64,000 nucleotides of DNA. Origin: an uncultured Eudoraea sp. (GTDB taxonomy: Bacteria > Bacteroidota > Bacteroidia > Flavobacteriales > Flavobacteriaceae). Shown here in pieces: positions 1 through 64,000 of the stretch. Location: assembly GCF_947260015.1 (NCBI RefSeq), contig NZ_CAMYOM010000012.1, positions 1-64,000 on the forward strand. The letters run 5' to 3'. A program made the position numbers and the translations under genes. Every line of letters starts with the position of its first letter. The stretch's first letter is position 1. The notes under the pieces are model-generated. The model had not been told where the DNA came from and ran no database searches. It saw nothing but the letters and a program-made list of their open reading frames with translations.

Positions 1-145
1 ATCAGATTTTGAAATAGTATTAGGATGAACACTGTATTATTTTGTCCGAAAGCGGGTAAATACTTACCAAGGATTTAAATTATATCATGTTATTCAGATT
101 ATTATGTATATTAAGAAAACGATCGATGGGTATGATAAACTAGGC

Positions 146-497
146 GAGTCAACCCCAGCCGAGGAAATAAATTCCAAGCACCAAATTCCAATAATTCTAT
201 TTAATAAACAGATTTTTCTTTTGCAGTTTGTGAGCGCTGGGTCAGACGACCAAATATGTCAACAGAAACCTTGGTGAAGGTTGAGGGAGTCAACCCCAGC
301 CGAAGATCTAAATCCCAAGCACCAAATGCCAATTGTTCTTTTAAATAAACAGATTTTTCTTTTACAGTTTGTGAGCGTTAAGTCCGACGACCAAATATGT
401 CACCAGAAACCTTGGTGAAGGTTGAGGGAGTCAACCCCAGCCAAGGAAATAAATCCCAAGCACCAAATGCCAATCATTTTTTAAAGAAACAGATTTT
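146..497. repeat. 141-bp tandem repeat, about 2.5 copies
   Basis: Units begin at 146, 287 and 428, each with GAGTCAACCCCAGCC, so the period is exactly 141 bp. The third copy stops after the AAACAGATTTTT segment near 497. Copies differ by scattered substitutions. No open frame of note runs through them, and the units are far too long and too similar throughout to be a CRISPR array. I recognise no insertion-sequence ends. It looks like decayed intergenic repeat material. Confidence 0.85.
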
Positions 498-534
498 TAA
501 TTTTGACCTCGCCCCCTGCCGGTTCAACACACTT

Positions 535-718
535 ATTTGCACCAAATAAAGATTAATCCTACATTTATCATACAAATTAAGATTCATTGAATAATAAACT
601 AAATCTGTGGCTTATATGTAGTTTTAATTTGCACCAAATAAAGATTAATCCTACATTTATCATACAAATTAAGATTCATTGAATAATAAACTAAATCTGT
701 GGCTTATATGTAGTTTTA
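535..718. repeat. Exact 92-bp tandem duplication over a gene start
   Basis: Positions 535-626 and 627-718 are identical by eye. The unit contains the upstream region, the TTG start and the first 13 codons of the following gene, so the leader and start codon exist twice. Because 92 is not a multiple of three, the first TTG (587) runs into a stop, and only the second copy (679) leads into the full gene. The perfect identity implies a recent duplication. Confidence 0.9.
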
Positions 719-1176
719 TAGTTGCTGCTTCGATTACTGTATGGATTTATTTTAAGCTAGATGAACAAGTTGGAGACATAGCATTTAACCGTAAGCAAGA
801 TTTACTGGAATTTAGACCATGCAATGATGACAAAATATTTCAATATTACTCGTTAAATACAGATTATAGAGGCGGGAAAAGGGCAATGAAACAAGATATT
901 CTTCAGAATACTCAAATCAAAAATTTACCAAAGAACGGCCTGTTAACCATACGTTATGTAGTCAATTGTAAAGGAGATTCGGGTTATTTCAGAGCTAAAA
1001 TGATTGATCCTGAATTGAATGAAATTGATATCTCCAATAAAGACCTTTCCGAATTGTATTCCGTTCTTGCAAAGCTGCAAAAATGGCAGCCTGGCATGAT
1101 TCAGAACCAAATGCAAGATAGTTACGTTCAAATCACCTTTAAATTTTATAAAGGTAAAATCATTGATATTTTCTAG
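679..1176 (+). CDS. Membrane-anchored protein with TonB-C-like domain
   Basis: A 165-aa protein with one N-terminal membrane segment (about residues 6-25) and a soluble, presumably periplasmic remainder. The second half (about 85-165), with a beta strand around LLTIRYVVNCKGDSGYF followed by a helix and a final strand, resembles TonB C-terminal-like domains found in Bacteroidota proteins that are not true energy transducers. The start is TTG; no ATG is available upstream in frame. It lies 3 bp before a TPR gene, a pairing I have seen in this phylum, so the two probably form one transcript. The 5' end lies inside a 92-bp duplication. The exact role is unknown. Confidence 0.6.
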   Translation: MNNKLNLWLICSFIVAASITVWIYFKLDEQVGDIAFNRKQDLLEFRPCNDDKIFQYYSLNTDYRGGKRAMKQDILQNTQIKNLPKNGLLTIRYVVNCKGDSGYFRAKMIDPELNEIDISNKDLSELYSVLAKLQKWQPGMIQNQMQDSYVQITFKFYKGKIIDIF

Positions 1177-1179
1177 ACT

Positions 1180-1980
1180 ATGAGATTAGTATTGAAAATA
1201 ACAAAAATAATTCTTGCAACTGTCTTTACCGTTTACAGCTTAATACTGGCATATCAACTATTCCTTACGCCAAAGGAAAAACGATTTCACCTGGCGGGAA
1301 ATATGCAAGGGCTCGGATTATCACAAGCTATGTTTGATATACTCAATTGGCAGCATCCTAATTATTCCGATCCCTATTTTGAAAGATCAGTCGCGTTTAA
1401 TAAACGTGGAGATTATGCAACTGGATTTTATTATCTGGATAAGGCCGTAGAATTAGAGCCAAACAAACATCTTGGATATAGAGGATACATGAAACTGCGT
1501 TTTCTCAGAGATTTTAAAGGCGCTTTAATTGATTTTAACAGACTAGATAGCTTAACACCAAATGTTAAGGATGCACCCTGGGGAGAAGACATAGATTTTC
1601 TAAGAGGTGAGAGCTATTTCGGGCTTAAAGATTATACCAGGGCTCTCGAATATTTCCAGCAAAGTTTATCAAACCAGGGCACGGATTGGGCAGATGTCCA
1701 AACCTTCATTTATCAAGGCCTTTGTCATTACGAATTGGCTGATTATAATGGCGCTATATCATCATTTGAGAGTGCCCTGATCCAATATGATAAAACATGT
1801 GAAGCCGATTTTGGTTTAGGAAGAACTTATCTGCAGCTAGGAGACACGCTTAAAGGTATAGACTATTTGAGAAAGGCCAAAGAGAACATAGCTTATAAAA
1901 GGGATGATACATACAAGGAATACCTAAATGAAATCTATCAGGAAGAAATAGAAGATTTGCTGGCAAATCTTAAAAAATAA
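1180..1980 (+). CDS. Membrane-anchored TPR protein
   Basis: 266 aa with an N-terminal hydrophobic segment (about residues 7-25) followed by tetratricopeptide repeats (about residues 65-240) of the form ...A..YF..AL. Clear repeat blocks are KRGDYATGFYYLDKAVEL, LKDYTRALEYFQQSL and LADYNGAISSFESAL. TPRs bind partner proteins; this one is probably exposed to the periplasm. The start lies 3 bp after the preceding TonB-C-like gene, so translation is probably coupled and the two products may act together. No catalytic motif is visible. Confidence 0.75.
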   Translation: MRLVLKITKIILATVFTVYSLILAYQLFLTPKEKRFHLAGNMQGLGLSQAMFDILNWQHPNYSDPYFERSVAFNKRGDYATGFYYLDKAVELEPNKHLGYRGYMKLRFLRDFKGALIDFNRLDSLTPNVKDAPWGEDIDFLRGESYFGLKDYTRALEYFQQSLSNQGTDWADVQTFIYQGLCHYELADYNGAISSFESALIQYDKTCEADFGLGRTYLQLGDTLKGIDYLRKAKENIAYKRDDTYKEYLNEIYQEEIEDLLANLKK

Positions 1981-2004
1981 CTGTACAATGCAGGCTATTA
2001 CATG

Positions 2005-2042
2005 CCTGCCCTCCTAAGGCGGGCCTGCCCTCCTAAGGCGGG
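2005..2042. repeat. Two direct 19-bp GC-rich copies
   Basis: CCTGCCCTCCTAAGGCGGG occurs at 2005-2023 and again directly at 2024-2042. Each unit is partly self-complementary (GCCTGCC against GGCGGGC) and far more GC-rich than its surroundings. It resembles dispersed GC-rich palindromic repeats of flavobacterial genomes and could also act as a terminator for the TPR gene upstream. Confidence 0.6.
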
Positions 2043-2061
2043 CCCGCAATATTGAATCACT

Positions 2062-2325
2062 GTTGAAGATGGAGAAGAGTTTGTTTTTTATGGGAATGGG
2101 ACATTTACCTCAAGTAAATTTTCAGAATGTGCTGGATGAATTTTTTTAATCGATTCTTCCAAATTGATTCTAGAATTTAACTGTGAGGGATTTGAATCGG
2201 AATTGGAGAACGAAGAAGGATTTATAACATATAAATTGGAATATGAATCGAATCACTTTATAGCAACACCGACAAGTGGACCAATTTGTATTGAAGGGTG
2301 CAGTTATAAATACGAAAAAGAATAA
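2062..2325 (+). pseudogene. Remnant of a small protein gene with in-frame TGA
   Basis: The frame from 2062 to the TAA at 2323-2325 reads as a coherent protein tail (beginning VEDGEEFVFYGNG, ending CIEGCSYKYEKE) broken only by TGA at 2137-2139. A TGG-to-TGA change (Trp to stop) would explain it. In frame, just upstream, a TGA at 2054-2056 cuts off any N-terminus, so the 5' part is lost. I cannot name the family. The remnant ends about 10 bp before a dispersed palindromic repeat. Confidence 0.5.
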
Positions 2326-2350
2326 AAACTAGTGACAACAACATGTCTTG

Positions 2351-2434
2351 TGAAAAGCCCTAGTCCATCCCGATAGCTTCTCCTTCGTAATACTATGGAG
2401 AAGGAGCTATCGGGACACAAAAGTTCAAATAAAC
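2351..2434. repeat. Dispersed palindromic repeat, copy A
   Basis: This 84-bp segment matches 4321-4404 without gaps; I count four mismatches. Its core is a hairpin with perfect outer arms TCCCGATAGCT (2368-2378) and AGCTATCGGGA (2405-2415) and an imperfect inner stem. It ends in AAAGTTCAAATAAA (2420-2433), a string also found alone at 3682. It follows directly on a broken gene's stop codon. Confidence 0.85.
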
Positions 2435-2484
2435 AATTGTAATATGTTCAAAATAAAGCTCGATAAGAATGATATATTTCTGGA

Positions 2485-3627
2485 ATGAATAAGCACTATA
2501 ACATCATTATTGCCGGGGCTGGCGGTATTGCCGAAGCGGCCGGTCTGCTCCTTATGGAAAGGAGTGCAGTACCACCTACCGTTTTTATCGGAAACCGAAC
2601 GCTTTCAAAAGCGATAAAGGTCGCCCGATGGATAGAGGAGGGTACAACTAATCCCTGTTCCGTTAAGGCATTTCATCTTCCCGGGGAAGACCTTACAGAG
2701 GAAATGAAAGAAATCCTGGGCCAGGGTGATGTACTCCTCGATTGCCTCCCTGGTAGCCTGGCTCCAAAAATAGCCATGCTGGCCAAAGACTTTCACCTGC
2801 ACTATGCCAACCTGACCGAGTATGTTGCAGAAACCAGAGAAATAATGGCATTGGCAAAGGATGCTACAACGGGTTTCGTTCTTCAAACCGGTCTTGCTCC
2901 CGGCTACATCAATATCCTCGCCAACCTGCTTTTCCAACAGTTTTGCAGCGATTTTGAAGTAGACAAAGTGGACAAGCTGGAGTTTAAAGTAGGTGCCCTG
3001 ACAGACCATGCTGTTGCCCCACATTATTATGGATTCACCTGGAGTCCGGTCGGGGTAGCTACCGAATACCTAAAAGATACCCTGGCGCTTCGTGATTATA
3101 AAAAAACAAGACTTCCTTCATTATCAGAAAGAGCTGCCATAATTATCGATGGCATTACCTATGAAGAGGACCTTACTTCCGGCGGTGCAGCCGACCTACC
3201 GGATGCTTTAGCTAAAAAGGTGGGTTTTCTCGATTACAAGACTTTGCGGTATCCCGGACATTATGCATGGGTAGAAGAACAACGTACCGGTTTGGGAAAT
3301 ACCCATGAAGCTATTGACGCCTTACAGCACAAAATGGAAGCGATGATTCCACACATCGAAGACGACAAGATCATTTTGTATGCAGCTGTGGAGGGTAAGG
3401 ATATAGAAGGGAATTTGTACAGACGAGAGATCTCCAAACAGATACAACCACAAACAGTGGGAAAACATCAATTACGGGCCATCCAAATGGCCACGGCAGT
3501 GCCCTTGCTTCAGTCTGCTCAACTAATGCTCGAATCCCTTTATAGTGGGGTTCTCCTGCAAAGTCAAATAGATCCGAAGCGATTTTTAAACGGGAATTTT
3601 ATTGTACCGGTTTATGGTAAAGTGTAA
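2485..3627 (+). CDS. Saccharopine dehydrogenase-like NAD(P)-binding oxidoreductase
   Basis: 380 aa. The N-terminus is a Rossmann nucleotide fold with the dinucleotide motif GAGGIAEA (residues 11-18). The layout (N-terminal Rossmann domain, central catalytic-like domain with LQTGLAPGYINILANLL, then C-terminal domain) fits the saccharopine dehydrogenase/homospermidine synthase-like superfamily. Many such bacterial proteins are not true lysine-pathway enzymes, and no lysine genes are nearby, so the substrate is unknown. The gene lies alone between repeat-derived segments carrying the shared string AAAGTTCAAATAAA on each side, which suggests it may be part of an inserted or rearranged segment. 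The ATG start gives the intact Rossmann strand. Confidence 0.7.
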   Translation: MNKHYNIIIAGAGGIAEAAGLLLMERSAVPPTVFIGNRTLSKAIKVARWIEEGTTNPCSVKAFHLPGEDLTEEMKEILGQGDVLLDCLPGSLAPKIAMLAKDFHLHYANLTEYVAETREIMALAKDATTGFVLQTGLAPGYINILANLLFQQFCSDFEVDKVDKLEFKVGALTDHAVAPHYYGFTWSPVGVATEYLKDTLALRDYKKTRLPSLSERAAIIIDGITYEEDLTSGGAADLPDALAKKVGFLDYKTLRYPGHYAWVEEQRTGLGNTHEAIDALQHKMEAMIPHIEDDKIILYAAVEGKDIEGNLYRREISKQIQPQTVGKHQLRAIQMATAVPLLQSAQLMLESLYSGVLLQSQIDPKRFLNGNFIVPVYGKV

Positions 3628-3681
3628 ACACACCAATAAAAGCCCATTCTGTTTAATTGATGAAAATACATGGCTGTTATC

Positions 3682-3695
3682 AAAGTTCAAATAAA
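3682..3695. repeat. Solo copy of repeat-end string AAAGTTCAAATAAA
   Basis: Identical 14-bp strings occur at 2420-2433, 3682-3695 and 4390-4403. The first and third end the palindromic repeat; this one lies between the saccharopine dehydrogenase-like gene and the next ORF without the hairpin. The three strings thus bracket one gene each, both on the plus strand. Confidence 0.7.
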
Positions 3696-3740
3696 TGATT
3701 ATAAAAAACATCGACTTTGTTTTAAATTAGACGCATAAAG

Positions 3741-4295
3741 ATGTATTTTACATCTATAGAACCAAGTTGTAGCACATTTGACAAAATGACAGATTTACAA
3801 ATAGAAAATATTTATAAACTTATTTCAGATTTAAAGGATTTTGAGAATTCTGTTGTTAATCAAACTGAATTTTCAAATAATCCTAATCTCGGAATTCAAT
3901 TTCTAGAAGATGGGCTTGTAATTCTTAATACTGGAGTGGAGCAAATTCATGTAACAAAAGGAAACGTGCATGGATTAATTTTTGAACTCAAACAACGGGA
4001 AAAAAAATCTATTGAATCGAGTAAAAAATTCAACCCACGGTCAAAATTAAAAGAACTAGCTAATGGCCAATATGAAATGTCAGACGGGTATTTGACCGAT
4101 TTGTTTTATGCAAGACAAGTATCTTCTGGATATGGAGTCTATAAGAGAAAGTTAATTGAGATATCCAAAGTGTTTCGCTCAGGAAATAGCATAAAATATA
4201 TGGAAAAAGACTTCTTAAGTATTGACGAATTTTCTAATGATTTATTGAGTAATCTGAATGATTTTAAAACTGTTGAAGATGAATTGCAGAAATAA
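3741..4295 (+). CDS. Orphan hypothetical protein
   Basis: 184 aa, no recognised domain, no signal peptide and no membrane segment. It is rich in Lys, Asn and Ser. A start at 3786 (MTDLQIENIYKLISDL) would remove a Cys-containing 15-aa leader and is possible. The gene is a single plus-strand ORF bracketed by the repeat string AAAGTTCAAATAAA and followed 10-25 bp later by the second palindromic repeat. Its low GC and lack of relatives suggest accessory content; a toxin or immunity-like role cannot be told from sequence. Confidence 0.5.
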   Translation: MYFTSIEPSCSTFDKMTDLQIENIYKLISDLKDFENSVVNQTEFSNNPNLGIQFLEDGLVILNTGVEQIHVTKGNVHGLIFELKQREKKSIESSKKFNPRSKLKELANGQYEMSDGYLTDLFYARQVSSGYGVYKRKLIEISKVFRSGNSIKYMEKDFLSIDEFSNDLLSNLNDFKTVEDELQK

Positions 4296-4320
4296 AAACG
4301 TGCTACAACAAAACCTCCTA

Positions 4321-4404
4321 TGAAAAGCTCTGGTCCATCCCGATAGCTTCTCCTTCGTAATACTATGGAGAAGGAGCTATCGGGACTCTAAAGTTCAAAT
4401 AAAC
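4321..4404. repeat. Dispersed palindromic repeat, copy B
   Basis: This copy matches 2351-2434 at constant offset 1970 with about four substitutions. The outer hairpin arms TCCCGATAGCT/AGCTATCGGGA are unchanged in both copies, so the hairpin itself is conserved. It lies 25 bp after the stop of the orphan gene. Confidence 0.85.
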
Positions 4405-4520
4405 TATTAATAAAGTAAGCTAAAAACTCAATTAAGTGAACTTTCAGTTACATTTAACAAAAGTTCTGTTTCAGGGGGGCTTACTATGGAAAGTGCCATC
4501 AATAAAGACTAAATTTTGTA

Positions 4521-5618
4521 TTAAATAATTCGTTGTTCAGATTCTTTGTCAAAAAAGTAGATTGAAGAGATATCCATAAATAATTCTACAGTGTCTTCGA
4601 GCGCACAAACCCTTTTTGTAGAAACTCTGCAAATAACGGTGTCAGTAAGCCCGGTAACGGCTATAATCTGTTCGTTGCCCAACAATTCTATAGTTGCTAT
4701 AGTCCCCTGGAAATTGATGCTGGCCGCATCCCTTTTATCAGTAATACTTTCTGAACGTACTCCCAAAATCACCCGTTTGTCTGTATATGCTATCAGGCGT
4801 TTTTGAAAATCTTCAGGAATATCAAATTCCAGGTTTCCACTGGTATCCTTAAAGCGAAGCCCTTTTTCCTGATTGGAAAGCTGGCCCTCGATCAGATTCA
4901 TAGGTGGAGATCCAATAAATCTTGCCACAAATATATTATCAGGCTTATTGTACAAATTCATTGGGGTATCAAACTGCTCCAATCGCCCGTCATTCAAGAC
5001 TGCAATTCTGTCCCCAAGGGTCATGGCCTCAACCTGGTCATGGGTTACATAAATCATGGTAGCATCAAGTTTAGTATGCAACTTGGCTATTTCAACCCGC
5101 ATCTGGCCTCGTAATTTGGCATCCAGATTAGACAGAGGCTCATCAAACAAAAACACTTTTGGATGTCTTACTATAGCTCTGCCAATAGCTACCCGCTGTC
5201 TCTGTCCCCCGGACATTTGACCAGGACGTTTGTCCATTAGATCTTCCAATTCCAGTATTTTGGAAGCCTCCATAACCCGCTCATAAATTTCCTTCTTGTT
5301 TACCTTTTTAATTTTTAAGCCAAATGCCATATTCTGATAAACCGTCATATGAGGATATAGGGCGTAGTTCTGGAAAACCATGGCGATGCCCCTATTTTTT
5401 GCAGGCGTAGTGGTGACGTCGTCCTCACCAATATACAATTCACCCGAAGTGATTTCTTCAAGTCCGGCAATCATACGCAAAAGGGTAGATTTCCCGCAAC
5501 CGGAGGGACCCACAAAAACCACAAACTCCTTGTTTTTAACGTGCAGGTTAATATCTTTTGCCGCATTAAAACCGCCTTCATATACTTTTTCGATGTGATT
5601 TAACTTTACTTGTGCCAT
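4521..5618 (-). CDS. Sugar ABC importer ATPase (MsmX/UgpC/MalK type)
   Basis: 365 aa, cytoplasmic ATPase powering a carbohydrate importer. Visible are Walker [10 protein letters not shown] (about residues 38-46), the Q-loop [13 protein letters not shown], the signature [14 protein letters not shown], Walker [18 protein letters not shown], the H-loop [15 protein letters not shown], and a C-terminal TOBE-type regulatory domain from about 235. Length and the [12 protein letters not shown] motif are typical of the MalK/UgpC/MsmK group. It is the last gene of a six-gene minus-strand operon (15 bp after the smaller GH130 gene), whose first three genes encode the binding protein and two permeases, so the importer is complete. 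Confidence 0.93.
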
Positions 5619-5633
5619 ACTCCAGTATTTATT

Positions 5634-6749
5634 TTATTCTGATTTTAAACTATACAAAGCCACTCCTGTAGCCGTATCCTGGGGATATCGATGACACAAT
5701 TCTGCCAATATATCCTCATGGGTGACACCAACATTCATCACCGTATCGTTACCTGCATAATATATATAGATTTCACCATTGTCCTTTCTACTTGCTCCAC
5801 AACAAAATATCACCTGGGGAACATGTATATAATCTTCCTCTCCTACCCTGCAATCTGCTTTTGAAGGCATGAGTATTGGAAAATTAGCCACCAAGATCCT
5901 GGAGACATCCTTTAAATCGTGCAGCGCTACTCCTAAATAATAGGGATTGCCATCCATGGTGCTCCTTACTCCATGAAAAATGTTGATCCACCCATGTTTG
6001 GTTTTTATGGGAGGTGCTCCCGGACCGATCTTATCGGAATAGAAACTGGGAAGACCACTTTGGTTCATAATGGGCTTGGGGTTTATGTCCCAGGTATTAG
6101 AAAGACAATCTGCCGTCTTTCCCAATAGAATTTGCCTGAATATTCCTCCGGTATGCCCATCTGTAGAATCATTTGGGCGAAAAAGAGCGAAAAAATTATC
6201 ATCGATTTTCTCTGGAAAAATCACCACATTACGCATGTCGGTTTCCAAAACAGGGCCATAACGGACAAACGTTTTAAAGTCTTTTGTGACAGCCAGAGAA
6301 ACCCGAACCCTATGCTGTATACTACCATGATAGGCACTATACGTAATAAAATAGTGCTCATTAATCTGTGTAATTCTCGCATCTTCCAATCCGCCTCCTT
6401 CATTGGCTATTAGGGAAGTTATGTCTGTTCCCTCTGCAAATTCATCGTCCGAGTCGCAAGGAACCATAGCAGGTGATGGATCTATACGCCAATCTGAGAG
6501 GCCATCCTTGCTGCGGGCAATTCCCAGAACAGAGATACCATTCCGAAGATGCGAGCGGAATAACATGAGTATATCATCTTTATACTGAGTGATTCCGGCA
6601 TTGTGAACAGTGACCACTTTCAAATGAGGAGGATCCCATATTTTATTGACATCGTGACATGTAACAATGGGATTATTTTCATAGCGGTGAACTACCTTAA
6701 AAAGGTCTATTTTTTGGCTTTTTCCCGTTATGCTTACAATTCTTTCCAT
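5634..6749 (-). CDS. GH130 glycoside phosphorylase/hydrolase (short form)
   Basis: 371 aa, a five-bladed beta-propeller enzyme of family GH130. The family signature GGGLEDARI (about 118-126) includes the acidic residue D123 expected to be the catalytic acid, and FPEK (178-181) and the Arg-rich strand LFRSHLRNG (64-71) fit the substrate/phosphate pocket. GH130 members cleave beta-mannosides, mostly by phosphorolysis; some subfamilies hydrolyse, and I cannot assign the subfamily by eye. No signal peptide is seen, so it is cytosolic, matching an importer that delivers intact oligosaccharide. It sits between the longer GH130 gene (18 bp) and the ATPase gene (15 bp). Confidence 0.85.
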   Translation of the reverse strand: MERIVSITGKSQKIDLFKVVHRYENNPIVTCHDVNKIWDPPHLKVVTVHNAGITQYKDDILMLFRSHLRNGISVLGIARSKDGLSDWRIDPSPAMVPCDSDDEFAEGTDITSLIANEGGGLEDARITQINEHYFITYSAYHGSIQHRVRVSLAVTKDFKTFVRYGPVLETDMRNVVIFPEKIDDNFFALFRPNDSTDGHTGGIFRQILLGKTADCLSNTWDINPKPIMNQSGLPSFYSDKIGPGAPPIKTKHGWINIFHGVRSTMDGNPYYLGVALHDLKDVSRILVANFPILMPSKADCRVGEEDYIHVPQVIFCCGASRKDNGEIYIYYAGNDTVMNVGVTHEDILAELCHRYPQDTATGVALYSLKSE

Positions 6750-6767
6750 AAAATATCAATTCGTGTT

Positions 6768-8210
6768 TTATGCTTTCATATTTTTTAAAATCTCAGAAAC
6801 CGAAACCGTGGCAAAGCTTGAAGCAGAATCAGACATCGCATAAGGAATAACAAGGTGGTCGTTGTGCATCATGGCCCCACAACTGTATACTACATTAGGC
6901 ACATAGCCTTCTCGTTCCTCCTCATTGGGCGATATTAAGGGAAAATTCAACTTACCTATTATTTTTTCTGGTTGTTCCAAATCTAACAATACAGCACTGA
7001 TCACGTATTTTCGCAGGGGACCCACCGCATGGGTAAGCAATAGCCATCCCTGTTCAGTTTTTAGTGGAGAACCACAGTTTCCCTGTTGTACCAAGCCCCA
7101 AGTAAATTGGGGGGTCATTATAACTTTAAATTCATTCCAGTAATAGAGATCGTCAGATTCCATAATGGTAAGATCTTCTCCCCCTTGCCGGGCAGTCATT
7201 ACAAACTTTCCATTAATTTTTTCCGGAAAAAGGGCAAAACCCTTATCTGATACCGCTTTACCATACATGGTACGAATTTTAAAATGGATGAAATCCTCTG
7301 TTAAAATTAATTGAGGAGTAATTTTATGACCGTCATATGCAGTATAAGTGCCTATAAATTCCTTCTGTCCGTTTTCATGCTTAAATTCTACAAAACGTAC
7401 GTCCTCCATCCCCATTGATTCACCTTTTGCACTTGGAAATATTACACGTTCACTAAGAGGAGATTCGGTATCAGCTACCAGATTGTAGTTGGTATCTATA
7501 AAATCAAACAAAAACTTTTGTGCATCAGTATCATATTCACTAAATACCTTTGCTTCAAGTGCAGCTTTATAGTCCGGATAAGTAAAATCACTTGGGAGAG
7601 CTTCAAAAATACTAGTGTCAAAATTCGAAATTGTTGCAGCTCTTAATTTTAGTTGGTCCTTGTTGTAACCTATCGAAAGATCTTTATCAGAATGTGTGGC
7701 AAAGGGGGTGATTTTATCCAAAGTAACCTCTCCATCTATAGAAATAATTCCTTCACGAAATTCAATCGATGAAATATGACCTTCTCCAACTGAACGCAAA
7801 CTGATGATAAACCTTTTTTCGCCTTCCCCAAGGTTTTCCTGATTGGGATGCGGAACAATAGATGGATTGAACAGGGCGGCTGATTGAATAGAATATTCTT
7901 TGGCAAAATGTGCGCCCAAAAGCAGCTTCTTTTCTTTAGAAAGCTGAAGATCGGTGGGTACAAGATCCACGATATGACCGTAAAACTTTAAAAAGGCTGA
8001 TGAGAGATCTTTATGGCGATGATTAAATTCCCGAAGTAAATCACGGTACATGATTTCTATTTCTGCATCTGTTAATTTTAAAACCCTTTGAACCAGATCC
8101 TCTGCCCTGTTTTTGGTTGTATATGTACCAATGCCCAGGCTGTTAAATAGTAAAATAACACGTTTGGGATCGGCTTTTAAAACCGTTTTTGATCTGTTGA
8201 AAGCTATCAT
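6768..8210 (-). CDS. GH130 family enzyme, long form with helical N-terminus
   Basis: 480 aa. The C-terminal ~300 residues carry GH130 marks (GMEDVRFV for the catalytic Asp segment, FPEKINGKFVMTARQGGED, and late-blade VPNVVYSCGAM). The first ~180 residues are an extra, mostly helical region including LTDAEIEIMYRDLLREFNHR, which the shorter neighbour lacks. No signal peptide, so cytosolic. Paired GH130 enzymes of different length occur in beta-1,2-mannan catabolism in other bacteria (for example Teth514_1788/1789), one acting on longer chains and one on the disaccharide; the same split is an inference here. Confidence 0.8.
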   Translation of the reverse strand: MIAFNRSKTVLKADPKRVILLFNSLGIGTYTTKNRAEDLVQRVLKLTDAEIEIMYRDLLREFNHRHKDLSSAFLKFYGHIVDLVPTDLQLSKEKKLLLGAHFAKEYSIQSAALFNPSIVPHPNQENLGEGEKRFIISLRSVGEGHISSIEFREGIISIDGEVTLDKITPFATHSDKDLSIGYNKDQLKLRAATISNFDTSIFEALPSDFTYPDYKAALEAKVFSEYDTDAQKFLFDFIDTNYNLVADTESPLSERVIFPSAKGESMGMEDVRFVEFKHENGQKEFIGTYTAYDGHKITPQLILTEDFIHFKIRTMYGKAVSDKGFALFPEKINGKFVMTARQGGEDLTIMESDDLYYWNEFKVIMTPQFTWGLVQQGNCGSPLKTEQGWLLLTHAVGPLRKYVISAVLLDLEQPEKIIGKLNFPLISPNEEEREGYVPNVVYSCGAMMHNDHLVIPYAMSDSASSFATVSVSEILKNMKA

Positions 8211-8227
8211 AAATATTATCTCCTATA

Positions 8228-9034
8228 TTATTTAATGCCGGAGCTGGCCATGCTTTGAATAAAATATTTCTGAAAAAATGAATAGGCAATCATAATTGGT
8301 AAAGCCAACAACACTGCTGAAGCCAGCTTAACACCCAATTGTGCATCAGCTCGACCCCCAACTGAAAATAAGGTTACCAGCTGCGGCATAGTCATTACCA
8401 TTTCATCCCGTACCACAATTAAAGGCCATAGTACTTCATTCCAGGTAGTCATAAAAGTGAGGATCCCAACGGTCACTATGGTGGGGATAATACTTGGAAA
8501 CAAGACCTGGAAGATGATTCGCAATTCACTGCAGCCATCAATTCTTGCGGCATCAATAAGTGCCTGAGGCACAGACATAAAAGATTGCCGGAACATTAAG
8601 ATTGCAAAATTATTGACCAGAAAAGGGATTATCAGAGCCGTGTATTGATCCACCCAACCTAGTTTTACAATGGTTATATAATTCGGTATTAAGGTAATCT
8701 GAAATGGCAGGGTCATTGTAAATATTATAAGATAAAATATAAAATTACGCCCCATAAATCTGGTTTTAGCCAGCGCATAGCCAACCATGGCCCCAATAAG
8801 AATTACCCCAAGTGTAATTACACTGGAGACAAACATACTATTCAACAGAGCCCTGCCAATAGGTATCTTACCAAACATGGCCAGGTAATTATTAAATGTG
8901 AAGCTGTCTGGAATAAAAGTCAGACTTCCTATTAGTTTTTCCGGAGTAAGCGATGCCATTATCATCCAAAAAAATGGATACAGGAAGGTAATGGCCATTA
9001 CTATTAAACAGATATATATCAGTGCTTTTTTCAT
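8228..9034 (-). CDS. Sugar ABC importer permease, MalG-like
   Basis: 268 aa with about six membrane helices. The cytoplasmic coupling (EAA) loop reads ALIDAARIDGCSELRIIFQV, which docks to the ATPase. Length and the start MKKALIYICLIVMAITFLYPFFWMI are typical of the MalG/UgpE class of carbohydrate importer permeases. It follows the MalF-like permease by 12 bp and precedes the long GH130 gene by 17 bp, in the same operon. Confidence 0.92.
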   Translation of the reverse strand: MKKALIYICLIVMAITFLYPFFWMIMASLTPEKLIGSLTFIPDSFTFNNYLAMFGKIPIGRALLNSMFVSSVITLGVILIGAMVGYALAKTRFMGRNFIFYLIIFTMTLPFQITLIPNYITIVKLGWVDQYTALIIPFLVNNFAILMFRQSFMSVPQALIDAARIDGCSELRIIFQVLFPSIIPTIVTVGILTFMTTWNEVLWPLIVVRDEMVMTMPQLVTLFSVGGRADAQLGVKLASAVLLALPIMIAYSFFQKYFIQSMASSGIK

Positions 9035-9046
9035 GTTACATCCGCA

Positions 9047-9919
9047 TCAATATTTTTTTTCTATATATTTCTTTTGAATTACTATAATGATCAATATGAT
9101 AAATGCAAAAGCAAAACCCAGGGTAGCGGCGTAGCCCATATGGTAGAATTCAAATGCCTGCTTATAAATGTATAATACCGAAGAGAGCGAACTGTTCAAA
9201 GGCCCGCCACCGGTCATTACATAAGGTTCTATGAATAGGGAAAAACCGCCAATAGTTGATAAAATAATCACCATAAATATGGTAGGGTTGATGGCCGGGA
9301 TAGTGATGTACCATAACTTTTGCCAGGAGGAAGCACCATCTATTTCCGCGGCCTCGTAATAATGTTCAGGTACCGCCTGCAGGCCCACCAAGAATAAAAT
9401 AATATAAAGCCCTACATTCTTCCAGGTAGCCATAATCGCTATTGAGGGCATGGACATAGCGGGGTTTGTTAGCCATCCTACACGCCCAAGTCCAATAGAG
9501 TTGAGTAATTGGTTTATTACACCGCCGTTGAAACCGTATAATTGTTGCCACATGATAGTAACTACTACTCCTGACACAATAACCGGCAAGAAAAAAACAG
9601 AACGGAATAAACCTTTGAACTTTATTTTACTATTTAAGAAAACCGCCAATCCCAGGGCAAAAATGATCTGCAATGGAATGTGAATAACAAGAAACCATAG
9701 CGTATTTCTCAGCGACTTCCAGAATAAGCGGTCATTAAACATTCTTGTGTAATTATCCATTCCGGAATATTCCATTGGGGAGATAATATTCCATTTATGA
9801 AAAGTCAAAAAGAATGAAAATAATACCGGAAACGCCACAAATACAAGAAAGAATAGCATGTAAGGCGATACCAAAAGATATGGTAAAATGCTGCGTTTCT
9901 TTTTTGGTCTTACTTGCAT
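9047..9919 (-). CDS. Sugar ABC importer permease, MalF/UgpA-like
   Basis: 290 aa with six predicted membrane helices. The EAA loop is YYEAAEIDGASSWQKLWYIT, the standard coupling-helix sequence of carbohydrate permeases. N-terminal KKKRSILPYLLVSPYMLFFL is typical of the UgpA/LacF class. It pairs with the MalG-like permease 12 bp downstream to form the channel, and follows the binding-protein gene by 9 bp. Confidence 0.92.
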   Translation of the reverse strand: MQVRPKKKRSILPYLLVSPYMLFFLVFVAFPVLFSFFLTFHKWNIISPMEYSGMDNYTRMFNDRLFWKSLRNTLWFLVIHIPLQIIFALGLAVFLNSKIKFKGLFRSVFFLPVIVSGVVVTIMWQQLYGFNGGVINQLLNSIGLGRVGWLTNPAMSMPSIAIMATWKNVGLYIILFLVGLQAVPEHYYEAAEIDGASSWQKLWYITIPAINPTIFMVIILSTIGGFSLFIEPYVMTGGGPLNSSLSSVLYIYKQAFEFYHMGYAATLGFAFAFIILIIIVIQKKYIEKKY

Positions 9920-9928
9920 ATCGGCTTC

Positions 9929-11224
9929 TTAAAAATTCCCCAATAAAATATCTACTGCCCTGGAAGCATCAGCAATAGCTTTTGCTGGTGTTTTTTTGTT
10001 GTGAATAACACAGGATTCATATTCCTGAGATATAATGTCTAATACTTCGATCAATACTTCACAATTGTCAGTTCCATATACATAATTGGATTGATCAATA
10101 AATGGAATTATTTTTGGGTTTTCTCTCAGGAATACCTGAAATACTTCATTTTCTTTTATCTTTTGTCTTCTGGGAATCTGACCTGATAATTCCAAAAATT
10201 TTAAATCCCCCGCTTCATCGATCATTGTTTTTATAAATTCCCATGCCAATGCAGGGTTTTTACAGGTATTGAAAAGTACTATATTCTTTGGATCTGCATA
10301 GGTGTACACTACTCCCCGATGGTCATCTGGTACCGGCAAATGTGCTATGTTGTACTCAAAGTCGTCCTCCTTGTATCGCTCCAGATAGCTTACATCCCAT
10401 GCCCCGGTCCATTTTGTAGCTGTATGCCCTGCCAGGAATTTATCTGACCCTACTGTATTAGATTCTTTGGCGAAGTAACCTTCACGATATATTGTCTGCA
10501 AAAAATTAAACACCCCAACAGCGTATTCATTATTAAATACGGCTTTATTGTCCTTTATCAAAGGGGCTCCATTAGATGCTGCCAGGTATAACGGATAAAA
10601 ATTATTCAGCCGTTGATGCCAGATGTTTTTTACCTCTGTATCTCCTATCCACTTGTCAACATAGCCATCTCCATCGGTATCTTTTGAAAAATCTTTACCG
10701 GCCTTCAGATAAGCGCTATAGGTAGTAGGCACTACATCTAGCCCAAGCTGGGCTATCTTTTTTTCATTATAAATGGTCATAAATGGATTTATCTTCCAGG
10801 GGATCTGGTAAATATGACCATCAGCCGAAGTAATTTCCTTAACTACCGCTTCTCCGGATCGCGCCATTATAAAATCTGTAAATCCTTCGATGGTATCCAA
10901 AGGAACAAGAACCCCCGATTTTGCATACATTTCTACCAATCCCTGCCACATATTCGCATAAATGTCCGGAGTTGTGCGGCCTACTACAGCGGCCATAATA
11001 ACCTCTTCGCTTGATTGCCCTTCGGGTATGGGCTGGGATTCCAGCTTCTCACTGTGATTTTCATTCCATTTATCGGCAAAATAAGCTGTGAAGAGAATTT
11101 CCTGACTTGCATTTGATGACCAAAAAGTGATTGTCTTTTCTTTTTGCTCATGTCCATTACAGGATAATAGCAAGGTTATAGCAAAAAAATAATTGAAAAT
11201 GGGTTTCAAATTACGTATGTTCAA
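9929..11224 (-). CDS. Extracellular sugar-binding lipoprotein (family 1)
   Basis: 431 aa. A lipoprotein signal peptide ends at LLLSCNG (Cys about residue 22), so the protein is lipid-anchored in the cell envelope. The mature part is a family 1 solute-binding protein with ITFWSSNASQEILFTAYFADKWNE at the start and the characteristic late NPALAWEFIKTMIDE segment. It would bring oligosaccharide to the two permeases. The start is TTG (11224), with a second TTG five codons in giving MKPIFNYFFAITLLLSC, a more typical signal peptide; no ATG is available. It is the first gene of the six-gene operon, divergent from the GH3 gene across a 445-bp spacer. Confidence 0.88.
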   Translation of the reverse strand: MNIRNLKPIFNYFFAITLLLSCNGHEQKEKTITFWSSNASQEILFTAYFADKWNENHSEKLESQPIPEGQSSEEVIMAAVVGRTTPDIYANMWQGLVEMYAKSGVLVPLDTIEGFTDFIMARSGEAVVKEITSADGHIYQIPWKINPFMTIYNEKKIAQLGLDVVPTTYSAYLKAGKDFSKDTDGDGYVDKWIGDTEVKNIWHQRLNNFYPLYLAASNGAPLIKDNKAVFNNEYAVGVFNFLQTIYREGYFAKESNTVGSDKFLAGHTATKWTGAWDVSYLERYKEDDFEYNIAHLPVPDDHRGVVYTYADPKNIVLFNTCKNPALAWEFIKTMIDEAGDLKFLELSGQIPRRQKIKENEVFQVFLRENPKIIPFIDQSNYVYGTDNCEVLIEVLDIISQEYESCVIHNKKTPAKAIADASRAVDILLGNF

Positions 11225-11669
11225 AATCTATATTTGAAAAATTGGAATTAATTTATTTCTTGTAAAATCTTCTATACCCGGCAAAAAAATAACCCTCCTG
11301 GTAAGGTACGTCTTTCTGTTAAATAACTATTGGATTTATAACAAGCTAATTTATACGATGAAATTACCAACCAGGTTTCACGGTCAAAGTTTTAGGGTAT
11401 GTAATTGAGCTAAATTTCAATTATCCCCATAGGATGTGACTTCGGAAAAAAATAATCAGGCCTAACACTTGTACAAGTTAAAAACTCCTGATAAGTTCAT
11501 TTTTTCGGTGTTATACATTAGTTTATTTTTAAAGGAATAATTATATCAGGTATGCTAAATGTCTGGGCAAGTACAAAAACTCAAAATCCCAATTTACGAA
11601 TTGATGTCTTTTTTAAAGAATGAGTTTCAGGAAAATCAAAAATTATCACTGTAGAATAATTGAAATAAA
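11225..11669. other. Divergent promoter region of the sugar locus
   Basis: This 445-bp AT-rich spacer separates the importer operon (minus) from the GH3 gene (plus) and must hold both promoters. No ORF of interest was found. A perfect 12-bp palindrome ACTTGTACAAGT lies at 11467-11478 near the middle and could be an operator. No regulator gene lies in the locus, so any regulator is encoded elsewhere. Confidence 0.5.
11467..11478. promoter_or_regulatory. Candidate operator palindrome
   Basis: ACTTGTACAAGT is a perfect 12-bp inverted repeat between the divergent importer operon and GH3 gene. Position and symmetry suit a dimeric regulator controlling both, but a 12-bp palindrome can occur by chance in AT-rich DNA and no second copy was seen. 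Confidence 0.3.
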
Positions 11670-13958
11670 ATGAAAAAATTCAGACCTATACATTACCTGC
11701 CCATATTACTTATTTGTTTTGCAATTACCAAAGCGCAAACACAAGAGACTATTCTGATAGTAGAAGAACTCTTAAAAAAAATGACCCTGGATGAAAAAAT
11801 TGGTCAGTTAAATTTACCGGGGGCAGGTGATGTGATAACCGGCCAGGCAAAAAATTCGAATGTCGCTGAAAATATTGAAGCAGGAAGGGTTGGTGGATTA
11901 CTGAACATAACATCGGTTGAAAAAATAAGGGAGGTTCAAAAAATTGCAGTTGAAAAAAGTCGTTTGAAAATACCCTTATTATTTGGTTTAGATGTCATTC
12001 ATGGTTATAGAACCACATTTCCGATACCCTTGGGATTGTCAACTTCCTGGGATATGAAATTGATAGAAAAAACTGCCCGAATGGCTGCGACGGAAGCTAG
12101 TGCAGATGGTATTAACTGGACCTTCTCTCCTATGGTTGATATTTCCAGAGACCCGCGCTGGGGAAGAGTTTCTGAAGGGTCTGGAGAAGATGTTTATTTA
12201 GGTAGTAAAATAGCAAAGGCGATGGTTCGTGGATACCAGGGAGATGACTTGACTAAAAGCAATACCATCTTATCATGTGTTAAACATTTTGCATTATATG
12301 GCGCTTCCGAAGCAGGAAGAGATTATAATACAGTTGATATGAGCAGAATTCGCATGTATAATGAATATTTACCTCCTTATAAGGCCGCAGTAGAAGCCGG
12401 CGCCGGAACTGTAATGGCATCATTTAACGAAATTGATGGAGTTCCTGCCACAGGAAATAAATGGTTACTAACTGACCTTTTAAGGAAACAATGGGGTTTT
12501 GAAGGTTTTGTTGTAACTGATTATACAGGAATAAATGAAATGATTGAGCACGGAATGGGTGATTTACAAATGAGTTCGGCATTAGCTTTAAATGCAGGTG
12601 TTGATATGGATATGGTAGGCGAAGGTTTTTTAACTACAACTAAGAAATCTATAGAAGATGGGAAAATAAAGATGACTCAAATTGATAATGCCGTAAGAAG
12701 AATATTAAAAGCCAAATATGATTTAGGATTATTCGACGATCCATATAAATATTGTGACGTAAACAGAGCAAAAACAGAGATTTTCACTAATGAAAATCGA
12801 CTTTTTGCGAGAGAAGTTGCTTCACAATCAATGGTTTTATTAAAAAATGAAAATCAGTTATTACCGTTAAAAAGGACAGGAACCATAGCTGTTGTGGGTC
12901 CTTTAGCAAATACGAAGGAGAATATGGCAGGTACATGGAGTGTTGCAACTGAACAAAATAGGTCAATTGCTTTCTTAGAAGGTATAAAGAATGTTGCCGG
13001 CGATAAGGTAAAGATACTATATGCAAAAGGAAGCAATTTAACCTATGATGCCGAATTGGAGAAAAGAGCAACTATGTTTGGAAAAGAAATCAACAGGGAC
13101 AATAGATCTGACCTAGAGTTATTAAATGAAGCCCTGGAAATAGCCTCAGAAGCTGACGTTATAGTTGCGGCCATAGGAGAATCGGCAGAATTTAACGGCG
13201 AAAGCAGTAGCAGAACTAATATTGAAATTCCTCAAGTTCAAAAGGATTTACTAAAAGCTTTATTAAATACGGGGAAGCCCGTAGTTTTAGTATTATTTAC
13301 CGGTAGACCCTTAGTTTTAAAAGAAGAAAGTAAAACAGTGCCTGCCATACTAAATGTTTGGTTTCCTGGAAGCGAAGCAGGTTTAGCAATTTCAGATGTG
13401 CTTTTTGGAGATGTTAATCCATCTGGGAAACTAACTGCTACATTCCCACAAAATGTAGGGCAAGTTCCAGTCTTTTATAATCATAAAAATACAGGACGCC
13501 CTCTTAAAAACAAGGAGGGTAAATTTGAAAAATTCACATCCAACTATATTGATGAAAGGAACGAGCCCGTTTATCCATTTGGATATGGTTTGAGTTATAC
13601 CACTTTTAATTATGACAATCTAAGAGTAAGCTCAGATATAATGAATGAAAACGACTCCATAGCTGTTACAGTAGATGTAACCAATACAGGAAATTATGAT
13701 GGTAAGGAAGTTGTGCAACTATATATTCGTGATGTAGTTGGAACAGTTACCAGGCCCGTTAAAGAATTGAAAGGGTTTCAAAAAGTAGCATTGAATAAAG
13801 GAGAAACCAGGCCAATAACTTTTTTTATATCAATTGAAGATCTTAAATTTTATAATTACGATTTAGATTTTGTTTCGGAACCCGGAGAATTTGTAATTTT
13901 TGTGGGTACAAATTCGGATGACACTCATAATACATCCTTCAGCTTAAAAATGGAATAG
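11670..13958 (+). CDS. bglX: GH3 beta-glucosidase-type glycosidase, secreted
   Basis: 762 aa, full length for BglX-type GH3 enzymes. A signal peptide (residues about 1-23) directs it to the periplasm. Domains in order: GH3 N-terminal barrel (about 30-350) with KHFALYGASEAGRDYN and GFVVTDYTGI, where D284 is the expected nucleophile; GH3 C-terminal domain (about 390-620) with GESAEFNGESSSR as the likely acid/base loop; fibronectin III-like tail (about 665-750) with TNTGNYDGKEVVQLYIRD. It removes non-reducing beta-linked sugars. It is divergent from the importer/GH130 operon, so it may trim oligosaccharides before uptake; beta-glucosidase specificity is the family default, not proven. Confidence 0.88.
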   Translation: MKKFRPIHYLPILLICFAITKAQTQETILIVEELLKKMTLDEKIGQLNLPGAGDVITGQAKNSNVAENIEAGRVGGLLNITSVEKIREVQKIAVEKSRLKIPLLFGLDVIHGYRTTFPIPLGLSTSWDMKLIEKTARMAATEASADGINWTFSPMVDISRDPRWGRVSEGSGEDVYLGSKIAKAMVRGYQGDDLTKSNTILSCVKHFALYGASEAGRDYNTVDMSRIRMYNEYLPPYKAAVEAGAGTVMASFNEIDGVPATGNKWLLTDLLRKQWGFEGFVVTDYTGINEMIEHGMGDLQMSSALALNAGVDMDMVGEGFLTTTKKSIEDGKIKMTQIDNAVRRILKAKYDLGLFDDPYKYCDVNRAKTEIFTNENRLFAREVASQSMVLLKNENQLLPLKRTGTIAVVGPLANTKENMAGTWSVATEQNRSIAFLEGIKNVAGDKVKILYAKGSNLTYDAELEKRATMFGKEINRDNRSDLELLNEALEIASEADVIVAAIGESAEFNGESSSRTNIEIPQVQKDLLKALLNTGKPVVLVLFTGRPLVLKEESKTVPAILNVWFPGSEAGLAISDVLFGDVNPSGKLTATFPQNVGQVPVFYNHKNTGRPLKNKEGKFEKFTSNYIDERNEPVYPFGYGLSYTTFNYDNLRVSSDIMNENDSIAVTVDVTNTGNYDGKEVVQLYIRDVVGTVTRPVKELKGFQKVALNKGETRPITFFISIEDLKFYNYDLDFVSEPGEFVIFVGTNSDDTHNTSFSLKME

Positions 13959-14475
13959 GTATGATCAACAAAGCTCTTACAATACTCTTCTTAGGCCTTT
14001 TTACCTTTGGTTATAGGTGAAAGGGTGCTTATAATACTTAATTGCCTTTGATATAGATGACCAACTCAAAACACAGCATACAGAAAGGCTATAAAGGTTT
14101 TCCGTATCACTTTTAGAAATGGTTGGCAATCAATTATAATGAACGAGTCTATATTGCGCCCGAAAGTCATGAGGTATAATTTAGGGCACTACCCGTGTTA
14201 CAACTTATCGAGCTTTGGAATTACATGAATACGAGCTGCACGCCAATTTATTCTGATTATTCCTCTAATTCGCAGAAGAGCTATCAAATAAATTTTGTGT
14301 TTCCCAGTTGTAAAATCATGCTACATTTAGAAGTCAATCACTATTAGTAAATAATAAGATGAGTCTAACGATTATTATGTTATAAAAAGAATAAATATTA
14401 AATACATCAATCCAAAATTCTTATTTTTAAACGCAGCTTTATTAATGCCTTCCTCTATAAAAAGAAAAATACCCC
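13959..14475. other. Spacer with truncated signal-peptide ORF
   Basis: The 517-bp spacer after the GH3 gene begins with ATG at 13961 encoding MINKALTILFLGLFTFGYR and a stop at 14018-14020. This is a complete-looking signal peptide start with no body, as if a secreted-protein gene in the same transcript had been lost. Downstream sequence carries stops in all frames and I recognise nothing in it. Confidence 0.45.
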
Positions 14476-17400
14476 ATGCTTAAAAAAATAATAAAATTTA
14501 TTGTCGGTTTAATTCTGATTTTAGGAATTGCACTCGGGGCTATTTTCTTTTATGTAAAGGGGCATAAAGAAGAAGTCGTCAACTTCGTTATAAATACCAT
14601 CTCAGAAAAACATAATGGCACGGTCAGTTTTGACGATGTTACCTTAAGAAGTTGGGGCAATTTTACCAATCCGGCATTCTACGTGAAAAACATGGTGCTT
14701 TTAGATTCGTCCGATTCAAAAATTACCCGTTTTGAAGCCAGGAAGGTGTATCTAAATCTAACCGTAAGGAGTTTATTGAAAGAAAAGATTCAGGTAAAAT
14801 CTGTGCGAATAGAAAATGCGAACTATTCCTCCGTCATTACTAAAGAAGATCTGGCAGCTTTGACCGCGAATAAAGACTCCCTTCCTAAAGAAAATAGAGT
14901 CTCTGAAATCTTCAAGCCATACAAAATGTCCTTTGATATTGAAAATTTTACCTTCGATATACAAAATATTCCGCGTCATAAAAGAATTAAATTTACGATA
15001 AACGAAATATCATCAAACCTCCTCGTTGGTCCGGATAAAATAACCTCTTCCATGGATTTGGATGCTCACATCACACAACTGGGATTTAACCTTGAAAAAG
15101 GGAGTTATCTCAAAGATTCCAAGATTGAAGGCACCATGTATCCTGAAATAGACCTGGCTAACAACAAAATTCATATCCCTTCATTTGATTTATCCATAAA
15201 AGATCAAATATTCAAGCTAACAGCAGATTTTGACACTTCCAGACAAAGTAGTTTTCTATTTGAGCTTGTGAATGAAGAAACAGAATATGAGCCAACTGTA
15301 AGCCTTCTATCGGATCATATACAATTTAAACTTAACAAGTATAAGATTGACCGGGCTTTTTCCACCCACACCACCCTTCAGGGAAGTTTTGCGCCATTTT
15401 CTAACCCTCTTGTGCATGTTAAATTTAATAGTGTTGAAAATTCTGCCCTAATAATTGACCGTTTTGATTTGGATAATTTGTCATTCACTGGAAGTTTTAC
15501 CAACAGAATATATGACGATGAGCGGGCCAAAACTGAAGACAAAAAAGATTCAAAACTCAAATTCAGTTCCGTTACAGGGATATACAAAGAGACCAAATTT
15601 GAGTTAAATAACGGTATGTTAATAAGCACTCCAAAAGATAAAGCCCTCATTAAAGGTTCTTTAAAAGTAGACGGTATCCCTGAAAATTTAGTTTCACTAA
15701 CCAATGACGCTATTTTTACGCTTAAGGGAGGCCACTTTAATTTAATGGCCGAATTAGAAGGGGATGCAACTTCTGCTGCCGATCTGCTAACGCAGTCAAA
15801 TATCACATTAAAGGTGATAAATACGGACATTTTTGACATAGAAGACGAGCTCTCTATTCCTGTAAAACAACTAAATATTAATCTCAAAAAAAACAGGGCT
15901 GTGTTAGAGATTTTAGAACTTCCTTTGGGTTCTTCTGATCATCTAAAAATATACGGAGAGGCTTCTCATTTTTCCTCTCTTTTAAACAAAGATGCCAAGG
16001 TCTCAGCAAAAACTAGTTTACGCTTAAGATCCACTAAATTGAGATGGGAAGATTTTGTGAACATTTTTGAGAATCCCAATAAAGGACCTAAAGAAAAAGT
16101 AAAAAAATCTTCTTTTGTATTAAAAAGATTACTTCAAAAAATCTATTTAAAATTCGATCCTTCCATTGCCGTAGATATTGAGGAATTTGGATATAAATCC
16201 TTTCAATTGACTAATTTCTCCACAGGATTGACCTTTAGTGATGTAAATCATCTTAATCTTAACAACACGGCTTTTGAAATCAGGGAAGGAGCGGTTAAGC
16301 TCAATGCTGCTCTTGATTTTGAACAAGCTGAACAAATTATAATAGATGCGGAAGTTGATGTAACAGGCTCCCCCGAAATATTGAACGATATCTTTAAAAG
16401 TGACACTTTCTTTTTTAATGGTGGTCGCTTTACTTTAAATGGGAAGGTTTATGGGGACGTACTCCAAATGGATGATTTTTTAAATGCTCTAAATGGCACT
16501 TTAAGATTAGCAAATAGCAGCGTATTATTCCAACCCATTAACCTTACCGTACCAATTGATTTATTGGATGTACAAATTGATAACAATTTGGCTATCCTCA
16601 ACTCCCTGGAAATAGGGATAGGAGAGGAAGATAAAATAAATTTCAGCGGAAGACTGGAGAATTTTGGTGGATTTCTTTCTTCAACCAATACTGACCAGGT
16701 TGATACCTTTATCAATCTTCATTCTGATAGATTGCAATGGGACGATTTTATAGATGTTTTTCAAAAAGGAACAAAAAAAGAACAAAAAGATTCTGTAGCA
16801 AGTATTAATAGTCGTATCAAAGAAACCCTAAGGGAGCTTCAAACTAAGTTCAATCCCAAACTAGGTATAGCCATTGACAGGTTTGAATACTTAGATTGGA
16901 TGGTTTTAGAAGGCTTTTTTGCTGGTTTATATTTTGATGGCCCCAATAGCCTGGTTCTTAAGGAAAGTGGGTTTGAATACAATGAAAAAAGTAATGTAGA
17001 ATTTGCTGCTCAGTTAGATATATCCGAATCTGCAGGAACTAATGTAGATGTAGACGTTAGGGCATTTGGTGATCCTACGCAGCTAAATGAACTTTTAAAC
17101 TATGACACCTTTTTACTTGAGGGAGGCGATTTGGAAATTACCGCAAAAGTCATAGGTGATATTGAAAACATGAATGAATTGATATCCTCTGCTACGGCTA
17201 TGTTCAAGATAGAGAATAGTGCTATGGTGCATAACTCAAGCAAGGTAAGTATACCATTTAGTGTACTTGAAATAGATATGCTCAATGATGATGCTATCCT
17301 TAAATCTATGAATATTGATCTGCCGTCCGGAGACAAAATAATACTCGAGGGACAATTAAATAATATTACGTCAATTTTACCTGAAATAAGTGGCAATTAT

Positions 17401-18417
17401 GAAAGAATGAGCTCAAAACTCAATATTTATTCAAAGAAGTTGCGTTTTAGTGACTTTTTGGACCTTTTCAATACGGTAGATTCTGTAAAGAAAGTAAAAA
17501 AAACAAATCGTAATCTGGCTTTAAAAAATGTGGTAAAAGACTTTTACAATAAATACCAGCCAGAACTTTCCGTTAAATTAGATGAATTCATATTTAATAA
17601 ACTCATCATAAACAATTTCAATACGGGTTTTTATTTTGAAAATGAAAATCTGCTTTATCTGGAGAATACCGCTTTTGACTTTTATAAGGGCAAAGTAAAT
17701 CTGGATGCTTATTTAGATATCACGGATCCATTTGAAACCCAGTTCTCTCTTGGGTTTTCAACGGATAATATCGACTTGGAAAAATTACTAATTTCGTTTG
17801 ATTACTTTAATATCCCCTCCATTAGGGAAGCCGATAAAATAGATGGGAAAGTAAGTATTAATACACGACTTGAAGGCGATTTAATAGATAGTACGGGAAT
17901 AGTATCTAATTCATTAAGAGGAACTATAGGGTTTGATCTTCAGGAATTAGAAATTAATGGTTTTGAACCCATTATTAAAATCGGAAATATCATTTTTAAG
18001 AAAAAACGTTTTGAAGATATTCGGTTCGGATCCATTGAAAATATCCTTTATGTTGCAAATAATACGGTTGAATTCCCCTTAATGGAGGTGCAATCCACAG
18101 CATTAGATTTTTTTGTTGCCGGGCATTTGGGTTTTGAAGATGTTCCTACCAGCCTGTGGACAGCAATACCATTATCCAATTTTAAAAATAGGGATATAAC
18201 CAAAATTCCGAAAAAAACAGAATATATAGAAGCCGGCAAAAAAATATATATAGAGGCTAAAAGTAAAGATAAGGACATCGATAAAACTCAATACAAGCTT
18301 CATTTATCTGAGAAGAAATATTTTAAGGAAAGGGACTCGCTTAGTGAATACCGTATAATGATGAAAGAGAATAGATTGTTAAGAAGAAAATATAAGCGCG
18401 ACAACAAATTGGAATAA
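14476..18417 (+). CDS. AsmA-like inner-membrane/periplasmic protein, 1313 aa
   Basis: An N-terminal membrane segment (about residues 5-28) anchors a very long beta-rich periplasmic body, as in AsmA-family proteins, which are linked to lipid traffic to the outer membrane. Three internal repeats of about 234 residues begin near residues 520, 753 and 988, each with an aromatic-DF-(hydrophobic)-FN/Q motif (RWEDFVNIF, QWDDFIDVF, RFSDFLDLF) and ~50 residues later a K(F/Y)xP segment. A charged C-terminal tail (from about 1240) follows. The AsmA C-terminal-like segment is near 1130-1230. It stands alone, divergent from nothing, with dienelactone hydrolase-like gene 51 bp downstream. Confidence 0.75.
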   Translation: MLKKIIKFIVGLILILGIALGAIFFYVKGHKEEVVNFVINTISEKHNGTVSFDDVTLRSWGNFTNPAFYVKNMVLLDSSDSKITRFEARKVYLNLTVRSLLKEKIQVKSVRIENANYSSVITKEDLAALTANKDSLPKENRVSEIFKPYKMSFDIENFTFDIQNIPRHKRIKFTINEISSNLLVGPDKITSSMDLDAHITQLGFNLEKGSYLKDSKIEGTMYPEIDLANNKIHIPSFDLSIKDQIFKLTADFDTSRQSSFLFELVNEETEYEPTVSLLSDHIQFKLNKYKIDRAFSTHTTLQGSFAPFSNPLVHVKFNSVENSALIIDRFDLDNLSFTGSFTNRIYDDERAKTEDKKDSKLKFSSVTGIYKETKFELNNGMLISTPKDKALIKGSLKVDGIPENLVSLTNDAIFTLKGGHFNLMAELEGDATSAADLLTQSNITLKVINTDIFDIEDELSIPVKQLNINLKKNRAVLEILELPLGSSDHLKIYGEASHFSSLLNKDAKVSAKTSLRLRSTKLRWEDFVNIFENPNKGPKEKVKKSSFVLKRLLQKIYLKFDPSIAVDIEEFGYKSFQLTNFSTGLTFSDVNHLNLNNTAFEIREGAVKLNAALDFEQAEQIIIDAEVDVTGSPEILNDIFKSDTFFFNGGRFTLNGKVYGDVLQMDDFLNALNGTLRLANSSVLFQPINLTVPIDLLDVQIDNNLAILNSLEIGIGEEDKINFSGRLENFGGFLSSTNTDQVDTFINLHSDRLQWDDFIDVFQKGTKKEQKDSVASINSRIKETLRELQTKFNPKLGIAIDRFEYLDWMVLEGFFAGLYFDGPNSLVLKESGFEYNEKSNVEFAAQLDISESAGTNVDVDVRAFGDPTQLNELLNYDTFLLEGGDLEITAKVIGDIENMNELISSATAMFKIENSAMVHNSSKVSIPFSVLEIDMLNDDAILKSMNIDLPSGDKIILEGQLNNITSILPEISGNYERMSSKLNIYSKKLRFSDFLDLFNTVDSVKKVKKTNRNLALKNVVKDFYNKYQPELSVKLDEFIFNKLIINNFNTGFYFENENLLYLENTAFDFYKGKVNLDAYLDITDPFETQFSLGFSTDNIDLEKLLISFDYFNIPSIREADKIDGKVSINTRLEGDLIDSTGIVSNSLRGTIGFDLQELEINGFEPIIKIGNIIFKKKRFEDIRFGSIENILYVANNTVEFPLMEVQSTALDFFVAGHLGFEDVPTSLWTAIPLSNFKNRDITKIPKKTEYIEAGKKIYIEAKSKDKDIDKTQYKLHLSEKKYFKERDSLSEYRIMMKENRLLRRKYKRDNKLE

Positions 18418-18468
18418 AAAATTTGAAAGTTTGATCCGATTATTAATTAATTTCAAAATGATACGATT

Positions 18469-19353
18469 ATGAAAAAACTTAAAAAAGAAGATATTAAACA
18501 GGAAGTCTTTGATCTTTATGATGATTATGCTCATAATAAAATGCAAAGGCGTGAATTTATTGAAAGATTGTCCCTTTATGCTGTAGGCGGTATCACTATT
18601 TCTTCTCTTATGAGCTTTATGATGCCTAATTACCTAGATACTGCGCTGGTATCAATGAATGATCCCCGTTTGGATTCGTATTATATTAATTATGAATCTT
18701 CTAAAGGTGGGGGAACCATTAAGGGTCTTCTTTCCAAGCCCAAGGAGACAAAAGGAAAATTGCCGGGCATAGTTGTAGTACATGAAAACAGAGGGCTAAA
18801 CCCATATATTGAAGACACGGCAAGAATGGCAGCTTTGGAAGGATTTATCACACTGGCCCCGGATGCACTGACCCCCCTCGGCGGATATCCGGGGAATGAT
18901 GATGAGGGCAGGGAAATGCAAAGAGAACGTGACCGAAATGAAATGCTGGAAGATTTTATTGCTGCTTATGACTATTTAAAAGCCCAAGACGAATGCAGTG
19001 GTAAAATTGGCGTAGTCGGATTTTGCTTTGGCGGATGGATATCAAATATGATGGCCGTTAAAGTTCCAGGTCTTTCAGCAGCCGTGCCTTTTTACGGTGG
19101 CCAACCCAAAGAAGATATCGATAAAATAAATGCCCCTTTATTATTGCAATTCGCCGGATTGGATACAAGAGTTAATGAGGGCTGGCCGGCTTATGAAGAG
19201 GCTTTAAAAGCAAATAACAAGGAATATGTGGCTTATACCTACCCTGATGTAAATCATGGTTTTCACAACACAAGTACTCCACGTTATGATAAGGAGGCCG
19301 CTGAATTGGCCTGGAAAAGAACAATTAATTTTTTTAATAAAAACCTGAAGTAA
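18469..19353 (+). CDS. Dienelactone hydrolase-family protein, Tat-type leader
   Basis: 294 aa alpha/beta hydrolase. The triad is visible: C186 in GFCFGGW, D232 in GLDTRV and H263 in NHGFHN. The N-terminus has a long charged stretch, then QRREFIERLSLYAVGG, a twin-arginine-like motif before a hydrophobic segment, so folded export by Tat is likely. Family members hydrolyse dienelactone or other small esters; the substrate cannot be told here. It follows the AsmA-like gene by 51 bp and may share its transcript. Confidence 0.82.
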   Translation: MKKLKKEDIKQEVFDLYDDYAHNKMQRREFIERLSLYAVGGITISSLMSFMMPNYLDTALVSMNDPRLDSYYINYESSKGGGTIKGLLSKPKETKGKLPGIVVVHENRGLNPYIEDTARMAALEGFITLAPDALTPLGGYPGNDDEGREMQRERDRNEMLEDFIAAYDYLKAQDECSGKIGVVGFCFGGWISNMMAVKVPGLSAAVPFYGGQPKEDIDKINAPLLLQFAGLDTRVNEGWPAYEEALKANNKEYVAYTYPDVNHGFHNTSTPRYDKEAAELAWKRTINFFNKNLK

Positions 19354-19475
19354 AGGATATACTTTTGTCTCTTTATCCTTATAAGAGAGTACGCAGAAAA
19401 TTTATTAATTAAACCTTCGGATAAAATCAAAGTCTAAAATTAAATTTATTTAGACACTAACTTAAATTATAAATC

Positions 19476-19973
19476 ATGTTAAGGAAAGTTTTTATAGGAT
19501 TGGGCATTGTATTGATAATAATACAATTTTTCCGCCCTGAAAAAAACGAATCCAACGAACGAACCTATGACGTTTCCACGAAATATGAGGTTCCCGATGA
19601 TGTAAACCAATTATTGCAGGTTTCCTGCAAAGACTGCCACTCCAATAAAACAGAATACCCATGGTACGCAAATGTACAACCGGTAGCATGGTGGCTTAAT
19701 GATCATGTGATAGATGGGAAGAAACATTTAAATTTCTCAACTTTTGTAAAAATGCCCATAGCCATTCAGAATCATAAATTTGAAGAAACTATTGAAATGG
19801 TAGAAGAGAAAGAAATGCCATTACCCTCTTACACCAATTTCGGCTTACACAAAGAGGCCAATCTTACTGAAGAACAAAGGCAAAAGATTATAGTTTGGGC
19901 ACAAGATCAAATGACCTATTTAAAAGAAAATTATCCTGCGGATAGCCTTGTCATGCCGAAGAGACGACAATAA
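19476..19973 (+). CDS. Haem-binding domain protein (CxxCH)
   Basis: 165 aa with an N-terminal membrane anchor (residues about 3-18) and a single c-type haem site C51-K-D-C54-H55, in the context CKDCHSNKTEYPWYANVQP that characterises the Bacteroidota haem-binding domain (Haem_bd). A Met-rich late region (EMPLPSY) may give an axial ligand. It is likely a periplasmic membrane-anchored cytochrome c-like protein. Its partner is unknown. Confidence 0.82.
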   Translation: MLRKVFIGLGIVLIIIQFFRPEKNESNERTYDVSTKYEVPDDVNQLLQVSCKDCHSNKTEYPWYANVQPVAWWLNDHVIDGKKHLNFSTFVKMPIAIQNHKFEETIEMVEEKEMPLPSYTNFGLHKEANLTEEQRQKIIVWAQDQMTYLKENYPADSLVMPKRRQ

Positions 19974-20209
19974 GTTTAAATTCCCGTTTAATCATAATTC
20001 AGATGAATGGCTATTAAGAGCTTGTGGACTCCTTTTTGTCTGTTTTTTATGGAAAAATAAATCTTGCTCTTCGATGGCAAAAACAATGAGTTTTAAATGA
20101 GTTAAAGAAATATTGAAATTTAAGCAGAGGAAGGCAAGATGTGATTTTGAATTCATTATCCAGTTATGGTTCAGGCTGGTAGTATTTAACTTAATTGGAA
20201 AGGTATTCT

Positions 20210-20500
20210 TTATTTTTCGTCATCCATTATCTCATCTATTTCCAATTCATCCTCATCATCTTCTACGATGATTTCATTGTCTTCCAGGTCATGATCTTCC
20301 ATGGCCTCGACCAGACGTTTACTTACTTTTACCAGATATACAGTATCATCCGTCCTTACTTCTACACATTCTATTATTTCGTTTAATGTATTTTTAAATG
20401 TGATAATATTGTCATCATCATATCCATCAGGATATTTGGTGACAAGAAGATCCAGAATGTCCTTATTTAGTTTTTTAAAATCTACGATTACACGTCGCAT
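20210..20500 (-). CDS. Small acidic conserved hypothetical protein
   Basis: 96 aa from the ATG at 20500; a TTG two codons earlier (20506) is less likely. The N-terminal half (RRVIVDFKKLNKDILDLL) is a mixed alpha/beta segment; the C-terminal third is strongly acidic (EDDEDELEIDEIMDDE). Similar small proteins are widespread in Bacteroidota and sometimes carry the unsupported name DNA primase. It has its own housekeeping-type promoter (20529-20536) and lies just outside the stress island. The function is unknown. Confidence 0.65.
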   Translation of the reverse strand: MRRVIVDFKKLNKDILDLLVTKYPDGYDDDNIITFKNTLNEIIECVEVRTDDTVYLVKVSKRLVEAMEDHDLEDNEIIVEDDEDELEIDEIMDDEK

Positions 20501-20528
20501 GACCAAGCCTTTTTATCAAAGTAAATTA

Positions 20529-20536
20529 CAAATTTA
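20529..20536 (-). promoter_or_regulatory. -7 element TAAATTTG
   Basis: The minus-strand TAAATTTG matches the Bacteroidota -7 consensus TAnnTTTG exactly, 29 bp upstream of the ATG of the small acidic protein. No ATGA-N6-TCAT dyad lies upstream, in contrast to the genes that follow to the right. Confidence 0.5.
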
Positions 20537-20633
20537 ATTGATACGCCAAGTCTAAAATATTAATTATATCATCCCTGGCTTTTAAAAAATCTAAGCATGA
20601 AATTTTCTAATCTTAAATCAAGTGAAATGGCTG

Positions 20634-21293
20634 CTAAAGGTTGGTTGAATCTTCTTCATCCGTTTCTTTGTGGAAAATCAAATCCTGTTCCTCCATGGCA
20701 AAAACCACGAGTTTTATATAGTCATCTATTGCCTTTTTAGTATTTGAGGGATCTGTTATATCTATAATACCACGCCATATGAGTTGTCGTTCCTTCCCTA
20801 CACATATACAATAAAGTGAAGTCTCAGCATGATAGACCTTATACTCATCATAATAATTCTCATCATAATAAATATCCTGATGTGATATATAATCGTCTTT
20901 GAATTTAGCATTAAAATTATCTATATCTGTTATCTCCTTCCTAAAGGTCTCCTTATTTTCAGCACCCAGAATTTTGGTAAATAAAATGGCATCAAAATCT
21001 TTATCCAGAAGTGATTGTTCAACATCATCGAGTTCTTCTTCTGACCTTTCAGAATCAGTAAATCCAACATCAAATAAATCCACACTTCGCATAGCCTCCA
21101 CTCCCCTTTTGGAAAAATGCCTTTTCATTTTAGTTTCAAATTCTTCCTGAGCTTTAGAATTAGCAGTCATCCCCACAACAAGTACTTTATTGGCGTCAAA
21201 AATTATAATGTCCGGATTTTTCCAATTATCTACCAATTCCGAGGACGAACATCCCATGAATAATAATGCAACTAAAGTAAGTGCTTTCTTCAT
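20634..21293 (-). CDS. Lipoprotein of unknown function
   Basis: 219 aa. The lipoprotein signal peptide ends in LLFMGCSSS (Cys15). The mature start, DNWKNPDIIIFDANKVLVVGM, resembles DUF4136-like envelope lipoproteins. The remainder is hydrophilic with a strongly acidic C-terminus. It is 10 bp downstream of the first ~145-aa paralogue gene and shares its dyad-controlled promoter, so it is the last gene of the stress island. Confidence 0.7.
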   Translation of the reverse strand: MKKALTLVALLFMGCSSSELVDNWKNPDIIIFDANKVLVVGMTANSKAQEEFETKMKRHFSKRGVEAMRSVDLFDVGFTDSERSEEELDDVEQSLLDKDFDAILFTKILGAENKETFRKEITDIDNFNAKFKDDYISHQDIYYDENYYDEYKVYHAETSLYCICVGKERQLIWRGIIDITDPSNTKKAIDDYIKLVVFAMEEQDLIFHKETDEEDSTNL

Positions 21294-21303
21294 ATGCTTT
21301 TAA

Positions 21304-21747
21304 TTAATTTAATAATCGCTTTTGTTTCTCCTTCTTTAGCACATTTGAAACTAAATCAAAAAGTTTGGTTTTAATTTCCCTGTATTCTTCTTTATAATGA
21401 TCCATGCTGCTGGCCAATTCTCTGTGGGTATCGCGGTAAGCCTTTTCCAATTCTATTTGATCAACGTCATCAATCATTAATTCTAATTTATTTTCATGAG
21501 CCTGAACCTTTTTCATAAGAGCAATGACTTGTTTCTCCAGATCAGTAAGAGCAGTTACAATTGCTTTACTTTTTCCAAAAATTTTTATATCAACCAATTG
21601 TACGGTATAATGTTTTATAAGATTGTTTAAAAACAATTGTTCATCTTTCATAAATCTTAATTCCGATAGCCATAGTAGGCTTGTTCTGTGCATCTCTTCC
21701 GGATCTATCCATTCAATATAACGATGCGCGTTTTCTTTAATTTTCAT
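21304..21747 (-). CDS. Stress-island paralogue family member 1
   Basis: 147 aa, all helical with coiled-coil character, no membrane segment. It shares a pattern with the proteins at 21854-22279 and 38650-39099: W-x2-(E/S)-L/F-x-F-(M/L)-(K/N)-D-E-x-L-F-(L/I) near residues 26-40, a middle H-x-N-(K/N)-L segment (HENKLELM), and a C-terminal helix ending after an E-(I/V)-x-x-x-(L/I/F) stretch. I do not recognise the family. It heads a two-gene transcript with the lipoprotein gene 10 bp downstream, behind a promoter with the island dyad (21818-21831). Confidence 0.65.
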   Translation of the reverse strand: MKIKENAHRYIEWIDPEEMHRTSLLWLSELRFMKDEQLFLNNLIKHYTVQLVDIKIFGKSKAIVTALTDLEKQVIALMKKVQAHENKLELMIDDVDQIELEKAYRDTHRELASSMDHYKEEYREIKTKLFDLVSNVLKKEKQKRLLN

Positions 21748-21787
21748 TTTGTTAAATTTTATAATAGTGAATATGTATTATGTGATT

Positions 21788-21831
21788 CCAATTTAGTTTT
21801 TTATAAAAACAAAAGAAATGATAATTATCAG
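21788..21831 (-). promoter_or_regulatory. Dyad plus -7 promoter for paralogue 1 and lipoprotein
   Basis: On the minus strand the dyad CTGAT-AATT-ATCAT (21818-21831) is followed after exactly 22 bp by TAAATTGG (21788-21795), a -7-like element. Inferred transcription start is near 21783, giving a leader of about 36 nt. Confidence 0.7.
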
Positions 21832-21853
21832 GTAGCTATTATGCCTGTTAGGA

Positions 21854-22279
21854 TTAATTATAGTCGGGTCTTCTTTTTTTTAAAATACCACCCGCATAAT
21901 TGAATATCTCCGACTTTAAGATTTGAAACTTCTGTAAACAATTTGCCACATTGGCCTTAAGCTTCTCATGTTCCATATAAACGTCTTCATCCCATTTGCT
22001 GTTTTTACATTCAATGGACCCTCCAAGATTATTTTCATGGTGTATTAAAAGTTTCTGCATATTTGTCTTATCACCTTTAATATGCTTCAGACGCTCAAGA
22101 TAGTCTTGTAAACGCTCAAACAAATTAGGCGTGTTGGGCTCAAATACATAGGAGTGAAGTAGTTGTTCTATGAATAATAATTCATCGTTCATTAAGAAAA
22201 ATGAAGATTTCCATTTCTGTGTATCTAAATGTAATTTTTGCAGAGTATCCAGTTTATTATTTGCAGTTTGATCTTCCAT
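21854..22279 (-). CDS. Stress-island paralogue family member 2
   Basis: 141 aa, helical, cytoplasmic. Segments shared with its two paralogues are WKSSFFLMNDELLFIEQLLHSY (about 20-41, given here as the aligned core), HHENNLGG in the middle and LQKFQILKSEIF near the end. Pairwise identity is low but the spacing of the W, DE-L-F and HxNNL motifs is conserved. It has its own promoter with a perfect island dyad. The function is unknown; strict co-occurrence with Usp genes suggests a stress role. Confidence 0.65.
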   Translation of the reverse strand: MEDQTANNKLDTLQKLHLDTQKWKSSFFLMNDELLFIEQLLHSYVFEPNTPNLFERLQDYLERLKHIKGDKTNMQKLLIHHENNLGGSIECKNSKWDEDVYMEHEKLKANVANCLQKFQILKSEIFNYAGGILKKRRPDYN

Positions 22280-22304
22280 GATTGATTTTTAATCCCATTT
22301 CTTT

Positions 22305-22348
22305 TAAAACTACTCCTGATCTGAATTACGAGCAATGATAAAAATCAT
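22305..22348 (-). promoter_or_regulatory. Dyad plus -7 promoter for paralogue 2
   Basis: The perfect dyad ATGAT-N4-ATCAT at 22335-22348 lies 22 bp upstream of TAGTTTTA (22305-22312) on the minus strand. Inferred transcription start is about 22300, with a leader of about 21 nt before the ATG at 22279. Confidence 0.8.
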
Positions 22349-22355
22349 GTGAATG

Positions 22356-23720
22356 TTAAAAAATAAGTTCAACCGTTTCAAATATTTCAGGAATATGCAC
22401 ATGCCATTTATATACATCTGAAATTTTAATTTTAAATTCTAGTAGGGCTTCCTGCTCTCCATGAATCAAAAAAACACGCTCCGGAATATTTTTAATAGAA
22501 TCCATCCAGTCTATTAACTCTTTTTGATCTGCATGGGCTGATAAGCTTTCTTCGTGATGAATACTGGCTTTCACTGCATAGTATTTTCCAAAAATCTTAA
22601 GCTCCTGAGCCCCTTCCAAAAGTGCTCTTCCTCGCGTTCCCTCAGCCATATAACCAACCAATAAAACATTGGTATTCGGATTATCTACCAATTGTTGTAA
22701 ATAAGTGAGAATTCTTCCACCTGAAACCATTCCGCTTCCGGCAATAACAATTTTTGGTCTGGGATCGTCTATAGTTTCCCATGTTTGTCTGTAGGAGTCT
22801 ATAATATTTACGTGGGCACACATCGCCTTATATTCCTTTGGAGATAACTTATGCCAATTTGGGAAACGTTCGAATATGGAAAGTACGTTGTTGCCCATAG
22901 GGCTATCAATAAAAATGGGAATATTTGGTATTTTATTCTTCCTATAAAGCTTCCAGAATAAATACATCAGAGATTGCAGACGTTCTACAGCAAAAGAAGG
23001 GATGAGCAGGTTTCCTCTTTCATATAATGTTTTATTGACCAGGGCGACCAATCTATCCTCCACATTATCTTGTGGGTGCAATTTATTGCCATAAGTGCTT
23101 TCAATAAAAAGAAAATCGGCCCACTCAGGTTTTACCGGTGGATCTAACAAAATATCATTTGGCCTCCCTACATCTCCGGAAAAAATAAAACGCTTTCCGG
23201 AAATTTCTATTTCGATAAAAGTTGAACCAATTATATGCCCGTTATACCTGAATCTATACCGGATATTTTCAGTAAGTTGTGTCCATTGGTTTAATTCTTC
23301 AGGTCTAAACAGAGCTATTGCATTTTCTGCATCCTTTATGTTATAAAGTGGCAGCGCTGGCCTATGCTTACTATACCCCTCCTTATTTGCTAATTCTGCT
23401 TCTTCCTCATTTATCTTTGCACTATCGAGCAATATTATTTTTGTTATGGCAAGTGTAGGGGCAGTTCCTATAATTTTACCATTAAATCCGTTTATTACCA
23501 ATCTGGGTAAATAACCCGTATGATCAAGGTGACCATGTGTCAATAAAACAACATCTATTGAGTCTGCCGAAAAAGGTAATGGTTCCCAATTAGATTTTCT
23601 TAGGTCCTTCCTGCCCTGAAACATCCCGCAATCTATGAGAATGTTTGGCTCATCTGTTTCAATGCAAAATTTAGATCCTGTGACCGTACCCGAAGCCCCT
23701 AAAAAATGTACTTTAACCAT
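22356..23720 (-). CDS. Beta-CASP metallo-beta-lactamase RNase
   Basis: 454 aa, full length for the family. Metal-binding motifs: THGHLDH near residue 60, the GDVG motif near 180, and late histidines in SLSAHADQ and IHGEQ. The beta-CASP insert includes the motif around SGMVSGGRI. These proteins are zinc-dependent endo/exo-ribonucleases related to CPSF73, often called RNA metallo-hydrolases. It is third in a likely operon (18 bp after the ATP-cone/PDDEXK gene), all behind the dyad promoter at 25097-25140, so RNA turnover may be part of the stress response. Confidence 0.88.
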   Translation of the reverse strand: MVKVHFLGASGTVTGSKFCIETDEPNILIDCGMFQGRKDLRKSNWEPLPFSADSIDVVLLTHGHLDHTGYLPRLVINGFNGKIIGTAPTLAITKIILLDSAKINEEEAELANKEGYSKHRPALPLYNIKDAENAIALFRPEELNQWTQLTENIRYRFRYNGHIIGSTFIEIEISGKRFIFSGDVGRPNDILLDPPVKPEWADFLFIESTYGNKLHPQDNVEDRLVALVNKTLYERGNLLIPSFAVERLQSLMYLFWKLYRKNKIPNIPIFIDSPMGNNVLSIFERFPNWHKLSPKEYKAMCAHVNIIDSYRQTWETIDDPRPKIVIAGSGMVSGGRILTYLQQLVDNPNTNVLLVGYMAEGTRGRALLEGAQELKIFGKYYAVKASIHHEESLSAHADQKELIDWMDSIKNIPERVFLIHGEQEALLEFKIKISDVYKWHVHIPEIFETVELIF

Positions 23721-23738
23721 TATCTCGAATTAATTGCA

Positions 23739-24581
23739 TCAAAGCTTGCAAAGCTTGCCTACCTCGTTTAGAATTTTAGTTTTCCTTATATCCGAGACGC
23801 CTAAATGGTCGAGATAAAAACTATCTTTTAATAATTGACGACATAGGACTACATCACGGCTTAGCAAAAATTGTTTCTCTCTTTTGGTCAAAAGTGTTGA
23901 AACTGTTATGGGATATAGACCCAGTCTGTCTATTCGATCTTTTAAACCATCCCCTTTCGGATAATCCCAGCTCAGAAGATAGAGCCCCATGCAATTACCA
24001 TATATTTTGGCATCTTTAGTAAAACGTGTATTGGTAACTACCCAGCATTCATCTGGCTCCTTAATAATTGAAATATCTTTATACCTTGAATTTTTTATAT
24101 CCTGATATCTGGAATAAATATATAATGGAATCTTAACATTACAATTGCGACCTTGTTCTCCATGAAATTTGCATTCAATAATTATGATAGATCCGTTTTT
24201 TTCGGAAATCACATCTATTTCATGGCTCACGCATTTCCCTGTAACAGTCTTGCCAACCTGAATTTTGTATCCCGAATATGTTAATACAGCACCTAAAAAC
24301 CTTTCAAACGGAAAACCTGTTGGACCCAATTCATATATGGCCTTTTTAAGTTTATATTTTGAAGCGAAAACCGGTTTGTTGCGTCTTAAAAAACTATAGG
24401 CCCGATTATATAATTCTTTGGTTGTGATTCCATCATATAATTCATCCTTTACAAGAGTCAAGATTTGAGAGATCATTTTATCGTCTGCGCCGCTTCGTTT
24501 CAGCGACGTGCGTAACTTCTCTTCTGAGAATAACACTTTGTCACCCGAAGCCTTAACTATAAGAAAATCTTCATTTGCCAT
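23739..24581 (-). CDS. ATP-cone plus PDDEXK nuclease-like protein
   Basis: 280 aa. Residues about 5-90 are an ATP-cone domain (VKASGDKVLFSEEKLRTSL start), the allosteric nucleotide-sensing domain of ribonucleotide reductases and NrdR. It is followed by a Mrr-like PDDEXK nuclease core: HEIDVI with D123, then E136-C-K138 in IIIECKFH. The tail (about 180-280) is an extra helical region. The fusion suggests a nucleotide-gated nuclease. It lies between the eRF1-like gene (42 bp upstream) and the beta-CASP RNase gene. Activity on DNA versus RNA is not predictable. Confidence 0.75.
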   Translation of the reverse strand: MANEDFLIVKASGDKVLFSEEKLRTSLKRSGADDKMISQILTLVKDELYDGITTKELYNRAYSFLRRNKPVFASKYKLKKAIYELGPTGFPFERFLGAVLTYSGYKIQVGKTVTGKCVSHEIDVISEKNGSIIIIECKFHGEQGRNCNVKIPLYIYSRYQDIKNSRYKDISIIKEPDECWVVTNTRFTKDAKIYGNCMGLYLLSWDYPKGDGLKDRIDRLGLYPITVSTLLTKREKQFLLSRDVVLCRQLLKDSFYLDHLGVSDIRKTKILNEVGKLCKL

Positions 24582-24623
24582 TATAAGCGATAATTGAGAT
24601 GGTCTCCATAGATTTGTAAAATC

Positions 24624-25040
24624 TTAAACTCTGCTTTTTTTATTAAAAAATTCCCTGACCAGGGCTTTGACCTGATTTTCGGTCATACTATCTACTTTCT
24701 CTACGGTCTTAACTTTTAATGCCAGGTTTTTATGATTTTCATTTAATTCCTTGTAAAATTTGGTATTGGTATCTCCAGGGCCAAAAATTGCTATGGCTTC
24801 TGCATTTTTCATGGTCTTTGCCAATTCCTTAAAATACGATTTCAATTGGTGTTTCTCTCTTTCCAAATATTTGCTATCCTGTACCACATCCTGCGGACCC
24901 CATTTGGTCTTAGAGCGTGCTCCGCCTTTTGGGTGAAAAAACTCAATCTCTGAAGTAATAGTCCTGAAACTTACATCTTCATTTTTTAAGGTAACCAAAT
25001 GTGCCTTTTCTTTATCTAACCAAATTCCTATTTTCTTCAT
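24624..25040 (-). CDS. eRF1/host-attachment-like small protein
   Basis: 138 aa. It begins KKIGIWLDKEKAHLV and contains IAIFGPGDTNTKFYKEL, a layout resembling the RNase H-like/eRF1 domain 2-type fold in bacterial host-attachment and VLRF1-like proteins. The assignment is tentative. No membrane or signal sequence. It is first in the three-gene operon with the ATP-cone nuclease and the beta-CASP RNase; if related to eRF1, this would be consistent with ribosome-linked RNA cleavage. Confidence 0.55.
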   Translation of the reverse strand: MKKIGIWLDKEKAHLVTLKNEDVSFRTITSEIEFFHPKGGARSKTKWGPQDVVQDSKYLEREKHQLKSYFKELAKTMKNAEAIAIFGPGDTNTKFYKELNENHKNLALKVKTVEKVDSMTENQVKALVREFFNKKSRV

Positions 25041-25096
25041 GGATATATTATTATAAATTAGTATTGACTATATCGTTCAGAATTATCATGACTATA

Positions 25097-25140
25097 TAAA
25101 ACTAAATCCAAACTATGACTTATCATATGATGTTGATCAG
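25097..25140 (-). promoter_or_regulatory. Dyad plus -7 promoter for eRF1-like/nuclease/RNase operon
   Basis: On the minus strand CTGAT-CAAC-ATCAT (25127-25140) is followed after 22 bp by TAGTTTTA (25097-25104). Inferred start is near 25092, leader about 52 nt. The dyad overlaps the last codon of the Usp gene upstream. Confidence 0.75.
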
Positions 25141-25985
25141 TCAGTATATGGGAGAATGAGAAAGGGTATTTCAATATTAAAACTTACTTTCTCAATTACC
25201 GGTTCACGGGTTAATTTCTCCAAAAAACCGTGCTGGTAATGAATCATTACCAGCATATCTATACCCAATTCATCAATAAAATTTGTAATCGCGCTGGATT
25301 TATTAGAAAAATCAGGCATCCAATGAATAGAATGTTTTATTGGTCCCAAATACTCTCTAAGGGTATATAAATTAGACTTCTGAACAGGGCCGAGTCTTTC
25401 TTCTTCATTTATATGAACAATACAAACAGAAGAATCACAATTTCTGGCAAATGTCAGCAGAGGCTGTAACAATTTAGCGTTATAATTCTTTTTATAGTCC
25501 GTAGCAAAAGCAATCTCTTTAGGTAACACAAATTCCTTTTCACCTGGTATGGTTAATATTGGACAATCCTTGATACCGTTTATGGATTTGATCACATTGC
25601 TGGCTAAAAAAATGGATTTGGCCCCGGTCTTCCCTTTATTCCCCATTACAACAAGATCTGCGTTGGTTTCTTTAATGGCCTGCTGTAGAGCATCAATTAG
25701 ATTTTCATTTTTAGAATGAATACTAAAATGATGCTTACTATTCGCGATATCAAGATTAATCCTATGTAAAAAAGAATTTAAACCCTCCAGAGACTCCTCA
25801 CCCAGTTGTTGTAACAAACTTAAGTTTCGCCCTGCAGCCTGGGAATTACTTTTTAGTGGGGTATGCTCAGTATAAGCATTGAGAATATGGAATGAACAAT
25901 TGTGATTTTTAAACAATTGGGTGGTGTAAAAAAGTGCATTGTAAGCATTGTTTGAAAAATCTGTGGCAATAAGAATATTTTTCAT
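25137..25985 (-). CDS. Tandem universal stress protein (Usp 1)
   Basis: 282 aa, two Usp domains (about 1-140 and 150-282). The first domain keeps the nucleotide loop start GNKGKTGAKSIF but has FLASN where active members have LGS, so ATP binding may be weak; the second domain lacks the loop. Usp proteins bind ATP/AMP and support survival of stasis and hypoxia. It is the third of three Usp genes in one operon, 18 bp after the previous one. Confidence 0.9.
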   Translation of the reverse strand: MKNILIATDFSNNAYNALFYTTQLFKNHNCSFHILNAYTEHTPLKSNSQAAGRNLSLLQQLGEESLEGLNSFLHRINLDIANSKHHFSIHSKNENLIDALQQAIKETNADLVVMGNKGKTGAKSIFLASNVIKSINGIKDCPILTIPGEKEFVLPKEIAFATDYKKNYNAKLLQPLLTFARNCDSSVCIVHINEEERLGPVQKSNLYTLREYLGPIKHSIHWMPDFSNKSSAITNFIDELGIDMLVMIHYQHGFLEKLTREPVIEKVSFNIEIPFLILPYTD

Positions 25986-26003
25986 TGAATTTTCAGATTT
26001 ACA

Positions 26004-26837
26004 TTACGGAATAACCATAAAAGGAATGCTAACATGAAACCCTATTTTCTTAATAACTGGTTCTATAAAAAGACTTTCCAAAAAGGTGTGTTTGTTCTGT
26101 ATCATTGCCAACATGTTCATCTTGTTTTTTAGTTGGAAATTATTTATTCCTGTTATGATTTCCTGATTTGGGAGGTCATGGAACAAATGAGGGATTTTTT
26201 CTAATATTTTTTCCAATTTAGCCTTATTTTGCAATTGAAGATCGGTAAGGTCATAGCCGCTTGAAATATGAATGACTTCAACACTGGAATTGTGTATTTT
26301 GGATAAATTAAGAAGACCCGCTAATTGTGTTTCACTGTACTCAACTTCATAGTCCGTTGGAAAGAGTATTTTTTTGGGTATTTCATATTTAAAATCCGCA
26401 GGAATTGCAATCACAGGGCAGGTAGCTTTTTTAATAACATGCACCGTATGTGTGCCCAGAAAGATTTCTTTTGCACCGGTTGCTCCCTGAGTACCCATAA
26501 TAACCAAATCAGCTTCTTCGCTTGCAACCATTGCAGCTACTTCATCAACAAGGATATTAAAAGCAGAATGTGGTATTATAGTGTGTTTTGGATTCTTAAA
26601 CTCTTTTTCAAGTTGCTTTTTCAGTTCTTCCAGTTGATTTATAGATTCTGATTGGTAAATATCTCCAAGACCAATTTGACCGGGGCTGTGCAACAAATAT
26701 TCTGTTTGATAAATAGCCGGTGTATAGGTATTCATAAGATAAAAAGTTGCCTTCTCATCTTTTAAGAGGTTCATAGCATAAGAGATAGCGTTATATGCAT
26801 TATAGGAAAAATCGGTAGGAAGAATTATTTTTTTCAT
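26004..26837 (-). CDS. Tandem universal stress protein (Usp 2)
   Basis: 277 aa, two Usp domains. The first has a complete nucleotide motif of the form G-x2-G-x9-G-(S/T): GTQGATGAKEIFLGT. The second is degenerate (LAMIQNKHTFLESLF in its place), a pattern seen in nearly all Usp proteins of this island. It is second in the three-Usp operon, 18 bp from each neighbour. Confidence 0.92.
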   Translation of the reverse strand: MKKIILPTDFSYNAYNAISYAMNLLKDEKATFYLMNTYTPAIYQTEYLLHSPGQIGLGDIYQSESINQLEELKKQLEKEFKNPKHTIIPHSAFNILVDEVAAMVASEEADLVIMGTQGATGAKEIFLGTHTVHVIKKATCPVIAIPADFKYEIPKKILFPTDYEVEYSETQLAGLLNLSKIHNSSVEVIHISSGYDLTDLQLQNKAKLEKILEKIPHLFHDLPNQEIITGINNFQLKNKMNMLAMIQNKHTFLESLFIEPVIKKIGFHVSIPFMVIP

Positions 26838-26855
26838 CAGTACTTATTTTAAATG

Positions 26856-27701
26856 TTAACGGGACAGATTTTGTAAAACCAAAAATGGGATTTTTATGTG
26901 TAAACCTATTTTTTCAATAGTGGATTGATGCAACATTTGCTCAAGATGTGAATGTCTGGAATTGACCATTACCAGCAGGTCTATTTCTTTGTGGACAATA
27001 TATTTTGTGATGGCAATGGTTTTATCCTTCCCTTCTGTTGTTTCAAAAAACAAGTTGGCCTTGTACAAACATTCTTTTAAAAATCGCATATTGTCTTCCT
27101 GCCGAAATGAAAGTTTCTTATTAGAATCTATATAAAGCATATGAATAGATGACCTATAGGAACCTGTTAGTTCACACAGTAGTTTTAATTCCCTCCTTTT
27201 ATGAGGTACCAAATAATCTGAAGGAAACAAAAGTTCTTTTGGCTGATGGTATTTGTAATTTTCGGGAATTGCAAGTACAGGGCATTGCACGTATTTCAAA
27301 ACCTGAATAGTCTTACTTCCGAAGGTTATTGTTCTATCATTAGTTTCACCCCTTGTGCCCATTATCACAATATCTGCATTCTCCATATTTATAAGATCGT
27401 TGACCTCATCAGTAAGTGTTCCAAAAGCCGAAATAGGTTTGAACTTATGCTTTGGATTAGGCGAATACTCAAATATGTCCTTTAAAATTTTTGCCAGTTT
27501 TTTTTCAGAATCCTTATAGGTTACCTCCTTTAACTCATCTAACTTACTTCGCACTACCTCCTGGTCTTGTTGGTATACCTCATCTGCATACGCGTGTAGA
27601 ATAAAAAAGTCACATCTTGTGTACTTGAATATTTGACAGGCATATTTGAGTGCATTAAATGCATTTTTAGAAAAATCTGTGGGCACTACAACTTTCCTCA
27701 T
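26856..27701 (-). CDS. Tandem universal stress protein (Usp 3)
   Basis: 281 aa, two Usp domains. The first domain holds GTRGETNDRTITFGS, matching G-x2-G-x9-G-S; the second is degenerate (MVNSRHSHLEQML). It is the first gene of the three-Usp operon and its promoter shares a single dyad with the divergent thioredoxin gene. The leader is predicted to be about 21 nt. Confidence 0.92.
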   Translation of the reverse strand: MRKVVVPTDFSKNAFNALKYACQIFKYTRCDFFILHAYADEVYQQDQEVVRSKLDELKEVTYKDSEKKLAKILKDIFEYSPNPKHKFKPISAFGTLTDEVNDLINMENADIVIMGTRGETNDRTITFGSKTIQVLKYVQCPVLAIPENYKYHQPKELLFPSDYLVPHKRRELKLLCELTGSYRSSIHMLYIDSNKKLSFRQEDNMRFLKECLYKANLFFETTEGKDKTIAITKYIVHKEIDLLVMVNSRHSHLEQMLHQSTIEKIGLHIKIPFLVLQNLSR

Positions 27702-27726
27702 ATCTAATTTATCTTTAGAACCGCTC

Positions 27727-27770
27727 TAAAATTAATACTAAGCAAGACAAGAAACCATGACATTAATCAG
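27727..27770 (-). promoter_or_regulatory. Shared dyad, leftward promoter for Usp 3-2-1
   Basis: The dyad at 27757-27770 (ATGAC-ATTA-ATCAG on plus) reads leftward to TAATTTTA at 27727-27734 after exactly 22 bp. Inferred start is near 27722. The same dyad also fits the rightward promoter of thioredoxin at the same spacing. Confidence 0.8.
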
Positions 27771-27800
27771 TTACTGAATTCCATAACTTTTCTAAATTAG
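27757..27800 (+). promoter_or_regulatory. Shared dyad, rightward promoter for thioredoxin
   Basis: From the dyad at 27757-27770, 22 bp rightward leads to TAAATTAG (27793-27800), one mismatch from TAnnTTTG. Inferred start is near 27805, leader about 16 nt. One symmetric site would thus activate two divergent transcripts. Confidence 0.75.
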
Positions 27801-27820
27801 CTACACCTAATTATCAGAAC

Positions 27821-28120
27821 ATGAAACAAAATTTTGAAAAATTAACAGCTGGCAATATTCCTGTTCTTGTAGATTTTTATGCAGATTGGTGTGGGCCCTG
27901 CAAAATGTTGGGACCTATCCTTAAAAAGGTAAAAGAAGAATTGGGAGATAAAATCAAAATTATTAAGATAGATGTAGATAAAAATCAATCTATTGCCTCT
28001 AAATATCAGGTTAGAGGTGTTCCAACAATGCTGCTATTCAAGGATAAAAAGCAAGTATGGAGGCAATCGGGGGTATTACCTAAGGAAGAATTAATTAATA
28101 TCATTGAATCCTATAGGTAA
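27821..28120 (+). CDS. trxA: Thioredoxin
   Basis: 99 aa, cytosolic. The redox motif is W-C24-G-P-C27 in the context DFYADWCGPCKMLGPIL, with the cis-proline in VRGVPTMLLF. Slightly short at the N-terminus against Escherichia coli TrxA (109 aa). It reduces protein disulfides. It is divergent from the Usp 3-2-1 operon and shares its dyad, tying redox repair to the Usp response. The housekeeping thioredoxin is probably elsewhere; the trxA symbol is by family, not by proven orthology. Confidence 0.9.
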   Translation: MKQNFEKLTAGNIPVLVDFYADWCGPCKMLGPILKKVKEELGDKIKIIKIDVDKNQSIASKYQVRGVPTMLLFKDKKQVWRQSGVLPKEELINIIESYR

Positions 28121-28208
28121 CAATAGCACATTCTGAAGATTGCTTTCCATTATGGTTTTATCTTGAACTTAAATCAATGATTAAAGACATAGTAATTTCT
28201 GCTATTCT

Positions 28209-29048
28209 TCACTCGTGCAATACCAAAAATGGGATATCTGTATGGTAACTAATTTCTTCTACGGCGGGCCTGAAGAGGATTCGTTGAAAAAAGTTTAGAT
28301 TTTTGGCCACCATGGCTACAAGATCAATATCTCTGCTTTCAACAAAACACTGAATCGAAGTTTCCAATTTGGAACCGGTTAAAGAATGGAAACTATGGTC
28401 AATTCCCCTCAAATAATCGTGTAAAAAATCTTTATTACTCAATTGTTCTTCACTCAGCATTTCACCTTTTTTTGAAATATGGACAACTCTTAATATAGAA
28501 TTGTTCATTGTGGCCATCTCAACTAGATTATCCAAGACCTTAATATCGTAGGCGATATGAAAATCCGTTGGGAAGGCAATTTCTTTTGGTGTTTTATAAG
28601 TAGAATTTTCCGGCACCGCGAGTAAAGGACATTTTACTCTAGTAATCACATCGCCAGTATTACTTCCCATTGAAACTTTTTTAAGTCCGGTTGCACCTTT
28701 AGTACCCATGATAATCAGGTCAATCTTTTTGTCTTCCACTGCTCTCTTTATGCTATCTACAAAAAAATCATACTTTGCCATGGAAACATAAGAATGTAAT
28801 TCATTTTTATGATGTTCTTCAATATAATTCAAAAGTTTTTTAAGGTCTTTTTTACTCTCAGTCAAAACGGTTTCCCTAAGCAGGATCGAGGTGCCTTTAA
28901 CTGAAGACCCGGCACCTGAATATGGGGGGATCGGGTTGATGTGAATAATGTGAAAAATACATTTGGTTTTTTTAAATAATTCGAGCCCGTAATTAATGGC
29001 ATTACGAGAATTTTCGGAAAAATCTGTCGGGATTAAAATACGTTGCAT
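28209..29048 (-). CDS. Tandem universal stress protein (Usp 4)
   Basis: 279 aa, two Usp domains. The first keeps GTKGATGLKKVSMGS, a full nucleotide-binding motif; the second is degenerate (MVAKNLNFFQRILF). Single-gene transcript with its own perfect dyad promoter (29071-29114), located between thioredoxin and the receiver-Crp regulator. Confidence 0.92.
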   Translation of the reverse strand: MQRILIPTDFSENSRNAINYGLELFKKTKCIFHIIHINPIPPYSGAGSSVKGTSILLRETVLTESKKDLKKLLNYIEEHHKNELHSYVSMAKYDFFVDSIKRAVEDKKIDLIIMGTKGATGLKKVSMGSNTGDVITRVKCPLLAVPENSTYKTPKEIAFPTDFHIAYDIKVLDNLVEMATMNNSILRVVHISKKGEMLSEEQLSNKDFLHDYLRGIDHSFHSLTGSKLETSIQCFVESRDIDLVAMVAKNLNFFQRILFRPAVEEISYHTDIPFLVLHE

Positions 29049-29070
29049 TGCAGTCTGATTTGTTAAAGGA

Positions 29071-29114
29071 TAAAACTACGATCACCAATTGAACCATAAA
29101 ATGATTATCATCAT
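29071..29114 (-). promoter_or_regulatory. Dyad plus -7 promoter for Usp 4
   Basis: ATGAT-N4-ATCAT on plus (29101-29114) faces leftward to TAGTTTTA (29071-29078) after 22 bp. Inferred start is near 29066, leader about 18 nt. The dyad lies 28 bp beyond the stop of the regulator gene, so it is not part of that operon's own promoter. Confidence 0.8.
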
Positions 29115-29141
29115 GTACACTAACTGTTCATCATCAAAAAT

Positions 29142-30200
29142 TCAATCGGGAATCTTTTGTAACCGATCCATATCTAAAATTTTAATATCTCTATCTTTAA
29201 TCTCAATTATACCTTCTTTCTTAAATGCAGATAAAGTTCTAATAAGAGTTTCAGTAGCCATTCCGGCAACACTTGCAAGGTCACTCCTTAAGACGTGAAT
29301 ATTTCCGGCTTCATCCTCCTGCAACTTTTCGGTAAATTTAAGTAAAGTAGACGCAGTTTTTTTTCGCACAGAACCATATGCCATCTGCAACAACTGCTCT
29401 TTGATCTGAGATAGGTTTTCCGACAAAAGTTGCAACAACTCCATTACCAATTCCCCATTATGCTCCAAAACCATTATTAATTTATCCTTATTAAGGCCAA
29501 TTAAGACAGAATCCTCCATAGCTGTGGCATATTCCTGGTATGGTATATTCTTAGTGAAACTGGTAAATCCAAAAAAATCATCTGCTTTGTAAATTCCTGT
29601 TATCAGCTCTTTCCCCTGCTCATCAAGTTTATGAGTTTTAGCATTCCCCTTTATTACCAGATACACCAAATTTGAGTTATCGCCCTCCCTGTAAATTGAT
29701 TCCCCCAAATTAAACCTGAATTCCTCGCCGTTGTCATCAATAAAATTCTTCAGCTGATGAATACTCTTAACTCTGGCTTCACTTGCTAAATCATCGTATA
29801 ACTTTTCTTGTTGTGCTTCTTTAAGAATACTGGACTTGGCTATCCTACTCTCAATAGCACCAATAAGTTCAGATTCTTCAAATGGTTTAGTCAGGTAGTC
29901 ATCAGCACCCATATCCATACCCTGCCTAACATCCTTTCGTTCTGTTTTAGCAGAGAGAAATATAAAAGGAATTGACTTGGTCCTATTATCTTCGGACAGG
30001 GCGGTAAAAACACCATATCCATCTAACTTTGGCATCATAATATCGCATAAGATAACGTCCGGGAGACTAGTTTTGGCAACCAATACTCCCTTTTCCCCGT
30101 CAGGAGCGCTAAGGACTTTGTAATGTGCTAATTCCAATAATTCGGCTGTATTCTCCCTTAAAGCAGTATCATCTTCAATTAATAAAACCTTTTTGATCAT
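29142..30200 (-). CDS. Response regulator, receiver plus Crp/Fnr DNA-binding
   Basis: 352 aa. Domains: receiver (1-125) with acidic pocket E9-D10-D11, phosphoacceptor D53 in LCDIMMP, S83 and K105 in TKPFEES; cyclic-nucleotide-binding-like beta roll (about 150-265); Crp-type winged helix (about 275-345). The recognition helix reads ATETLIRTLSAF with E317 and R321 in the register of Fnr E209/R213 and Crp E181/R185, residues that read the TGA core of half-sites. It lacks the Fnr iron-sulfur cysteines, so the receiver rather than a cluster is the likely input. It follows the LOV kinase gene by 52 bp. Best candidate to bind the island dyads. Confidence 0.9.
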   Translation of the reverse strand: MIKKVLLIEDDTALRENTAELLELAHYKVLSAPDGEKGVLVAKTSLPDVILCDIMMPKLDGYGVFTALSEDNRTKSIPFIFLSAKTERKDVRQGMDMGADDYLTKPFEESELIGAIESRIAKSSILKEAQQEKLYDDLASEARVKSIHQLKNFIDDNGEEFRFNLGESIYREGDNSNLVYLVIKGNAKTHKLDEQGKELITGIYKADDFFGFTSFTKNIPYQEYATAMEDSVLIGLNKDKLIMVLEHNGELVMELLQLLSENLSQIKEQLLQMAYGSVRKKTASTLLKFTEKLQEDEAGNIHVLRSDLASVAGMATETLIRTLSAFKKEGIIEIKDRDIKILDMDRLQKIPD

Positions 30201-30252
30201 AATAGCAGTTATTACGGTTTAAAAAGAACCCCTTGGTTTATAACTAAACTAC

Positions 30253-32148
30253 CTAGTATTCTTCGCGATTGTCATCAAGAGGCAGTTCTATCGTGAATTT
30301 ACTCCCCTTGTTTTCCACACTTTTAAAGCTAATATTCCCTCCCAGGTTCTCAACATGCGATTTTACAATATTCAGGCCTATACCGGTACCTTGAGTCAGC
30401 AGTACATTGTCTGCCCTAAAGTAAAGGTTAAATATATGCTTTTGGTCTTCTTTCGGAATACCAATGCCTTTGTCAATAACATGAAAGCGAATATTATCTT
30501 CATTAATTTCAATCTCTAAATCTATTTCAGTTTCTTCAGGAGAATACTTAATTGCGTTATGTAACAAATTGGTTAATGCCAATGAAATAATCTTCTCATC
30601 CTGATGTATTGTAAGATCCTCTATATTAAGGGGATAATTAATTTTTTGACCTGTTTTTAGTAGCATATTCGCATTGTAAATTACCTCATTAACAACTTTA
30701 CTAAGCGAAAAATCATTAAGTCTATAAACTTCCTTTCCCTTTTCTAATCGCTCAATAGATAAAAAATCATTCAATATTCCGGTAAGATGATGTACACCTG
30801 TTTTAATAGATTTTAAATGTTTAAACCTGATATCCTGCTGTTCAGTAGTTGTATATTTACCAACCAATGTGGCTGAGGTAAGGATAGTGCTTAAAGGAGT
30901 TTTAAACTCGTGAGAAACCAAGGAAAGGAATTTGGTCTTTAGATTGTTCAGTTCTTTTTCTTTAACCAAGGCTTCCTTTAGTTCCTGTGTTCTTAATGCA
31001 ACTGTTTTTTCCAGTTTTTGAGTATAATTTTTCCGTTCAGATATATCAAGGACAATAGCAACTATCAATTTCCTATTTCCCAGACTCGAGGATTGCAAAT
31101 GAACTTCTACCGGATACTTTGAGCCATCCTTTCGCCTTATTTCTGTTTCAATCTGAATTTTCTTATTGGAGTTTAACTGAATAGGATCGATTAAGTTTCG
31201 GAATTTTTTTTCAGAGATGTCGGCCAGTAACTCTTTAGTAGTAATCCTTTTAATCTCTCGGATAGTATAACCAGTATTTTTCTGTGCCCCATAATTCACA
31301 TGAGAAAACATGAGGGTTATCGCATCAAAAACATAAATCTCGTTAAGTGATTCATCAAAAATATTTAAAAAATGGCGTATTTCCTCCTCGGCCTTTACAC
31401 GGTTGGTCAAATCATTCTGTATCCCTATAAAATGAGTTATCTTACCTTCCCGATTTCGTATTGGTGTAATGGAAACTTCGTTCCAGAATAAAGTACCATC
31501 TTTCTTGTAATTCCTCACCTGAACCCTGCATTTTTTACCTGCTCTTATGGCCTTGTGCATTATTTTAACGCCTCTTTGGTCATTATCGTCTTTCTGGAGG
31601 AACCTGCAATTTCTATTTAGGGCTTCAGATTCTGAATACCCGGTAAGTTTCCTAAATGCCTTGTTCACATATATAATAGGATGATCCTCTTTTAATGCAT
31701 CTGAAATGACGACACCATTTTGGGTGGCGTCCAATGCTTCACCTTTTACAATTAAGTTTTCTTCAATCTCCTTTCTTGCAGACAAATCATGAACCAATGC
31801 AAGAACATAGGTTTTTTTATATATAGAAAAAGGATTAAACCTCACATTTAAAGGAAATTCCTCGCCGGATTTTCTCTGCCCTCGTACACATCGCCCCCCG
31901 GCCATTGCTTCCTTCCTTACATGTTTGTAATATTCAATAACATGCTCTTTATGTGCATTTTTATACTTATCCGGGATTAGCAGGGATAAGGGTCTTCCTA
32001 AAAGTTCATTATTGGAATAATCAAAGAGCCGTGCTGCTTTTTTATTAATCGAGACAATTAACTGATCCTGACTAACCACTATTATTCCCTCCGATATAGC
32101 TTCCGAAAGTAAATGGAAAATATTAATATTCTTATCAAAAACATGCAT
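30253..32148 (-). CDS. LOV-domain photosensory hybrid-PAS histidine kinase
   Basis: 631 aa, no membrane segment, so cytosolic. Domains: PAS (about 10-125); LOV (about 132-250); PAS (about 255-372); HisKA with H413 in LSLVSHEFKTPLS; ATPase with N531, G1 box D559-KGIG and G2 near 586-591. The LOV core has N180-C181-R-F-L-Q185, N213, N223 and Q244. The spacings C-32-N-10-N-21-Q equal those of Avena phototropin LOV2 (C450, N482, N492, Q513), so the residues for flavin adduct and chromophore contacts are all present. It is likely blue-light-sensing and phosphorylates the receiver-Crp protein encoded 52 bp downstream. Confidence 0.92.
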   Translation of the reverse strand: MHVFDKNINIFHLLSEAISEGIIVVSQDQLIVSINKKAARLFDYSNNELLGRPLSLLIPDKYKNAHKEHVIEYYKHVRKEAMAGGRCVRGQRKSGEEFPLNVRFNPFSIYKKTYVLALVHDLSARKEIEENLIVKGEALDATQNGVVISDALKEDHPIIYVNKAFRKLTGYSESEALNRNCRFLQKDDNDQRGVKIMHKAIRAGKKCRVQVRNYKKDGTLFWNEVSITPIRNREGKITHFIGIQNDLTNRVKAEEEIRHFLNIFDESLNEIYVFDAITLMFSHVNYGAQKNTGYTIREIKRITTKELLADISEKKFRNLIDPIQLNSNKKIQIETEIRRKDGSKYPVEVHLQSSSLGNRKLIVAIVLDISERKNYTQKLEKTVALRTQELKEALVKEKELNNLKTKFLSLVSHEFKTPLSTILTSATLVGKYTTTEQQDIRFKHLKSIKTGVHHLTGILNDFLSIERLEKGKEVYRLNDFSLSKVVNEVIYNANMLLKTGQKINYPLNIEDLTIHQDEKIISLALTNLLHNAIKYSPEETEIDLEIEINEDNIRFHVIDKGIGIPKEDQKHIFNLYFRADNVLLTQGTGIGLNIVKSHVENLGGNISFKSVENKGSKFTIELPLDDNREEY

Positions 32149-32196
32149 CTTTTAAGTTTAGGAATGAATATTCCGAAAGCAAAATGTTGGCTTTTA

Positions 32197-33033
32197 CTAG
32201 ACCTTAAAAGTAATCACAGGTAAATTCGCGTGATTCACCACATCTTCACCAATGCTTCCTTTAAAAAAATGCGCTATTCCGCTTCTTCCATGGGTAGGAA
32301 TCGCTATTAAATCGGCCTGTACATCATTCGCATGATTAAATATGCCTCTCTCAATTGAGTAATCTGAGACATAAATCATTTCAGTATTAGAGGGAACGGC
32401 ACCATTATGGGCAACTTTAAGGAAAAAATCTGCTTTCTTTTTAATCTCTCCTGAGCTCATGAATTCTTCATTAGGTAAATTAACATATACCAGATGAAGC
32501 TTAAGGTCCCAATTCTCAAAAAGAGCCCTTGCGCTATGGTATGCTTTAATACTCTCTACCCGAAGATCACAAGCATAAACAACTAATTTAGGAGTGAACA
32601 AAGGAGATGGTTCTTTTATTACCAAAACAGGAATATCAGAGGAACGCACTACCTTTTCAGTATTGGATCCTACAAAAATTTCACTAACCCCACTTGCCCC
32701 ATGCGAGCCCATAATTATCAGGTCAATGTTGTTTTCTTTGGCTACCTCATTTATTTCACTGAAGATCTTATAGTTTTGAACCATTTCGGTAACCTTAACA
32801 CCTTTTAAAAATGGTTTATTTAAAAAAGTTTCGTAACGCTTTCTGGCCAATTTCATATAAAAGTGCGCCTCTGCGGCTTCCTCAGATTCACTTTTGCTTA
32901 AGTAGGCTTCAGACAGACCCATCATATGAAGTACAATAATCTCTGCACTAAAATCCTTTGCCAGTTTAGCAGCGACTTCAACTGCATATCCTGCATGTTC
33001 CGAAAAATCTACGGGGACTAATATTTTTTTCAT
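32197..33033 (-). CDS. Tandem universal stress protein (Usp 5)
   Basis: 278 aa, two Usp domains, and the only one in the island in which both domains keep the nucleotide motif (GSHGASGVSEIFVGS in the first, PTHGRSGIAHFFKGS in the second). It is thus the best candidate for true ATP binding. It lies between the HPF gene (24 bp upstream) and the LOV kinase gene (48 bp downstream), so it probably shares their transcript. Confidence 0.92.
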   Translation of the reverse strand: MKKILVPVDFSEHAGYAVEVAAKLAKDFSAEIIVLHMMGLSEAYLSKSESEEAAEAHFYMKLARKRYETFLNKPFLKGVKVTEMVQNYKIFSEINEVAKENNIDLIIMGSHGASGVSEIFVGSNTEKVVRSSDIPVLVIKEPSPLFTPKLVVYACDLRVESIKAYHSARALFENWDLKLHLVYVNLPNEEFMSSGEIKKKADFFLKVAHNGAVPSNTEMIYVSDYSIERGIFNHANDVQADLIAIPTHGRSGIAHFFKGSIGEDVVNHANLPVITFKV

Positions 33034-33057
33034 GGTAGTTTAATTAAAATATCTTAT

Positions 33058-33357
33058 TCAATACTTTTTAAAAATTTCTTTTCTCTTTTTGAGCTGGTTT
33101 TCTAATTCCTTTATTGTCGTGGCCGCGGCCTTTTCAAAATTATCCTGATTAGATTTAGCAAATAACCTGGGACCGGGTGCACTTAATCGTATTTCACATA
33201 TTTTACCTAAACCAGATGGGTCATTTTCTAATTTAAAAAAGACATCTGCCTTAATAATCCAATCATATTTATTTGCCAGTTTTTCTAACTTAGAAGTAAT
33301 AATAGCACTCATAGATTCACTCGTTGGCATTTGAACATATTGAATATTTATTGTCAT
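33058..33357 (-). CDS. HPF/RaiA-family ribosome hibernation protein, short form
   Basis: 99 aa from the ATG at 33355-33357 (MTINIQYVQMPTSESM). An ATG 13 codons upstream (33396) would lie upstream of the inferred transcription start, so it is rejected. The beta-alpha-beta-beta-beta-alpha pattern (SAIITSKLEKLANKYDWII, KICEIRLSAPGPRLFAKS, AAATTIKELENQLKKRKE) fits short HPF/YfiA proteins that bind the 30S subunit and silence it in stasis. It is first gene of the operon with Usp 5, the LOV kinase and the regulator. Confidence 0.82.
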   Translation of the reverse strand: MTINIQYVQMPTSESMSAIITSKLEKLANKYDWIIKADVFFKLENDPSGLGKICEIRLSAPGPRLFAKSNQDNFEKAAATTIKELENQLKKRKEIFKKY

Positions 33358-33381
33358 AATTATATTATTTAGAGTTTGTAA

Positions 33382-33425
33382 TAAAGATCGCACCATGCTA
33401 TATGGTAAACTATGACATTTATCAT
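33382..33425 (-). promoter_or_regulatory. Dyad plus -7 promoter for HPF-Usp-LOV kinase-regulator operon
   Basis: Dyad ATGAC-ATTT-ATCAT on plus (33412-33425), then 22 bp leftward to GATCTTTA (33382-33389), seven of eight against TAnnTTTA. Inferred start near 33377, leader about 20 nt. Because the regulator is the last gene of this operon, autoregulation is implied. Confidence 0.75.
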
Positions 33426-33855
33426 TTTTGATTGTTGTCTAGTTATAATAATTCAGATATACTATCCACTAAATTAGAGATACTAATTAACCTGGCCAAA
33501 AACGAAAAGTTAGTAGATTAAAACCTAAGTCCATTGCTCTCTTTAAGCAAGACAATAAGGACTCCCGGTATGATTACATTTTTACTAATATTCTGACCCA
33601 AAAGAGTAAGACAGAATGGTGCCTGTGAGAATACAAGATCGGGAAAAAAAAGAATTGGCAGACGCTATCTGATCATCGATATCAAGTATTAATCCCAGGA
33701 GTGTTTTTTTCTGGCCAGACCGATAGTGGACCCTACAATGATTAAAATCATTTGTGTTACTTAACAATGCAAGTAGTTTTGTTTTTTAATAGATAGTCAT
33801 CAGAAATCTAAGAACTTTCTTGGTGAACTGAATATGAGCATCTTTATTAATTGTT
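33397..33855. other. Divergent promoter region of the island centre
   Basis: This 459-bp spacer separates the HPF operon (minus) from the LytTR/exporter operon (plus). It contains two dyads, at 33412-33425 and 33738-33751, each facing its own operon. About 300 bp between them show no gene that I can support. Confidence 0.6.
33738..33781 (+). promoter_or_regulatory. Dyad plus -7 promoter for LytTR/exporter operon
   Basis: Perfect dyad ATGAT-TAAA-ATCAT (33738-33751) followed after 22 bp by TAGTTTTG (33774-33781), an exact match to the Bacteroidota -7 element. Inferred start near 33786, leader about 70 nt, longer than for the other island genes. Confidence 0.8.
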
Positions 33856-34560
33856 ATGAGAGATTCACCTTTAAACACATTAGTTGTAGAAAATTCGAAA
33901 GTGCATTGTAAGATCATAGCCCGGATGGTACAAAATCATGATGATCTGAATTTGGTGACAGGATGCAGTAATGCCATAGACGCTAATAGAATCATTAAAA
34001 ACAATAAAATAGATTTAATTCTTCTCGATATTGAAATGCCTTTTATTGATGGTTTCGATCTTCTTGAATCTTTGGATCAGAAAATACAGGTGATAATAAT
34101 ATCCGGTAATTCCAATAATGCACTAAAAGCATTTGACTATGGTGTAACAGATTTTTTATTAAAACCTTTAAATAGTGATCGATTTGACCATGCAGTAAGG
34201 AAAGTGCTATCTAATAACAGGCGAAATGTAGTTGAAGAAGATAAGGAAACTTTCACAGTGCGTAGTAATCTGAAAAACAAGCAGCTTAATATAAAAGAAG
34301 TTAAATGGATTGAAGCCTTAGGCGATTACGTAAAAATAATCACAGACAATGAAAAAGTCATTGCTCTAAGTACTATGAAATCAATTTCGGATAAGCTACC
34401 GAATGACAGATTTCTTAGGATTCATAGATCATATATTGTAAATTTAAACAAGGTAGATAAATTCGACTGTACAAGTGTGGAAATAGATAAACATCAAATT
34501 CCCATGAGCAGAAAGCAAAAACCTAAACTTGAATTTCTTTTGGAAAAATTTGATAGTTAG
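33856..34560 (+). CDS. LytTR-type response regulator
   Basis: 234 aa. Receiver (1-120) with D58 in LILLDIEMP as phosphoacceptor and K near 107 in LLKPLNSDRF; LytTR DNA-binding domain (about 130-230) with WIEALGDYVKIIT and FLRIHRSYIVNL. The acidic pair expected near residue 11 is replaced by E12-N13 (VVENSK), so phosphorylation may be altered. No LytS-type kinase is adjacent. It heads an operon with the HlyD-like adaptor and two ABC genes, which it probably controls. Confidence 0.9.
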   Translation: MRDSPLNTLVVENSKVHCKIIARMVQNHDDLNLVTGCSNAIDANRIIKNNKIDLILLDIEMPFIDGFDLLESLDQKIQVIIISGNSNNALKAFDYGVTDFLLKPLNSDRFDHAVRKVLSNNRRNVVEEDKETFTVRSNLKNKQLNIKEVKWIEALGDYVKIITDNEKVIALSTMKSISDKLPNDRFLRIHRSYIVNLNKVDKFDCTSVEIDKHQIPMSRKQKPKLEFLLEKFDS

Positions 34561-34597
34561 CAAGTAAATTCAGACCCAATAACTCAAAATAAGCTTA

Positions 34598-35698
34598 ATG
34601 AGATACATGCCTTTATCGTTTAGATTTATTTTTAGCTTTATTATAATTTCTGTCTTTGTAAGCTGTAGTAATGGTCCGGAAAAGATATTGCCTCTTAAAG
34701 CAACTATAACAGAATCTGTATATTCCTCGGTAACAATTCAACCTGACAGCCTTTATCAGGTATATGCGGCTGTAGGAGGTATTCTGGATAAAACTTTTGT
34801 TGACGAAGGCGATTCGGTTTCAAAAGGTGCCCCAATAGCTCAAATCATTAACAATACTCCTAAATTAAACACTGAAAATGCCAAACTAAATCTTGAATTA
34901 GCAAGAGAGAATTACAGCGGTAGTAATGCCATAATTAAGGCGTTAATCGATGAAATAAATGCAGCGGAACTTAGATATAAAAATGATTCTGTAAATTTTA
35001 CTAGACAAAAAAATCTCTGGGAACAAAATATAGGATCCAAAGTAGAATACGAAAATCGAAAACTGGCTTATGAATTATCAGCTAATAGTTTGGCTTTGCT
35101 TAAAGGTAATTTTGAACGAACAAAGTCAGAATTAAACACAAAATTAAAGCAGGCAGAGAACAATTACCAAACCTCTTTGATTGCAACCGAAGATTTTACA
35201 GTACAAAGTAAAATCAATGGAAAGCTCTACGCACTTTATAAAAATCAGGGCGAAATAATTAATACAATGGAGCCTATCGCAGCCATAGGAAGTGCAGATG
35301 ATTTTGTAATTGAAATGTTAGTTGACGAAGTTGATATTGTTAAGCTGAAAATTGGTCAAACCGCTTTAATTACTCTTGATGCTTATGAGTCAAAAGTATA
35401 TTCTGCAATCGTTAACAAAATTTATCCGAGAAAGGATGAACGATCTCAGACTTTCAAAATTGAAGCTTTATTCATAGATACTCCGGAAGTACTTTATCCC
35501 GGATTGGCAGGAGAGGGCAATATTATAGTTTCTCAAAAGGAAAATGCTCTAACCATTCCTAAGGCATATCTTATAGGCGAAAACCAAGTGAAGACTGAAA
35601 CAGGAATTATAGAAATTGTTACAGGTTTACAAGACATGGAACGCGTTGAAGTTCGATCGGGTCTTGATGCTGAAACCTACTTAATAAAGCCGGAATAA
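34598..35698 (+). CDS. HlyD/MFP-type periplasmic adaptor lipoprotein
   Basis: 366 aa. A lipoprotein signal ends at IISVFVSCSNG (Cys about 23). Biotinyl/lipoyl-like halves flank a coiled coil (about 85-200), the hallmark of adaptors of tripartite efflux systems. The segment GLAGEGNIIVSQKENALTIPKAYL is typical. It lies 37 bp after the LytTR gene and overlaps the permease gene by one base. It should link the ABC permease to an outer-membrane TolC-like channel not encoded here. Confidence 0.88.
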   Translation: MRYMPLSFRFIFSFIIISVFVSCSNGPEKILPLKATITESVYSSVTIQPDSLYQVYAAVGGILDKTFVDEGDSVSKGAPIAQIINNTPKLNTENAKLNLELARENYSGSNAIIKALIDEINAAELRYKNDSVNFTRQKNLWEQNIGSKVEYENRKLAYELSANSLALLKGNFERTKSELNTKLKQAENNYQTSLIATEDFTVQSKINGKLYALYKNQGEIINTMEPIAAIGSADDFVIEMLVDEVDIVKLKIGQTALITLDAYESKVYSAIVNKIYPRKDERSQTFKIEALFIDTPEVLYPGLAGEGNIIVSQKENALTIPKAYLIGENQVKTETGIIEIVTGLQDMERVEVRSGLDAETYLIKPE

Positions 35699-36960
35699 TG
35701 ACTAATTGGAAGGTCATATTTAGTATCGCCAAAACACATCTTCTAACAAAGATGAAATCTACGGTAACCGCCTCGCTTGGAGTTACATTTGGTATTGGGG
35801 CCTATATTACATTGGTAAGCTTTATGACGGGTTTGAATGGAATGTTAGATGATCTTGTTCTTAACCAGACCCCACATATTCATATGTATAATGAAATTGA
35901 ACCTTCCGCGGAACAGCCAATTTCTTTATATAAAAAATTTGACGGTGGCTTAAATGTTATACACTCCATCAGGCCAAAACAAAGCCAGCTGAAAATACAT
36001 AATGCCCTTCCGATATTACATTATTTAAAAGATCAGGAAAATGTGAAGGGTGCAACACCTCAACTTCGTTCCCAGATATTTTATTTATCGGGCTCTATTG
36101 AATTAGGTGGTAACCTTGTGGGTGTAGATATTATGGAGGAAGTGCGCTTATCAAATATTCAGGATAATATTGTAGAAGGTAGCCCGGAGGCGCTCAGAAA
36201 TACAGACAATGGTATTTTACTGGGATCCGGTCTTGCTAAAAAAATGTCACTGAGCGTTGGGAACCGAATACAAATAAGTACTGTTAAAGGAACTGTATTT
36301 CCTTTAAAGATAGTTGGGATCTACCAAAGTGGTATTGCGGAAATAGACAATGTTCAAAGTTTTGCAAATCTTAAAACCGTGCAGAGAATACAAGGAGAAG
36401 CCGAGAATTATATTACAGATATCAATATAAAACTCTATGATATCACAGAAGCTGTTCCCATGGCCAGGCAGTTGGAAAGGCAGTTTAAAATTAAAGCGAC
36501 TGACATAAATGAAGCAAATGCTCAGTTCGAAACTGGAAGTAATATTCGAAATATTATTACTTACGCGGTTTCAATTACCCTACTTATTGTTGCGGGCTTT
36601 GGAATTTACAATATTCTGAATATGCTTATTTATGAAAAAATGAAAGACATTGCCATCCTGAAGGCTACAGGGTTTTCGGGAAAGGATGTGCAACTTATAT
36701 TTATGAGTCAGGCCATGATAATTGGGGTTGCAGGGGGAATTGTTGGTTTAATAATAGGCTTTTTTTTATCCAGAGTTATTGATAATATACCTTTCGAAAC
36801 CGAGGCACTACCTACAATAAGTACATTCCCGGTAAATTATAACCCGGGCTATTATGTTATTGGAATTGTATTTGCCCTGATTTCTACATTTATTGCCGGA
36901 TACTTACCCTCAAATAAAGCTAGAAAAATAGATCCTGTGCGTATAATTCGCGGAACCTAA
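35698..36960 (+). CDS. MacB/LolC-type ABC permease (FtsX family)
   Basis: 420 aa. Topology: N-terminal helix (about 20-45), a large periplasmic domain (about 46-275), then three helices (about 280-310, 330-365, 385-405) with the FtsX-like signature ILNMLIYEKMKDIAILKATGFSGKDV. It pairs with the ATPase 9 bp downstream and the adaptor upstream as a three-part exporter. The cargo (lipoprotein, macrolide or peptide) cannot be told. Confidence 0.88.
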   Translation: MTNWKVIFSIAKTHLLTKMKSTVTASLGVTFGIGAYITLVSFMTGLNGMLDDLVLNQTPHIHMYNEIEPSAEQPISLYKKFDGGLNVIHSIRPKQSQLKIHNALPILHYLKDQENVKGATPQLRSQIFYLSGSIELGGNLVGVDIMEEVRLSNIQDNIVEGSPEALRNTDNGILLGSGLAKKMSLSVGNRIQISTVKGTVFPLKIVGIYQSGIAEIDNVQSFANLKTVQRIQGEAENYITDINIKLYDITEAVPMARQLERQFKIKATDINEANAQFETGSNIRNIITYAVSITLLIVAGFGIYNILNMLIYEKMKDIAILKATGFSGKDVQLIFMSQAMIIGVAGGIVGLIIGFFLSRVIDNIPFETEALPTISTFPVNYNPGYYVIGIVFALISTFIAGYLPSNKARKIDPVRIIRGT

Positions 36961-36969
36961 TTCACAATT

Positions 36970-37644
36970 ATGGGAACGGTACTGGAAACTAAAAATATCA
37001 ACAAGCATTTTAGAAAGCCCGTAGATTTTCATGTTTTAAAAGATATAAACTTTAGTGTGAAAGAAGGGGAGTTTGCCTCCATTATGGGCAAATCTGGTTC
37101 CGGAAAATCCACCCTTCTTTATATCCTTTCCACCCTGGATACAGATTATGAAGGTCAATTATTTTTAAATGAGGAACTCATCACGGGCAAACACCATAAG
37201 GAATTGTCACAAATAAGAAGCAGGCATATCGGTTTTGTATTTCAGTTTCATTATCTGCTATCAGAATTCAGTGTACTGGAGAATGTGATGCTTCCTGCTA
37301 AAAAACTGGCAGCTAAAACCTATGAAGAAATTGAACATGATGCTATGGAAAAATTAAATATGCTGAACATTGGACATTTGGCAAAAAAAAGGGCTTCAAG
37401 GGTTTCTGGTGGAGAAAAACAACGTGTAGCAATTGCCAGAGCGCTTATAAATAATCCCGATATTTTAATGGGCGATGAGCCCACAGGTAATCTTGACAGT
37501 TATAATGCTGAAAATGTTTTCCAAATTTTTAAGAGGTTAAAGGAAGAGGAAGGACTTTCTTTATTGGTCGTTACACATGATTTAGATTTTGCAAATCGTA
37601 CAGATCGGATAATAGAAATGGAAGATGGCACAATTATTAACTGA
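36970..37644 (+). CDS. LolD/MacB-type ABC ATPase
   Basis: 224 aa. Walker A GKSGSGKST (about 39-47), Q-loop FVFQFHYLLSEFSV, signature VSGGEKQRVAIARAL, Walker B ILMGDEPTGNLDS and H-loop VVTHDLDFA. The DEPTGNLDS form is diagnostic of the LolD/MacB/FtsE group. It is the last gene of the exporter operon, ending 24 bp before the convergent Usp 6 gene. Confidence 0.93.
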   Translation: MGTVLETKNINKHFRKPVDFHVLKDINFSVKEGEFASIMGKSGSGKSTLLYILSTLDTDYEGQLFLNEELITGKHHKELSQIRSRHIGFVFQFHYLLSEFSVLENVMLPAKKLAAKTYEEIEHDAMEKLNMLNIGHLAKKRASRVSGGEKQRVAIARALINNPDILMGDEPTGNLDSYNAENVFQIFKRLKEEEGLSLLVVTHDLDFANRTDRIIEMEDGTIIN

Positions 37645-37668
37645 ATCTTAAATTACTAAGTCCTGACT

Positions 37669-38502
37669 TTAGGAATTATAGCAAAGTATTGGAATAGTGA
37701 CTAAGGTCTCCATTTTTTTTATAATATCTTTATTAAAAATAGAAGAAAAGAGACCATTATTTTTTCTTTCCAACATCCCTAATAAATCTGCATTCTCATC
37801 CTTTATATGCTTCCTTAAGCCTTGTGCTATACTATTGGCCAGTACCATGTGAAAACTTATTTTTTTGTACGGCACCTGAACTTCCAATAATTCTTTAAAC
37901 CATTCCATCTGTTGCATGGCACCATATTCCTCTAAAGTAGGAATATGCACTACTTCTATTTTAGCATCATAATATTCCGCTATTGCAGCTAATTTTTCTA
38001 TGGCAATGATATCCGAAGATTCAAAATCACTGGCATAAGCAATCCTTTCTATCCCTTTATAGCTATATTGAGGAGGAATAATTAGTATTGGGCAAAGGTT
38101 TTTATCTATTAATTTATTCGCAATATTTCCACTAAAGAAACCTCGTGAAGAATGTTCATCTTTCATTCCTATGACCAGCAAATCTATTTTTGATTTACTT
38201 ATTCTGTCAACAATTCCTTTGCTTATTGATGTGTTTTGAGCAACCTCATATAATGGTTGATTTTTACTTAAATTTTGATTTAGGTTTTTTCGGCAATAGT
38301 CTTCCAGTAATTCTTTATGCTCATTCATTGCCAATTTATTTAATTGTTCAGGCGACCTAATATTGGATGTTCTTACAGGCGGAATATCATATATGTGAAG
38401 TACAACCAGTTTGGCTTTTACAGTTTCGCTGAGATTCAAAGCATAGTCTAAAGTTGAGATCGAATTTTTGGTGCAATCCGTGGCATAAAGAATAGTGTCC
38501 AT
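37669..38502 (-). CDS. Tandem universal stress protein (Usp 6)
   Basis: 277 aa, two Usp domains. The first has GMKDEHSSRGFFSGN, in which the second Gly of the nucleotide motif is Asp, so binding may be lost; the second is degenerate. It is transcribed alone from a promoter with the dyad at 38555-38568, back to back with the third ~145-aa paralogue. Confidence 0.9.
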   Translation of the reverse strand: MDTILYATDCTKNSISTLDYALNLSETVKAKLVVLHIYDIPPVRTSNIRSPEQLNKLAMNEHKELLEDYCRKNLNQNLSKNQPLYEVAQNTSISKGIVDRISKSKIDLLVIGMKDEHSSRGFFSGNIANKLIDKNLCPILIIPPQYSYKGIERIAYASDFESSDIIAIEKLAAIAEYYDAKIEVVHIPTLEEYGAMQQMEWFKELLEVQVPYKKISFHMVLANSIAQGLRKHIKDENADLLGMLERKNNGLFSSIFNKDIIKKMETLVTIPILCYNS

Positions 38503-38524
38503 AACAATTCATTTAAATAATAAG

Positions 38525-38568
38525 TCAATTTACTTCATTTCAGATCTGCATAACATGATTTTGGTCAC
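38525..38568 (-). promoter_or_regulatory. Dyad plus -7 promoter for Usp 6
   Basis: On plus, ATGAT-TTTG-GTCAC (38555-38568), the most diverged site; leftward 22 bp gives TAAATTGA (38525-38532). Inferred start near 38520, leader about 18 nt. A second dyad 12 bp to the right serves the divergent gene. Confidence 0.7.
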
Positions 38569-38579
38569 AAAAGCTCTAC

Positions 38580-38623
38580 ATGACTTATATCATAAAAATT
38601 TGTCATGAACTAAACTATTTTTA
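38580..38623 (+). promoter_or_regulatory. Dyad plus -7 promoter for paralogue 3
   Basis: ATGAC-TTAT-ATCAT (38580-38593), then 22 bp to TATTTTTA (38616-38623). Inferred start near 38628, leader about 22 nt to the ATG at 38650. Here two neighbouring divergent genes each have their own dyad, unlike 27757 where one site serves both. Confidence 0.8.
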
Positions 38624-38649
38624 ATATCCAAACCAAAAGGAAATTTGTC

Positions 38650-39099
38650 ATGGATAGCAGCAATAAATCAACTCAGCAAAATAAAATTGGAGAAGTAAAC
38701 TGGCAAGAACTTTATATTCTTACAGATCATTGGAAGTCAGATCTGGAATTCTATAAAGACGATCTCAGGTTTTTACATCATTTGATTGATAAATATATTA
38801 TCTGGATTACAAAAGACGATAACCTTAACCTGGTAAAAAATATACAGAAAAACCTTTTTGAGATTCGGAAAAAAAGTATGGATCTAATGAGGGAAGTTAA
38901 CACACACCAAGGGAATTTGGGCCTTATGGTAGAAAATCCGGTTCAGAGTTCAAACCCCCAATTTATAGATGATCACGAAGATCTGGAAGATAAAATGTCA
39001 AAATTTGTAAAACTGTTTAGGTCCAATCGAAAAGAAGTATTTAGCATAACGGAATACATCATAGACAGCGAGGAATTACCAAATATTCTTAAAAACTAA
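38650..39099 (+). CDS. Stress-island paralogue family member 3
   Basis: 149 aa, helical and hydrophilic. It shares with the two proteins at 21304 and 21854 the W-K-S-D-L-x-F-Y-K-D-D-L-x-F-L block (about residues 27-42), a middle HQGNLG (about 85-92) and a C-terminal FRSNRKEVFSITEY helix. It lies 16 kb from its paralogues, at the opposite end of the island, but again behind an island dyad. The family is unknown to me. Confidence 0.65.
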   Translation: MDSSNKSTQQNKIGEVNWQELYILTDHWKSDLEFYKDDLRFLHHLIDKYIIWITKDDNLNLVKNIQKNLFEIRKKSMDLMREVNTHQGNLGLMVENPVQSSNPQFIDDHEDLEDKMSKFVKLFRSNRKEVFSITEYIIDSEELPNILKN

Positions 39100-39233
39100 T
39101 CCAACGCAATACTTTTTATTATATCCTTAGAACACAGTTTTGATGATTGTTGATTTTTGATGCACTAAGTAAGCTTGATTAATCTTCAAATAGAAATACT
39201 TCGCTATATTTGCACCGCAATTTTAGTAAAAAT

Positions 39234-39317
39234 GCCCACGTGGTGAAATTGGTATACACGCTACCTTGAGGGGGTAGTGTTCGAAAGGACGTGCTGGTTC
39301 GACTCCAGTCGTGGGCA
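39234..39317 (+). tRNA. tRNA-Leu (anticodon GAG)
   Basis: 84 nt with a 7-bp acceptor stem (GCCCACG with CGTGGGC), the anticodon loop TTGAGGG giving GAG at 39268-39270, a long variable arm (TGTTCGAAAGGACG region) typical of leucine tRNAs, and the T-loop GGTTCGACTCC. CCA is not encoded. A strong hairpin terminator follows directly. Confidence 0.97.
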
Positions 39318-39321
39318 CAAA

Positions 39322-39353
39322 AAAACTGCTCCTGTAAAAAAAGGAGCAGTTTT
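39322..39353. terminator. Bidirectional hairpin terminator
   Basis: AAAACTGCTCCT (39322-39333) pairs with AGGAGCAGTTTT (39342-39353), with A and T tracts on the two sides. It can end the tRNA on the plus strand and the convergent DUF1080 gene on the minus strand. Confidence 0.9.
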
Positions 39354-39369
39354 TCGTTTAAAAGTATTA

Positions 39370-40086
39370 CTATAAGCGTTTTACCCGGACATTTCTGAAC
39401 CACACGCCCGCTCCGTGGTCCTGCAGAGCCAAATAACCATCATTACTTTTACCGTAATCAGGATAATCATTCCATTTACCACTATTGCGTTTTTCTTCCC
39501 AGTCTTGGGAGTTCTTATCAAATTCGACAATTTTCTGACCATTGAGCCAATGCTCGGCCTTACCTTTATTAAAAATAATCTTACTGGTGTTCCACTCCCC
39601 TACTGGTTTCAGGGTTTTGTTTTCATTGGCAATATGCATAGCATAATTGGCGCCGGTCTTTTGCCAATCTTCAAGTGGTTCTTCAAAACCTATATCATCC
39701 AATATTTGGTATTCAGGTCCGGTTTCATAGGGTGATTGATATATAGTATCCTCTACGACATGATAATTAGCACCACTATTGCCTCCTTTAGTTATCTTCC
39801 ATTCAAATGCAAATTCAAAGTTGTCATATGTTTCTGTACTGATAATATCTCCTCCCACATCTCCGGCTTCACCAAAACATTCAATAATACCATCTTTAAT
39901 TGACCAATTTGATGGAAGGGAATCCTGGTTATATCCCCTCCAGTCTGAAGGTTTCATGAGTTCAACCCATTCCGTGGTTACTATTTGAGCTTCTTTTGCA
40001 GTAGGTATTTGTACTGTTTTCTTCTCTGTATTCTTGCAGGCTCCAATTAAAAGGACCATACCAATAATCACTATACGCCGTTTCAT
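39370..40086 (-). CDS. DUF1080 lipoprotein (3-keto-disaccharide hydrolase-like)
   Basis: 238 aa from the ATG at 40086 (MKRRIVIIGMVLLIGACKN), which gives a lipoprotein signal with Cys17; a longer reading frame to 40128 would bury the signal. The DUF1080 jelly-roll has WSIKDGIIECFGEAGDVGGDIIS, FEFAFEWKITKGGNSGANY and the end ALQDHGAGVWFRNVRVKRL. DUF1080 proteins act on 3-keto-glycosides or bind sugars. The Gfo/Idh/MocA oxidoreductase encoded 11 bp upstream could form such 3-keto sugars, a known pairing. Confidence 0.88.
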   Translation of the reverse strand: MKRRIVIIGMVLLIGACKNTEKKTVQIPTAKEAQIVTTEWVELMKPSDWRGYNQDSLPSNWSIKDGIIECFGEAGDVGGDIISTETYDNFEFAFEWKITKGGNSGANYHVVEDTIYQSPYETGPEYQILDDIGFEEPLEDWQKTGANYAMHIANENKTLKPVGEWNTSKIIFNKGKAEHWLNGQKIVEFDKNSQDWEEKRNSGKWNDYPDYGKSNDGYLALQDHGAGVWFRNVRVKRL

Positions 40087-40097
40087 AATCTTCAAAT

Positions 40098-41453
40098 TTA
40101 AAGTAGTTTCATCCCAACAGGATCCCATTTAATGGCTTTGTCTAAATAATAACTGTCGTTGCAAGCTAAAGCAGGGGCCGCCGCACGATAACCAAAGACA
40201 GCGTCTTCCGTTACAGCTTTGCCTCCTCGGATAGCGTTGAACCAATTGGAAAAATGATCATAATGGGCTCCTTTATAACCTTCCTCGGCATCAAAAACTA
40301 TTTCTTCCTGAGGAAGCATCTTTTTCCTGGAACTACCACCTGCGGTTTGTGACGCCTTGGCCTGCAAAAATGGGTCACTGTCAAATTCCTCATTATTTCT
40401 TCTTAAAATCACTTTTCTCCATTGGACATCCATAGAGCCCTCACTACCAACAATTCTCAGATAAGTTGTTCCCGAGGTACCATCTACAAAATTACAACGC
40501 AATGAAAGGTTAAAAGGAGGGTGTTCCTCAGAATCAGGATAATCGAATACTCCCAGAAGCACATCCGGTACTTCCCTGCCGTCTTTCCAATAACGCAATC
40601 CCCCGGACGAATATATTTGATTTGGTCCCTTTGAATTAGTTATAAAATGAAGGCTCGAAAAAAGATGAACAAAAAGATCTCCGGACATCCCTGTCCCATA
40701 GTCTTTGTAGTTTCTCCACCTGAAAAAACGGGTAGCATCAAAAGGACGCTTATTGGTATTCGAAATAAAAGTATCCCAATCTACCGTTTTTGTGGAAGCA
40801 TCCTCTGGGATATTGTATTGCCAGGCCCCCGTAGGGCTTCTTCTGGCCCAAAAACCTTCGGCATAATTTATATCTCCAATTGCTCCCTGGGCTAGAAGTT
40901 CTTTGGCTTTTTCATTTCCAAGTGAGGACATCCCCTGACTACCAACCTGGAATACCATTCCCGTTTCATTCTGAGCTTTAATAACATCATGCCCCTCGTC
41001 TAAGGAATGAACCATAGGCTTTTCACAGTAAACATGTTTACCAGCACGCATGGCGTCTATTGAAATCTGTTTATGCCAATGATCAGGTGTTCCGATAATA
41101 ACTGCATCCACATCTTTTCTGGCCAATATTTCCTTATATTGTTTCGTTGTAAACAGGTCCTTACCCCATTTTTCCCTGGCTCTCTCGAGATGACCATCAT
41201 ATAGGTCACAAACAGCAACTAATTTTACACCATCGTGTTTTAAGGCTGTATTTGTATCCTCAGATCCCATACCCCCTGCACCTATAAGAGCGATTTGTAT
41301 ATTACTGTTCGCACTATATTTTTTTCTGCTTAAATAAGAAATTTGAGGTCTTCTCCCAGCACCTATGATTGCCGGTGCACTGGCCAAAGCCAATGTTCCT
41401 GCTCCTATTTTCTTTAAAAACTGCTTTCTGGTTTGAGTGGTTTTTTTTGACAT
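40098..41453 (-). CDS. Gfo/Idh/MocA-family oxidoreductase, Tat-exported
   Basis: 451 aa. The leader KKTTQTRKQFLKKIGAGTLALASAPAI is a Tat-type signal with an R-K pair. Then the NAD(P) fold with GAGGMGSED and, later, the family motif YCEKPMVHS whose lysine is catalytic. A C-terminal substrate domain includes FFRWRNYKDYGTGMSGDLFVHLF. It likely oxidises a sugar or glycoside in the periplasm with bound cofactor. It is first gene of a pair with the DUF1080 lipoprotein. Confidence 0.9.
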   Translation of the reverse strand: MSKKTTQTRKQFLKKIGAGTLALASAPAIIGAGRRPQISYLSRKKYSANSNIQIALIGAGGMGSEDTNTALKHDGVKLVAVCDLYDGHLERAREKWGKDLFTTKQYKEILARKDVDAVIIGTPDHWHKQISIDAMRAGKHVYCEKPMVHSLDEGHDVIKAQNETGMVFQVGSQGMSSLGNEKAKELLAQGAIGDINYAEGFWARRSPTGAWQYNIPEDASTKTVDWDTFISNTNKRPFDATRFFRWRNYKDYGTGMSGDLFVHLFSSLHFITNSKGPNQIYSSGGLRYWKDGREVPDVLLGVFDYPDSEEHPPFNLSLRCNFVDGTSGTTYLRIVGSEGSMDVQWRKVILRRNNEEFDSDPFLQAKASQTAGGSSRKKMLPQEEIVFDAEEGYKGAHYDHFSNWFNAIRGGKAVTEDAVFGYRAAAPALACNDSYYLDKAIKWDPVGMKLL

Positions 41454-41600
41454 AATATACCATGGTTAGTTAGGTTAAATATATCCATTTATAATAGAAT
41501 TTTTTAAATTTTAATGTCATAAACTAAAAAAAAACGATTGTTTTACCGATTTCTTCCGAAAAAATTAACGCAACTATCAAATACTTACGCTTTAAAATTG

Positions 41601-41608
41601 TAAATTTG
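41601..41608 (+). promoter_or_regulatory. -7 element of the carotenoid operon
   Basis: TAAATTTG matches the Bacteroidota -7 consensus exactly, 18 bp before the ATG of the CarH-like regulator, implying a very short leader. The AT-rich DNA just upstream, with TACGCTTTAAAATTG, is the likely position of a self-binding MerR-type operator. The island dyad is absent. Confidence 0.6.
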
Positions 41609-41626
41609 TTTAAACATTATTTATAA

Positions 41627-42526
41627 ATGATGAACAATGTAAAGAAATCATTTAGTATTCGTGATTTGGAAAACCTGTCCGGTATTAAAGCACATACAAT
41701 TCGAATCTGGGAAAAAAGATACGGGTTATTGTCGCCAGAGCGAACCAGTACCAACATTAGGACCTATAGTCTGGCAAGTCTTCAGAAGCTTCTGAATATT
41801 ACCTTGCTCTATAGCAACGGTTACAAAATATCTAAAATCGCAAAAATACCAGAGACTGATATACCGATTGTTGTCAGGGAGATCGTGGCCAAAAACAGTA
41901 CAAAAAATCATGCAATCAATGCATTTAAATTGTCCATGATTAATTTTGACGTGTCATTATTCCAAAATACATATAATAGCCTGCTTTCAGAAAAATCTTT
42001 TCGAGATATTTTTTGGGAATACTTTATTCCTTTATTAAGTGAACTTGGATTACTTTGGCAGACAGATACTATTAGTCCATCGCATGAACATTTTATTACT
42101 AATTTGATTAAACAGAAAATTTGCACGAATACGGAGAAATTACAGTTGATGGAACCTACTCAACATGATAAAGTATTCGTTCTTTTTCTTCCTGAAAATG
42201 AAATCCATGAAATTGGGCTATTATTTATTAATTATGAAATTCTTCTTCGTGGTTACAAAACTATTTATCTGGGACAGACTATGCCTTTAGAAAACCTTGT
42301 AGACCTGGAAAACTATTATAATAACATATATTATTTGTCCTATTTTACAGTAGTACCAAACAAAGACAGATTAGGAAAATATTTTGATGACTTTACAAAA
42401 CTTTTAAACCATAAAAATTCTAATTTATGGATTTTAGGTAGGCAAATTCAACACATAAATAAAGAAAAACTTCCGCCGCACATTCGTACCTTTGCATCGA
42501 TTGAACAATTGTCAAAAGCATTATAA
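41627..42526 (+). CDS. CarH/LitR-type MerR regulator, B12-binding photoreceptor
   Basis: 299 aa. MerR helix-turn-helix (about 8-75, IRDLENLSGIKAHTIRIWEKRYGLL) followed by a four-helix bundle and a cobalamin-binding domain. Both CarH hallmarks are intact: W144-x9-E154-H155 in the bundle, and E192-x-H194-x2-G197 for the lower axial histidine. In CarH, adenosylcobalamin-bound tetramers repress carotenoid genes in the dark and light breaks them apart. Here it sits 22 bp before crtI in the same orientation, so it probably represses its own operon. A variant working without B12 cannot be excluded. Confidence 0.88.
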   Translation: MMNNVKKSFSIRDLENLSGIKAHTIRIWEKRYGLLSPERTSTNIRTYSLASLQKLLNITLLYSNGYKISKIAKIPETDIPIVVREIVAKNSTKNHAINAFKLSMINFDVSLFQNTYNSLLSEKSFRDIFWEYFIPLLSELGLLWQTDTISPSHEHFITNLIKQKICTNTEKLQLMEPTQHDKVFVLFLPENEIHEIGLLFINYEILLRGYKTIYLGQTMPLENLVDLENYYNNIYYLSYFTVVPNKDRLGKYFDDFTKLLNHKNSNLWILGRQIQHINKEKLPPHIRTFASIEQLSKAL

Positions 42527-42547
42527 GTTACCAACAGCTGTAAAACC

Positions 42548-44020
42548 ATGAATATCAACAATAAAAAAGTTGTAATCATTGGATCGGGTTTTTCATCCCT
42601 TTCTGCAGCCTGCTATCTGGCTAAAAAGGGCTTTAATGTTAGTCTTTATGAAAAGAATGATACAATTGGTGGAAGAGCCCGTCAGCTTACTAAAGATGGT
42701 TTTACCTTTGATATTGGTCCGAGTTGGTATTGGATGCCTGATATTTTTGATCGCTTCTTTGCAGATTTTGGCAAACAAACCTCAGACTATTACCAATTGG
42801 ATAAACTAAGCCCGGCCTATAAAATATTCTTTGAAGACGATACTATCACGATTGGGGACTGCATGGATAAAATTTGTGAGGAATTTGAGCGAATTGAAAA
42901 AGGCAGTTCCAAGCATCTTAAAAAATTTATCGCCAAGGCACAAAGAAATTATGATATTGCCATAAATGAAATTGTCTATCGTCCCGGACTTTCCCCTTTA
43001 GAGTTAGTAACGAAGGATACTATAATAAGAGTAGACCAATTCTTTAAAACAGTAAGTCAGGAAGTTCGTAAAAAATTTAAAAACCCGAAACTTATTTCAA
43101 CACTGGAATTCCCGGTGTTATTTCTTGGAGCCAAGCCGAGCAATACCCCTGCTTTCTATAGTTTTATGAATTTTGCAGATTTTGGACTTGGTACCTGGCA
43201 TCCTAAGGGAGGTATGTACCAGATAATTCTAGCAATGAAAAGTTTAGCCCTGGAGTTAGGGGTTAGGATTCACACAGATAGCCCAGTAGAAAAGATCTTA
43301 GTGCATGAGGGTAAGGCAAACGGGATATTAGTGAATTCTGAAACAATAGTTGCTGATATGGTATTAAGCGGTGCCGATTATCATCATACAGAAACCTTAT
43401 TGGACAGCGCTTATCGGCAATATTCTGAAAAATATTGGCAGAGAAAAACCTTTGCTCCTTCTTCTTTACTCTTCTTTATTGGGTTTGACAAAAAATTAGA
43501 AAATGTTGAACATCATAATTTGTTTTTTGACACAGATTTTGGTCAGCATGCCTCTGAAATTTATGACAATCCCAAATGGCCATCCAGACCTTTATTTTAT
43601 GCGAACTTCCCTTCAATAACAGATAAAAGTATGGCTCCCGGTAACAAGGAAACTGCTTTTTTCCTGATTCCATTAGCCCCGGGATTAGAGGATACACCTG
43701 AACTTAGGGAACAGTATTTTGATATTATCTTGAAAAGATTCCAGGAACGGACTAAACAGAGTGTTGAAAATAATATTATATTTAAAAAATCGTTTTGTAT
43801 AAATGACTTTAAAGAACAATACAATTCTTATAAAGGAAATGCCTATGGAATGGCCAATACATTATCACAAACGGCTTTTATGAGGCCAGGATTGAAGAGT
43901 AAAAAAATTAATAATCTATTTTTCACCGGACAACTTACAGTCCCCGGGCCAGGAGTTCCTCCTTCTTTAATTTCGGGAAAATTAGTTTCTGAATTAATAG
44001 AGAAAAATAATAATAGTTAG
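42548..44020 (+). CDS. crtI: Phytoene desaturase CrtI
   Basis: 490 aa, FAD-dependent. The dinucleotide motif is VIIGSGFSSLSAACYLAKKG (residues about 9-28), and the C-terminal CrtI signature is FFTGQLTVPGPGVPPSLISGKLV. Length is normal. It converts phytoene to lycopene in four steps. The gene starts 22 bp after the CarH-like regulator and is followed after 3 bp by crtB, one operon. Confidence 0.95.
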   Translation: MNINNKKVVIIGSGFSSLSAACYLAKKGFNVSLYEKNDTIGGRARQLTKDGFTFDIGPSWYWMPDIFDRFFADFGKQTSDYYQLDKLSPAYKIFFEDDTITIGDCMDKICEEFERIEKGSSKHLKKFIAKAQRNYDIAINEIVYRPGLSPLELVTKDTIIRVDQFFKTVSQEVRKKFKNPKLISTLEFPVLFLGAKPSNTPAFYSFMNFADFGLGTWHPKGGMYQIILAMKSLALELGVRIHTDSPVEKILVHEGKANGILVNSETIVADMVLSGADYHHTETLLDSAYRQYSEKYWQRKTFAPSSLLFFIGFDKKLENVEHHNLFFDTDFGQHASEIYDNPKWPSRPLFYANFPSITDKSMAPGNKETAFFLIPLAPGLEDTPELREQYFDIILKRFQERTKQSVENNIIFKKSFCINDFKEQYNSYKGNAYGMANTLSQTAFMRPGLKSKKINNLFFTGQLTVPGPGVPPSLISGKLVSELIEKNNNS

Positions 44021-44023
44021 TAA

Positions 44024-44863
44024 ATGAAAGCAATTTTCGATAATATTTCCTTTGAATGCAGCAAAATTGTAACTCAATCTTATAGTACATCCTTTTCGCT
44101 AGCTACAAAAATGTTATCCTCCTCCATAAGGGGTGACATATACAATATATATGGTTTTGTTCGTTGTGCTGACGAGATAGTCGATGCCTTCCATGACTAT
44201 GACAAAGAGACATTATTCAACAAATTTGAAGAGGATCTTGAGACAAGTTTAATAGACAAAATAAGCCTTAATCCTATACTAAATGCCTTTCAACATACAT
44301 ACCATAAATACCAAATTCCACATCATTTGGTTAGTTCATTTATGAAAAGTATGAGAATGGATCTTAATAAAAGTGTTTACAGTACGGAAGCAGAATTTAA
44401 AGAATACATTTATGGATCTGCGGACGTTGTAGGCCTGATGTGTCTACGCGTTTTTGTTAAAGGGGACGATGATCGCTATGAAGCCCTTAAAGATTCTGCA
44501 ATGGCTTTGGGGTCTGCGTTTCAAAAGGTTAATTTTCTAAGAGACCTTAAGGCCGATTATGAACATTTAAACCGTTCTTATTTTCCAAACACGAACCTCC
44601 TGGATCTAGATGAAACGTCGAAATTAAGGATTGTCGAAGAAATAAAAACAGATTTTAAAATGGCATTTGACGGAATAGTTCAACTTCCTAACGAAGCAAA
44701 ATTTGGTGTTTATACCGCTTATAAATATTATTATAAATTGCTCCGTAAGTTACAGAAAACGCCGTCTATGGAAATCAAAAACACTAGAATACGGGTGCCC
44801 AACTATCAAAAATTCGGACTTCTTGCAAAGTCCTATGTAAATTATAAACTGAACTTATACTAG
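44024..44863 (+). CDS. crtB: Phytoene synthase CrtB
   Basis: 279 aa squalene/phytoene synthase. The two Asp-rich magnesium sites are DEIVD (about residues 46-50) and RDLKADYEHLNRSYFP (about 184-199). It joins two geranylgeranyl diphosphates to phytoene. It is three bases after crtI and one base before crtZ. A geranylgeranyl diphosphate synthase is not in the window. Confidence 0.95.
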   Translation: MKAIFDNISFECSKIVTQSYSTSFSLATKMLSSSIRGDIYNIYGFVRCADEIVDAFHDYDKETLFNKFEEDLETSLIDKISLNPILNAFQHTYHKYQIPHHLVSSFMKSMRMDLNKSVYSTEAEFKEYIYGSADVVGLMCLRVFVKGDDDRYEALKDSAMALGSAFQKVNFLRDLKADYEHLNRSYFPNTNLLDLDETSKLRIVEEIKTDFKMAFDGIVQLPNEAKFGVYTAYKYYYKLLRKLQKTPSMEIKNTRIRVPNYQKFGLLAKSYVNYKLNLY

Positions 44864-44864
44864 C

Positions 44865-45314
44865 ATGAAAATTATAATCTGGATCTTAATTTTCCTTGGC
44901 ACATTTGGTTTAATGGAGTTTATGGCCTGGTTTACTCACAAGTACATAATGCATGGTTTTTTATGGAGTTTGCACAGTGACCATCATAAAAAAGATCATG
45001 GTTCATGGTTTGAACGCAATGATGCTTTCTTTATATTTTATGCAGTTGTTAGCATGACCTTTTTCTATTTGGCGTCCTATACGTCCTTCTGGTACGGATG
45101 GCCATTAGGCTTTGGTATCATGGCCTATGGTGCTGCGTACTTCATGGTTCATGATATTTTCATTCATCAACGATTTAAAATGTTTAGAAATGCCAATAAC
45201 TGGTATGCCAAAGGTGTACGCAGGGCGCATAAAATGCACCATAAGCATATTGGCAAAGAAAAAGGTGAATGTTTTGGAATGCTGATTGTTCCTTTTAAGT
45301 ATTTTAAGAAATAA
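44865..45314 (+). CDS. crtZ: Beta-carotene hydroxylase CrtZ
   Basis: 149 aa membrane-bound diiron hydroxylase of the fatty acid hydroxylase superfamily. The histidine clusters HKYIMHG, HSDHHKK, HDIFIHQ and HKMHHKH are all present, with about four membrane helices. It adds 3-hydroxyl groups, giving zeaxanthin from beta-carotene. A lycopene cyclase gene, needed for its substrate, is not adjacent and must lie elsewhere. The neighbour on the right is convergent. Confidence 0.94.
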   Translation: MKIIIWILIFLGTFGLMEFMAWFTHKYIMHGFLWSLHSDHHKKDHGSWFERNDAFFIFYAVVSMTFFYLASYTSFWYGWPLGFGIMAYGAAYFMVHDIFIHQRFKMFRNANNWYAKGVRRAHKMHHKHIGKEKGECFGMLIVPFKYFKK

Positions 45315-45373
45315 ATGGGCTCAATATAGTATTCAATAAAATGGTGAATATCTAAGCTTCCGAAAGCTAATAA

Positions 45374-45931
45374 TTATTTTAAGAGGCCATCCAATAGACT
45401 GCGAACGCTTTGTGAGTTCCAATCAGCAGATCCTGTCTCAGCTACAACAATATTTCCTTTTTTATCTATAATAAAAGTTGTTGGTAAAGCTGCAGAGTAT
45501 AAGGTTTTTGGTGTAAATCCAGATTCGAAATAGACCGGCAAATTATATTTTTTCTTCATCATGAAGTTAGACACTTTTTCTTTTTTATCCCTGGCAATAA
45601 ATAAAAAAGTAACCTTTTCCCCATACGCGTCATATAGCAGTTGTAAATCGGGCATTTCTGCAACACAAGGTGGACACCAGGTAGCCCAGAAATTAATAAA
45701 TATAACATCTCCCTTGTAATCCAGGAGATTCACGGTATTACCTTTTGAATTCACCAGTTTAAAATCATAATCCTCTAAAAACTGCTGAGCTCTCTCTTCA
45801 ACAGGAACAGGATTGTGAGATATTAACCTGTTAAGATATACTTTAGCATGAAAACCTATCGGTGTAAAAAAATAAAGCGCCAATAATAGAATAATAGCAA
45901 TATTGACTAGCTGTGTCTTTTTTAATTTCAC
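45374..45931 (-). CDS. TlpA/ResA-like membrane-anchored thioredoxin
   Basis: 185 aa with an N-terminal membrane anchor (about residues 8-27) and a periplasmic thioredoxin fold. The active site is W-C86-P-P-C89 in FINFWATWCPPCVAEMP. The cis-proline lies in ALPTTFIID. Such proteins reduce disulfides in apo-cytochromes or other envelope proteins. It starts 2 bp after the paralogue upstream, which lacks the first cysteine. Confidence 0.9.
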   Translation of the reverse strand: MKLKKTQLVNIAIILLLALYFFTPIGFHAKVYLNRLISHNPVPVEERAQQFLEDYDFKLVNSKGNTVNLLDYKGDVIFINFWATWCPPCVAEMPDLQLLYDAYGEKVTFLFIARDKKEKVSNFMMKKKYNLPVYFESGFTPKTLYSAALPTTFIIDKKGNIVVAETGSADWNSQSVRSLLDGLLK

Positions 45932-45933
45932 TT

Positions 45934-46509
45934 CTAATTTATTAATTCATTGATAAGGTTATAGATTGTTTTATTATCCCAATCGGCAATTCCTTCTTGT
46001 TTTACTCTAATATAGCCTTTTTTATCAATTATATAGGACGATGGCGGCTTAAGAATAGTTAAGGGGGATCTCTCACCAATAATAAGATAGGTTACCGGAA
46101 AAGTAAATTTATTCTCTTTCATAAATTCCTCTACTGGAAGCTTTTCCTCATCAGTAATTATATAGAAATCGACCTTATCCTTATATTTATCATATAGGTT
46201 CTGTATACTTTTGAGTTCTGCCGCACAGGGCAGGCGCCATGAAGCCCAGAAATTAATAAAAACTACATTCCCTTTGGATTTTTCAAAATTGAAGAATTCC
46301 CATTTCGCATTTTTTAACTTCCAGTTATAATCTGTTATTTGCTGTTGTTGTCCAACTTCAATAACCTCCGGACGAAAGGAAAATATTTGGTTTAATAAAA
46401 CTTTACCATAATACCCAAGCGGGGTTACAAAAAAGGAAAGCACGAAAGCCATGAATAGTATATTTAAAATGGTTTTCCTGCTTACTTTCATTTTATTATG
46501 GTTTGACAA
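45934..46509 (-). CDS. TlpA-like paralogue lacking the first active-site Cys
   Basis: 191 aa (a start at M7, 46491, would give a more usual anchor). Same architecture as its neighbour: one membrane anchor (about 14-30) and a thioredoxin fold with VFINFWASWRLPCAAELK. The motif is W91-R92-L-P-C95, so the attacking cysteine of C-x-x-C is Arg while the resolving Cys remains. It cannot act as a normal dithiol oxidoreductase; a chaperone, monothiol or partner-binding role beside the intact paralogue is possible. Confidence 0.85.
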   Translation of the reverse strand: MSNHNKMKVSRKTILNILFMAFVLSFFVTPLGYYGKVLLNQIFSFRPEVIEVGQQQQITDYNWKLKNAKWEFFNFEKSKGNVVFINFWASWRLPCAAELKSIQNLYDKYKDKVDFYIITDEEKLPVEEFMKENKFTFPVTYLIIGERSPLTILKPPSSYIIDKKGYIRVKQEGIADWDNKTIYNLINELIN

Positions 46510-46516
46510 AACTAAA

Positions 46517-46542
46517 TAACTCCCGAGAAATATCGGGAGTTA
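46517..46542. terminator. Hairpin terminator after aconitase
   Basis: TAACTCCCGA (46517-46526) pairs with TCGGGAGTTA (46533-46542). It lies 24 bp past the aconitase stop on the minus strand and is followed by a T-rich stretch in that direction, so it separates acn from the TlpA-like pair. Confidence 0.85.
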
Positions 46543-46565
46543 CTTTATTAAATTTAATATGTAAT

Positions 46566-48833
46566 TTATACCACATTGTCCTTCTTTATTACATTAAGAG
46601 CAGAACCTTCACGGAACCATTCAATCTGCTGCAGATTGTAGGTGTGTTTCGCTTGGATTAAATCCTTGGATCCGTCCGCATGCACAACTTCAATAATCAA
46701 TGGTTTATCCGGAGTAAATTCTTTAATATCAATAAAGTTAAAGGTGTCATCTTCCTGGATAAGGTCATAGTCACTTTCATTCGCAAAAGTCAATGCTAAC
46801 ATACCTTGTTTTTTCAGATTGGTTTCGTGAATACGGGCAAAAGACTTTACAAGGACCGCCGCTACGCCTAAATGTCTGGGCTGCATAGCCGCGTGTTCAC
46901 GGGAAGATCCTTCACCATAATTATGATCACCAACTACAATGGTCTTTATACCCTTGGCCTTATATGCTCTCTGCGTATCTGGTACCCCACCATATTCTCC
47001 ACTTAATTGATTTTTTACAAAATTTGTCTTTTTGTTAAAAGCATTTACAGCGCCTATCAAGGTATTATTTGCAATATTATCCAAATGCCCCCGGTATCTA
47101 AGCCATGGGCCAGCCATTGAAATGTGGTCTGTTGTACATTTACCAAATGCTTTAATAAGAAGCTTCATGTTTTGAAGACTATCCGCAGAAATAGGTACAA
47201 AAGGTTCCAAAACCTGCAACCTCTCGGAATCTTTTGCTACGACTACTTCAACCCCACTACCATCTTCATCTGGTGCCAGGTATCCTGCATCATCAACCTC
47301 AAAACCTTTTGGTGGTAATTCAATTCCCACTGGTTCTTTTAATTTAATTTCCTTACCATCTTCATTTATTAGAGTATCATTCATAGGGTCAAAATCTAAC
47401 CTTCCCGAAAGTGCAATGGCCGCTACCATTTCAGGAGAACCCACAAAAGCATGTGTGTTGGGATTACCATCTGCCCTTTTGGAAAAATTTCGGTTAAAAG
47501 AATGTACAATAGTATTTTTCTCATCGCCTTTGAGATCACTTCTGTCCCATTGTCCAATGCAAGGACCGCATGCGTTGGTAAAAATGGTTGCTCCCAGGTT
47601 TTCAAATATCTCCAGTAAGCCGTCACGTTCCGCCGTATATCTGATTTGTTCTGATCCCGGGTTAATTCCAAAATCGGATTTTGGCTTTATATTATTGTCC
47701 ACAGCTTGCTTGGCAATAGATGCAGCCCTGGTTAAGTCTTCATAGGAAGAATTAGTACAAGACCCTATAAGCCCCCAGTCAACCTGAAGAGGCCAATCAT
47801 TTGTCCTGGCTTTAGGACCTAGTTCGCCAACAGGTGTTGCCAAATCTGGTGTAAAAGGACCATTAAGATGTGGTCTTAGATCATTTAAATTAATTTCTAT
47901 CAGTTCATCGAAGTACTTTTCCGGTTCTGCATAAACCTCTGAATCTGCGGTCAGATACTCCTTCACCTCATTTGCCGCATCGGCAATAGCACTTCTGTCT
48001 GTTGCACGCAGATATCTTTCCATGGAGGCATCATAACCAAAGGTGGAAGTAGTAGCCCCAATTTCTGCACCCATATTACATATAGTGCCTTTGCCGGTAC
48101 AAGAGAGATTCTTAGCACCTTCACCAAAATATTCTACAATTGCTCCGGTTCCACCTTTTACGGTTAGAATACCAGCTACTTTTAGTATCACATCCTTGGC
48201 GGAAGTCCAACCCGAAATCTTACCTGTAAGCTTAACACCAATTAATTTTGGAAACTTAAGTTCCCAGGCCATACCTGCCATAACATCAACGGCATCTGCT
48301 CCTCCAACACCAATGGCTAACATTCCCAAGCCTCCAGCATTTACAGTATGTGAATCTGTCCCTATCATCATACCGCCCGGAAAAGCATAGTTTTCCAAAA
48401 CCACCTGATGAATAATTCCAGCTCCTGGCTTCCAAAAACCTATTCCGTATTTATTTGAAACTGATTCTAAAAAGTTGAATACCTCGGCACTTGTGCTATT
48501 AGCAGTTTTTAAATCAATAGCCGCCCCGCTCTTTGCCTGGATTAAATGATCGCAATGGACCGTAGTGGGAACTGCAACCTTAGGCTTGCCCGCCTGCATA
48601 AATTGTAGAAGCGCCATCTGAGCAGTGGCATCCTGACATGCCACTCTATCCGGTGCAAAATCTACGTAATCCTTTGCTCGTTTAAAAGCCTTTGTAGGTT
48701 CGCCCTCCCAAAGATGAGCATATAAAATTTTCTCGGAAAGTGTCAATGGTCTTCCAACTATATCACGTGCCTTGTCAATACGTTCCGCTAAATTGGCGTA
48801 AACCCCTTTAATCATGTCAATATCAAATGCCAT
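46566..48833 (-). CDS. acn: Aconitate hydratase (mitochondrial-type)
   Basis: 755 aa, TCA-cycle enzyme interconverting citrate and isocitrate. Iron-sulfur cysteines lie in [11 protein letters not shown] and [13 protein letters not shown]; the swivel domain has [18 protein letters not shown] and [11 protein letters not shown]. The length and start ([18 protein letters not shown]) match the aconitase group typical of Bacteroidota and close to mitochondrial ACO2, not E. coli AcnA or AcnB. It is a single gene with a clear terminator. Confidence 0.96.
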
Positions 48834-49081
48834 TATTCTGAGTTTTTTCTGTTAATTGAATTTCGTAAAATTAGTAAAACCCGCGGGGGTAAAGAAATTT
48901 TTAGAATAGGATTATATATTTAATATGGTTATAAGATCACTATATTTTTTAATTCTTCCAAACTTGAGAAAAATGGGAAATCGGATTTTCTCTGCCCAGG
49001 AGGTTCTATACTTTTTATAGCAATCAGACTGATTCGAAAAATAATCTTGTACCTTCTTCACAGAAGATCTACGATACTACA

Positions 49082-50035
49082 TTAAAGAAGTTTATTTATT
49101 ATCTCTTCTTCTGAGATACCTTCGGCCTCTGCTTTATAATTCTTAATTATTCTATGTCTGAGAATACCCATTGCAACCGCCTGCACGTCTTCTATATCCG
49201 GGGAGAATTTGCCATTAATTGCAGCGTGGGCCTTGGCCCCTAAAATAAGGTTCTGTGAAGCCCGTGGTCCTGCACCCCAATCCAGGTATTGTTTAACATA
49301 ATCGGAAGAAGTCTCTAATCCCGGTCGGGTACTGCTTACCAATTTTACCGCATAATCCACAACATTATCCGGAACGGGTATTCTTCTAACCAAATGCTGA
49401 ACTTCTAAAATCTCCTCTGCATTCATTAAGGAATTTACCTCAGGAAATTCATCATTGGTAGTTGTTTTTACTACTTGTGTTTCTTCCTCAACAGATGGAT
49501 ATTTTAATTCTATTGCAAACATAAATCGATCCAGTTGCGCTTCCGGAAGCGGATAAGTGCCTTCCTGTTCAATAGGGTTTTGTGTGGCGAGAACAAAATA
49601 TGGCCGGGAAAGTTTATGCTGTACTCCTGTTATTGTTACTGCCCTTTCCTGCATAGCCTCTAAAAGGGCTGCTTGTGTTTTAGGTGGTGTTCTATTAATT
49701 TCATCTGCCAAAATTATATTGGCAAAAATAGGGCCCTTAATAAATTTGAAATTCCTATTCTGATCTAATATCTCACTTCCTAAAATATCACTGGGCATCA
49801 GGTCTGGGGTAAACTGTATTCTTTTAAAGTCGAGCCCCAAAATACGGGCAATTGTGTTTACCATTAAGGTTTTGGCTAATCCGGGAACACCAATAAGCAA
49901 GGAATGACCCCCTGTATAGATAGATAGAAGAATTTGGTCTATTACCAGGTCCTGGCCAACAATTATCTTAGCTATTTCATTTCTTAAAGCCTTATGTTTG
50001 GCTACTAAATTTTTGATTGCTGTAACGTCAGACAT
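49082..50035 (-). CDS. MoxR-family AAA ATPase
   Basis: 317 aa. Walker A GVPGLAKT (about residues 56-63), Walker B IILADEINRTPPKTQAALLEAMQE, sensor 1 VLATQNPIEQEGTYPLPEAQLDRF. MoxR ATPases act as chaperones with VWA or DUF58 proteins. Those partners are absent downstream, where the next gene is aconitase. Instead it follows two SurA-like foldase genes (4 bp after the second), which suggests a link to envelope protein folding. Confidence 0.93.
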   Translation of the reverse strand: MSDVTAIKNLVAKHKALRNEIAKIIVGQDLVIDQILLSIYTGGHSLLIGVPGLAKTLMVNTIARILGLDFKRIQFTPDLMPSDILGSEILDQNRNFKFIKGPIFANIILADEINRTPPKTQAALLEAMQERAVTITGVQHKLSRPYFVLATQNPIEQEGTYPLPEAQLDRFMFAIELKYPSVEEETQVVKTTTNDEFPEVNSLMNAEEILEVQHLVRRIPVPDNVVDYAVKLVSSTRPGLETSSDYVKQYLDWGAGPRASQNLILGAKAHAAINGKFSPDIEDVQAVAMGILRHRIIKNYKAEAEGISEEEIINKLL

Positions 50036-50039
50036 CCCG

Positions 50040-51491
50040 CTATTCCTTTATCCATTTATTGGCGAATTCACAATCTCTATTATCTCCGCCAACACTTACA
50101 TAAGTATCCGCAATATGATCATTAAGCCATTTCCTAATAGTACTAAACTGCTTATCTCTTAGTGCAAGTTCCTGAATTTTAATATAGTCCTGGGCAAAAT
50201 TTGCCTCGTGCTCATCATATCTATTAGAAACCATCAAAATCTTATACCTGGGTGGGCCTCCGTTAGGATCCTGATCCAAAGTAGGTTGCGATATTTCGTT
50301 GTCTTTTAAGTTCCTTACCTGATTATATAGTGATGGATCCATCTTAGTAAGTTCAAAACGTGAATCAAAATTTATAGGATTTCTTAATAACCCTCCGTCA
50401 AACTTAGTTTCTTTTTCGTCTGAAAAATTCAATGCAGCTTCAGCGAATGTATATTTACCTTCTATCAACTGTTTTCTTATGGTATCCAACTCAACTCTGG
50501 CCTTCTCAATAGAAGATTGAGGTATCTCTGGTTGCAGGAGAATATGACGCAGGTCCAATTCCTGGCCCCTTATCTTTTCAATCAAAATAATATGGTACCC
50601 AAAAGGAGTCTCAAATGGTTCAGAAATTTCTCCCTGGCGCAAGCTAAAAGCCACATCCTTAAATTCTTTTACAAAAGGTGTTTCCCTTGTCATGCTATAA
50701 AAACCACCTTTGGACTTGGAGCCAGGATCCTTTGAATATAAAATTGCTTTTACGCTAAAACTGGCATCATTATCTTCACAATCTGCCTTTATTTCATTTA
50801 ACTTATTAATTGTTTTTTGTTTTTCCTCTTCAGGGATTTCAGGTATCTTAACTATCTGTGAAATTTCAAGTTCTGCGCCGAAAACAGGTCTTTCATCCTC
50901 GGGAATTTTACTAAAAAATTGTCTTACTTCTTCTGGTGTAACTTCAATTTCGCTGATAATTTTTTGTTGCATTTTCTCCGATAACATTCTCAACTTATTA
51001 ATATTGTACAATTCTTCACGGAAATCTTCAACGCTTTCTTTATTGTAAAAACTAAGGACTTTTTCCATAGATCCTACCTGCTGCACCAATTGTTGCATTT
51101 GACGGTCACTGGTAGAATTTACCTCATCATCAGACACCAAAATACTATCCTGGACCGCTTGATGGGCATATAAACGGTCTTCCATTAACTTTCCCAATAA
51201 ACCGCAGTGTGTAATATCGTCCATAGCAGCTCCCTGGCTACGCAAGTCTATCAGCGTTTTTTCAATATCGGAATCCAGAATCAGGTAATCTCCTACTACC
51301 GCCGAAATCCCATCTAGCTTAATCCTTTTAAATGTGTTTACAGTATCTTTTTTTACTTCATTATCAGCTACCAAAACAGTTTCTGGCGGTTCAATTTGAG
51401 TATCAGGGATAGAATCATTTTCCTGTGCTTGGGCACTGACGAAAACAATAAAAAAGAATAAAAATAACAGTAAGCTATTCCTGTTTGTCAT
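50040..51491 (-). CDS. SurA-like periplasmic peptidyl-prolyl isomerase
   Basis: 483 aa from the ATG at 51491, which gives the signal peptide TNRNSLLLFLFFFIVFVSAQAQ; an ATG 11 codons upstream (51524) would put extra charged residues before it. SurA-type N-terminal helical region (about 60-190), then two parvulin domains (about 200-300 and 300-400) with GFYSMTRETPFVKEFKDVAF and GYHIILIEK. It aids outer-membrane protein folding. Its start overlaps the end of the preceding gene by 17 bp. Confidence 0.85.
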   Translation of the reverse strand: MTNRNSLLLFLFFFIVFVSAQAQENDSIPDTQIEPPETVLVADNEVKKDTVNTFKRIKLDGISAVVGDYLILDSDIEKTLIDLRSQGAAMDDITHCGLLGKLMEDRLYAHQAVQDSILVSDDEVNSTSDRQMQQLVQQVGSMEKVLSFYNKESVEDFREELYNINKLRMLSEKMQQKIISEIEVTPEEVRQFFSKIPEDERPVFGAELEISQIVKIPEIPEEEKQKTINKLNEIKADCEDNDASFSVKAILYSKDPGSKSKGGFYSMTRETPFVKEFKDVAFSLRQGEISEPFETPFGYHIILIEKIRGQELDLRHILLQPEIPQSSIEKARVELDTIRKQLIEGKYTFAEAALNFSDEKETKFDGGLLRNPINFDSRFELTKMDPSLYNQVRNLKDNEISQPTLDQDPNGGPPRYKILMVSNRYDEHEANFAQDYIKIQELALRDKQFSTIRKWLNDHIADTYVSVGGDNRDCEFANKWIKE

Positions 51492-52371
51492 ATACTTCAA
51501 ATACTTTTTCCTTAGTTGCTTCATCTATAATTTCTGTTTCCAGTTTTCTTATGTAGTTTAATTTTCTTCTATTAAGAAGTACCTGTCTTATGGTAGGTTC
51601 TATGTAAGAGAGTGGCGCAATTTCATTAACGCCAAGCACATCGTTTATCTTTGTCAAATATACCCCCATTGCATCCTCTAATTCAAAAAATTGTGATTTT
51701 TTTAAGTATCTACTTTCATTATCAATATTCAAGGGAGGAATTTCTTCAATCACCCGGGAGGCAGGAACCCAAAGTGAGTCATTAAAATTCAATTTTTTAA
51801 ATTGTACACCTATAGAATCCAAATATTTAATGTCTTCCTGATTAAATCGCTTTAAACTCTCTGTTACCTCCTTTGTATTAAGAAATTGCAGGGGTAATTG
51901 AATAAACCTGAGTTTAATGATTTTTTCCTTGAGCTTAAAATTCTCTTTCTCTTCTTCGTAAAAGCTGCTTAATTCTGCCTTAGAGATTACCGTATCCTCT
52001 ACCTGATTTACCAAAGCTTCTTTATAGGCCCTGGTATATAGATCTGTTCGGTAATTAGAGACTAATTGTTCAAATTCTGCGATCTTTTCATCAGGTAAAT
52101 TAATCTTGGCTTTTTCCAGGAGTATCTGTTTTGTCGCCCAATTATTTATGTAATTGGTAACCATAGATGTACTATCCTGTTTTGTGATATTTTCACCAAG
52201 AACAACTTCAACCTCGTCCCAATACAAATAAGTATCCCCTACCCTGGCCAATGGTTCTTTGTTTACATCATTCTCCAAAAAAAAGGAATTACACGAAAAT
52301 AAAAAGAAAACCAAGGCAGCAATTCCTATATATATTCTTATATTTTTTGTCTGTAGGTTTAAAAAACGCAT
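51475..52371 (-). CDS. PpiC/SurA-like lipoprotein
   Basis: 298 aa from the ATG at 52371 (MRFLNLQTKNIRIYIG). The signal ends in LFSCNSF, a lipobox. The region about 35-160 is a helical foldase-like N-domain (ATKQILLEKAKINLPDEKIAEF), but the parvulin core is poorly conserved, so it may be a chaperone only. It is the first gene of the operon with the SurA-like isomerase and MoxR. Confidence 0.75.
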   Translation of the reverse strand: MRFLNLQTKNIRIYIGIAALVFFLFSCNSFFLENDVNKEPLARVGDTYLYWDEVEVVLGENITKQDSTSMVTNYINNWATKQILLEKAKINLPDEKIAEFEQLVSNYRTDLYTRAYKEALVNQVEDTVISKAELSSFYEEEKENFKLKEKIIKLRFIQLPLQFLNTKEVTESLKRFNQEDIKYLDSIGVQFKKLNFNDSLWVPASRVIEEIPPLNIDNESRYLKKSQFFELEDAMGVYLTKINDVLGVNEIAPLSYIEPTIRQVLLNRRKLNYIRKLETEIIDEATKEKVFEVYDKQE

Positions 52372-52487
52372 TCGACAAAAATAAGAATTCAATTCTGCTG
52401 GGCAAGTAATAGCAATATGGATTAACACATTTTTAGTACCTGCATAAATTTATTTAGTACATTAGTAGAGCTAACTACCTTATTATC

Positions 52488-52940
52488 ATGAAATATACAA
52501 CTGAAATAGTCATCGATCTTTCCCGTGACGAGGTTCATAAAAAATTGGATAATCCTGAGAATATGAAACATTGGCAGGAAGGGCTCTTAGGCTATAAACA
52601 ATTGTCCGGAGAGCCCACAAAAAAAGGTGCAAAAATGGAATTGTATTATAAAATGGGAAAACGAGAGATGACGCTGGTTGAGACCATTGTAAAGAATAAT
52701 TTTCCTGATGAATTCCATGCTACTTATGATGCGAAAGGTGTTCATAATATCCAAAAGAACTATTTTGAAGTTATTGATGACCATACTACCAAATGGGTTT
52801 CGGAGTCAGAATTTCAATTTTCGGGGTTTATGATGAAATTAATGGGATTTATAATGCCCGGGGCATTTAAAAAACAGTCCGCTAAATCTTTAAGTGATTT
52901 TAAGGCATTTGCTGAGAAAGGTATCTCTGTAGCCAAATAA
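52488..52940 (+). CDS. SRPBCC-family protein
   Basis: 150 aa START/Bet v1-like fold: N-terminal strand YTTEIVIDLSRDEVHKKLDNPENMKHWQEGL, then the curved sheet and a final helix FKKQSAKSLSDFKAFAEKG. Such proteins bind lipids or hydrophobic ligands. No catalytic residues. The next small gene is 11 bp downstream and may be cotranscribed. Confidence 0.85.
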   Translation: MKYTTEIVIDLSRDEVHKKLDNPENMKHWQEGLLGYKQLSGEPTKKGAKMELYYKMGKREMTLVETIVKNNFPDEFHATYDAKGVHNIQKNYFEVIDDHTTKWVSESEFQFSGFMMKLMGFIMPGAFKKQSAKSLSDFKAFAEKGISVAK

Positions 52941-52951
52941 AAAGAATATCT

Positions 52952-53200
52952 GTGAGTAGAAAAATTAAATTAATCTGGGATTTCAGAGGACCTGAAGCAA
53001 AAGAAGTTGCCATGCATCACGAAAAGCATTTGAAAGATTATATCGAGGCTGAAAATTTGAGCCCGAATATTACCGGCAATGCAGATTTAAGTTCTATGCA
53101 CAGCATTGCGTATATGGTGGTCGAAGAAGTTAATATGGCGGGTGTACGTGACGCCCTTATACCGCATAGAGGGGAAGTTTATTCAGAACAACACAACTAA
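52952..53200 (+). CDS. Small conserved hypothetical protein
   Basis: 82 aa, GTG start (no ATG upstream in frame before a stop). The sequence KIKLIWDFRGPEAKEVAMHHEKHLKDYI is rich in His and Lys and looks like a small ferredoxin-like alpha/beta fold. Codon use and position between two plus-strand genes suggest it is real. It ends 4 bp before the serine hydrolase gene. Function unknown. Confidence 0.65.
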   Translation: MSRKIKLIWDFRGPEAKEVAMHHEKHLKDYIEAENLSPNITGNADLSSMHSIAYMVVEEVNMAGVRDALIPHRGEVYSEQHN

Positions 53201-53204
53201 CGAA

Positions 53205-54277
53205 ATGTACCGTGAATTGAGAGCTTTAAAACTAACTATTCTCGTACTATTCTTATTATCACTGGCATGTAATTCCAAGAGTAAAGAAAATAACCCAATG
53301 GCATTTGTTTTGGCCTCTCAAAACACATCCATCCGAAAAGTTATTGATAGTGCTGATCAATATGAAGTCCAAATACTTTATACCCAAATAGATCGAAGTA
53401 GTGATAGTATTATCCTGACTGATCATGAATTTCAGTTGGATGATATGAAATACTTCTATCCGGCCAGTACCGTTAAATTGCCAATTGCAGTTCTGGCCCT
53501 GGAGAAATTAAATTTTACAGATTCTTTAAATAGAGATACGCGTTACTACGTTGAAGGGGATTCAGTTGAAAACACCTTTGCAGAGGACATCTCCAAAATT
53601 ATGGCTGTTAGTGATAATCATGCCAACAACAGATTATTTGAATTCCAAGGACAGGATGATATTAATTTACGGCTTAGAAACAAGGGAGTATTTCCTGTGA
53701 GAATTTCACACAGACTAGGTGTACATTCCGATGATGTAACCACAAAGCCTCTTATTTATTATATAAACGACAGCACTACCGGAACATCTGCGTCTATAAT
53801 AAACACAGAACCTATATCACTTAGTTTAATCCGCTTAGTTCACAGCACGGAGTATTGAAAAGACTAATATTCCCGGAATTATTCAAGATAAATGAAAGGT
53901 TTAACCTTAGTGAGGATCAAAGAGAATTTCTGTTAAATGCTATGCAAACGCTCCCCAAAGAAGCTGGTTATGACCCTCAGGAATATTATGATGGCTACTG
54001 TAAATTTTTTATTTACGGGGATACACGAGACGCAATTCCCCAACACATTAACATCTATAACAAAGTTGGTTTTGCCTATGGCACTTTAACTGATTGCGCT
54101 TATATTGTCGATGAGAAGAATCATATAGAATTTATGCTTACAGCGACCATCTTAGTCAATAAAGATGGCATTTTTAATAACGATAATTACGAGTACGAGG
54201 AAATAGGCATCCCATTTTTGGCCGCGCTTGGCAGGGAATTTTACAACTATGCGCTTGAAACAAAAAAAGCACCGTAA
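53205..54277 (+). pseudogene. Class A beta-lactamase-like serine hydrolase, frameshifted
   Basis: The 5' ORF (53205-53858, lipoprotein signal with Cys22) holds S88-T-V-K91 and the S136-D137-N138 motif; the 3' ORF (53855-54277) holds K70-V-G72, the third motif of class A-like serine hydrolases. They overlap by TTGA, and the second has only a TTG start. Adding one T in the TATTG at about 53853-53857 (restoring a T run) fuses them without a gap as ...HSTEY-LKRLIFPEL. Thus one gene lost one base. A sequencing error or a slippery frameshift is the alternative. The Ser/Lys/Asn set suggests a cell-envelope hydrolase. Confidence 0.8.
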
Positions 54278-54287
54278 AAACGGTGCT
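54268..54287. terminator. Hairpin terminator between convergent genes
   Basis: AGCACCGT (54268-54275) and ACGGTGCT (54280-54287) form a perfect 8-bp stem around an A-rich loop, with A and T tracts on either side. It overlaps the stop codon of the hydrolase remnant and precedes the end of the fasciclin gene. Confidence 0.85.
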
Positions 54288-54310
54288 CTTAACTTTAAAA
54301 AAGTATAATA

Positions 54311-54829
54311 TTAGGGCATAACAACATCTTCAATGATATGGATGACCCCATTTGAAGCCATAACATCAGTTTTGGTGACTTTGCTGTAATTTCCGCTCTG
54401 ATCCATTAGATAGATCCCGTCGTCTTTAGAAACTGCCGTAAGCATTTCCCCGTTAAGGGTTTTTAATTCGGCTTTCCCGTTTCCTGCTTCTAATGCTGCA
54501 ACAACTGCCGCGGCGTCAACTTTTCCTGCTACTACATGATACGTTAAAATAGCAGCTAATTGTTCTTTGTTTTCAGGAGCTAGAAGTGAATTCATAGTAT
54601 TTGAATCAATTTTGGCAAAACCTGCGTTTACAGGGGCAAATACAGTAAAGGGACCATCTCCCTGAAGAGCAGTTACAAGGTCTGCAGCTTTTAAAGCACT
54701 TACCAGGGTTGAAAAATCATCTACAGAAACGGCGATATCTACTATGTCCATAGAATTGTCTTGTGCGGAGGTAGTTTGAGCAGAAAATAGTAGAGCTACC
54801 ATTGAGAGAATTAAATAAATTTTTTTCAT
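54311..54829 (-). CDS. Fasciclin-domain secreted protein
   Basis: 172 aa. Signal peptide (residues about 1-22, ending TTSAQ) followed by one fasciclin (FAS1) domain with FTVFAPVNAGFAKI and LTYHVVAGKV and the ending ASNGVIHIIEDVVMP. These small secreted proteins serve adhesion. The divergent ECF sigma and anti-sigma genes lie across a 119-bp spacer, a frequent pairing in Bacteroidota, so it may be a target of that sigma factor. Confidence 0.93.
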   Translation of the reverse strand: MKKIYLILSMVALLFSAQTTSAQDNSMDIVDIAVSVDDFSTLVSALKAADLVTALQGDGPFTVFAPVNAGFAKIDSNTMNSLLAPENKEQLAAILTYHVVAGKVDAAAVVAALEAGNGKAELKTLNGEMLTAVSKDDGIYLMDQSGNYSKVTKTDVMASNGVIHIIEDVVMP

Positions 54830-54948
54830 GATTTGTTTAAAGATTAATTATTAGTAATTATTTATGTGCATTATGCATTATTAGATACGCATTGATGAGG
54901 GCCGTGGATGAGCAAAGTGATTTTTTATCATATCTTTAACACAAGTTT

Positions 54949-55515
54949 ATGGCAGCAGACCCAAAAGACATCGAATCCATCAATCTACTTCTCCAGGGAG
55001 ATAAGAATGCCTTATATCTCCTATATGACAAGTACTCAGGAGCACTTTATGGGGTAATACTAAGAATGTGTAGAGAAGAAGATTTAGCCAAAGACCTTCT
55101 TCAGGAAAGTTTTATAAAAATTTGGAAAAATATAGGCTCGTATGATGCTGAGAAAGGCAAATTCTATACATGGGCCTATAGGATCGCTAAAAATACGACC
55201 TTAAATGCGCTTCGAAAATCTACGCCACTCATCCAATCGGAAGATTTAAGTGTATATGAAAATAAGAATGCTGATCTGGAGGTGACAGATTATACGGCTT
55301 TAAAAGGGATTTTATCGGAGTTGGAACCTCACCATCAGCAAGCAATTGATCTGGTTTATTTTAAAGGCCAAACACATCGGGAGGCCCATAAGGCAATGAA
55401 TGTTCCCCTGGGTTCTTTTAAATCATACATAAGACAAGCCCTTATGAAATTACGGGAAAGACGTTCAGAACTTACATTGCTTATATTATTAATAGAAGTT
55501 TTTGGAAATGGATAA
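54949..55515 (+). CDS. ECF sigma-70 family RNA polymerase sigma factor
   Basis: 188 aa. Region 2 (about 20-90) with YDKYSGALYGVILRMCREEDLAKDLLQESFIKIWKNI; region 4 (about 120-175) with HREAHKAMNVPLGSFKSYIRQALMKLRE. It is followed by the anti-sigma gene with an 8-bp overlap, which suggests coupled translation, and divergent from the fasciclin gene. Confidence 0.95.
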   Translation: MAADPKDIESINLLLQGDKNALYLLYDKYSGALYGVILRMCREEDLAKDLLQESFIKIWKNIGSYDAEKGKFYTWAYRIAKNTTLNALRKSTPLIQSEDLSVYENKNADLEVTDYTALKGILSELEPHHQQAIDLVYFKGQTHREAHKAMNVPLGSFKSYIRQALMKLRERRSELTLLILLIEVFGNG

Positions 55516-56299
55516 GAAAAAGATTTTAGAAGACGGGCTATTAGCGCAGTATCTTTTAGGAGAACTTTCAGATGATAAGGAAATACTAATTCAAAAGGGA
55601 CTAAAAGAAGATGCTGATTTAAGAAGTATATTTGAAGGACTTGAAGAAGAATTTCAAAATATAGCTTTTGAAAATGCTATTCAACCACCTGATAGCGTAA
55701 AAATAGCATTAAGTGATGCTTTGGAGACCAATGGTGAAACCTCAAAAGTCAGGGACATTACTGTTCTTAAAAAAAGTGATACATTCAATTATGGCCGACT
55801 TGCTGTAGCGGCCAGTCTTGCTGCAATTTTTGCATTAAGTTCCTTTTGGTTTTACAACAGATGGCAGGCTTCAGAAGATAACTTAAAAGCACTGCAGGAA
55901 CAGACTTTTGCCTTGCAGGATCGTTTGTCAAATTTGGAACAAACATTTGAAGTTACCAGTCAGCGCTATCAGTCCATAAACAACCGTAATGTAATTCCTT
56001 TGTTACTTAAGGGCAATAGGATATTTCCTGAATCAAGGGCAGTGGCATACGTAAATCATACTACAAAAAGTGTTCTAGTAAATTCACAGGGACTTCCGCC
56101 TTTGGAGAAAGATAAAACATATCAAATGTGGGCCGATGTTGATGGCATAATGATAAATATGGGTCTGTTACCGGCGGATACAGATTTGATCCCTTTAAAA
56201 TATATAGACAAGGCCGAATCTTTTAATATCACCATTGAACCAGCCGGTGGTAATGACCATCCTACGGTTGAAAACCTGATCTCTAATGTCTTGCTTTAA
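55508..56299 (+). CDS. Membrane anti-sigma factor (RskA-like)
   Basis: 263 aa from the ATG at 55508; a TTG two codons earlier (55502) is less likely. N-terminal cytosolic sigma-binding part with LLAQYLLGELSDDKEILIQ (zinc-free), one membrane segment (about 97-117, AVAASLAAIFALSSFWF), a coiled coil, and an RskA-type periplasmic domain (PPLEKDKTYQMWADVDG). It holds the ECF sigma at the membrane until stress. Confidence 0.92.
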   Translation: MDKKKILEDGLLAQYLLGELSDDKEILIQKGLKEDADLRSIFEGLEEEFQNIAFENAIQPPDSVKIALSDALETNGETSKVRDITVLKKSDTFNYGRLAVAASLAAIFALSSFWFYNRWQASEDNLKALQEQTFALQDRLSNLEQTFEVTSQRYQSINNRNVIPLLLKGNRIFPESRAVAYVNHTTKSVLVNSQGLPPLEKDKTYQMWADVDGIMINMGLLPADTDLIPLKYIDKAESFNITIEPAGGNDHPTVENLISNVLL

Positions 56300-56335
56300 A
56301 ACAAACAGGATGCAGAGCAGGATTAATTTAAACAT

Positions 56336-57655
56336 TTAGTTCAAAACACTTTGTTTAACTGGTTTCCCATAAAGGTCAAAGTCTGCCGCATCTGTAATTT
56401 CAAGTTCTACGAATTCTCCAATTTTAACGTAGAAGTTCTTTGCATCAACCAAAACTTCATTATCCACATCCGGAGAATCGTATTCGGTTCTTCCAATAAA
56501 ATAATTTCCTTCCTTACGATCAATAATACAACGAAATACTTTCCCTATTTTTTCCTGATTTAACTGCCATGAAATACCGGATTGAAGCTCCATTATCTCA
56601 TTCGCCCTTTGTTGTTTCACCTCTTCCTGCACATCATCTTCCAGTTTATAAGCATGGGTGTTCTCTTCATGGCTATAAGTAAAACAGCCAAGTCGTTCAA
56701 ATCGCATTTCTGATACCCAGTTCTTTAAGGTCAGATAATCCTCCTCCGTTTCACCCGGATAGCCCACAATTAGCGTGGTTCTGATGGCCATATCCGGTAC
56801 ACTATGTCTAAAATCTTTTAAAAGCCCGGTAGTTTTGGCCTTAGTAGTTCCTCTGCGCATGCTCTTAAGGATCGGATCTGAGATGTGTTGTAAAGGTATA
56901 TCCAGGTACTTGCAGATTTTTGGTTCATCTTTCATAACCTCAAGCACATCCATAGGAAACCCTGTTGGAAAGGCATAATGAAGGCGAATCCATTCTATTC
57001 CTTCTACCCCGGCAAGTGCCTTTAGTAATTCGGCAAGGTTCCTCTTTTTATAAAGATCAAGTCCGTAATATGTTAAGTCCTGAGCAATTAGTATAAGTTC
57101 TTTGACCCCATTTGATGCCAGTTTTTGAGATTCTAAAACCAATTCCTCTATTGGCTTACTCCTGTGCTTACCGCGCATTAAAGGTATTGCACAAAAAGAA
57201 CAAGGCCTGTCACAACCTTCTGCAATCTTCAAATAGGCATAATTTTTCGGGGTTGTTGTTAAGCGTTCTCCAATTAATTCATGTTTGTAATCGGCTCCCA
57301 GGGCCTTTAACAAATTAGGCAGATCACTGGTCCCAAAATATTCATCAACATTAGGAATTTCCTTTTCCAGATCCGGCTTATAACGCTCACTCAAACATCC
57401 TGTAACAAAAACTTTATCTACCTCTCCTGATTGCTTTTTATCTACATATTCCAAAATGGTATTCACGCTTTCCTCTTTGGCATTAGCTATAAAACCACAG
57501 GTATTTATGACTACTATATTCCCTTCCTCTTCATGCACTACCTCTTTATCATTAGCTCTGAGTTGTCCCATAAGAACCTCAGAGTCGTAGACATTTTTGG
57601 AACATCCCAGGGTTACAACATTTATTCTATTTTTCTTTACCGACTTTGTTCGCAT
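56336..57655 (-). CDS. rimO: Ribosomal protein S12 methylthiotransferase RimO
   Basis: 439 aa radical SAM enzyme. N-terminal cluster cysteines in LGCSKN, NTCGF and VTGCLSERY; radical SAM motif CDRPCSFC (C-x3-C-x2-C); C-terminal TRAM domain (about 375-435). It methylthiolates Asp89 of S12. It lies close to the ftsY/rpmG/rpmB group, the order seen in other Flavobacteriaceae. Confidence 0.97.
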   Translation of the reverse strand: MRTKSVKKNRINVVTLGCSKNVYDSEVLMGQLRANDKEVVHEEEGNIVVINTCGFIANAKEESVNTILEYVDKKQSGEVDKVFVTGCLSERYKPDLEKEIPNVDEYFGTSDLPNLLKALGADYKHELIGERLTTTPKNYAYLKIAEGCDRPCSFCAIPLMRGKHRSKPIEELVLESQKLASNGVKELILIAQDLTYYGLDLYKKRNLAELLKALAGVEGIEWIRLHYAFPTGFPMDVLEVMKDEPKICKYLDIPLQHISDPILKSMRRGTTKAKTTGLLKDFRHSVPDMAIRTTLIVGYPGETEEDYLTLKNWVSEMRFERLGCFTYSHEENTHAYKLEDDVQEEVKQQRANEIMELQSGISWQLNQEKIGKVFRCIIDRKEGNYFIGRTEYDSPDVDNEVLVDAKNFYVKIGEFVELEITDAADFDLYGKPVKQSVLN

Positions 57656-57779
57656 GGGTTTTCTTTAGCCGTGCAAAAATACAATACAATAGAAGAAGAG
57701 CCACCTTTTAACAAGAATTCTTCTCATTCTGCGTTAAACCATTAATAGTAGTATTGGTCTAATTAGAAATTAAAACCAT

Positions 57780-58880
57780 ATGAAACACCAAATTCAAGGA
57801 CTATTTTTAATTATCATATTCCTGGGCTGTTCGGCATGTTCCAATAATTCAGATGATTTAAACGATGAGATAATTGAAGAAAATCCGGATGCATCCCTAT
57901 ATTTTCCAAGCACTGCTTCTGATGATTGGGCAACAGTAAGCCCTGAAGAATTAGGCTGGAATACAAACAATAAACAGCCACTGATAGATTTCCTTGAGGA
58001 AAAGGATACCAAGGCATTTCTAATTTTAAAAGATGGCAAAATTGCCATGGAAGAATACTTCGGAACTTTTAAGAAGGATAGCCTCTGGTATTGGGCATCG
58101 GCAGGTAAAACTCTAACCGCGTTCACAGTTGGTATTGCACAAGAAATGCAATTGCTGGATCTGAATGATAAAACTTCCGATTACCTGGGTGAAGGCTGGA
58201 CATCAGCACCTGCAGACAAAGAAAATTTGATCACCATATGGAATCAATTGTCCATGACAAGTGGCCTGAAGGATACTGCATTTGATTGTGTTACAGCAGC
58301 TTGCCTGGAATATGAAGCTGATGCAGGTAGCAGATGGGCCTATCACAATGGACCTTATACTTTATTAGAAAGTGTTGTAAGCGAAGCCGCAGGTACTACT
58401 TTTAGTTCTTTTTTCAATACCAATCTTAGAAATAGAATCGGTATGAATGGATTTTGGTTATCCACCAATGGTTTGAACAATGTTTATTTTAGCACAGCCC
58501 GAAGTATGGCAAGATTTGGCTTACTCAATTTAAATAATGGCGTGTGGAATGACGAAATTATATTAGGTGATTTGACTTTTATATCTGAAATGAAAAACAC
58601 CTCCCAGGAACTGAACAAGTCCTATGGATATCTTTGGTGGCTCAACGGGAAAGAGAGCTTTATGGCTCCCTCTTTACAAGTGGTATTTAATGGGTCCCTC
58701 ACACCAAACGCACCAGCCGACATGTATTCCGGACTTGGCAAAAATGATCAAAAATTATATGTTGTTCCCAGTATGGGACTGGTTATAGTTAGAATGGGGG
58801 AAAATGCAGGGGAGAGTTTATTAGGCCCCTCAAGTTTTGACAATGCCCTATGGGAGAAAATTAGCAACCTTATAGATTAA
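57780..58880 (+). CDS. Class C beta-lactamase-like serine hydrolase lipoprotein
   Basis: 366 aa. Lipoprotein signal ends at IFLGCSACS. Catalytic S-A-G-K (in YWASAGKTLTAF, about residues 105-116) and Y-H-N (in RWAYHNGPYTLL). The fold is the beta-lactamase/penicillin-binding type. Such enzymes are esterases, D-peptidases or amidases, only rarely lactamases. It stands alone between rimO and the DUF481 gene. Confidence 0.9.
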   Translation: MKHQIQGLFLIIIFLGCSACSNNSDDLNDEIIEENPDASLYFPSTASDDWATVSPEELGWNTNNKQPLIDFLEEKDTKAFLILKDGKIAMEEYFGTFKKDSLWYWASAGKTLTAFTVGIAQEMQLLDLNDKTSDYLGEGWTSAPADKENLITIWNQLSMTSGLKDTAFDCVTAACLEYEADAGSRWAYHNGPYTLLESVVSEAAGTTFSSFFNTNLRNRIGMNGFWLSTNGLNNVYFSTARSMARFGLLNLNNGVWNDEIILGDLTFISEMKNTSQELNKSYGYLWWLNGKESFMAPSLQVVFNGSLTPNAPADMYSGLGKNDQKLYVVPSMGLVIVRMGENAGESLLGPSSFDNALWEKISNLID

Positions 58881-58924
58881 GATTCATTTTTTAAGAATTA
58901 AATGACTTTTAAGTAAGTATTCTG

Positions 58925-59965
58925 TCAATGCAATACATAGCCTAGTTGGAGGTTTACACCAAAGTCTGCATTTGTGATAGACCCTTCAGGAGGGTTACTG
59001 TCATAATTGTAATAAAATGTGAATCCAACCTTAAAATTATCATTCCAAATACTGATACTTGGATTAACGTTAACATTCACTCTAGACCTTGAATCACCCG
59101 TAATGTATGGAATATAGCTGATATTGGTATTTACTTGTACTTTTGGGCTCGTAAATTTATAAACCGACCAACCCACCCGAATGAGTCCCGCAAGATCCGT
59201 TGTTGGGTCAAAATCATCAAAAGGAGTTTCATTGATACCACTTAAAGCGGCGCCTACATACAATCTATTCCAGGTGTTGTACGTAATATCTTTAACCCCT
59301 CCCAGACTTACATTATATCTTCGTTTGATACCCAATTGCAAATTCGTACTTGTACCAACTGCAACTAAAGTAGACCATCTGTTCTTGAACAGTCTTTGCC
59401 ACGAAAGATCAATTTCCGAGTTATTTGTAGTTATGCTATCTCCCTGATATGACAGGTTTACATTCCAGGTTAACTGAAAATACGTTTTCTTCTTCCTGTA
59501 ATCCAAATTACCAGATAGGGCTAGTGTAGATACATCGCTACTTTTTTGATAATTAGCGCCAAGACTTATATTTCCGCTTAATCGCATCCATAAATTCCTT
59601 TTTATCGGATATACTTCAACAATATCATCAATGTTTATTAATTTTTTTTGGCCATCCATCATAATATAAGTCGAACGACCATTCTCAGAAGCGGTGAAAG
59701 AAGAATAATAAATCACACCATTTTTCAATTTTATTTCAAATTGCTTATCTGAAATAATGGTTTTTATAAAGGGTTCTTCCAAACTTATGGTTCCCATGCC
59801 CTCCATTTTCCAGGTAACCACTGCATACTCCAACTTTTTGAAATCTCCTTTTAATATATTTCCATTCACATGAACTATTGTGTCTGTTTTTTGAGCAAGA
59901 CCTTTTATTTGTGGAAAGGTCATTAAAATTAATAATAGAACAATATGTATAGCAGTCTTATTCAA
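58925..59965 (-). CDS. DUF481-family outer-membrane beta-barrel protein
   Basis: 346 aa. Signal peptide (about residues 1-24, ending GLAQ). An N-terminal small beta domain (about 30-125: HVNGNILKGDFKKLEYAVVTW) precedes a C-terminal DUF481 barrel of alternating strands ending in ADFGVNLQLGYVLH, with a polar-terminal residue usual in Bacteroidota barrels. The start is TTG; no ATG is in frame upstream. Unknown role. Confidence 0.85.
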   Translation of the reverse strand: MNKTAIHIVLLLILMTFPQIKGLAQKTDTIVHVNGNILKGDFKKLEYAVVTWKMEGMGTISLEEPFIKTIISDKQFEIKLKNGVIYYSSFTASENGRSTYIMMDGQKKLINIDDIVEVYPIKRNLWMRLSGNISLGANYQKSSDVSTLALSGNLDYRKKKTYFQLTWNVNLSYQGDSITTNNSEIDLSWQRLFKNRWSTLVAVGTSTNLQLGIKRRYNVSLGGVKDITYNTWNRLYVGAALSGINETPFDDFDPTTDLAGLIRVGWSVYKFTSPKVQVNTNISYIPYITGDSRSRVNVNVNPSISIWNDNFKVGFTFYYNYDSNPPEGSITNADFGVNLQLGYVLH

Positions 59966-60044
59966 ATTTTACTTTTATAATATCATCTATTAAATTTTGA
60001 TAGAGTCATTAATATTTTTTTGAAAAGATAAGCATTTATAGTAG

Positions 60045-61706
60045 CTATTTATATGCTTTTGGAGGTTTTCTCAAATTTGTGGCCGTTTCAAAGGCGCGTC
60101 CCAATTTAAGTAAGTTAGGCTCCTGAAATTGTTTTGAAATAAATGTAAGGCTTATCGGCTCCCCGGTTTCCTTGTATCCCATAGGCATAGTTAATGCAGG
60201 ATATTTGGCCACTGCCGCATAGCTTGCATGGTAATTATTTATAGACAAAATGGCATCTAATTGGTGTTTATCCATAGGGGTATCAAAAAATAATCGTCCG
60301 TTTTCCTCTAATCTATTTTTAATGAGTTGCAATTCCTCCAATGAAGTTGAATCTTTAAGTATTCCATCAAAAATTGATTGCCCGTAGGGAATACGCAACA
60401 TAGAATCAGCTAAATTAAATTTAACAATCTCCTCAAGAGTGCGCATTGGAATTTCTTTTTTATTTTGTACGTTGGCGTTGAGATATTCAGGAAGATCATT
60501 TTTCATATCAATGTTGAGAAGCGTTAGAAACCCATCCATGGATACCTCCGGTTCAGTAAGCTCAAATATTATGGCGCCCAGTTTTCTAAGTCTGTTTACC
60601 GTATTCTTATAAATAGAATCAGTTTCCAGCAGATCTTTAAATACCCCTAAACGCTTCCCTTTTAAAGTCCCTGCATTGAGAACCGCATTTAGATAATCTT
60701 CGTTAGTTCCCACAGATTTTTTATCATCCTTATCCTTACCCGTCATTGCCGATAATAAAATGGCATTATCCACAACATTCCTTGTCATTGGTCCGGGAGT
60801 ATCAAGGGTACTTGAAATTGGCACAATTCCTGTTCTGCTTAAAAGCCCTATGGTTGGTTTTAAACCCACTACCGAATTTTGACTCGATGGAGAGAGAATA
60901 GATCCGGATGTTTCTGTGCCAACCGCGCCAATTGCATAATTTGCGGCCATTGAAGTACCACTTCCTGAACTGGAACCCCCTGTTTCATAAAGACCTCTCC
61001 CATAAGGGTTTAATGTTTGGCCACCTATAGCACTATACCCCAATGGACAGCCATTACATATATAATATGCCCATTCACTAAGATTAACTTTGCCTAATAT
61101 CAAAGCTTTGTTTTTCTTTAATTGTTCGACAATAAAGGCGTCTTCGGTTTCATTATCTTTCAGTGCAATTGATCCTGCTGTTGTATTCATCCCGGCAGCA
61201 CCAATATTGTCTTTAAGGAGAATAGGCATACCAAAAATAGGATGACGGTCTTCTGAAATTAAATTATCGAGTTCCCTGGCTTCTATTATTACATTTTCAT
61301 TTAACGCGATAATAGTATGTAGCGTAGTGCTGCTATCCAATTCAAAACGATAAATTCTATAGAGAAAAAACCGAACCAAATTTTCATATGTCAATCTTCC
61401 CTCTTTAATGTGCCCTTGTATTGTGGGTATATCCTTTTCAAGAATTAAGGGTTTTAATAGTTCATATTCGCTTTCCGGCATTTTAACCACTTCGTGATAC
61501 AGCGGCCGGAAACTCTCATTTTTGTCTGACACCCTGGACTGTATAAGTTTGAAACGCATTCGCGATTTTTCATGCTCCTGGTTCGCAGCCACTTCAGAGG
61601 AGTCATTATAGGACTCCCAAAGCACTACTGAGGAGTAATCAATTTCCTTAGATTCCTTACATGAAATGATTAATATAAGTCCAAAAAGATAAATTAGTTT
61701 ATTCAT
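60045..61706 (-). CDS. Amidase-signature family enzyme, lipoprotein
   Basis: 553 aa. The lipoprotein signal ends at LILIISCKES. The amidase triad is visible: Lys in PILLKDNIGAAG, cis-Ser in GGSSSGSGTSMAANY, and catalytic Ser in GTETSGSILSPSS. The N-terminal ~90 residues are unusual (YESYNDSSEVAANQEHEK region), with no domain recognised. It hydrolyses an amide or ester in the envelope; substrate unknown. Confidence 0.9.
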   Translation of the reverse strand: MNKLIYLFGLILIISCKESKEIDYSSVVLWESYNDSSEVAANQEHEKSRMRFKLIQSRVSDKNESFRPLYHEVVKMPESEYELLKPLILEKDIPTIQGHIKEGRLTYENLVRFFLYRIYRFELDSSTTLHTIIALNENVIIEARELDNLISEDRHPIFGMPILLKDNIGAAGMNTTAGSIALKDNETEDAFIVEQLKKNKALILGKVNLSEWAYYICNGCPLGYSAIGGQTLNPYGRGLYETGGSSSGSGTSMAANYAIGAVGTETSGSILSPSSQNSVVGLKPTIGLLSRTGIVPISSTLDTPGPMTRNVVDNAILLSAMTGKDKDDKKSVGTNEDYLNAVLNAGTLKGKRLGVFKDLLETDSIYKNTVNRLRKLGAIIFELTEPEVSMDGFLTLLNIDMKNDLPEYLNANVQNKKEIPMRTLEEIVKFNLADSMLRIPYGQSIFDGILKDSTSLEELQLIKNRLEENGRLFFDTPMDKHQLDAILSINNYHASYAAVAKYPALTMPMGYKETGEPISLTFISKQFQEPNLLKLGRAFETATNLRKPPKAYK

Positions 61707-61708
61707 CG

Positions 61709-62566
61709 TTAATTCTTGACCTGTTTATTTCGCCAATCGTAGATGTTTTGTTCATTCATGCGAACAAATTCATCTTTATCTTCTTTTTGTGCTAATTCCA
61801 ATGATTTTTGTGCTGAAATAATGGCACTACCGTAATCTTTCAAAGCTGCTTCAACCAAAGATTTAACTCTTTAAAAATAATACGTATCCCCTCCTAATTC
61901 AATGGCCTTATTTAGATAAGACAGGGCTTCCGGATATGATTCTTACTGCTCCTGCAGATATCGTGCCGCTTCATAATAAGTTTGAGCGGTAGGATTTTCT
62001 TCTATTTTTAGTGCAATTTCCTGTCTCATTTTTGTATCCGTATCTACTGAAATTGGTATTTTTATTAGTGTTTGTTCCCAAATCCAAAGCATATTAATGG
62101 AATTGTGGTCAATTTCATCAAAAGTAATCAGGAAATTTTCCTGGTAATTAGGAATTTCTTGTGGTTTTATCCGAATCCTGAAAGCATCATCTTCCGGATC
62201 ATAATCTTTTCTTCCATCTCCCCAATGTTCCAAATTTTTGTGAAAAACTACGTCCCAAAAATCTTTATTTGGAAATGCATAAAGGGCATATGTGCCATTG
62301 GGCAAATAATTCCCCATAATAGTCAAATCGCTATCTGATGTAAATTTGGTAGACTCATTTGCGCCAACACGCCAAATTCGCCCATAAGGGACAAGACCTC
62401 CCAGTACTTTTCTGCCCTTTGCTCCGGGTCTGGAATAAGAAATGGTGATTTTAGTAAGACCAACATCCTGTTCAACCTTCGAAAACGGACTGGCTTTAGG
62501 AGCCTCAATTTGCGCCGCAAGTACTACTGAAAAGAAAGTAAAAAGTATGAGATTTAAGACTTTCAA
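61709..62566 (-). pseudogene. DUF2911-TPR protein gene with two in-frame stops
   Basis: The intact part (61943-62566, 207 aa) is a secreted DUF2911 domain with TKITISYSRPGAKGRKVLGG and LPNGTYALYAFP. The same frame continues for 78 more codons to the TAA at 61709, reading SYPEALSYLNKAIELGGD and SLVEAALKDYGSAIISAQKS, a clear tetratricopeptide pair. It is interrupted only by TAA at 61943-61945 and 61871-61873. Related proteins carry DUF2911 plus such repeats, so this gene has lost its tail by nonsense mutation. The start is TTG and overlaps ftsY by four bases (TTGA). Confidence 0.8.
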
Positions 62567-63525
62567 TGGGCTATATTAAAGAATGAATCCACAAATTCAT
62601 ATTTATTGAATACCTGAAGATCCTCTATTCCTTCCCCTACACCAATATATTTAACCGGAATCTTAAACTGATCTGAAATACCAATGACTACTCCCCCTTT
62701 GGCCGTACCATCTAATTTTGTTACTGCTAATGAAGTTACCTCTGTAGCCTTTGTAAACTCTTTAGCCTGTTCAAATGCGTTTTGTCCGGTAGATCCGTCA
62801 AGTACCAAAAGTACTTCATGTGGTGCATCCTCAATGACTTTTTGCATAACCCGCTTTACCTTGCCAAGTTCATTCATTAAATTGACTTTATTATGCAATC
62901 TGCCAGCGGTATCAATCAAAACAACATCTGCACCCTGGGTAACGGCCGAACTTAAGGTATCAAAGGCAACAGAAGCAGGATCGCTGCCCATTTTTTGTTT
63001 CACTAAAGGTACCTCTACACGATCTGCCCAAACCTGCAGCTGATCTATAGCGGCGGCCCTAAAAGTATCAGCTGCCCCTATTACAACTTGAAGTCCTTGT
63101 TTTTTAAACTGATAGGCCAGTTTTCCTATGGTGGTGGTTTTACCTACCCCATTAACACCAACAACCATAATAACGTATGGTTTTTTGTTCTTAGGCACAC
63201 TGAATTCTTCCTCTTCACCCACATGAGTTTCTGATAATAGACCTGCAATTTCTTCCCGGAGAATTCCGTTCAGTTCATCGGTGCCCATATATTTATCCCT
63301 GGAAACCCTTGCCTCAATACGTTCAATAATTTTTAGTGTCGTGTTCACTCCAACATCAGAAGTCACTAAAACTTCTTCCAGATTATCCAAAACGTCATCG
63401 TCTACTTTGGATTTACCAGCTACAGCCTTGCTTAGTTTGGATAAAAAACTGGTTTTAGTTTTCTCTAATCCTTTGTCTAAGGTCTCTTTATTCCGGGATG
63501 TAAATATTTTTTTAAATAAGCTCAT
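62563..63525 (-). CDS. ftsY: Signal recognition particle receptor FtsY
   Basis: 320 aa, SRP-GTPase with the short N-terminus usual in Bacteroidota (no acidic A domain). N domain about 20-100; G domain with GVNGVGKTTTIGKLA, DTAGRLHN and TKLDGTAKGG. It targets membrane proteins to the Sec translocon. It follows the rpmB-rpmG-DUF4295 genes and is separated from them by a terminator-like hairpin. Confidence 0.97.
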   Translation of the reverse strand: MSLFKKIFTSRNKETLDKGLEKTKTSFLSKLSKAVAGKSKVDDDVLDNLEEVLVTSDVGVNTTLKIIERIEARVSRDKYMGTDELNGILREEIAGLLSETHVGEEEEFSVPKNKKPYVIMVVGVNGVGKTTTIGKLAYQFKKQGLQVVIGAADTFRAAAIDQLQVWADRVEVPLVKQKMGSDPASVAFDTLSSAVTQGADVVLIDTAGRLHNKVNLMNELGKVKRVMQKVIEDAPHEVLLVLDGSTGQNAFEQAKEFTKATEVTSLAVTKLDGTAKGGVVIGISDQFKIPVKYIGVGEGIEDLQVFNKYEFVDSFFNIAH

Positions 63526-63567
63526 GTCACCTCAAAAAGTCGTTAGACAAATATATGAAATTAAAAA

Positions 63568-63591
63568 AGCCGCTATCAATAGAAAGCGGCT
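63568..63591 (-). terminator. Terminator of the rpmB-rpmG-DUF4295 operon
   Basis: AGCCGCT (63568-63574) pairs with AGCGGCT (63585-63591). On the minus strand it is followed by a run of seven T-rich bases, so it fits an intrinsic terminator 25 bp past the DUF4295 stop. Confidence 0.88.
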
Positions 63592-63615
63592 CAGAACTCA
63601 ATTTTAGTCAGTTTG

Positions 63616-63768
63616 TTACTTCTTATTCATCCATTCGTTCACCATTTCCGGTGGCATAACGGATTCTACAAAGGTATAGGCACCTGTTTTAGGTGATTTT
63701 ACCATTTTTATAGCTTTGGTAAGTCTTTTAGAACTAGATTGTAAAGTTGCTACCGTCTTCTTTGCCAT
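63616..63768 (-). CDS. DUF4295 small protein
   Basis: 50 aa: begins MAKKTVATLQSSSKRLTK and ends MPPEMVNEWMNKK. It is very basic, conserved in Bacteroidota and nearly always placed directly after rpmG, which suggests a ribosome-linked role. It starts 6 bp after the rpmG stop. Confidence 0.9.
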   Translation of the reverse strand: MAKKTVATLQSSSKRLTKAIKMVKSPKTGAYTFVESVMPPEMVNEWMNKK

Positions 63769-63774
63769 GCTTTC

Positions 63775-63957
63775 TTATTTTATCTCTTTATGAACAGTCA
63801 TCTTCTTGAGAATAGGATTAAATTTTTTAACCTCTAACCTATCAGGGCTATTCTTCTTGTTCTTGGTTGTAATATATCTGGATGTTCCTGGCATACCAGA
63901 GTTTTTATGCTCTGTACATTCCAATATTACCTGAACTCTGTTTCCTCTTTTTGCCAT
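63775..63957 (-). CDS. rpmG: 50S ribosomal protein L33
   Basis: 60 aa, cytosolic, basic; [18 protein letters not shown] and [10 protein letters not shown] are typical. It lacks the zinc-finger CxxC pairs of the C+ form. Operon with rpmB upstream and DUF4295 downstream. Confidence 0.95.
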
Positions 63958-63978
63958 CGTAATCTATATATTGAAGGA

Positions 63979-64000
63979 TTATTTAATCAATCCTTTAGCT
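63979..64000 (-). CDS. rpmB: 50S ribosomal protein L28, C-terminal end only
   Basis: The last 22 bases of the window read on the minus strand as ...AKGLIK and TAA (stop at 63979-63981), the usual end of Bacteroidota L28 before rpmG. The rest of the gene lies beyond the window. Confidence 0.75.

Follow-up and report, generated by a model that had tools for sequence, protein, structure and literature searches.

Escherichia coli FNR and Pseudomonas DNR act from the class II position and have cbb3- and hemN-type targets, as the Eudoraea promoter units described here are predicted to do. In the rhizobial FixL-FixJ-FixK cascade, a FixL PAS kinase, a receiver and a Crp/Fnr output lead to a cbb3 target, and in mycobacteria the regulator DosR is of the NarL type and is served by GAF-heme kinases. 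The E. coli FNR/Pseudomonas DNR box is quoted as TTGATnnnnATCAA in PMC1274295, whose available parts also give TTGACnnnnGTCAA for the HcpR regulon and GTAACnnnnGTTAC for HcpR2, and mycobacterial Rv2629 is described as hypoxia-induced in the available part of PMC10901736. For Flavobacteriaceae, topic searches of an open-licence collection turned up no described low-oxygen operator, with most subscription papers outside this scope. The accessible portion of PMC8510549 uses a MalR matrix for Crp/Fnr homologs of Flavobacteriales and is free of the dyad/−7 motif considered below, that of PMC9723704 reports induction of cbb3 at low oxygen, with "Fnr" absent from a word search of its main text, and that of PMC9478572 held nothing relevant.

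The window analysed here is a 64-kb stretch of DNA in which a first-pass annotation had placed nine dyads, each 22 bp from a −7-like octamer, that would form ten promoters for all 21 genes of a stress island driven by one activator. On the + strand of the window, ATGAYN4RTCAB has exactly nine matches, at 21818, 22335, 25127, 27757, 29101, 33412, 33738, 38555 and 38580, so that every listed dyad lies where it had been placed. Counting both strands, and thus perfect palindromes twice, there are 16 matches vs a mean of 1.67 and a largest value of 9 in 100 dinucleotide shuffles; two places absent from the earlier list, 16238 and 19244, both fall within coding ORFs. The composite unit of dyad, N22 and TAnnTT occurs nine times vs 0.07 expected (shuffle maximum 2), with none in the 64-kb window outside 21.7–38.7 kb. 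As for the octamer, TAnnTT stands at nine of ten promoters and TT at octamer positions 5–6 in all ten, the departure being the dyad at 33412. Chance or AT-rich composition is ruled out as the source of the pattern by the shuffles and by reversed-pattern controls (2 vs 62 in the whole genome, 65 vs 1440 over 149 Flavobacteriaceae genomes), and we leave it next to no probability.

Ten promoters can be assigned along the island, with later genes in each group assigned by operon inference from short intergenic gaps, an assignment with which relatives mostly agree. On the minus strand, CTGATAATTATCAT with TAAATTGG (21788..21831; dyad at 21818) precedes 21304-21747 and, by operon inference, 20634-21293, and ATGATTTTTATCAT with TAGTTTTA (22305..22348; dyad at 22335) precedes 21854-22279. 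The same octamer follows CTGATCAACATCAT at 25097..25140 (minus; dyad at 25127), ahead of 24624-25040, to which operon inference adds 23739-24581 and 22356-23720; the latter stretch (22356..24581, minus) codes for a beta-CASP metallo-hydrolase and an ATP-cone/Mrr-type nuclease-fold protein. The dyad at 27757, CTGATTAATGTCAT, has octamers on both sides, TAATTTTA (27727..27770, minus) toward the Usp gene 26856-27701, with 26004-26837 and 25137-25985 by operon inference, and TAAATTAG (27757..27800, plus) toward the thioredoxin gene 27821-28120; three universal stress protein genes (PF00582) occupy 25137..27701 on the minus strand. Also on the minus strand, ATGATGATAATCAT with TAGTTTTA (29071..29114; dyad at 29101) precedes the Usp gene 28209-29048. 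The promoter of the HPF gene, ATGATAAATGTCAT with the weak −7 box GATCTTTA (33382..33425, minus; dyad at 33412), is the one without a TAnnTT match; operon inference puts the Usp, kinase and regulator genes, as far as 29142, under it as well. On the plus strand, ATGATTAAAATCAT with TAGTTTTG (33738..33781; dyad at 33738) precedes the LytTR gene, with the HlyD, FtsX and ABC genes as far as 37644 added by operon inference. The last two are GTGACCAAAATCAT with TAAATTGA (38525..38568, minus; dyad at 38555) for the Usp gene 37669-38502 and ATGACTTATATCAT with TATTTTTA (38580..38623, plus; dyad at 38580) for 38650-39099.

The ribosome hibernation promoting factor (S30AE; 33058..33396, minus) matches PF02482 at E 1.1e-15 and falls just short of TIGR00741 (40.1 bits, cut-off 40.9). 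Its first-ATG ORF call overlaps the 33412 octamer, which is weak in the Eudoraea genome, and the gene probably starts, judging from the letters, at the ATG at 33357. The 138-aa product of 24624..25040 (minus) is a stand-alone relative of the aeRF1/Balon middle domain, with a weak NF052287 match (E 0.00095), a structure model of mean pLDDT 70 and 32 PDB matches at E ≤ 0.001, mostly entries titled eRF1, aRF1, Pelota or Balon; the titles of 9i2d, 8ip8, 6xa1, 4d5n and 3vmf carry no chain name. For a 141-aa protein, modelled as three helices at pLDDT 85, the PDB search gave nothing at E ≤ 0.001.

Alignment with relatives mostly bears out the operon assignment, with units conserved before predicted lead genes. 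The comparison uses the best 80 of 281 loci, which favour the fusion's island since they are centred on orthologs of the receiver-Crp/Fnr fusion gene discussed below, and it counts as orthologs only matches of at least 35% identity that cover half the query and are the best at that place. Within these best 80 of 281 loci, the composite precedes 44/47 orthologs of the lead Usp gene 26856-27701, 60/66 of Usp gene 28209-29048, 33/40 of HPF, 11/13 of 21854-22279, 8/15 usable orthologs of the 147-aa gene (21304-21747), 11/43 of the thioredoxin gene 27821-28120, and all usable orthologs of LytTR (3/3), Usp gene 37669-38502 (3/3) and 38650-39099 (6/6). The exception among lead genes in these loci is the 138-aa gene, with a composite directly before 0/17 usable orthologs, although its ortholog in one genome, G052 (L203), has one in front. 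Composites are rare or absent before most internal genes in the same best 80 of 281 loci, the main exception being a Usp (14/46).

The geometry is strict. Again among the best 80 of 281 loci, TAnnTT lies 22 bp from the dyad in 142/294 dyad-strands and at every other offset from 0 to 60 only 0–8 times each; on at least one side it is found at N22 for 124/147 dyads, vs a mean of 3.1 and a maximum of 7 at 28 other offsets, and the half-site spacer is N4 147 times vs 3–20 for other spacers. In the genome itself, with the spacer free between 7 and 37, 21/29 matches fall at N22. Such a strict spacing from dyad to −10/−7 box is characteristic of class II Crp/Fnr promoters. The accessible part of PMC9723704 places the F. 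psychrophilum −7 box at −12 to −5, and by arithmetic a dyad at N22 then spans −48 to −35, centred on −41.5, which is the class II position and agrees with the architecture first proposed. Each unit is thus a predicted class II Crp/Fnr-dependent promoter.

The supposition that the regulon coincides with the island did not survive the whole-genome count: of 62 composite units only nine sit there, which rules out an island-only regulon, and the 21-gene island is the largest cluster found. A downstream ORF begins 0–80 bases from 45 units and further off from 11; for two there is no ORF downstream within the stretch, three run into an early ORF start and one ends a base inside. Four units are flagged as lying within ORFs, long ones on C13 and at C20:17294 and short ones on C37 and at 21790 in the window, and the 62 include near-copies (C8/C63, C20/C45, C42/C43). 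Pfam on the next ORF covers 30 of 53 units outside the window. The targets include what we take, from sequence, to be ccoS (cbb3-oxidase), oxygen-independent hemN, KorA-type and NifJ-type oxidoreductases, ferredoxin and PPDK; pyruvate/2-oxoacid:ferredoxin oxidoreductase genes are thus among them, next to cytochromes, the release-factor relative, Usps and HPF. Many other targets (a CarboxypepD_reg fragment, TPR proteins, DUFs) have no clear link to oxygen. The content of ccoS, hemN, oxidoreductases and cytochromes points to low oxygen, and given the respiratory and fermentative targets outside the island the regulon is better called a low-oxygen/dormancy than a stress regulon. The switch probably turns on genes of low-oxygen respiration and dormancy.

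Two Crp/Fnr proteins are candidate readers of these sites. One is encoded in the island (29142..30200, minus): a 352-aa fusion of a receiver, a cNMP-binding fold and HTH_Crp_2 (PF00072, PF00027, PF13545) in which D53, K105, A315, E317, I320 and R321 are identical in 80/80 aligned rows (of 81, one short row dropped), D53 being the phospho-acceptor Asp and K105 the switch Lys of the receiver. The other is an FNR-like protein with C7, C10, C56 and C109 present in 21/21 sampled sequences (20 proteins and the one of this genome); "FNR type regulator" chains rank second to seventh in its PDB search (E 9e-24 to 8e-23). In the alignment C7, C10 and C109 each face a cysteine in the FNR chain, whose third N-terminal cysteine, C29, stands opposite N and has no counterpart; C56, which is invariant, is a possible but uncertain substitute. 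The recognition-helix residues A-x-E-x-x-I-R are common to both proteins (80/80 and 21/21 sampled); E. coli FNR has S212 where these have I. Among the FNR-like protein's five other Crp/Fnr paralogs in the genome, the fusion is nearest by blastp (E 1e-23 vs 2e-11 or weaker). In a small Crp/Fnr tree the fusions, the FNR-like proteins and the four remaining paralogs each form a group; being unrooted, it does not make sisters of the first two.

Beside the fusion lies its candidate partner, a histidine kinase (30253..32148, minus) with three PAS regions and, by Pfam, HisKA and HATPase. Its first PAS is FixL-like: the seven best PDB matches are all FixL, and chains of FixL, DosP or related heme-PAS proteins make up 13/20 matches at E ≤ 0.01, as they do 13/14 for the PAS of a short relative. 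Of 77 kinases (of 79, two short ones dropped), 73 retain the aligned histidine and 53 the arginine, which is missing in 24. The second PAS is LOV-like, with NCRFLQ and LOV-type chains as its best PDB matches; this motif is shared by 9/78 relatives and absent in the other 69/78.

The composite unit is widespread in Flavobacteriaceae, beyond the Eudoraea genome, and across the 149 genomes the mean number of sites is 17.9 where both regulators are present, 6.9 where FNR stands alone, 9.1 where the fusion does and 0.8 with neither (fusion-only vs neither p = 2.8e-9, FNR-only vs neither p = 1.7e-8, in tests that ignore phylogeny although the genomes are related). Presence was called at 1e-50 for FNR and 1e-70 for the fusion, cut-offs chosen after the tables were seen; the E values of the fusion are widely separated, those of FNR less clearly (borderline G040, 1e-51, and G018, 1e-43). 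Fusion-only genomes have 1–25 sites, at least four in 27/31, whereas FNR presence alone is a poor predictor of the motif, since 19/54 FNR-only genomes have fewer than four and G023, G085, G107 and G112 none. Of the 21 genomes with neither, 12 are 2.2 Mb or smaller, and the remaining nine, all larger, likewise carry no more than 0–3 sites. Site contexts were inspected in six of the eight single-regulator genomes among the 12 with listed places (G063 and G143 omitted, as were the listed G041 sites C2:701384 and C9:12533), and ccoS carries a site in five of these six. The idea of one activator becomes doubtful, as the fusion and the FNR-like protein, alike in their recognition residues, follow the motif independently of each other across these genomes; "FNR alone" and "fusion alone" are both weakened as readers, and either protein appears sufficient to read the sites.

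The observed sites, spacing, conservation, targets and co-occurrence with either regulator are, in our judgement, likely to reflect a low-oxygen/dormancy regulon of class II promoters with two readers, an Fe-S FNR and a FixL-like kinase working through a fused FixJ/FixK-like regulator. A Crp/Fnr dimer would bind VTGAYN4RTCAT centred 41.5 bp before the transcription start and contact RNA polymerase on the TAnnTTTR −7 box, the promoters being of the main sigma factor and class II activator-dependent. About 60 such promoters would constitute the low-oxygen/dormancy regulon of this Eudoraea-like flavobacterium, with the FNR-like protein and the island's fusion acting on identical sites. The FNR-like protein, with its four conserved cysteines, presumably senses oxygen directly through an Fe-S cluster. 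The fusion is presumably switched via phosphorylation by the neighbouring kinase, which has a first PAS similar to the FixL/DosP heme PAS. Oxygen as the signal, heme, the Fe-S cluster, phosphotransfer, binding and activation are what we infer from sequence. The fusion's own operon has a site of this kind, weak here and better in relatives, so that the fusion would reinforce itself. Other Crp/Fnr paralogs may be further readers.

If the FNR-like protein were instead the sole reader and the fusion a passenger with other targets, then the classic FNR-type targets ccoS and hemN and the unit directly after the FNR gene, before a Usp, would be expected, but the 31 genomes with a fusion and, by threshold, no FNR ortholog would hardly average 9.1 sites vs 0.8, nor would the fusion-only genome G124 carry sites at its ccoS and KorA/ferredoxin promoters; we regard this as quite improbable. 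A division of labour, with the fusion controlling the Usp/HPF island and FNR controlling respiration, is unlikely, though less so: the fusion is encoded in the island, where lead-gene sites are well conserved, genomes with both regulators have roughly the sum of the single means (17.9 vs 6.9 + 9.1), and hemN sites were found in 4/4 FNR-only and 0/2 fusion-only genomes inspected. Sites also differ slightly, with A after the dyad in 24/39 FNR-only vs 10/28 fusion-only sites, TAATTT as octamer in 18/39 vs 4/28 and TAAATT in 2/39 vs 7/28. Yet one dyad search pattern finds matches in both groups, HPF and a Usp have sites in FNR-only G092, the release-factor-like gene has one in FNR-only G052, and G124 again runs the other way. 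A general stress or light regulon independent of oxygen would suit the Usps that dominate the island and the LOV-like second PAS, but most relatives lack the LOV-type motif and ccoS sites recur in the genomes inspected, and we find it very doubtful.

More tentatively, with slightly less than an even chance, Flavobacteriaceae may use a single promoter code for which two oxygen readers of differing chemistry are interchangeable, one an Fe-S FNR and the other a fused FixJ/FixK driven by a heme kinase, the kinase having gained a LOV light input in some lineages. Lineages that lost one reader would have kept the operators, so that the regulon would outlive its regulator. The fixed-spacing motif would make the regulon directly readable from many Flavobacteriaceae genomes, names two candidate regulators in what would be a natural instance of one regulator replacing another while the operators stay conserved, and brings Usps, HPF and release-factor-like proteins under one switch in a phylum only distantly related to mycobacteria.

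The Eudoraea units share the TGAT-N4-ATCA core of the E. coli FNR and Pseudomonas DNR boxes (available parts of PMC1274295) but differ at the outer distal base, which before TGAY is A in 36, C in 21, G in 5 and T in 0 of 62 units, so the motif is not a TTGAT box. HcpR is likewise a Crp/Fnr-family regulator with an N4-spaced dyad, as given in the same portion of PMC1274295, but the outer base of the Eudoraea dyad is another and HcpR targets are hcp-centred. The mycobacterial DosS/DosT-DosR regulon is similar in that a two-component system linked to oxygen governs Usps, HPF and a Balon-type protein; DosR is of the NarL/LuxR type, whereas the fusion's output domain is HTH_Crp_2, and we claim no homology between the regulators. 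The FixL-FixJ-FixK cascade offers the same parts, a FixL-like PAS kinase, a receiver, a Crp/Fnr output and a cbb3 target, but in Eudoraea the receiver and Crp/Fnr domains are joined in one protein, so that a separate FixJ-to-FixK step would be absent.

The promoters of the 21-gene island at 20634-39099 carry a composite unit, an ATGAYN4RTCAB dyad followed after 22 bp by a TAnnTT-like octamer, and the class II Crp/Fnr signature that the first-pass annotation had read there without tools is real. The nine dyads it listed (21818, 22335, 25127, 27757, 29101, 33412, 33738, 38555 and 38580) are all present, and their form, ATGAYN4RTCAB, occurs nowhere else on the forward strand of the window. Of the octamers 22 bp geneward of the dyads, nine start with TA and carry TT at positions 5-6, and the one at 33412, GATCTTTA, lacks the initial TA. 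Both strands of the window together hold 16 dyads, against 1.67 in dinucleotide shuffles, and there are 9 composites, against 0.07. A tRNA-Leu (gag) lies just past the island at 39234-39318.

A scan of the complete assembly, 3.42 Mb in 98 contigs, with TGAYN4RTCA-N23-TANNTT, equal in spacing to the window units, gave 62 composite matches, against 2 for a reversed-pattern control. The proposed regulon thus holds for the island promoters but not in its extent, the island being only part of a genome-wide set. When the gap was allowed to range from 7 to 37 across the genome, 22 was found in 21 of 29 strict-palindrome matches, and with a half-site spacer of 0-14, N4 was found in 33 of 42. Most units (45/62) lie 0-80 bases upstream of an ORF start and 11 lie farther off; of the rest, three overlap an early ORF start, two have no ORF in the stretch and one ends 1 base inside. 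Four of the 62 were flagged as ORF-internal, two of these in short ORFs only. The octamer consensus over the units, TAnnTTT(G/A), is near the sigma-A box TAnnTTTG, which PMC9723704 places at -12 to -5; with the N22 spacing, the dyad would then span -48 to -35, centred on -41.5. A second dense cluster, with seven composite units in 13.6 kb (contig C41 of the genome, 1-13561), contains a Usp, a baeRF release-factor relative, an M50 protease, a flavin reductase and MlaE.

The regulon is widespread in the family. Among the best 80 of 281 loci, retrieved via the fusion gene (1.48 Mb; the nearest is labelled Eudoraea), the N22 offset was found for 142 of 294 dyad-strands and every other offset from 0 to 60 for 0-8, with a box on at least one side of 124 of 147 dyads and on both sides of 18. 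In these same 80 loci, among usable orthologs of the lead genes, composites lie upstream of the lead Usp in 44/47, the Usp at 28209 in 60/66, HPF in 33/40, the 141-aa gene in 11/13, the 149-aa gene in 6/6, LytTR in 3/3, the Usp at 37669 in 3/3, the 147-aa gene in 8/15, thioredoxin in 11/43 and the 138-aa gene in 0/17. Upstream of internal genes in these loci, none was found for the beta-CASP (0/29), nuclease-fold (0/32), regulator (0/79), kinase (0/49) or HlyD/FtsX/ABC (0/23) orthologs; internal Usps sometimes have their own composite (32197, 14/46; 26004, 5/35; 25137, 1/20), as does the internal 219-aa gene (2/17). Across 148 genomes sampled from the phylum, composites occur in all 15 family members and both members of the order; among the 131 genomes outside the order, 38 have any match and five have three or more (G268, 9; G195, 6; G225, 4; G244, 4; G280, 3). 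G268 and G195 belong to other families of the same class and stand above a near-zero background.

Predicted targets were named from the ORFs next to units and Pfam scans of 30 proteins. They include two cytochromes (one c-type, one multihaem), a Pyr_redox_2 flavoprotein, a YgaP-like protein, a flavin reductase, a baeRF-type release-factor relative, MlaE and CBS proteins. Also among them, their names judged from sequence rather than from a scan, are ccoS, hemN, PPDK, KorA-type and NifJ-type oxidoreductases with ferredoxin, and Usps outside the window. From the window itself come six Usps, HPF, thioredoxin, a beta-CASP hydrolase and others, and several members of the target set lack an assigned function.

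Two island genes suggest a link to dormancy, HPF and that of a release-factor-like 138-aa protein (24624-25040, reverse strand). The family match of the latter is weak, and its model, of moderate confidence with stretch 35-55 poorly modelled, matches eRF1/Pelota/Balon entries, including the human eRF1 middle domain (TM 0.64/0.65). The protein resembles an aeRF1/Balon middle domain standing on its own. GG is retained in its consensus close to a possible GGQ loop, with no Q after, at a position deduced within the poorly modelled loop. Three island proteins of 141-149 aa (21304-21747, 21854-22279 and 38650-39099) look similar by eye, with 18% identity to the 21854 protein in a joint alignment; a three-helix-bundle model of one had no significant PDB match. 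The beta-CASP protein (22356-23720) was rejected as a Cas14, its best NCBIfam match, the type VII Cas14 model, scoring 389 bits against a cut-off of 800. The 23739-24581 protein combines an ATP-cone with an Mrr-type nuclease fold; its homologs occur at 33, and those of the beta-CASP protein at 31, of the best 80 of 281 loci.

The single activator first proposed for the island is better replaced by two candidates, given the site counts by regulator group and shared recognition residues. Of six HTH_Crp_2 proteins in the genome, two have the recognition helix A-x-E-x-x-I-R, the receiver-Crp/Fnr fusion of the window (29142-30200, reverse strand) and an FNR-like protein encoded, like ccoS, on contig C3; the other four have different recognition residues. 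These residues are unchanged in 80/80 fusions and 21/21 sampled FNR-like proteins. In 149 family genomes including this one, compared without regard to kinship, sites averaged 17.9 (range 6-34) in 43 genomes with both regulators, 6.9 (0-26) in 54 with the FNR-like protein only, 9.1 (1-25) in 31 with the fusion only and 0.8 (0-3) in 21 with neither, 12 of which are small; reversed-pattern means were 0.14-0.59 across the four groups. We read these counts as suggesting that either regulator suffices for keeping the operators. Site content was inspected for 28 sites from two fusion-only genomes and 39 sites from four FNR-only genomes. Sites at ccoS occur in fusion-only G124 and 4/4 FNR-only genomes, with none among the six sites of fusion-only G024; Usp sites number three in G124 and one in FNR-only G092, and HPF sites occur in G024 and G092. 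Since all three are found in both groups, there is little sign of a functional split between the regulators; hemN (4/4 FNR-only versus 0/2 fusion-only genomes) may be an exception. The two groups' sites differ in which base follows the dyad and in the octamers they favour.

Both candidates may answer to the same signal. The phospho-acceptor and switch lysine of the fusion's receiver are invariant, and the FNR-like protein keeps four cysteines. The adjoining kinase (30253-32148, reverse strand) has a FixL-like PAS, then a LOV-like second PAS with NCRFLQ; a LOV-type motif is found in 9/78 of its relatives. Because of the kinase PAS, the receiver, the cysteines and the target set, we infer that oxygen would be the common signal. 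The seven best PDB matches of the first PAS are FixL chains. FixL, DosP and related heme-PAS chains make up 13 of the 20 matches that reach E <= 0.01, and 13/14 for the PAS of a short kinase from a relative. One histidine and one arginine of the first PAS align with those of FixL, where they are the heme ligand and the distal arginine; the histidine is found in 73/77 kinases and the arginine in 53/77, and in 20 and 15, respectively, of 23 long kinases aligned separately. This direct likeness of the window kinase PAS to FixL strengthens one inferred step, leaving the odds of the readings unchanged.
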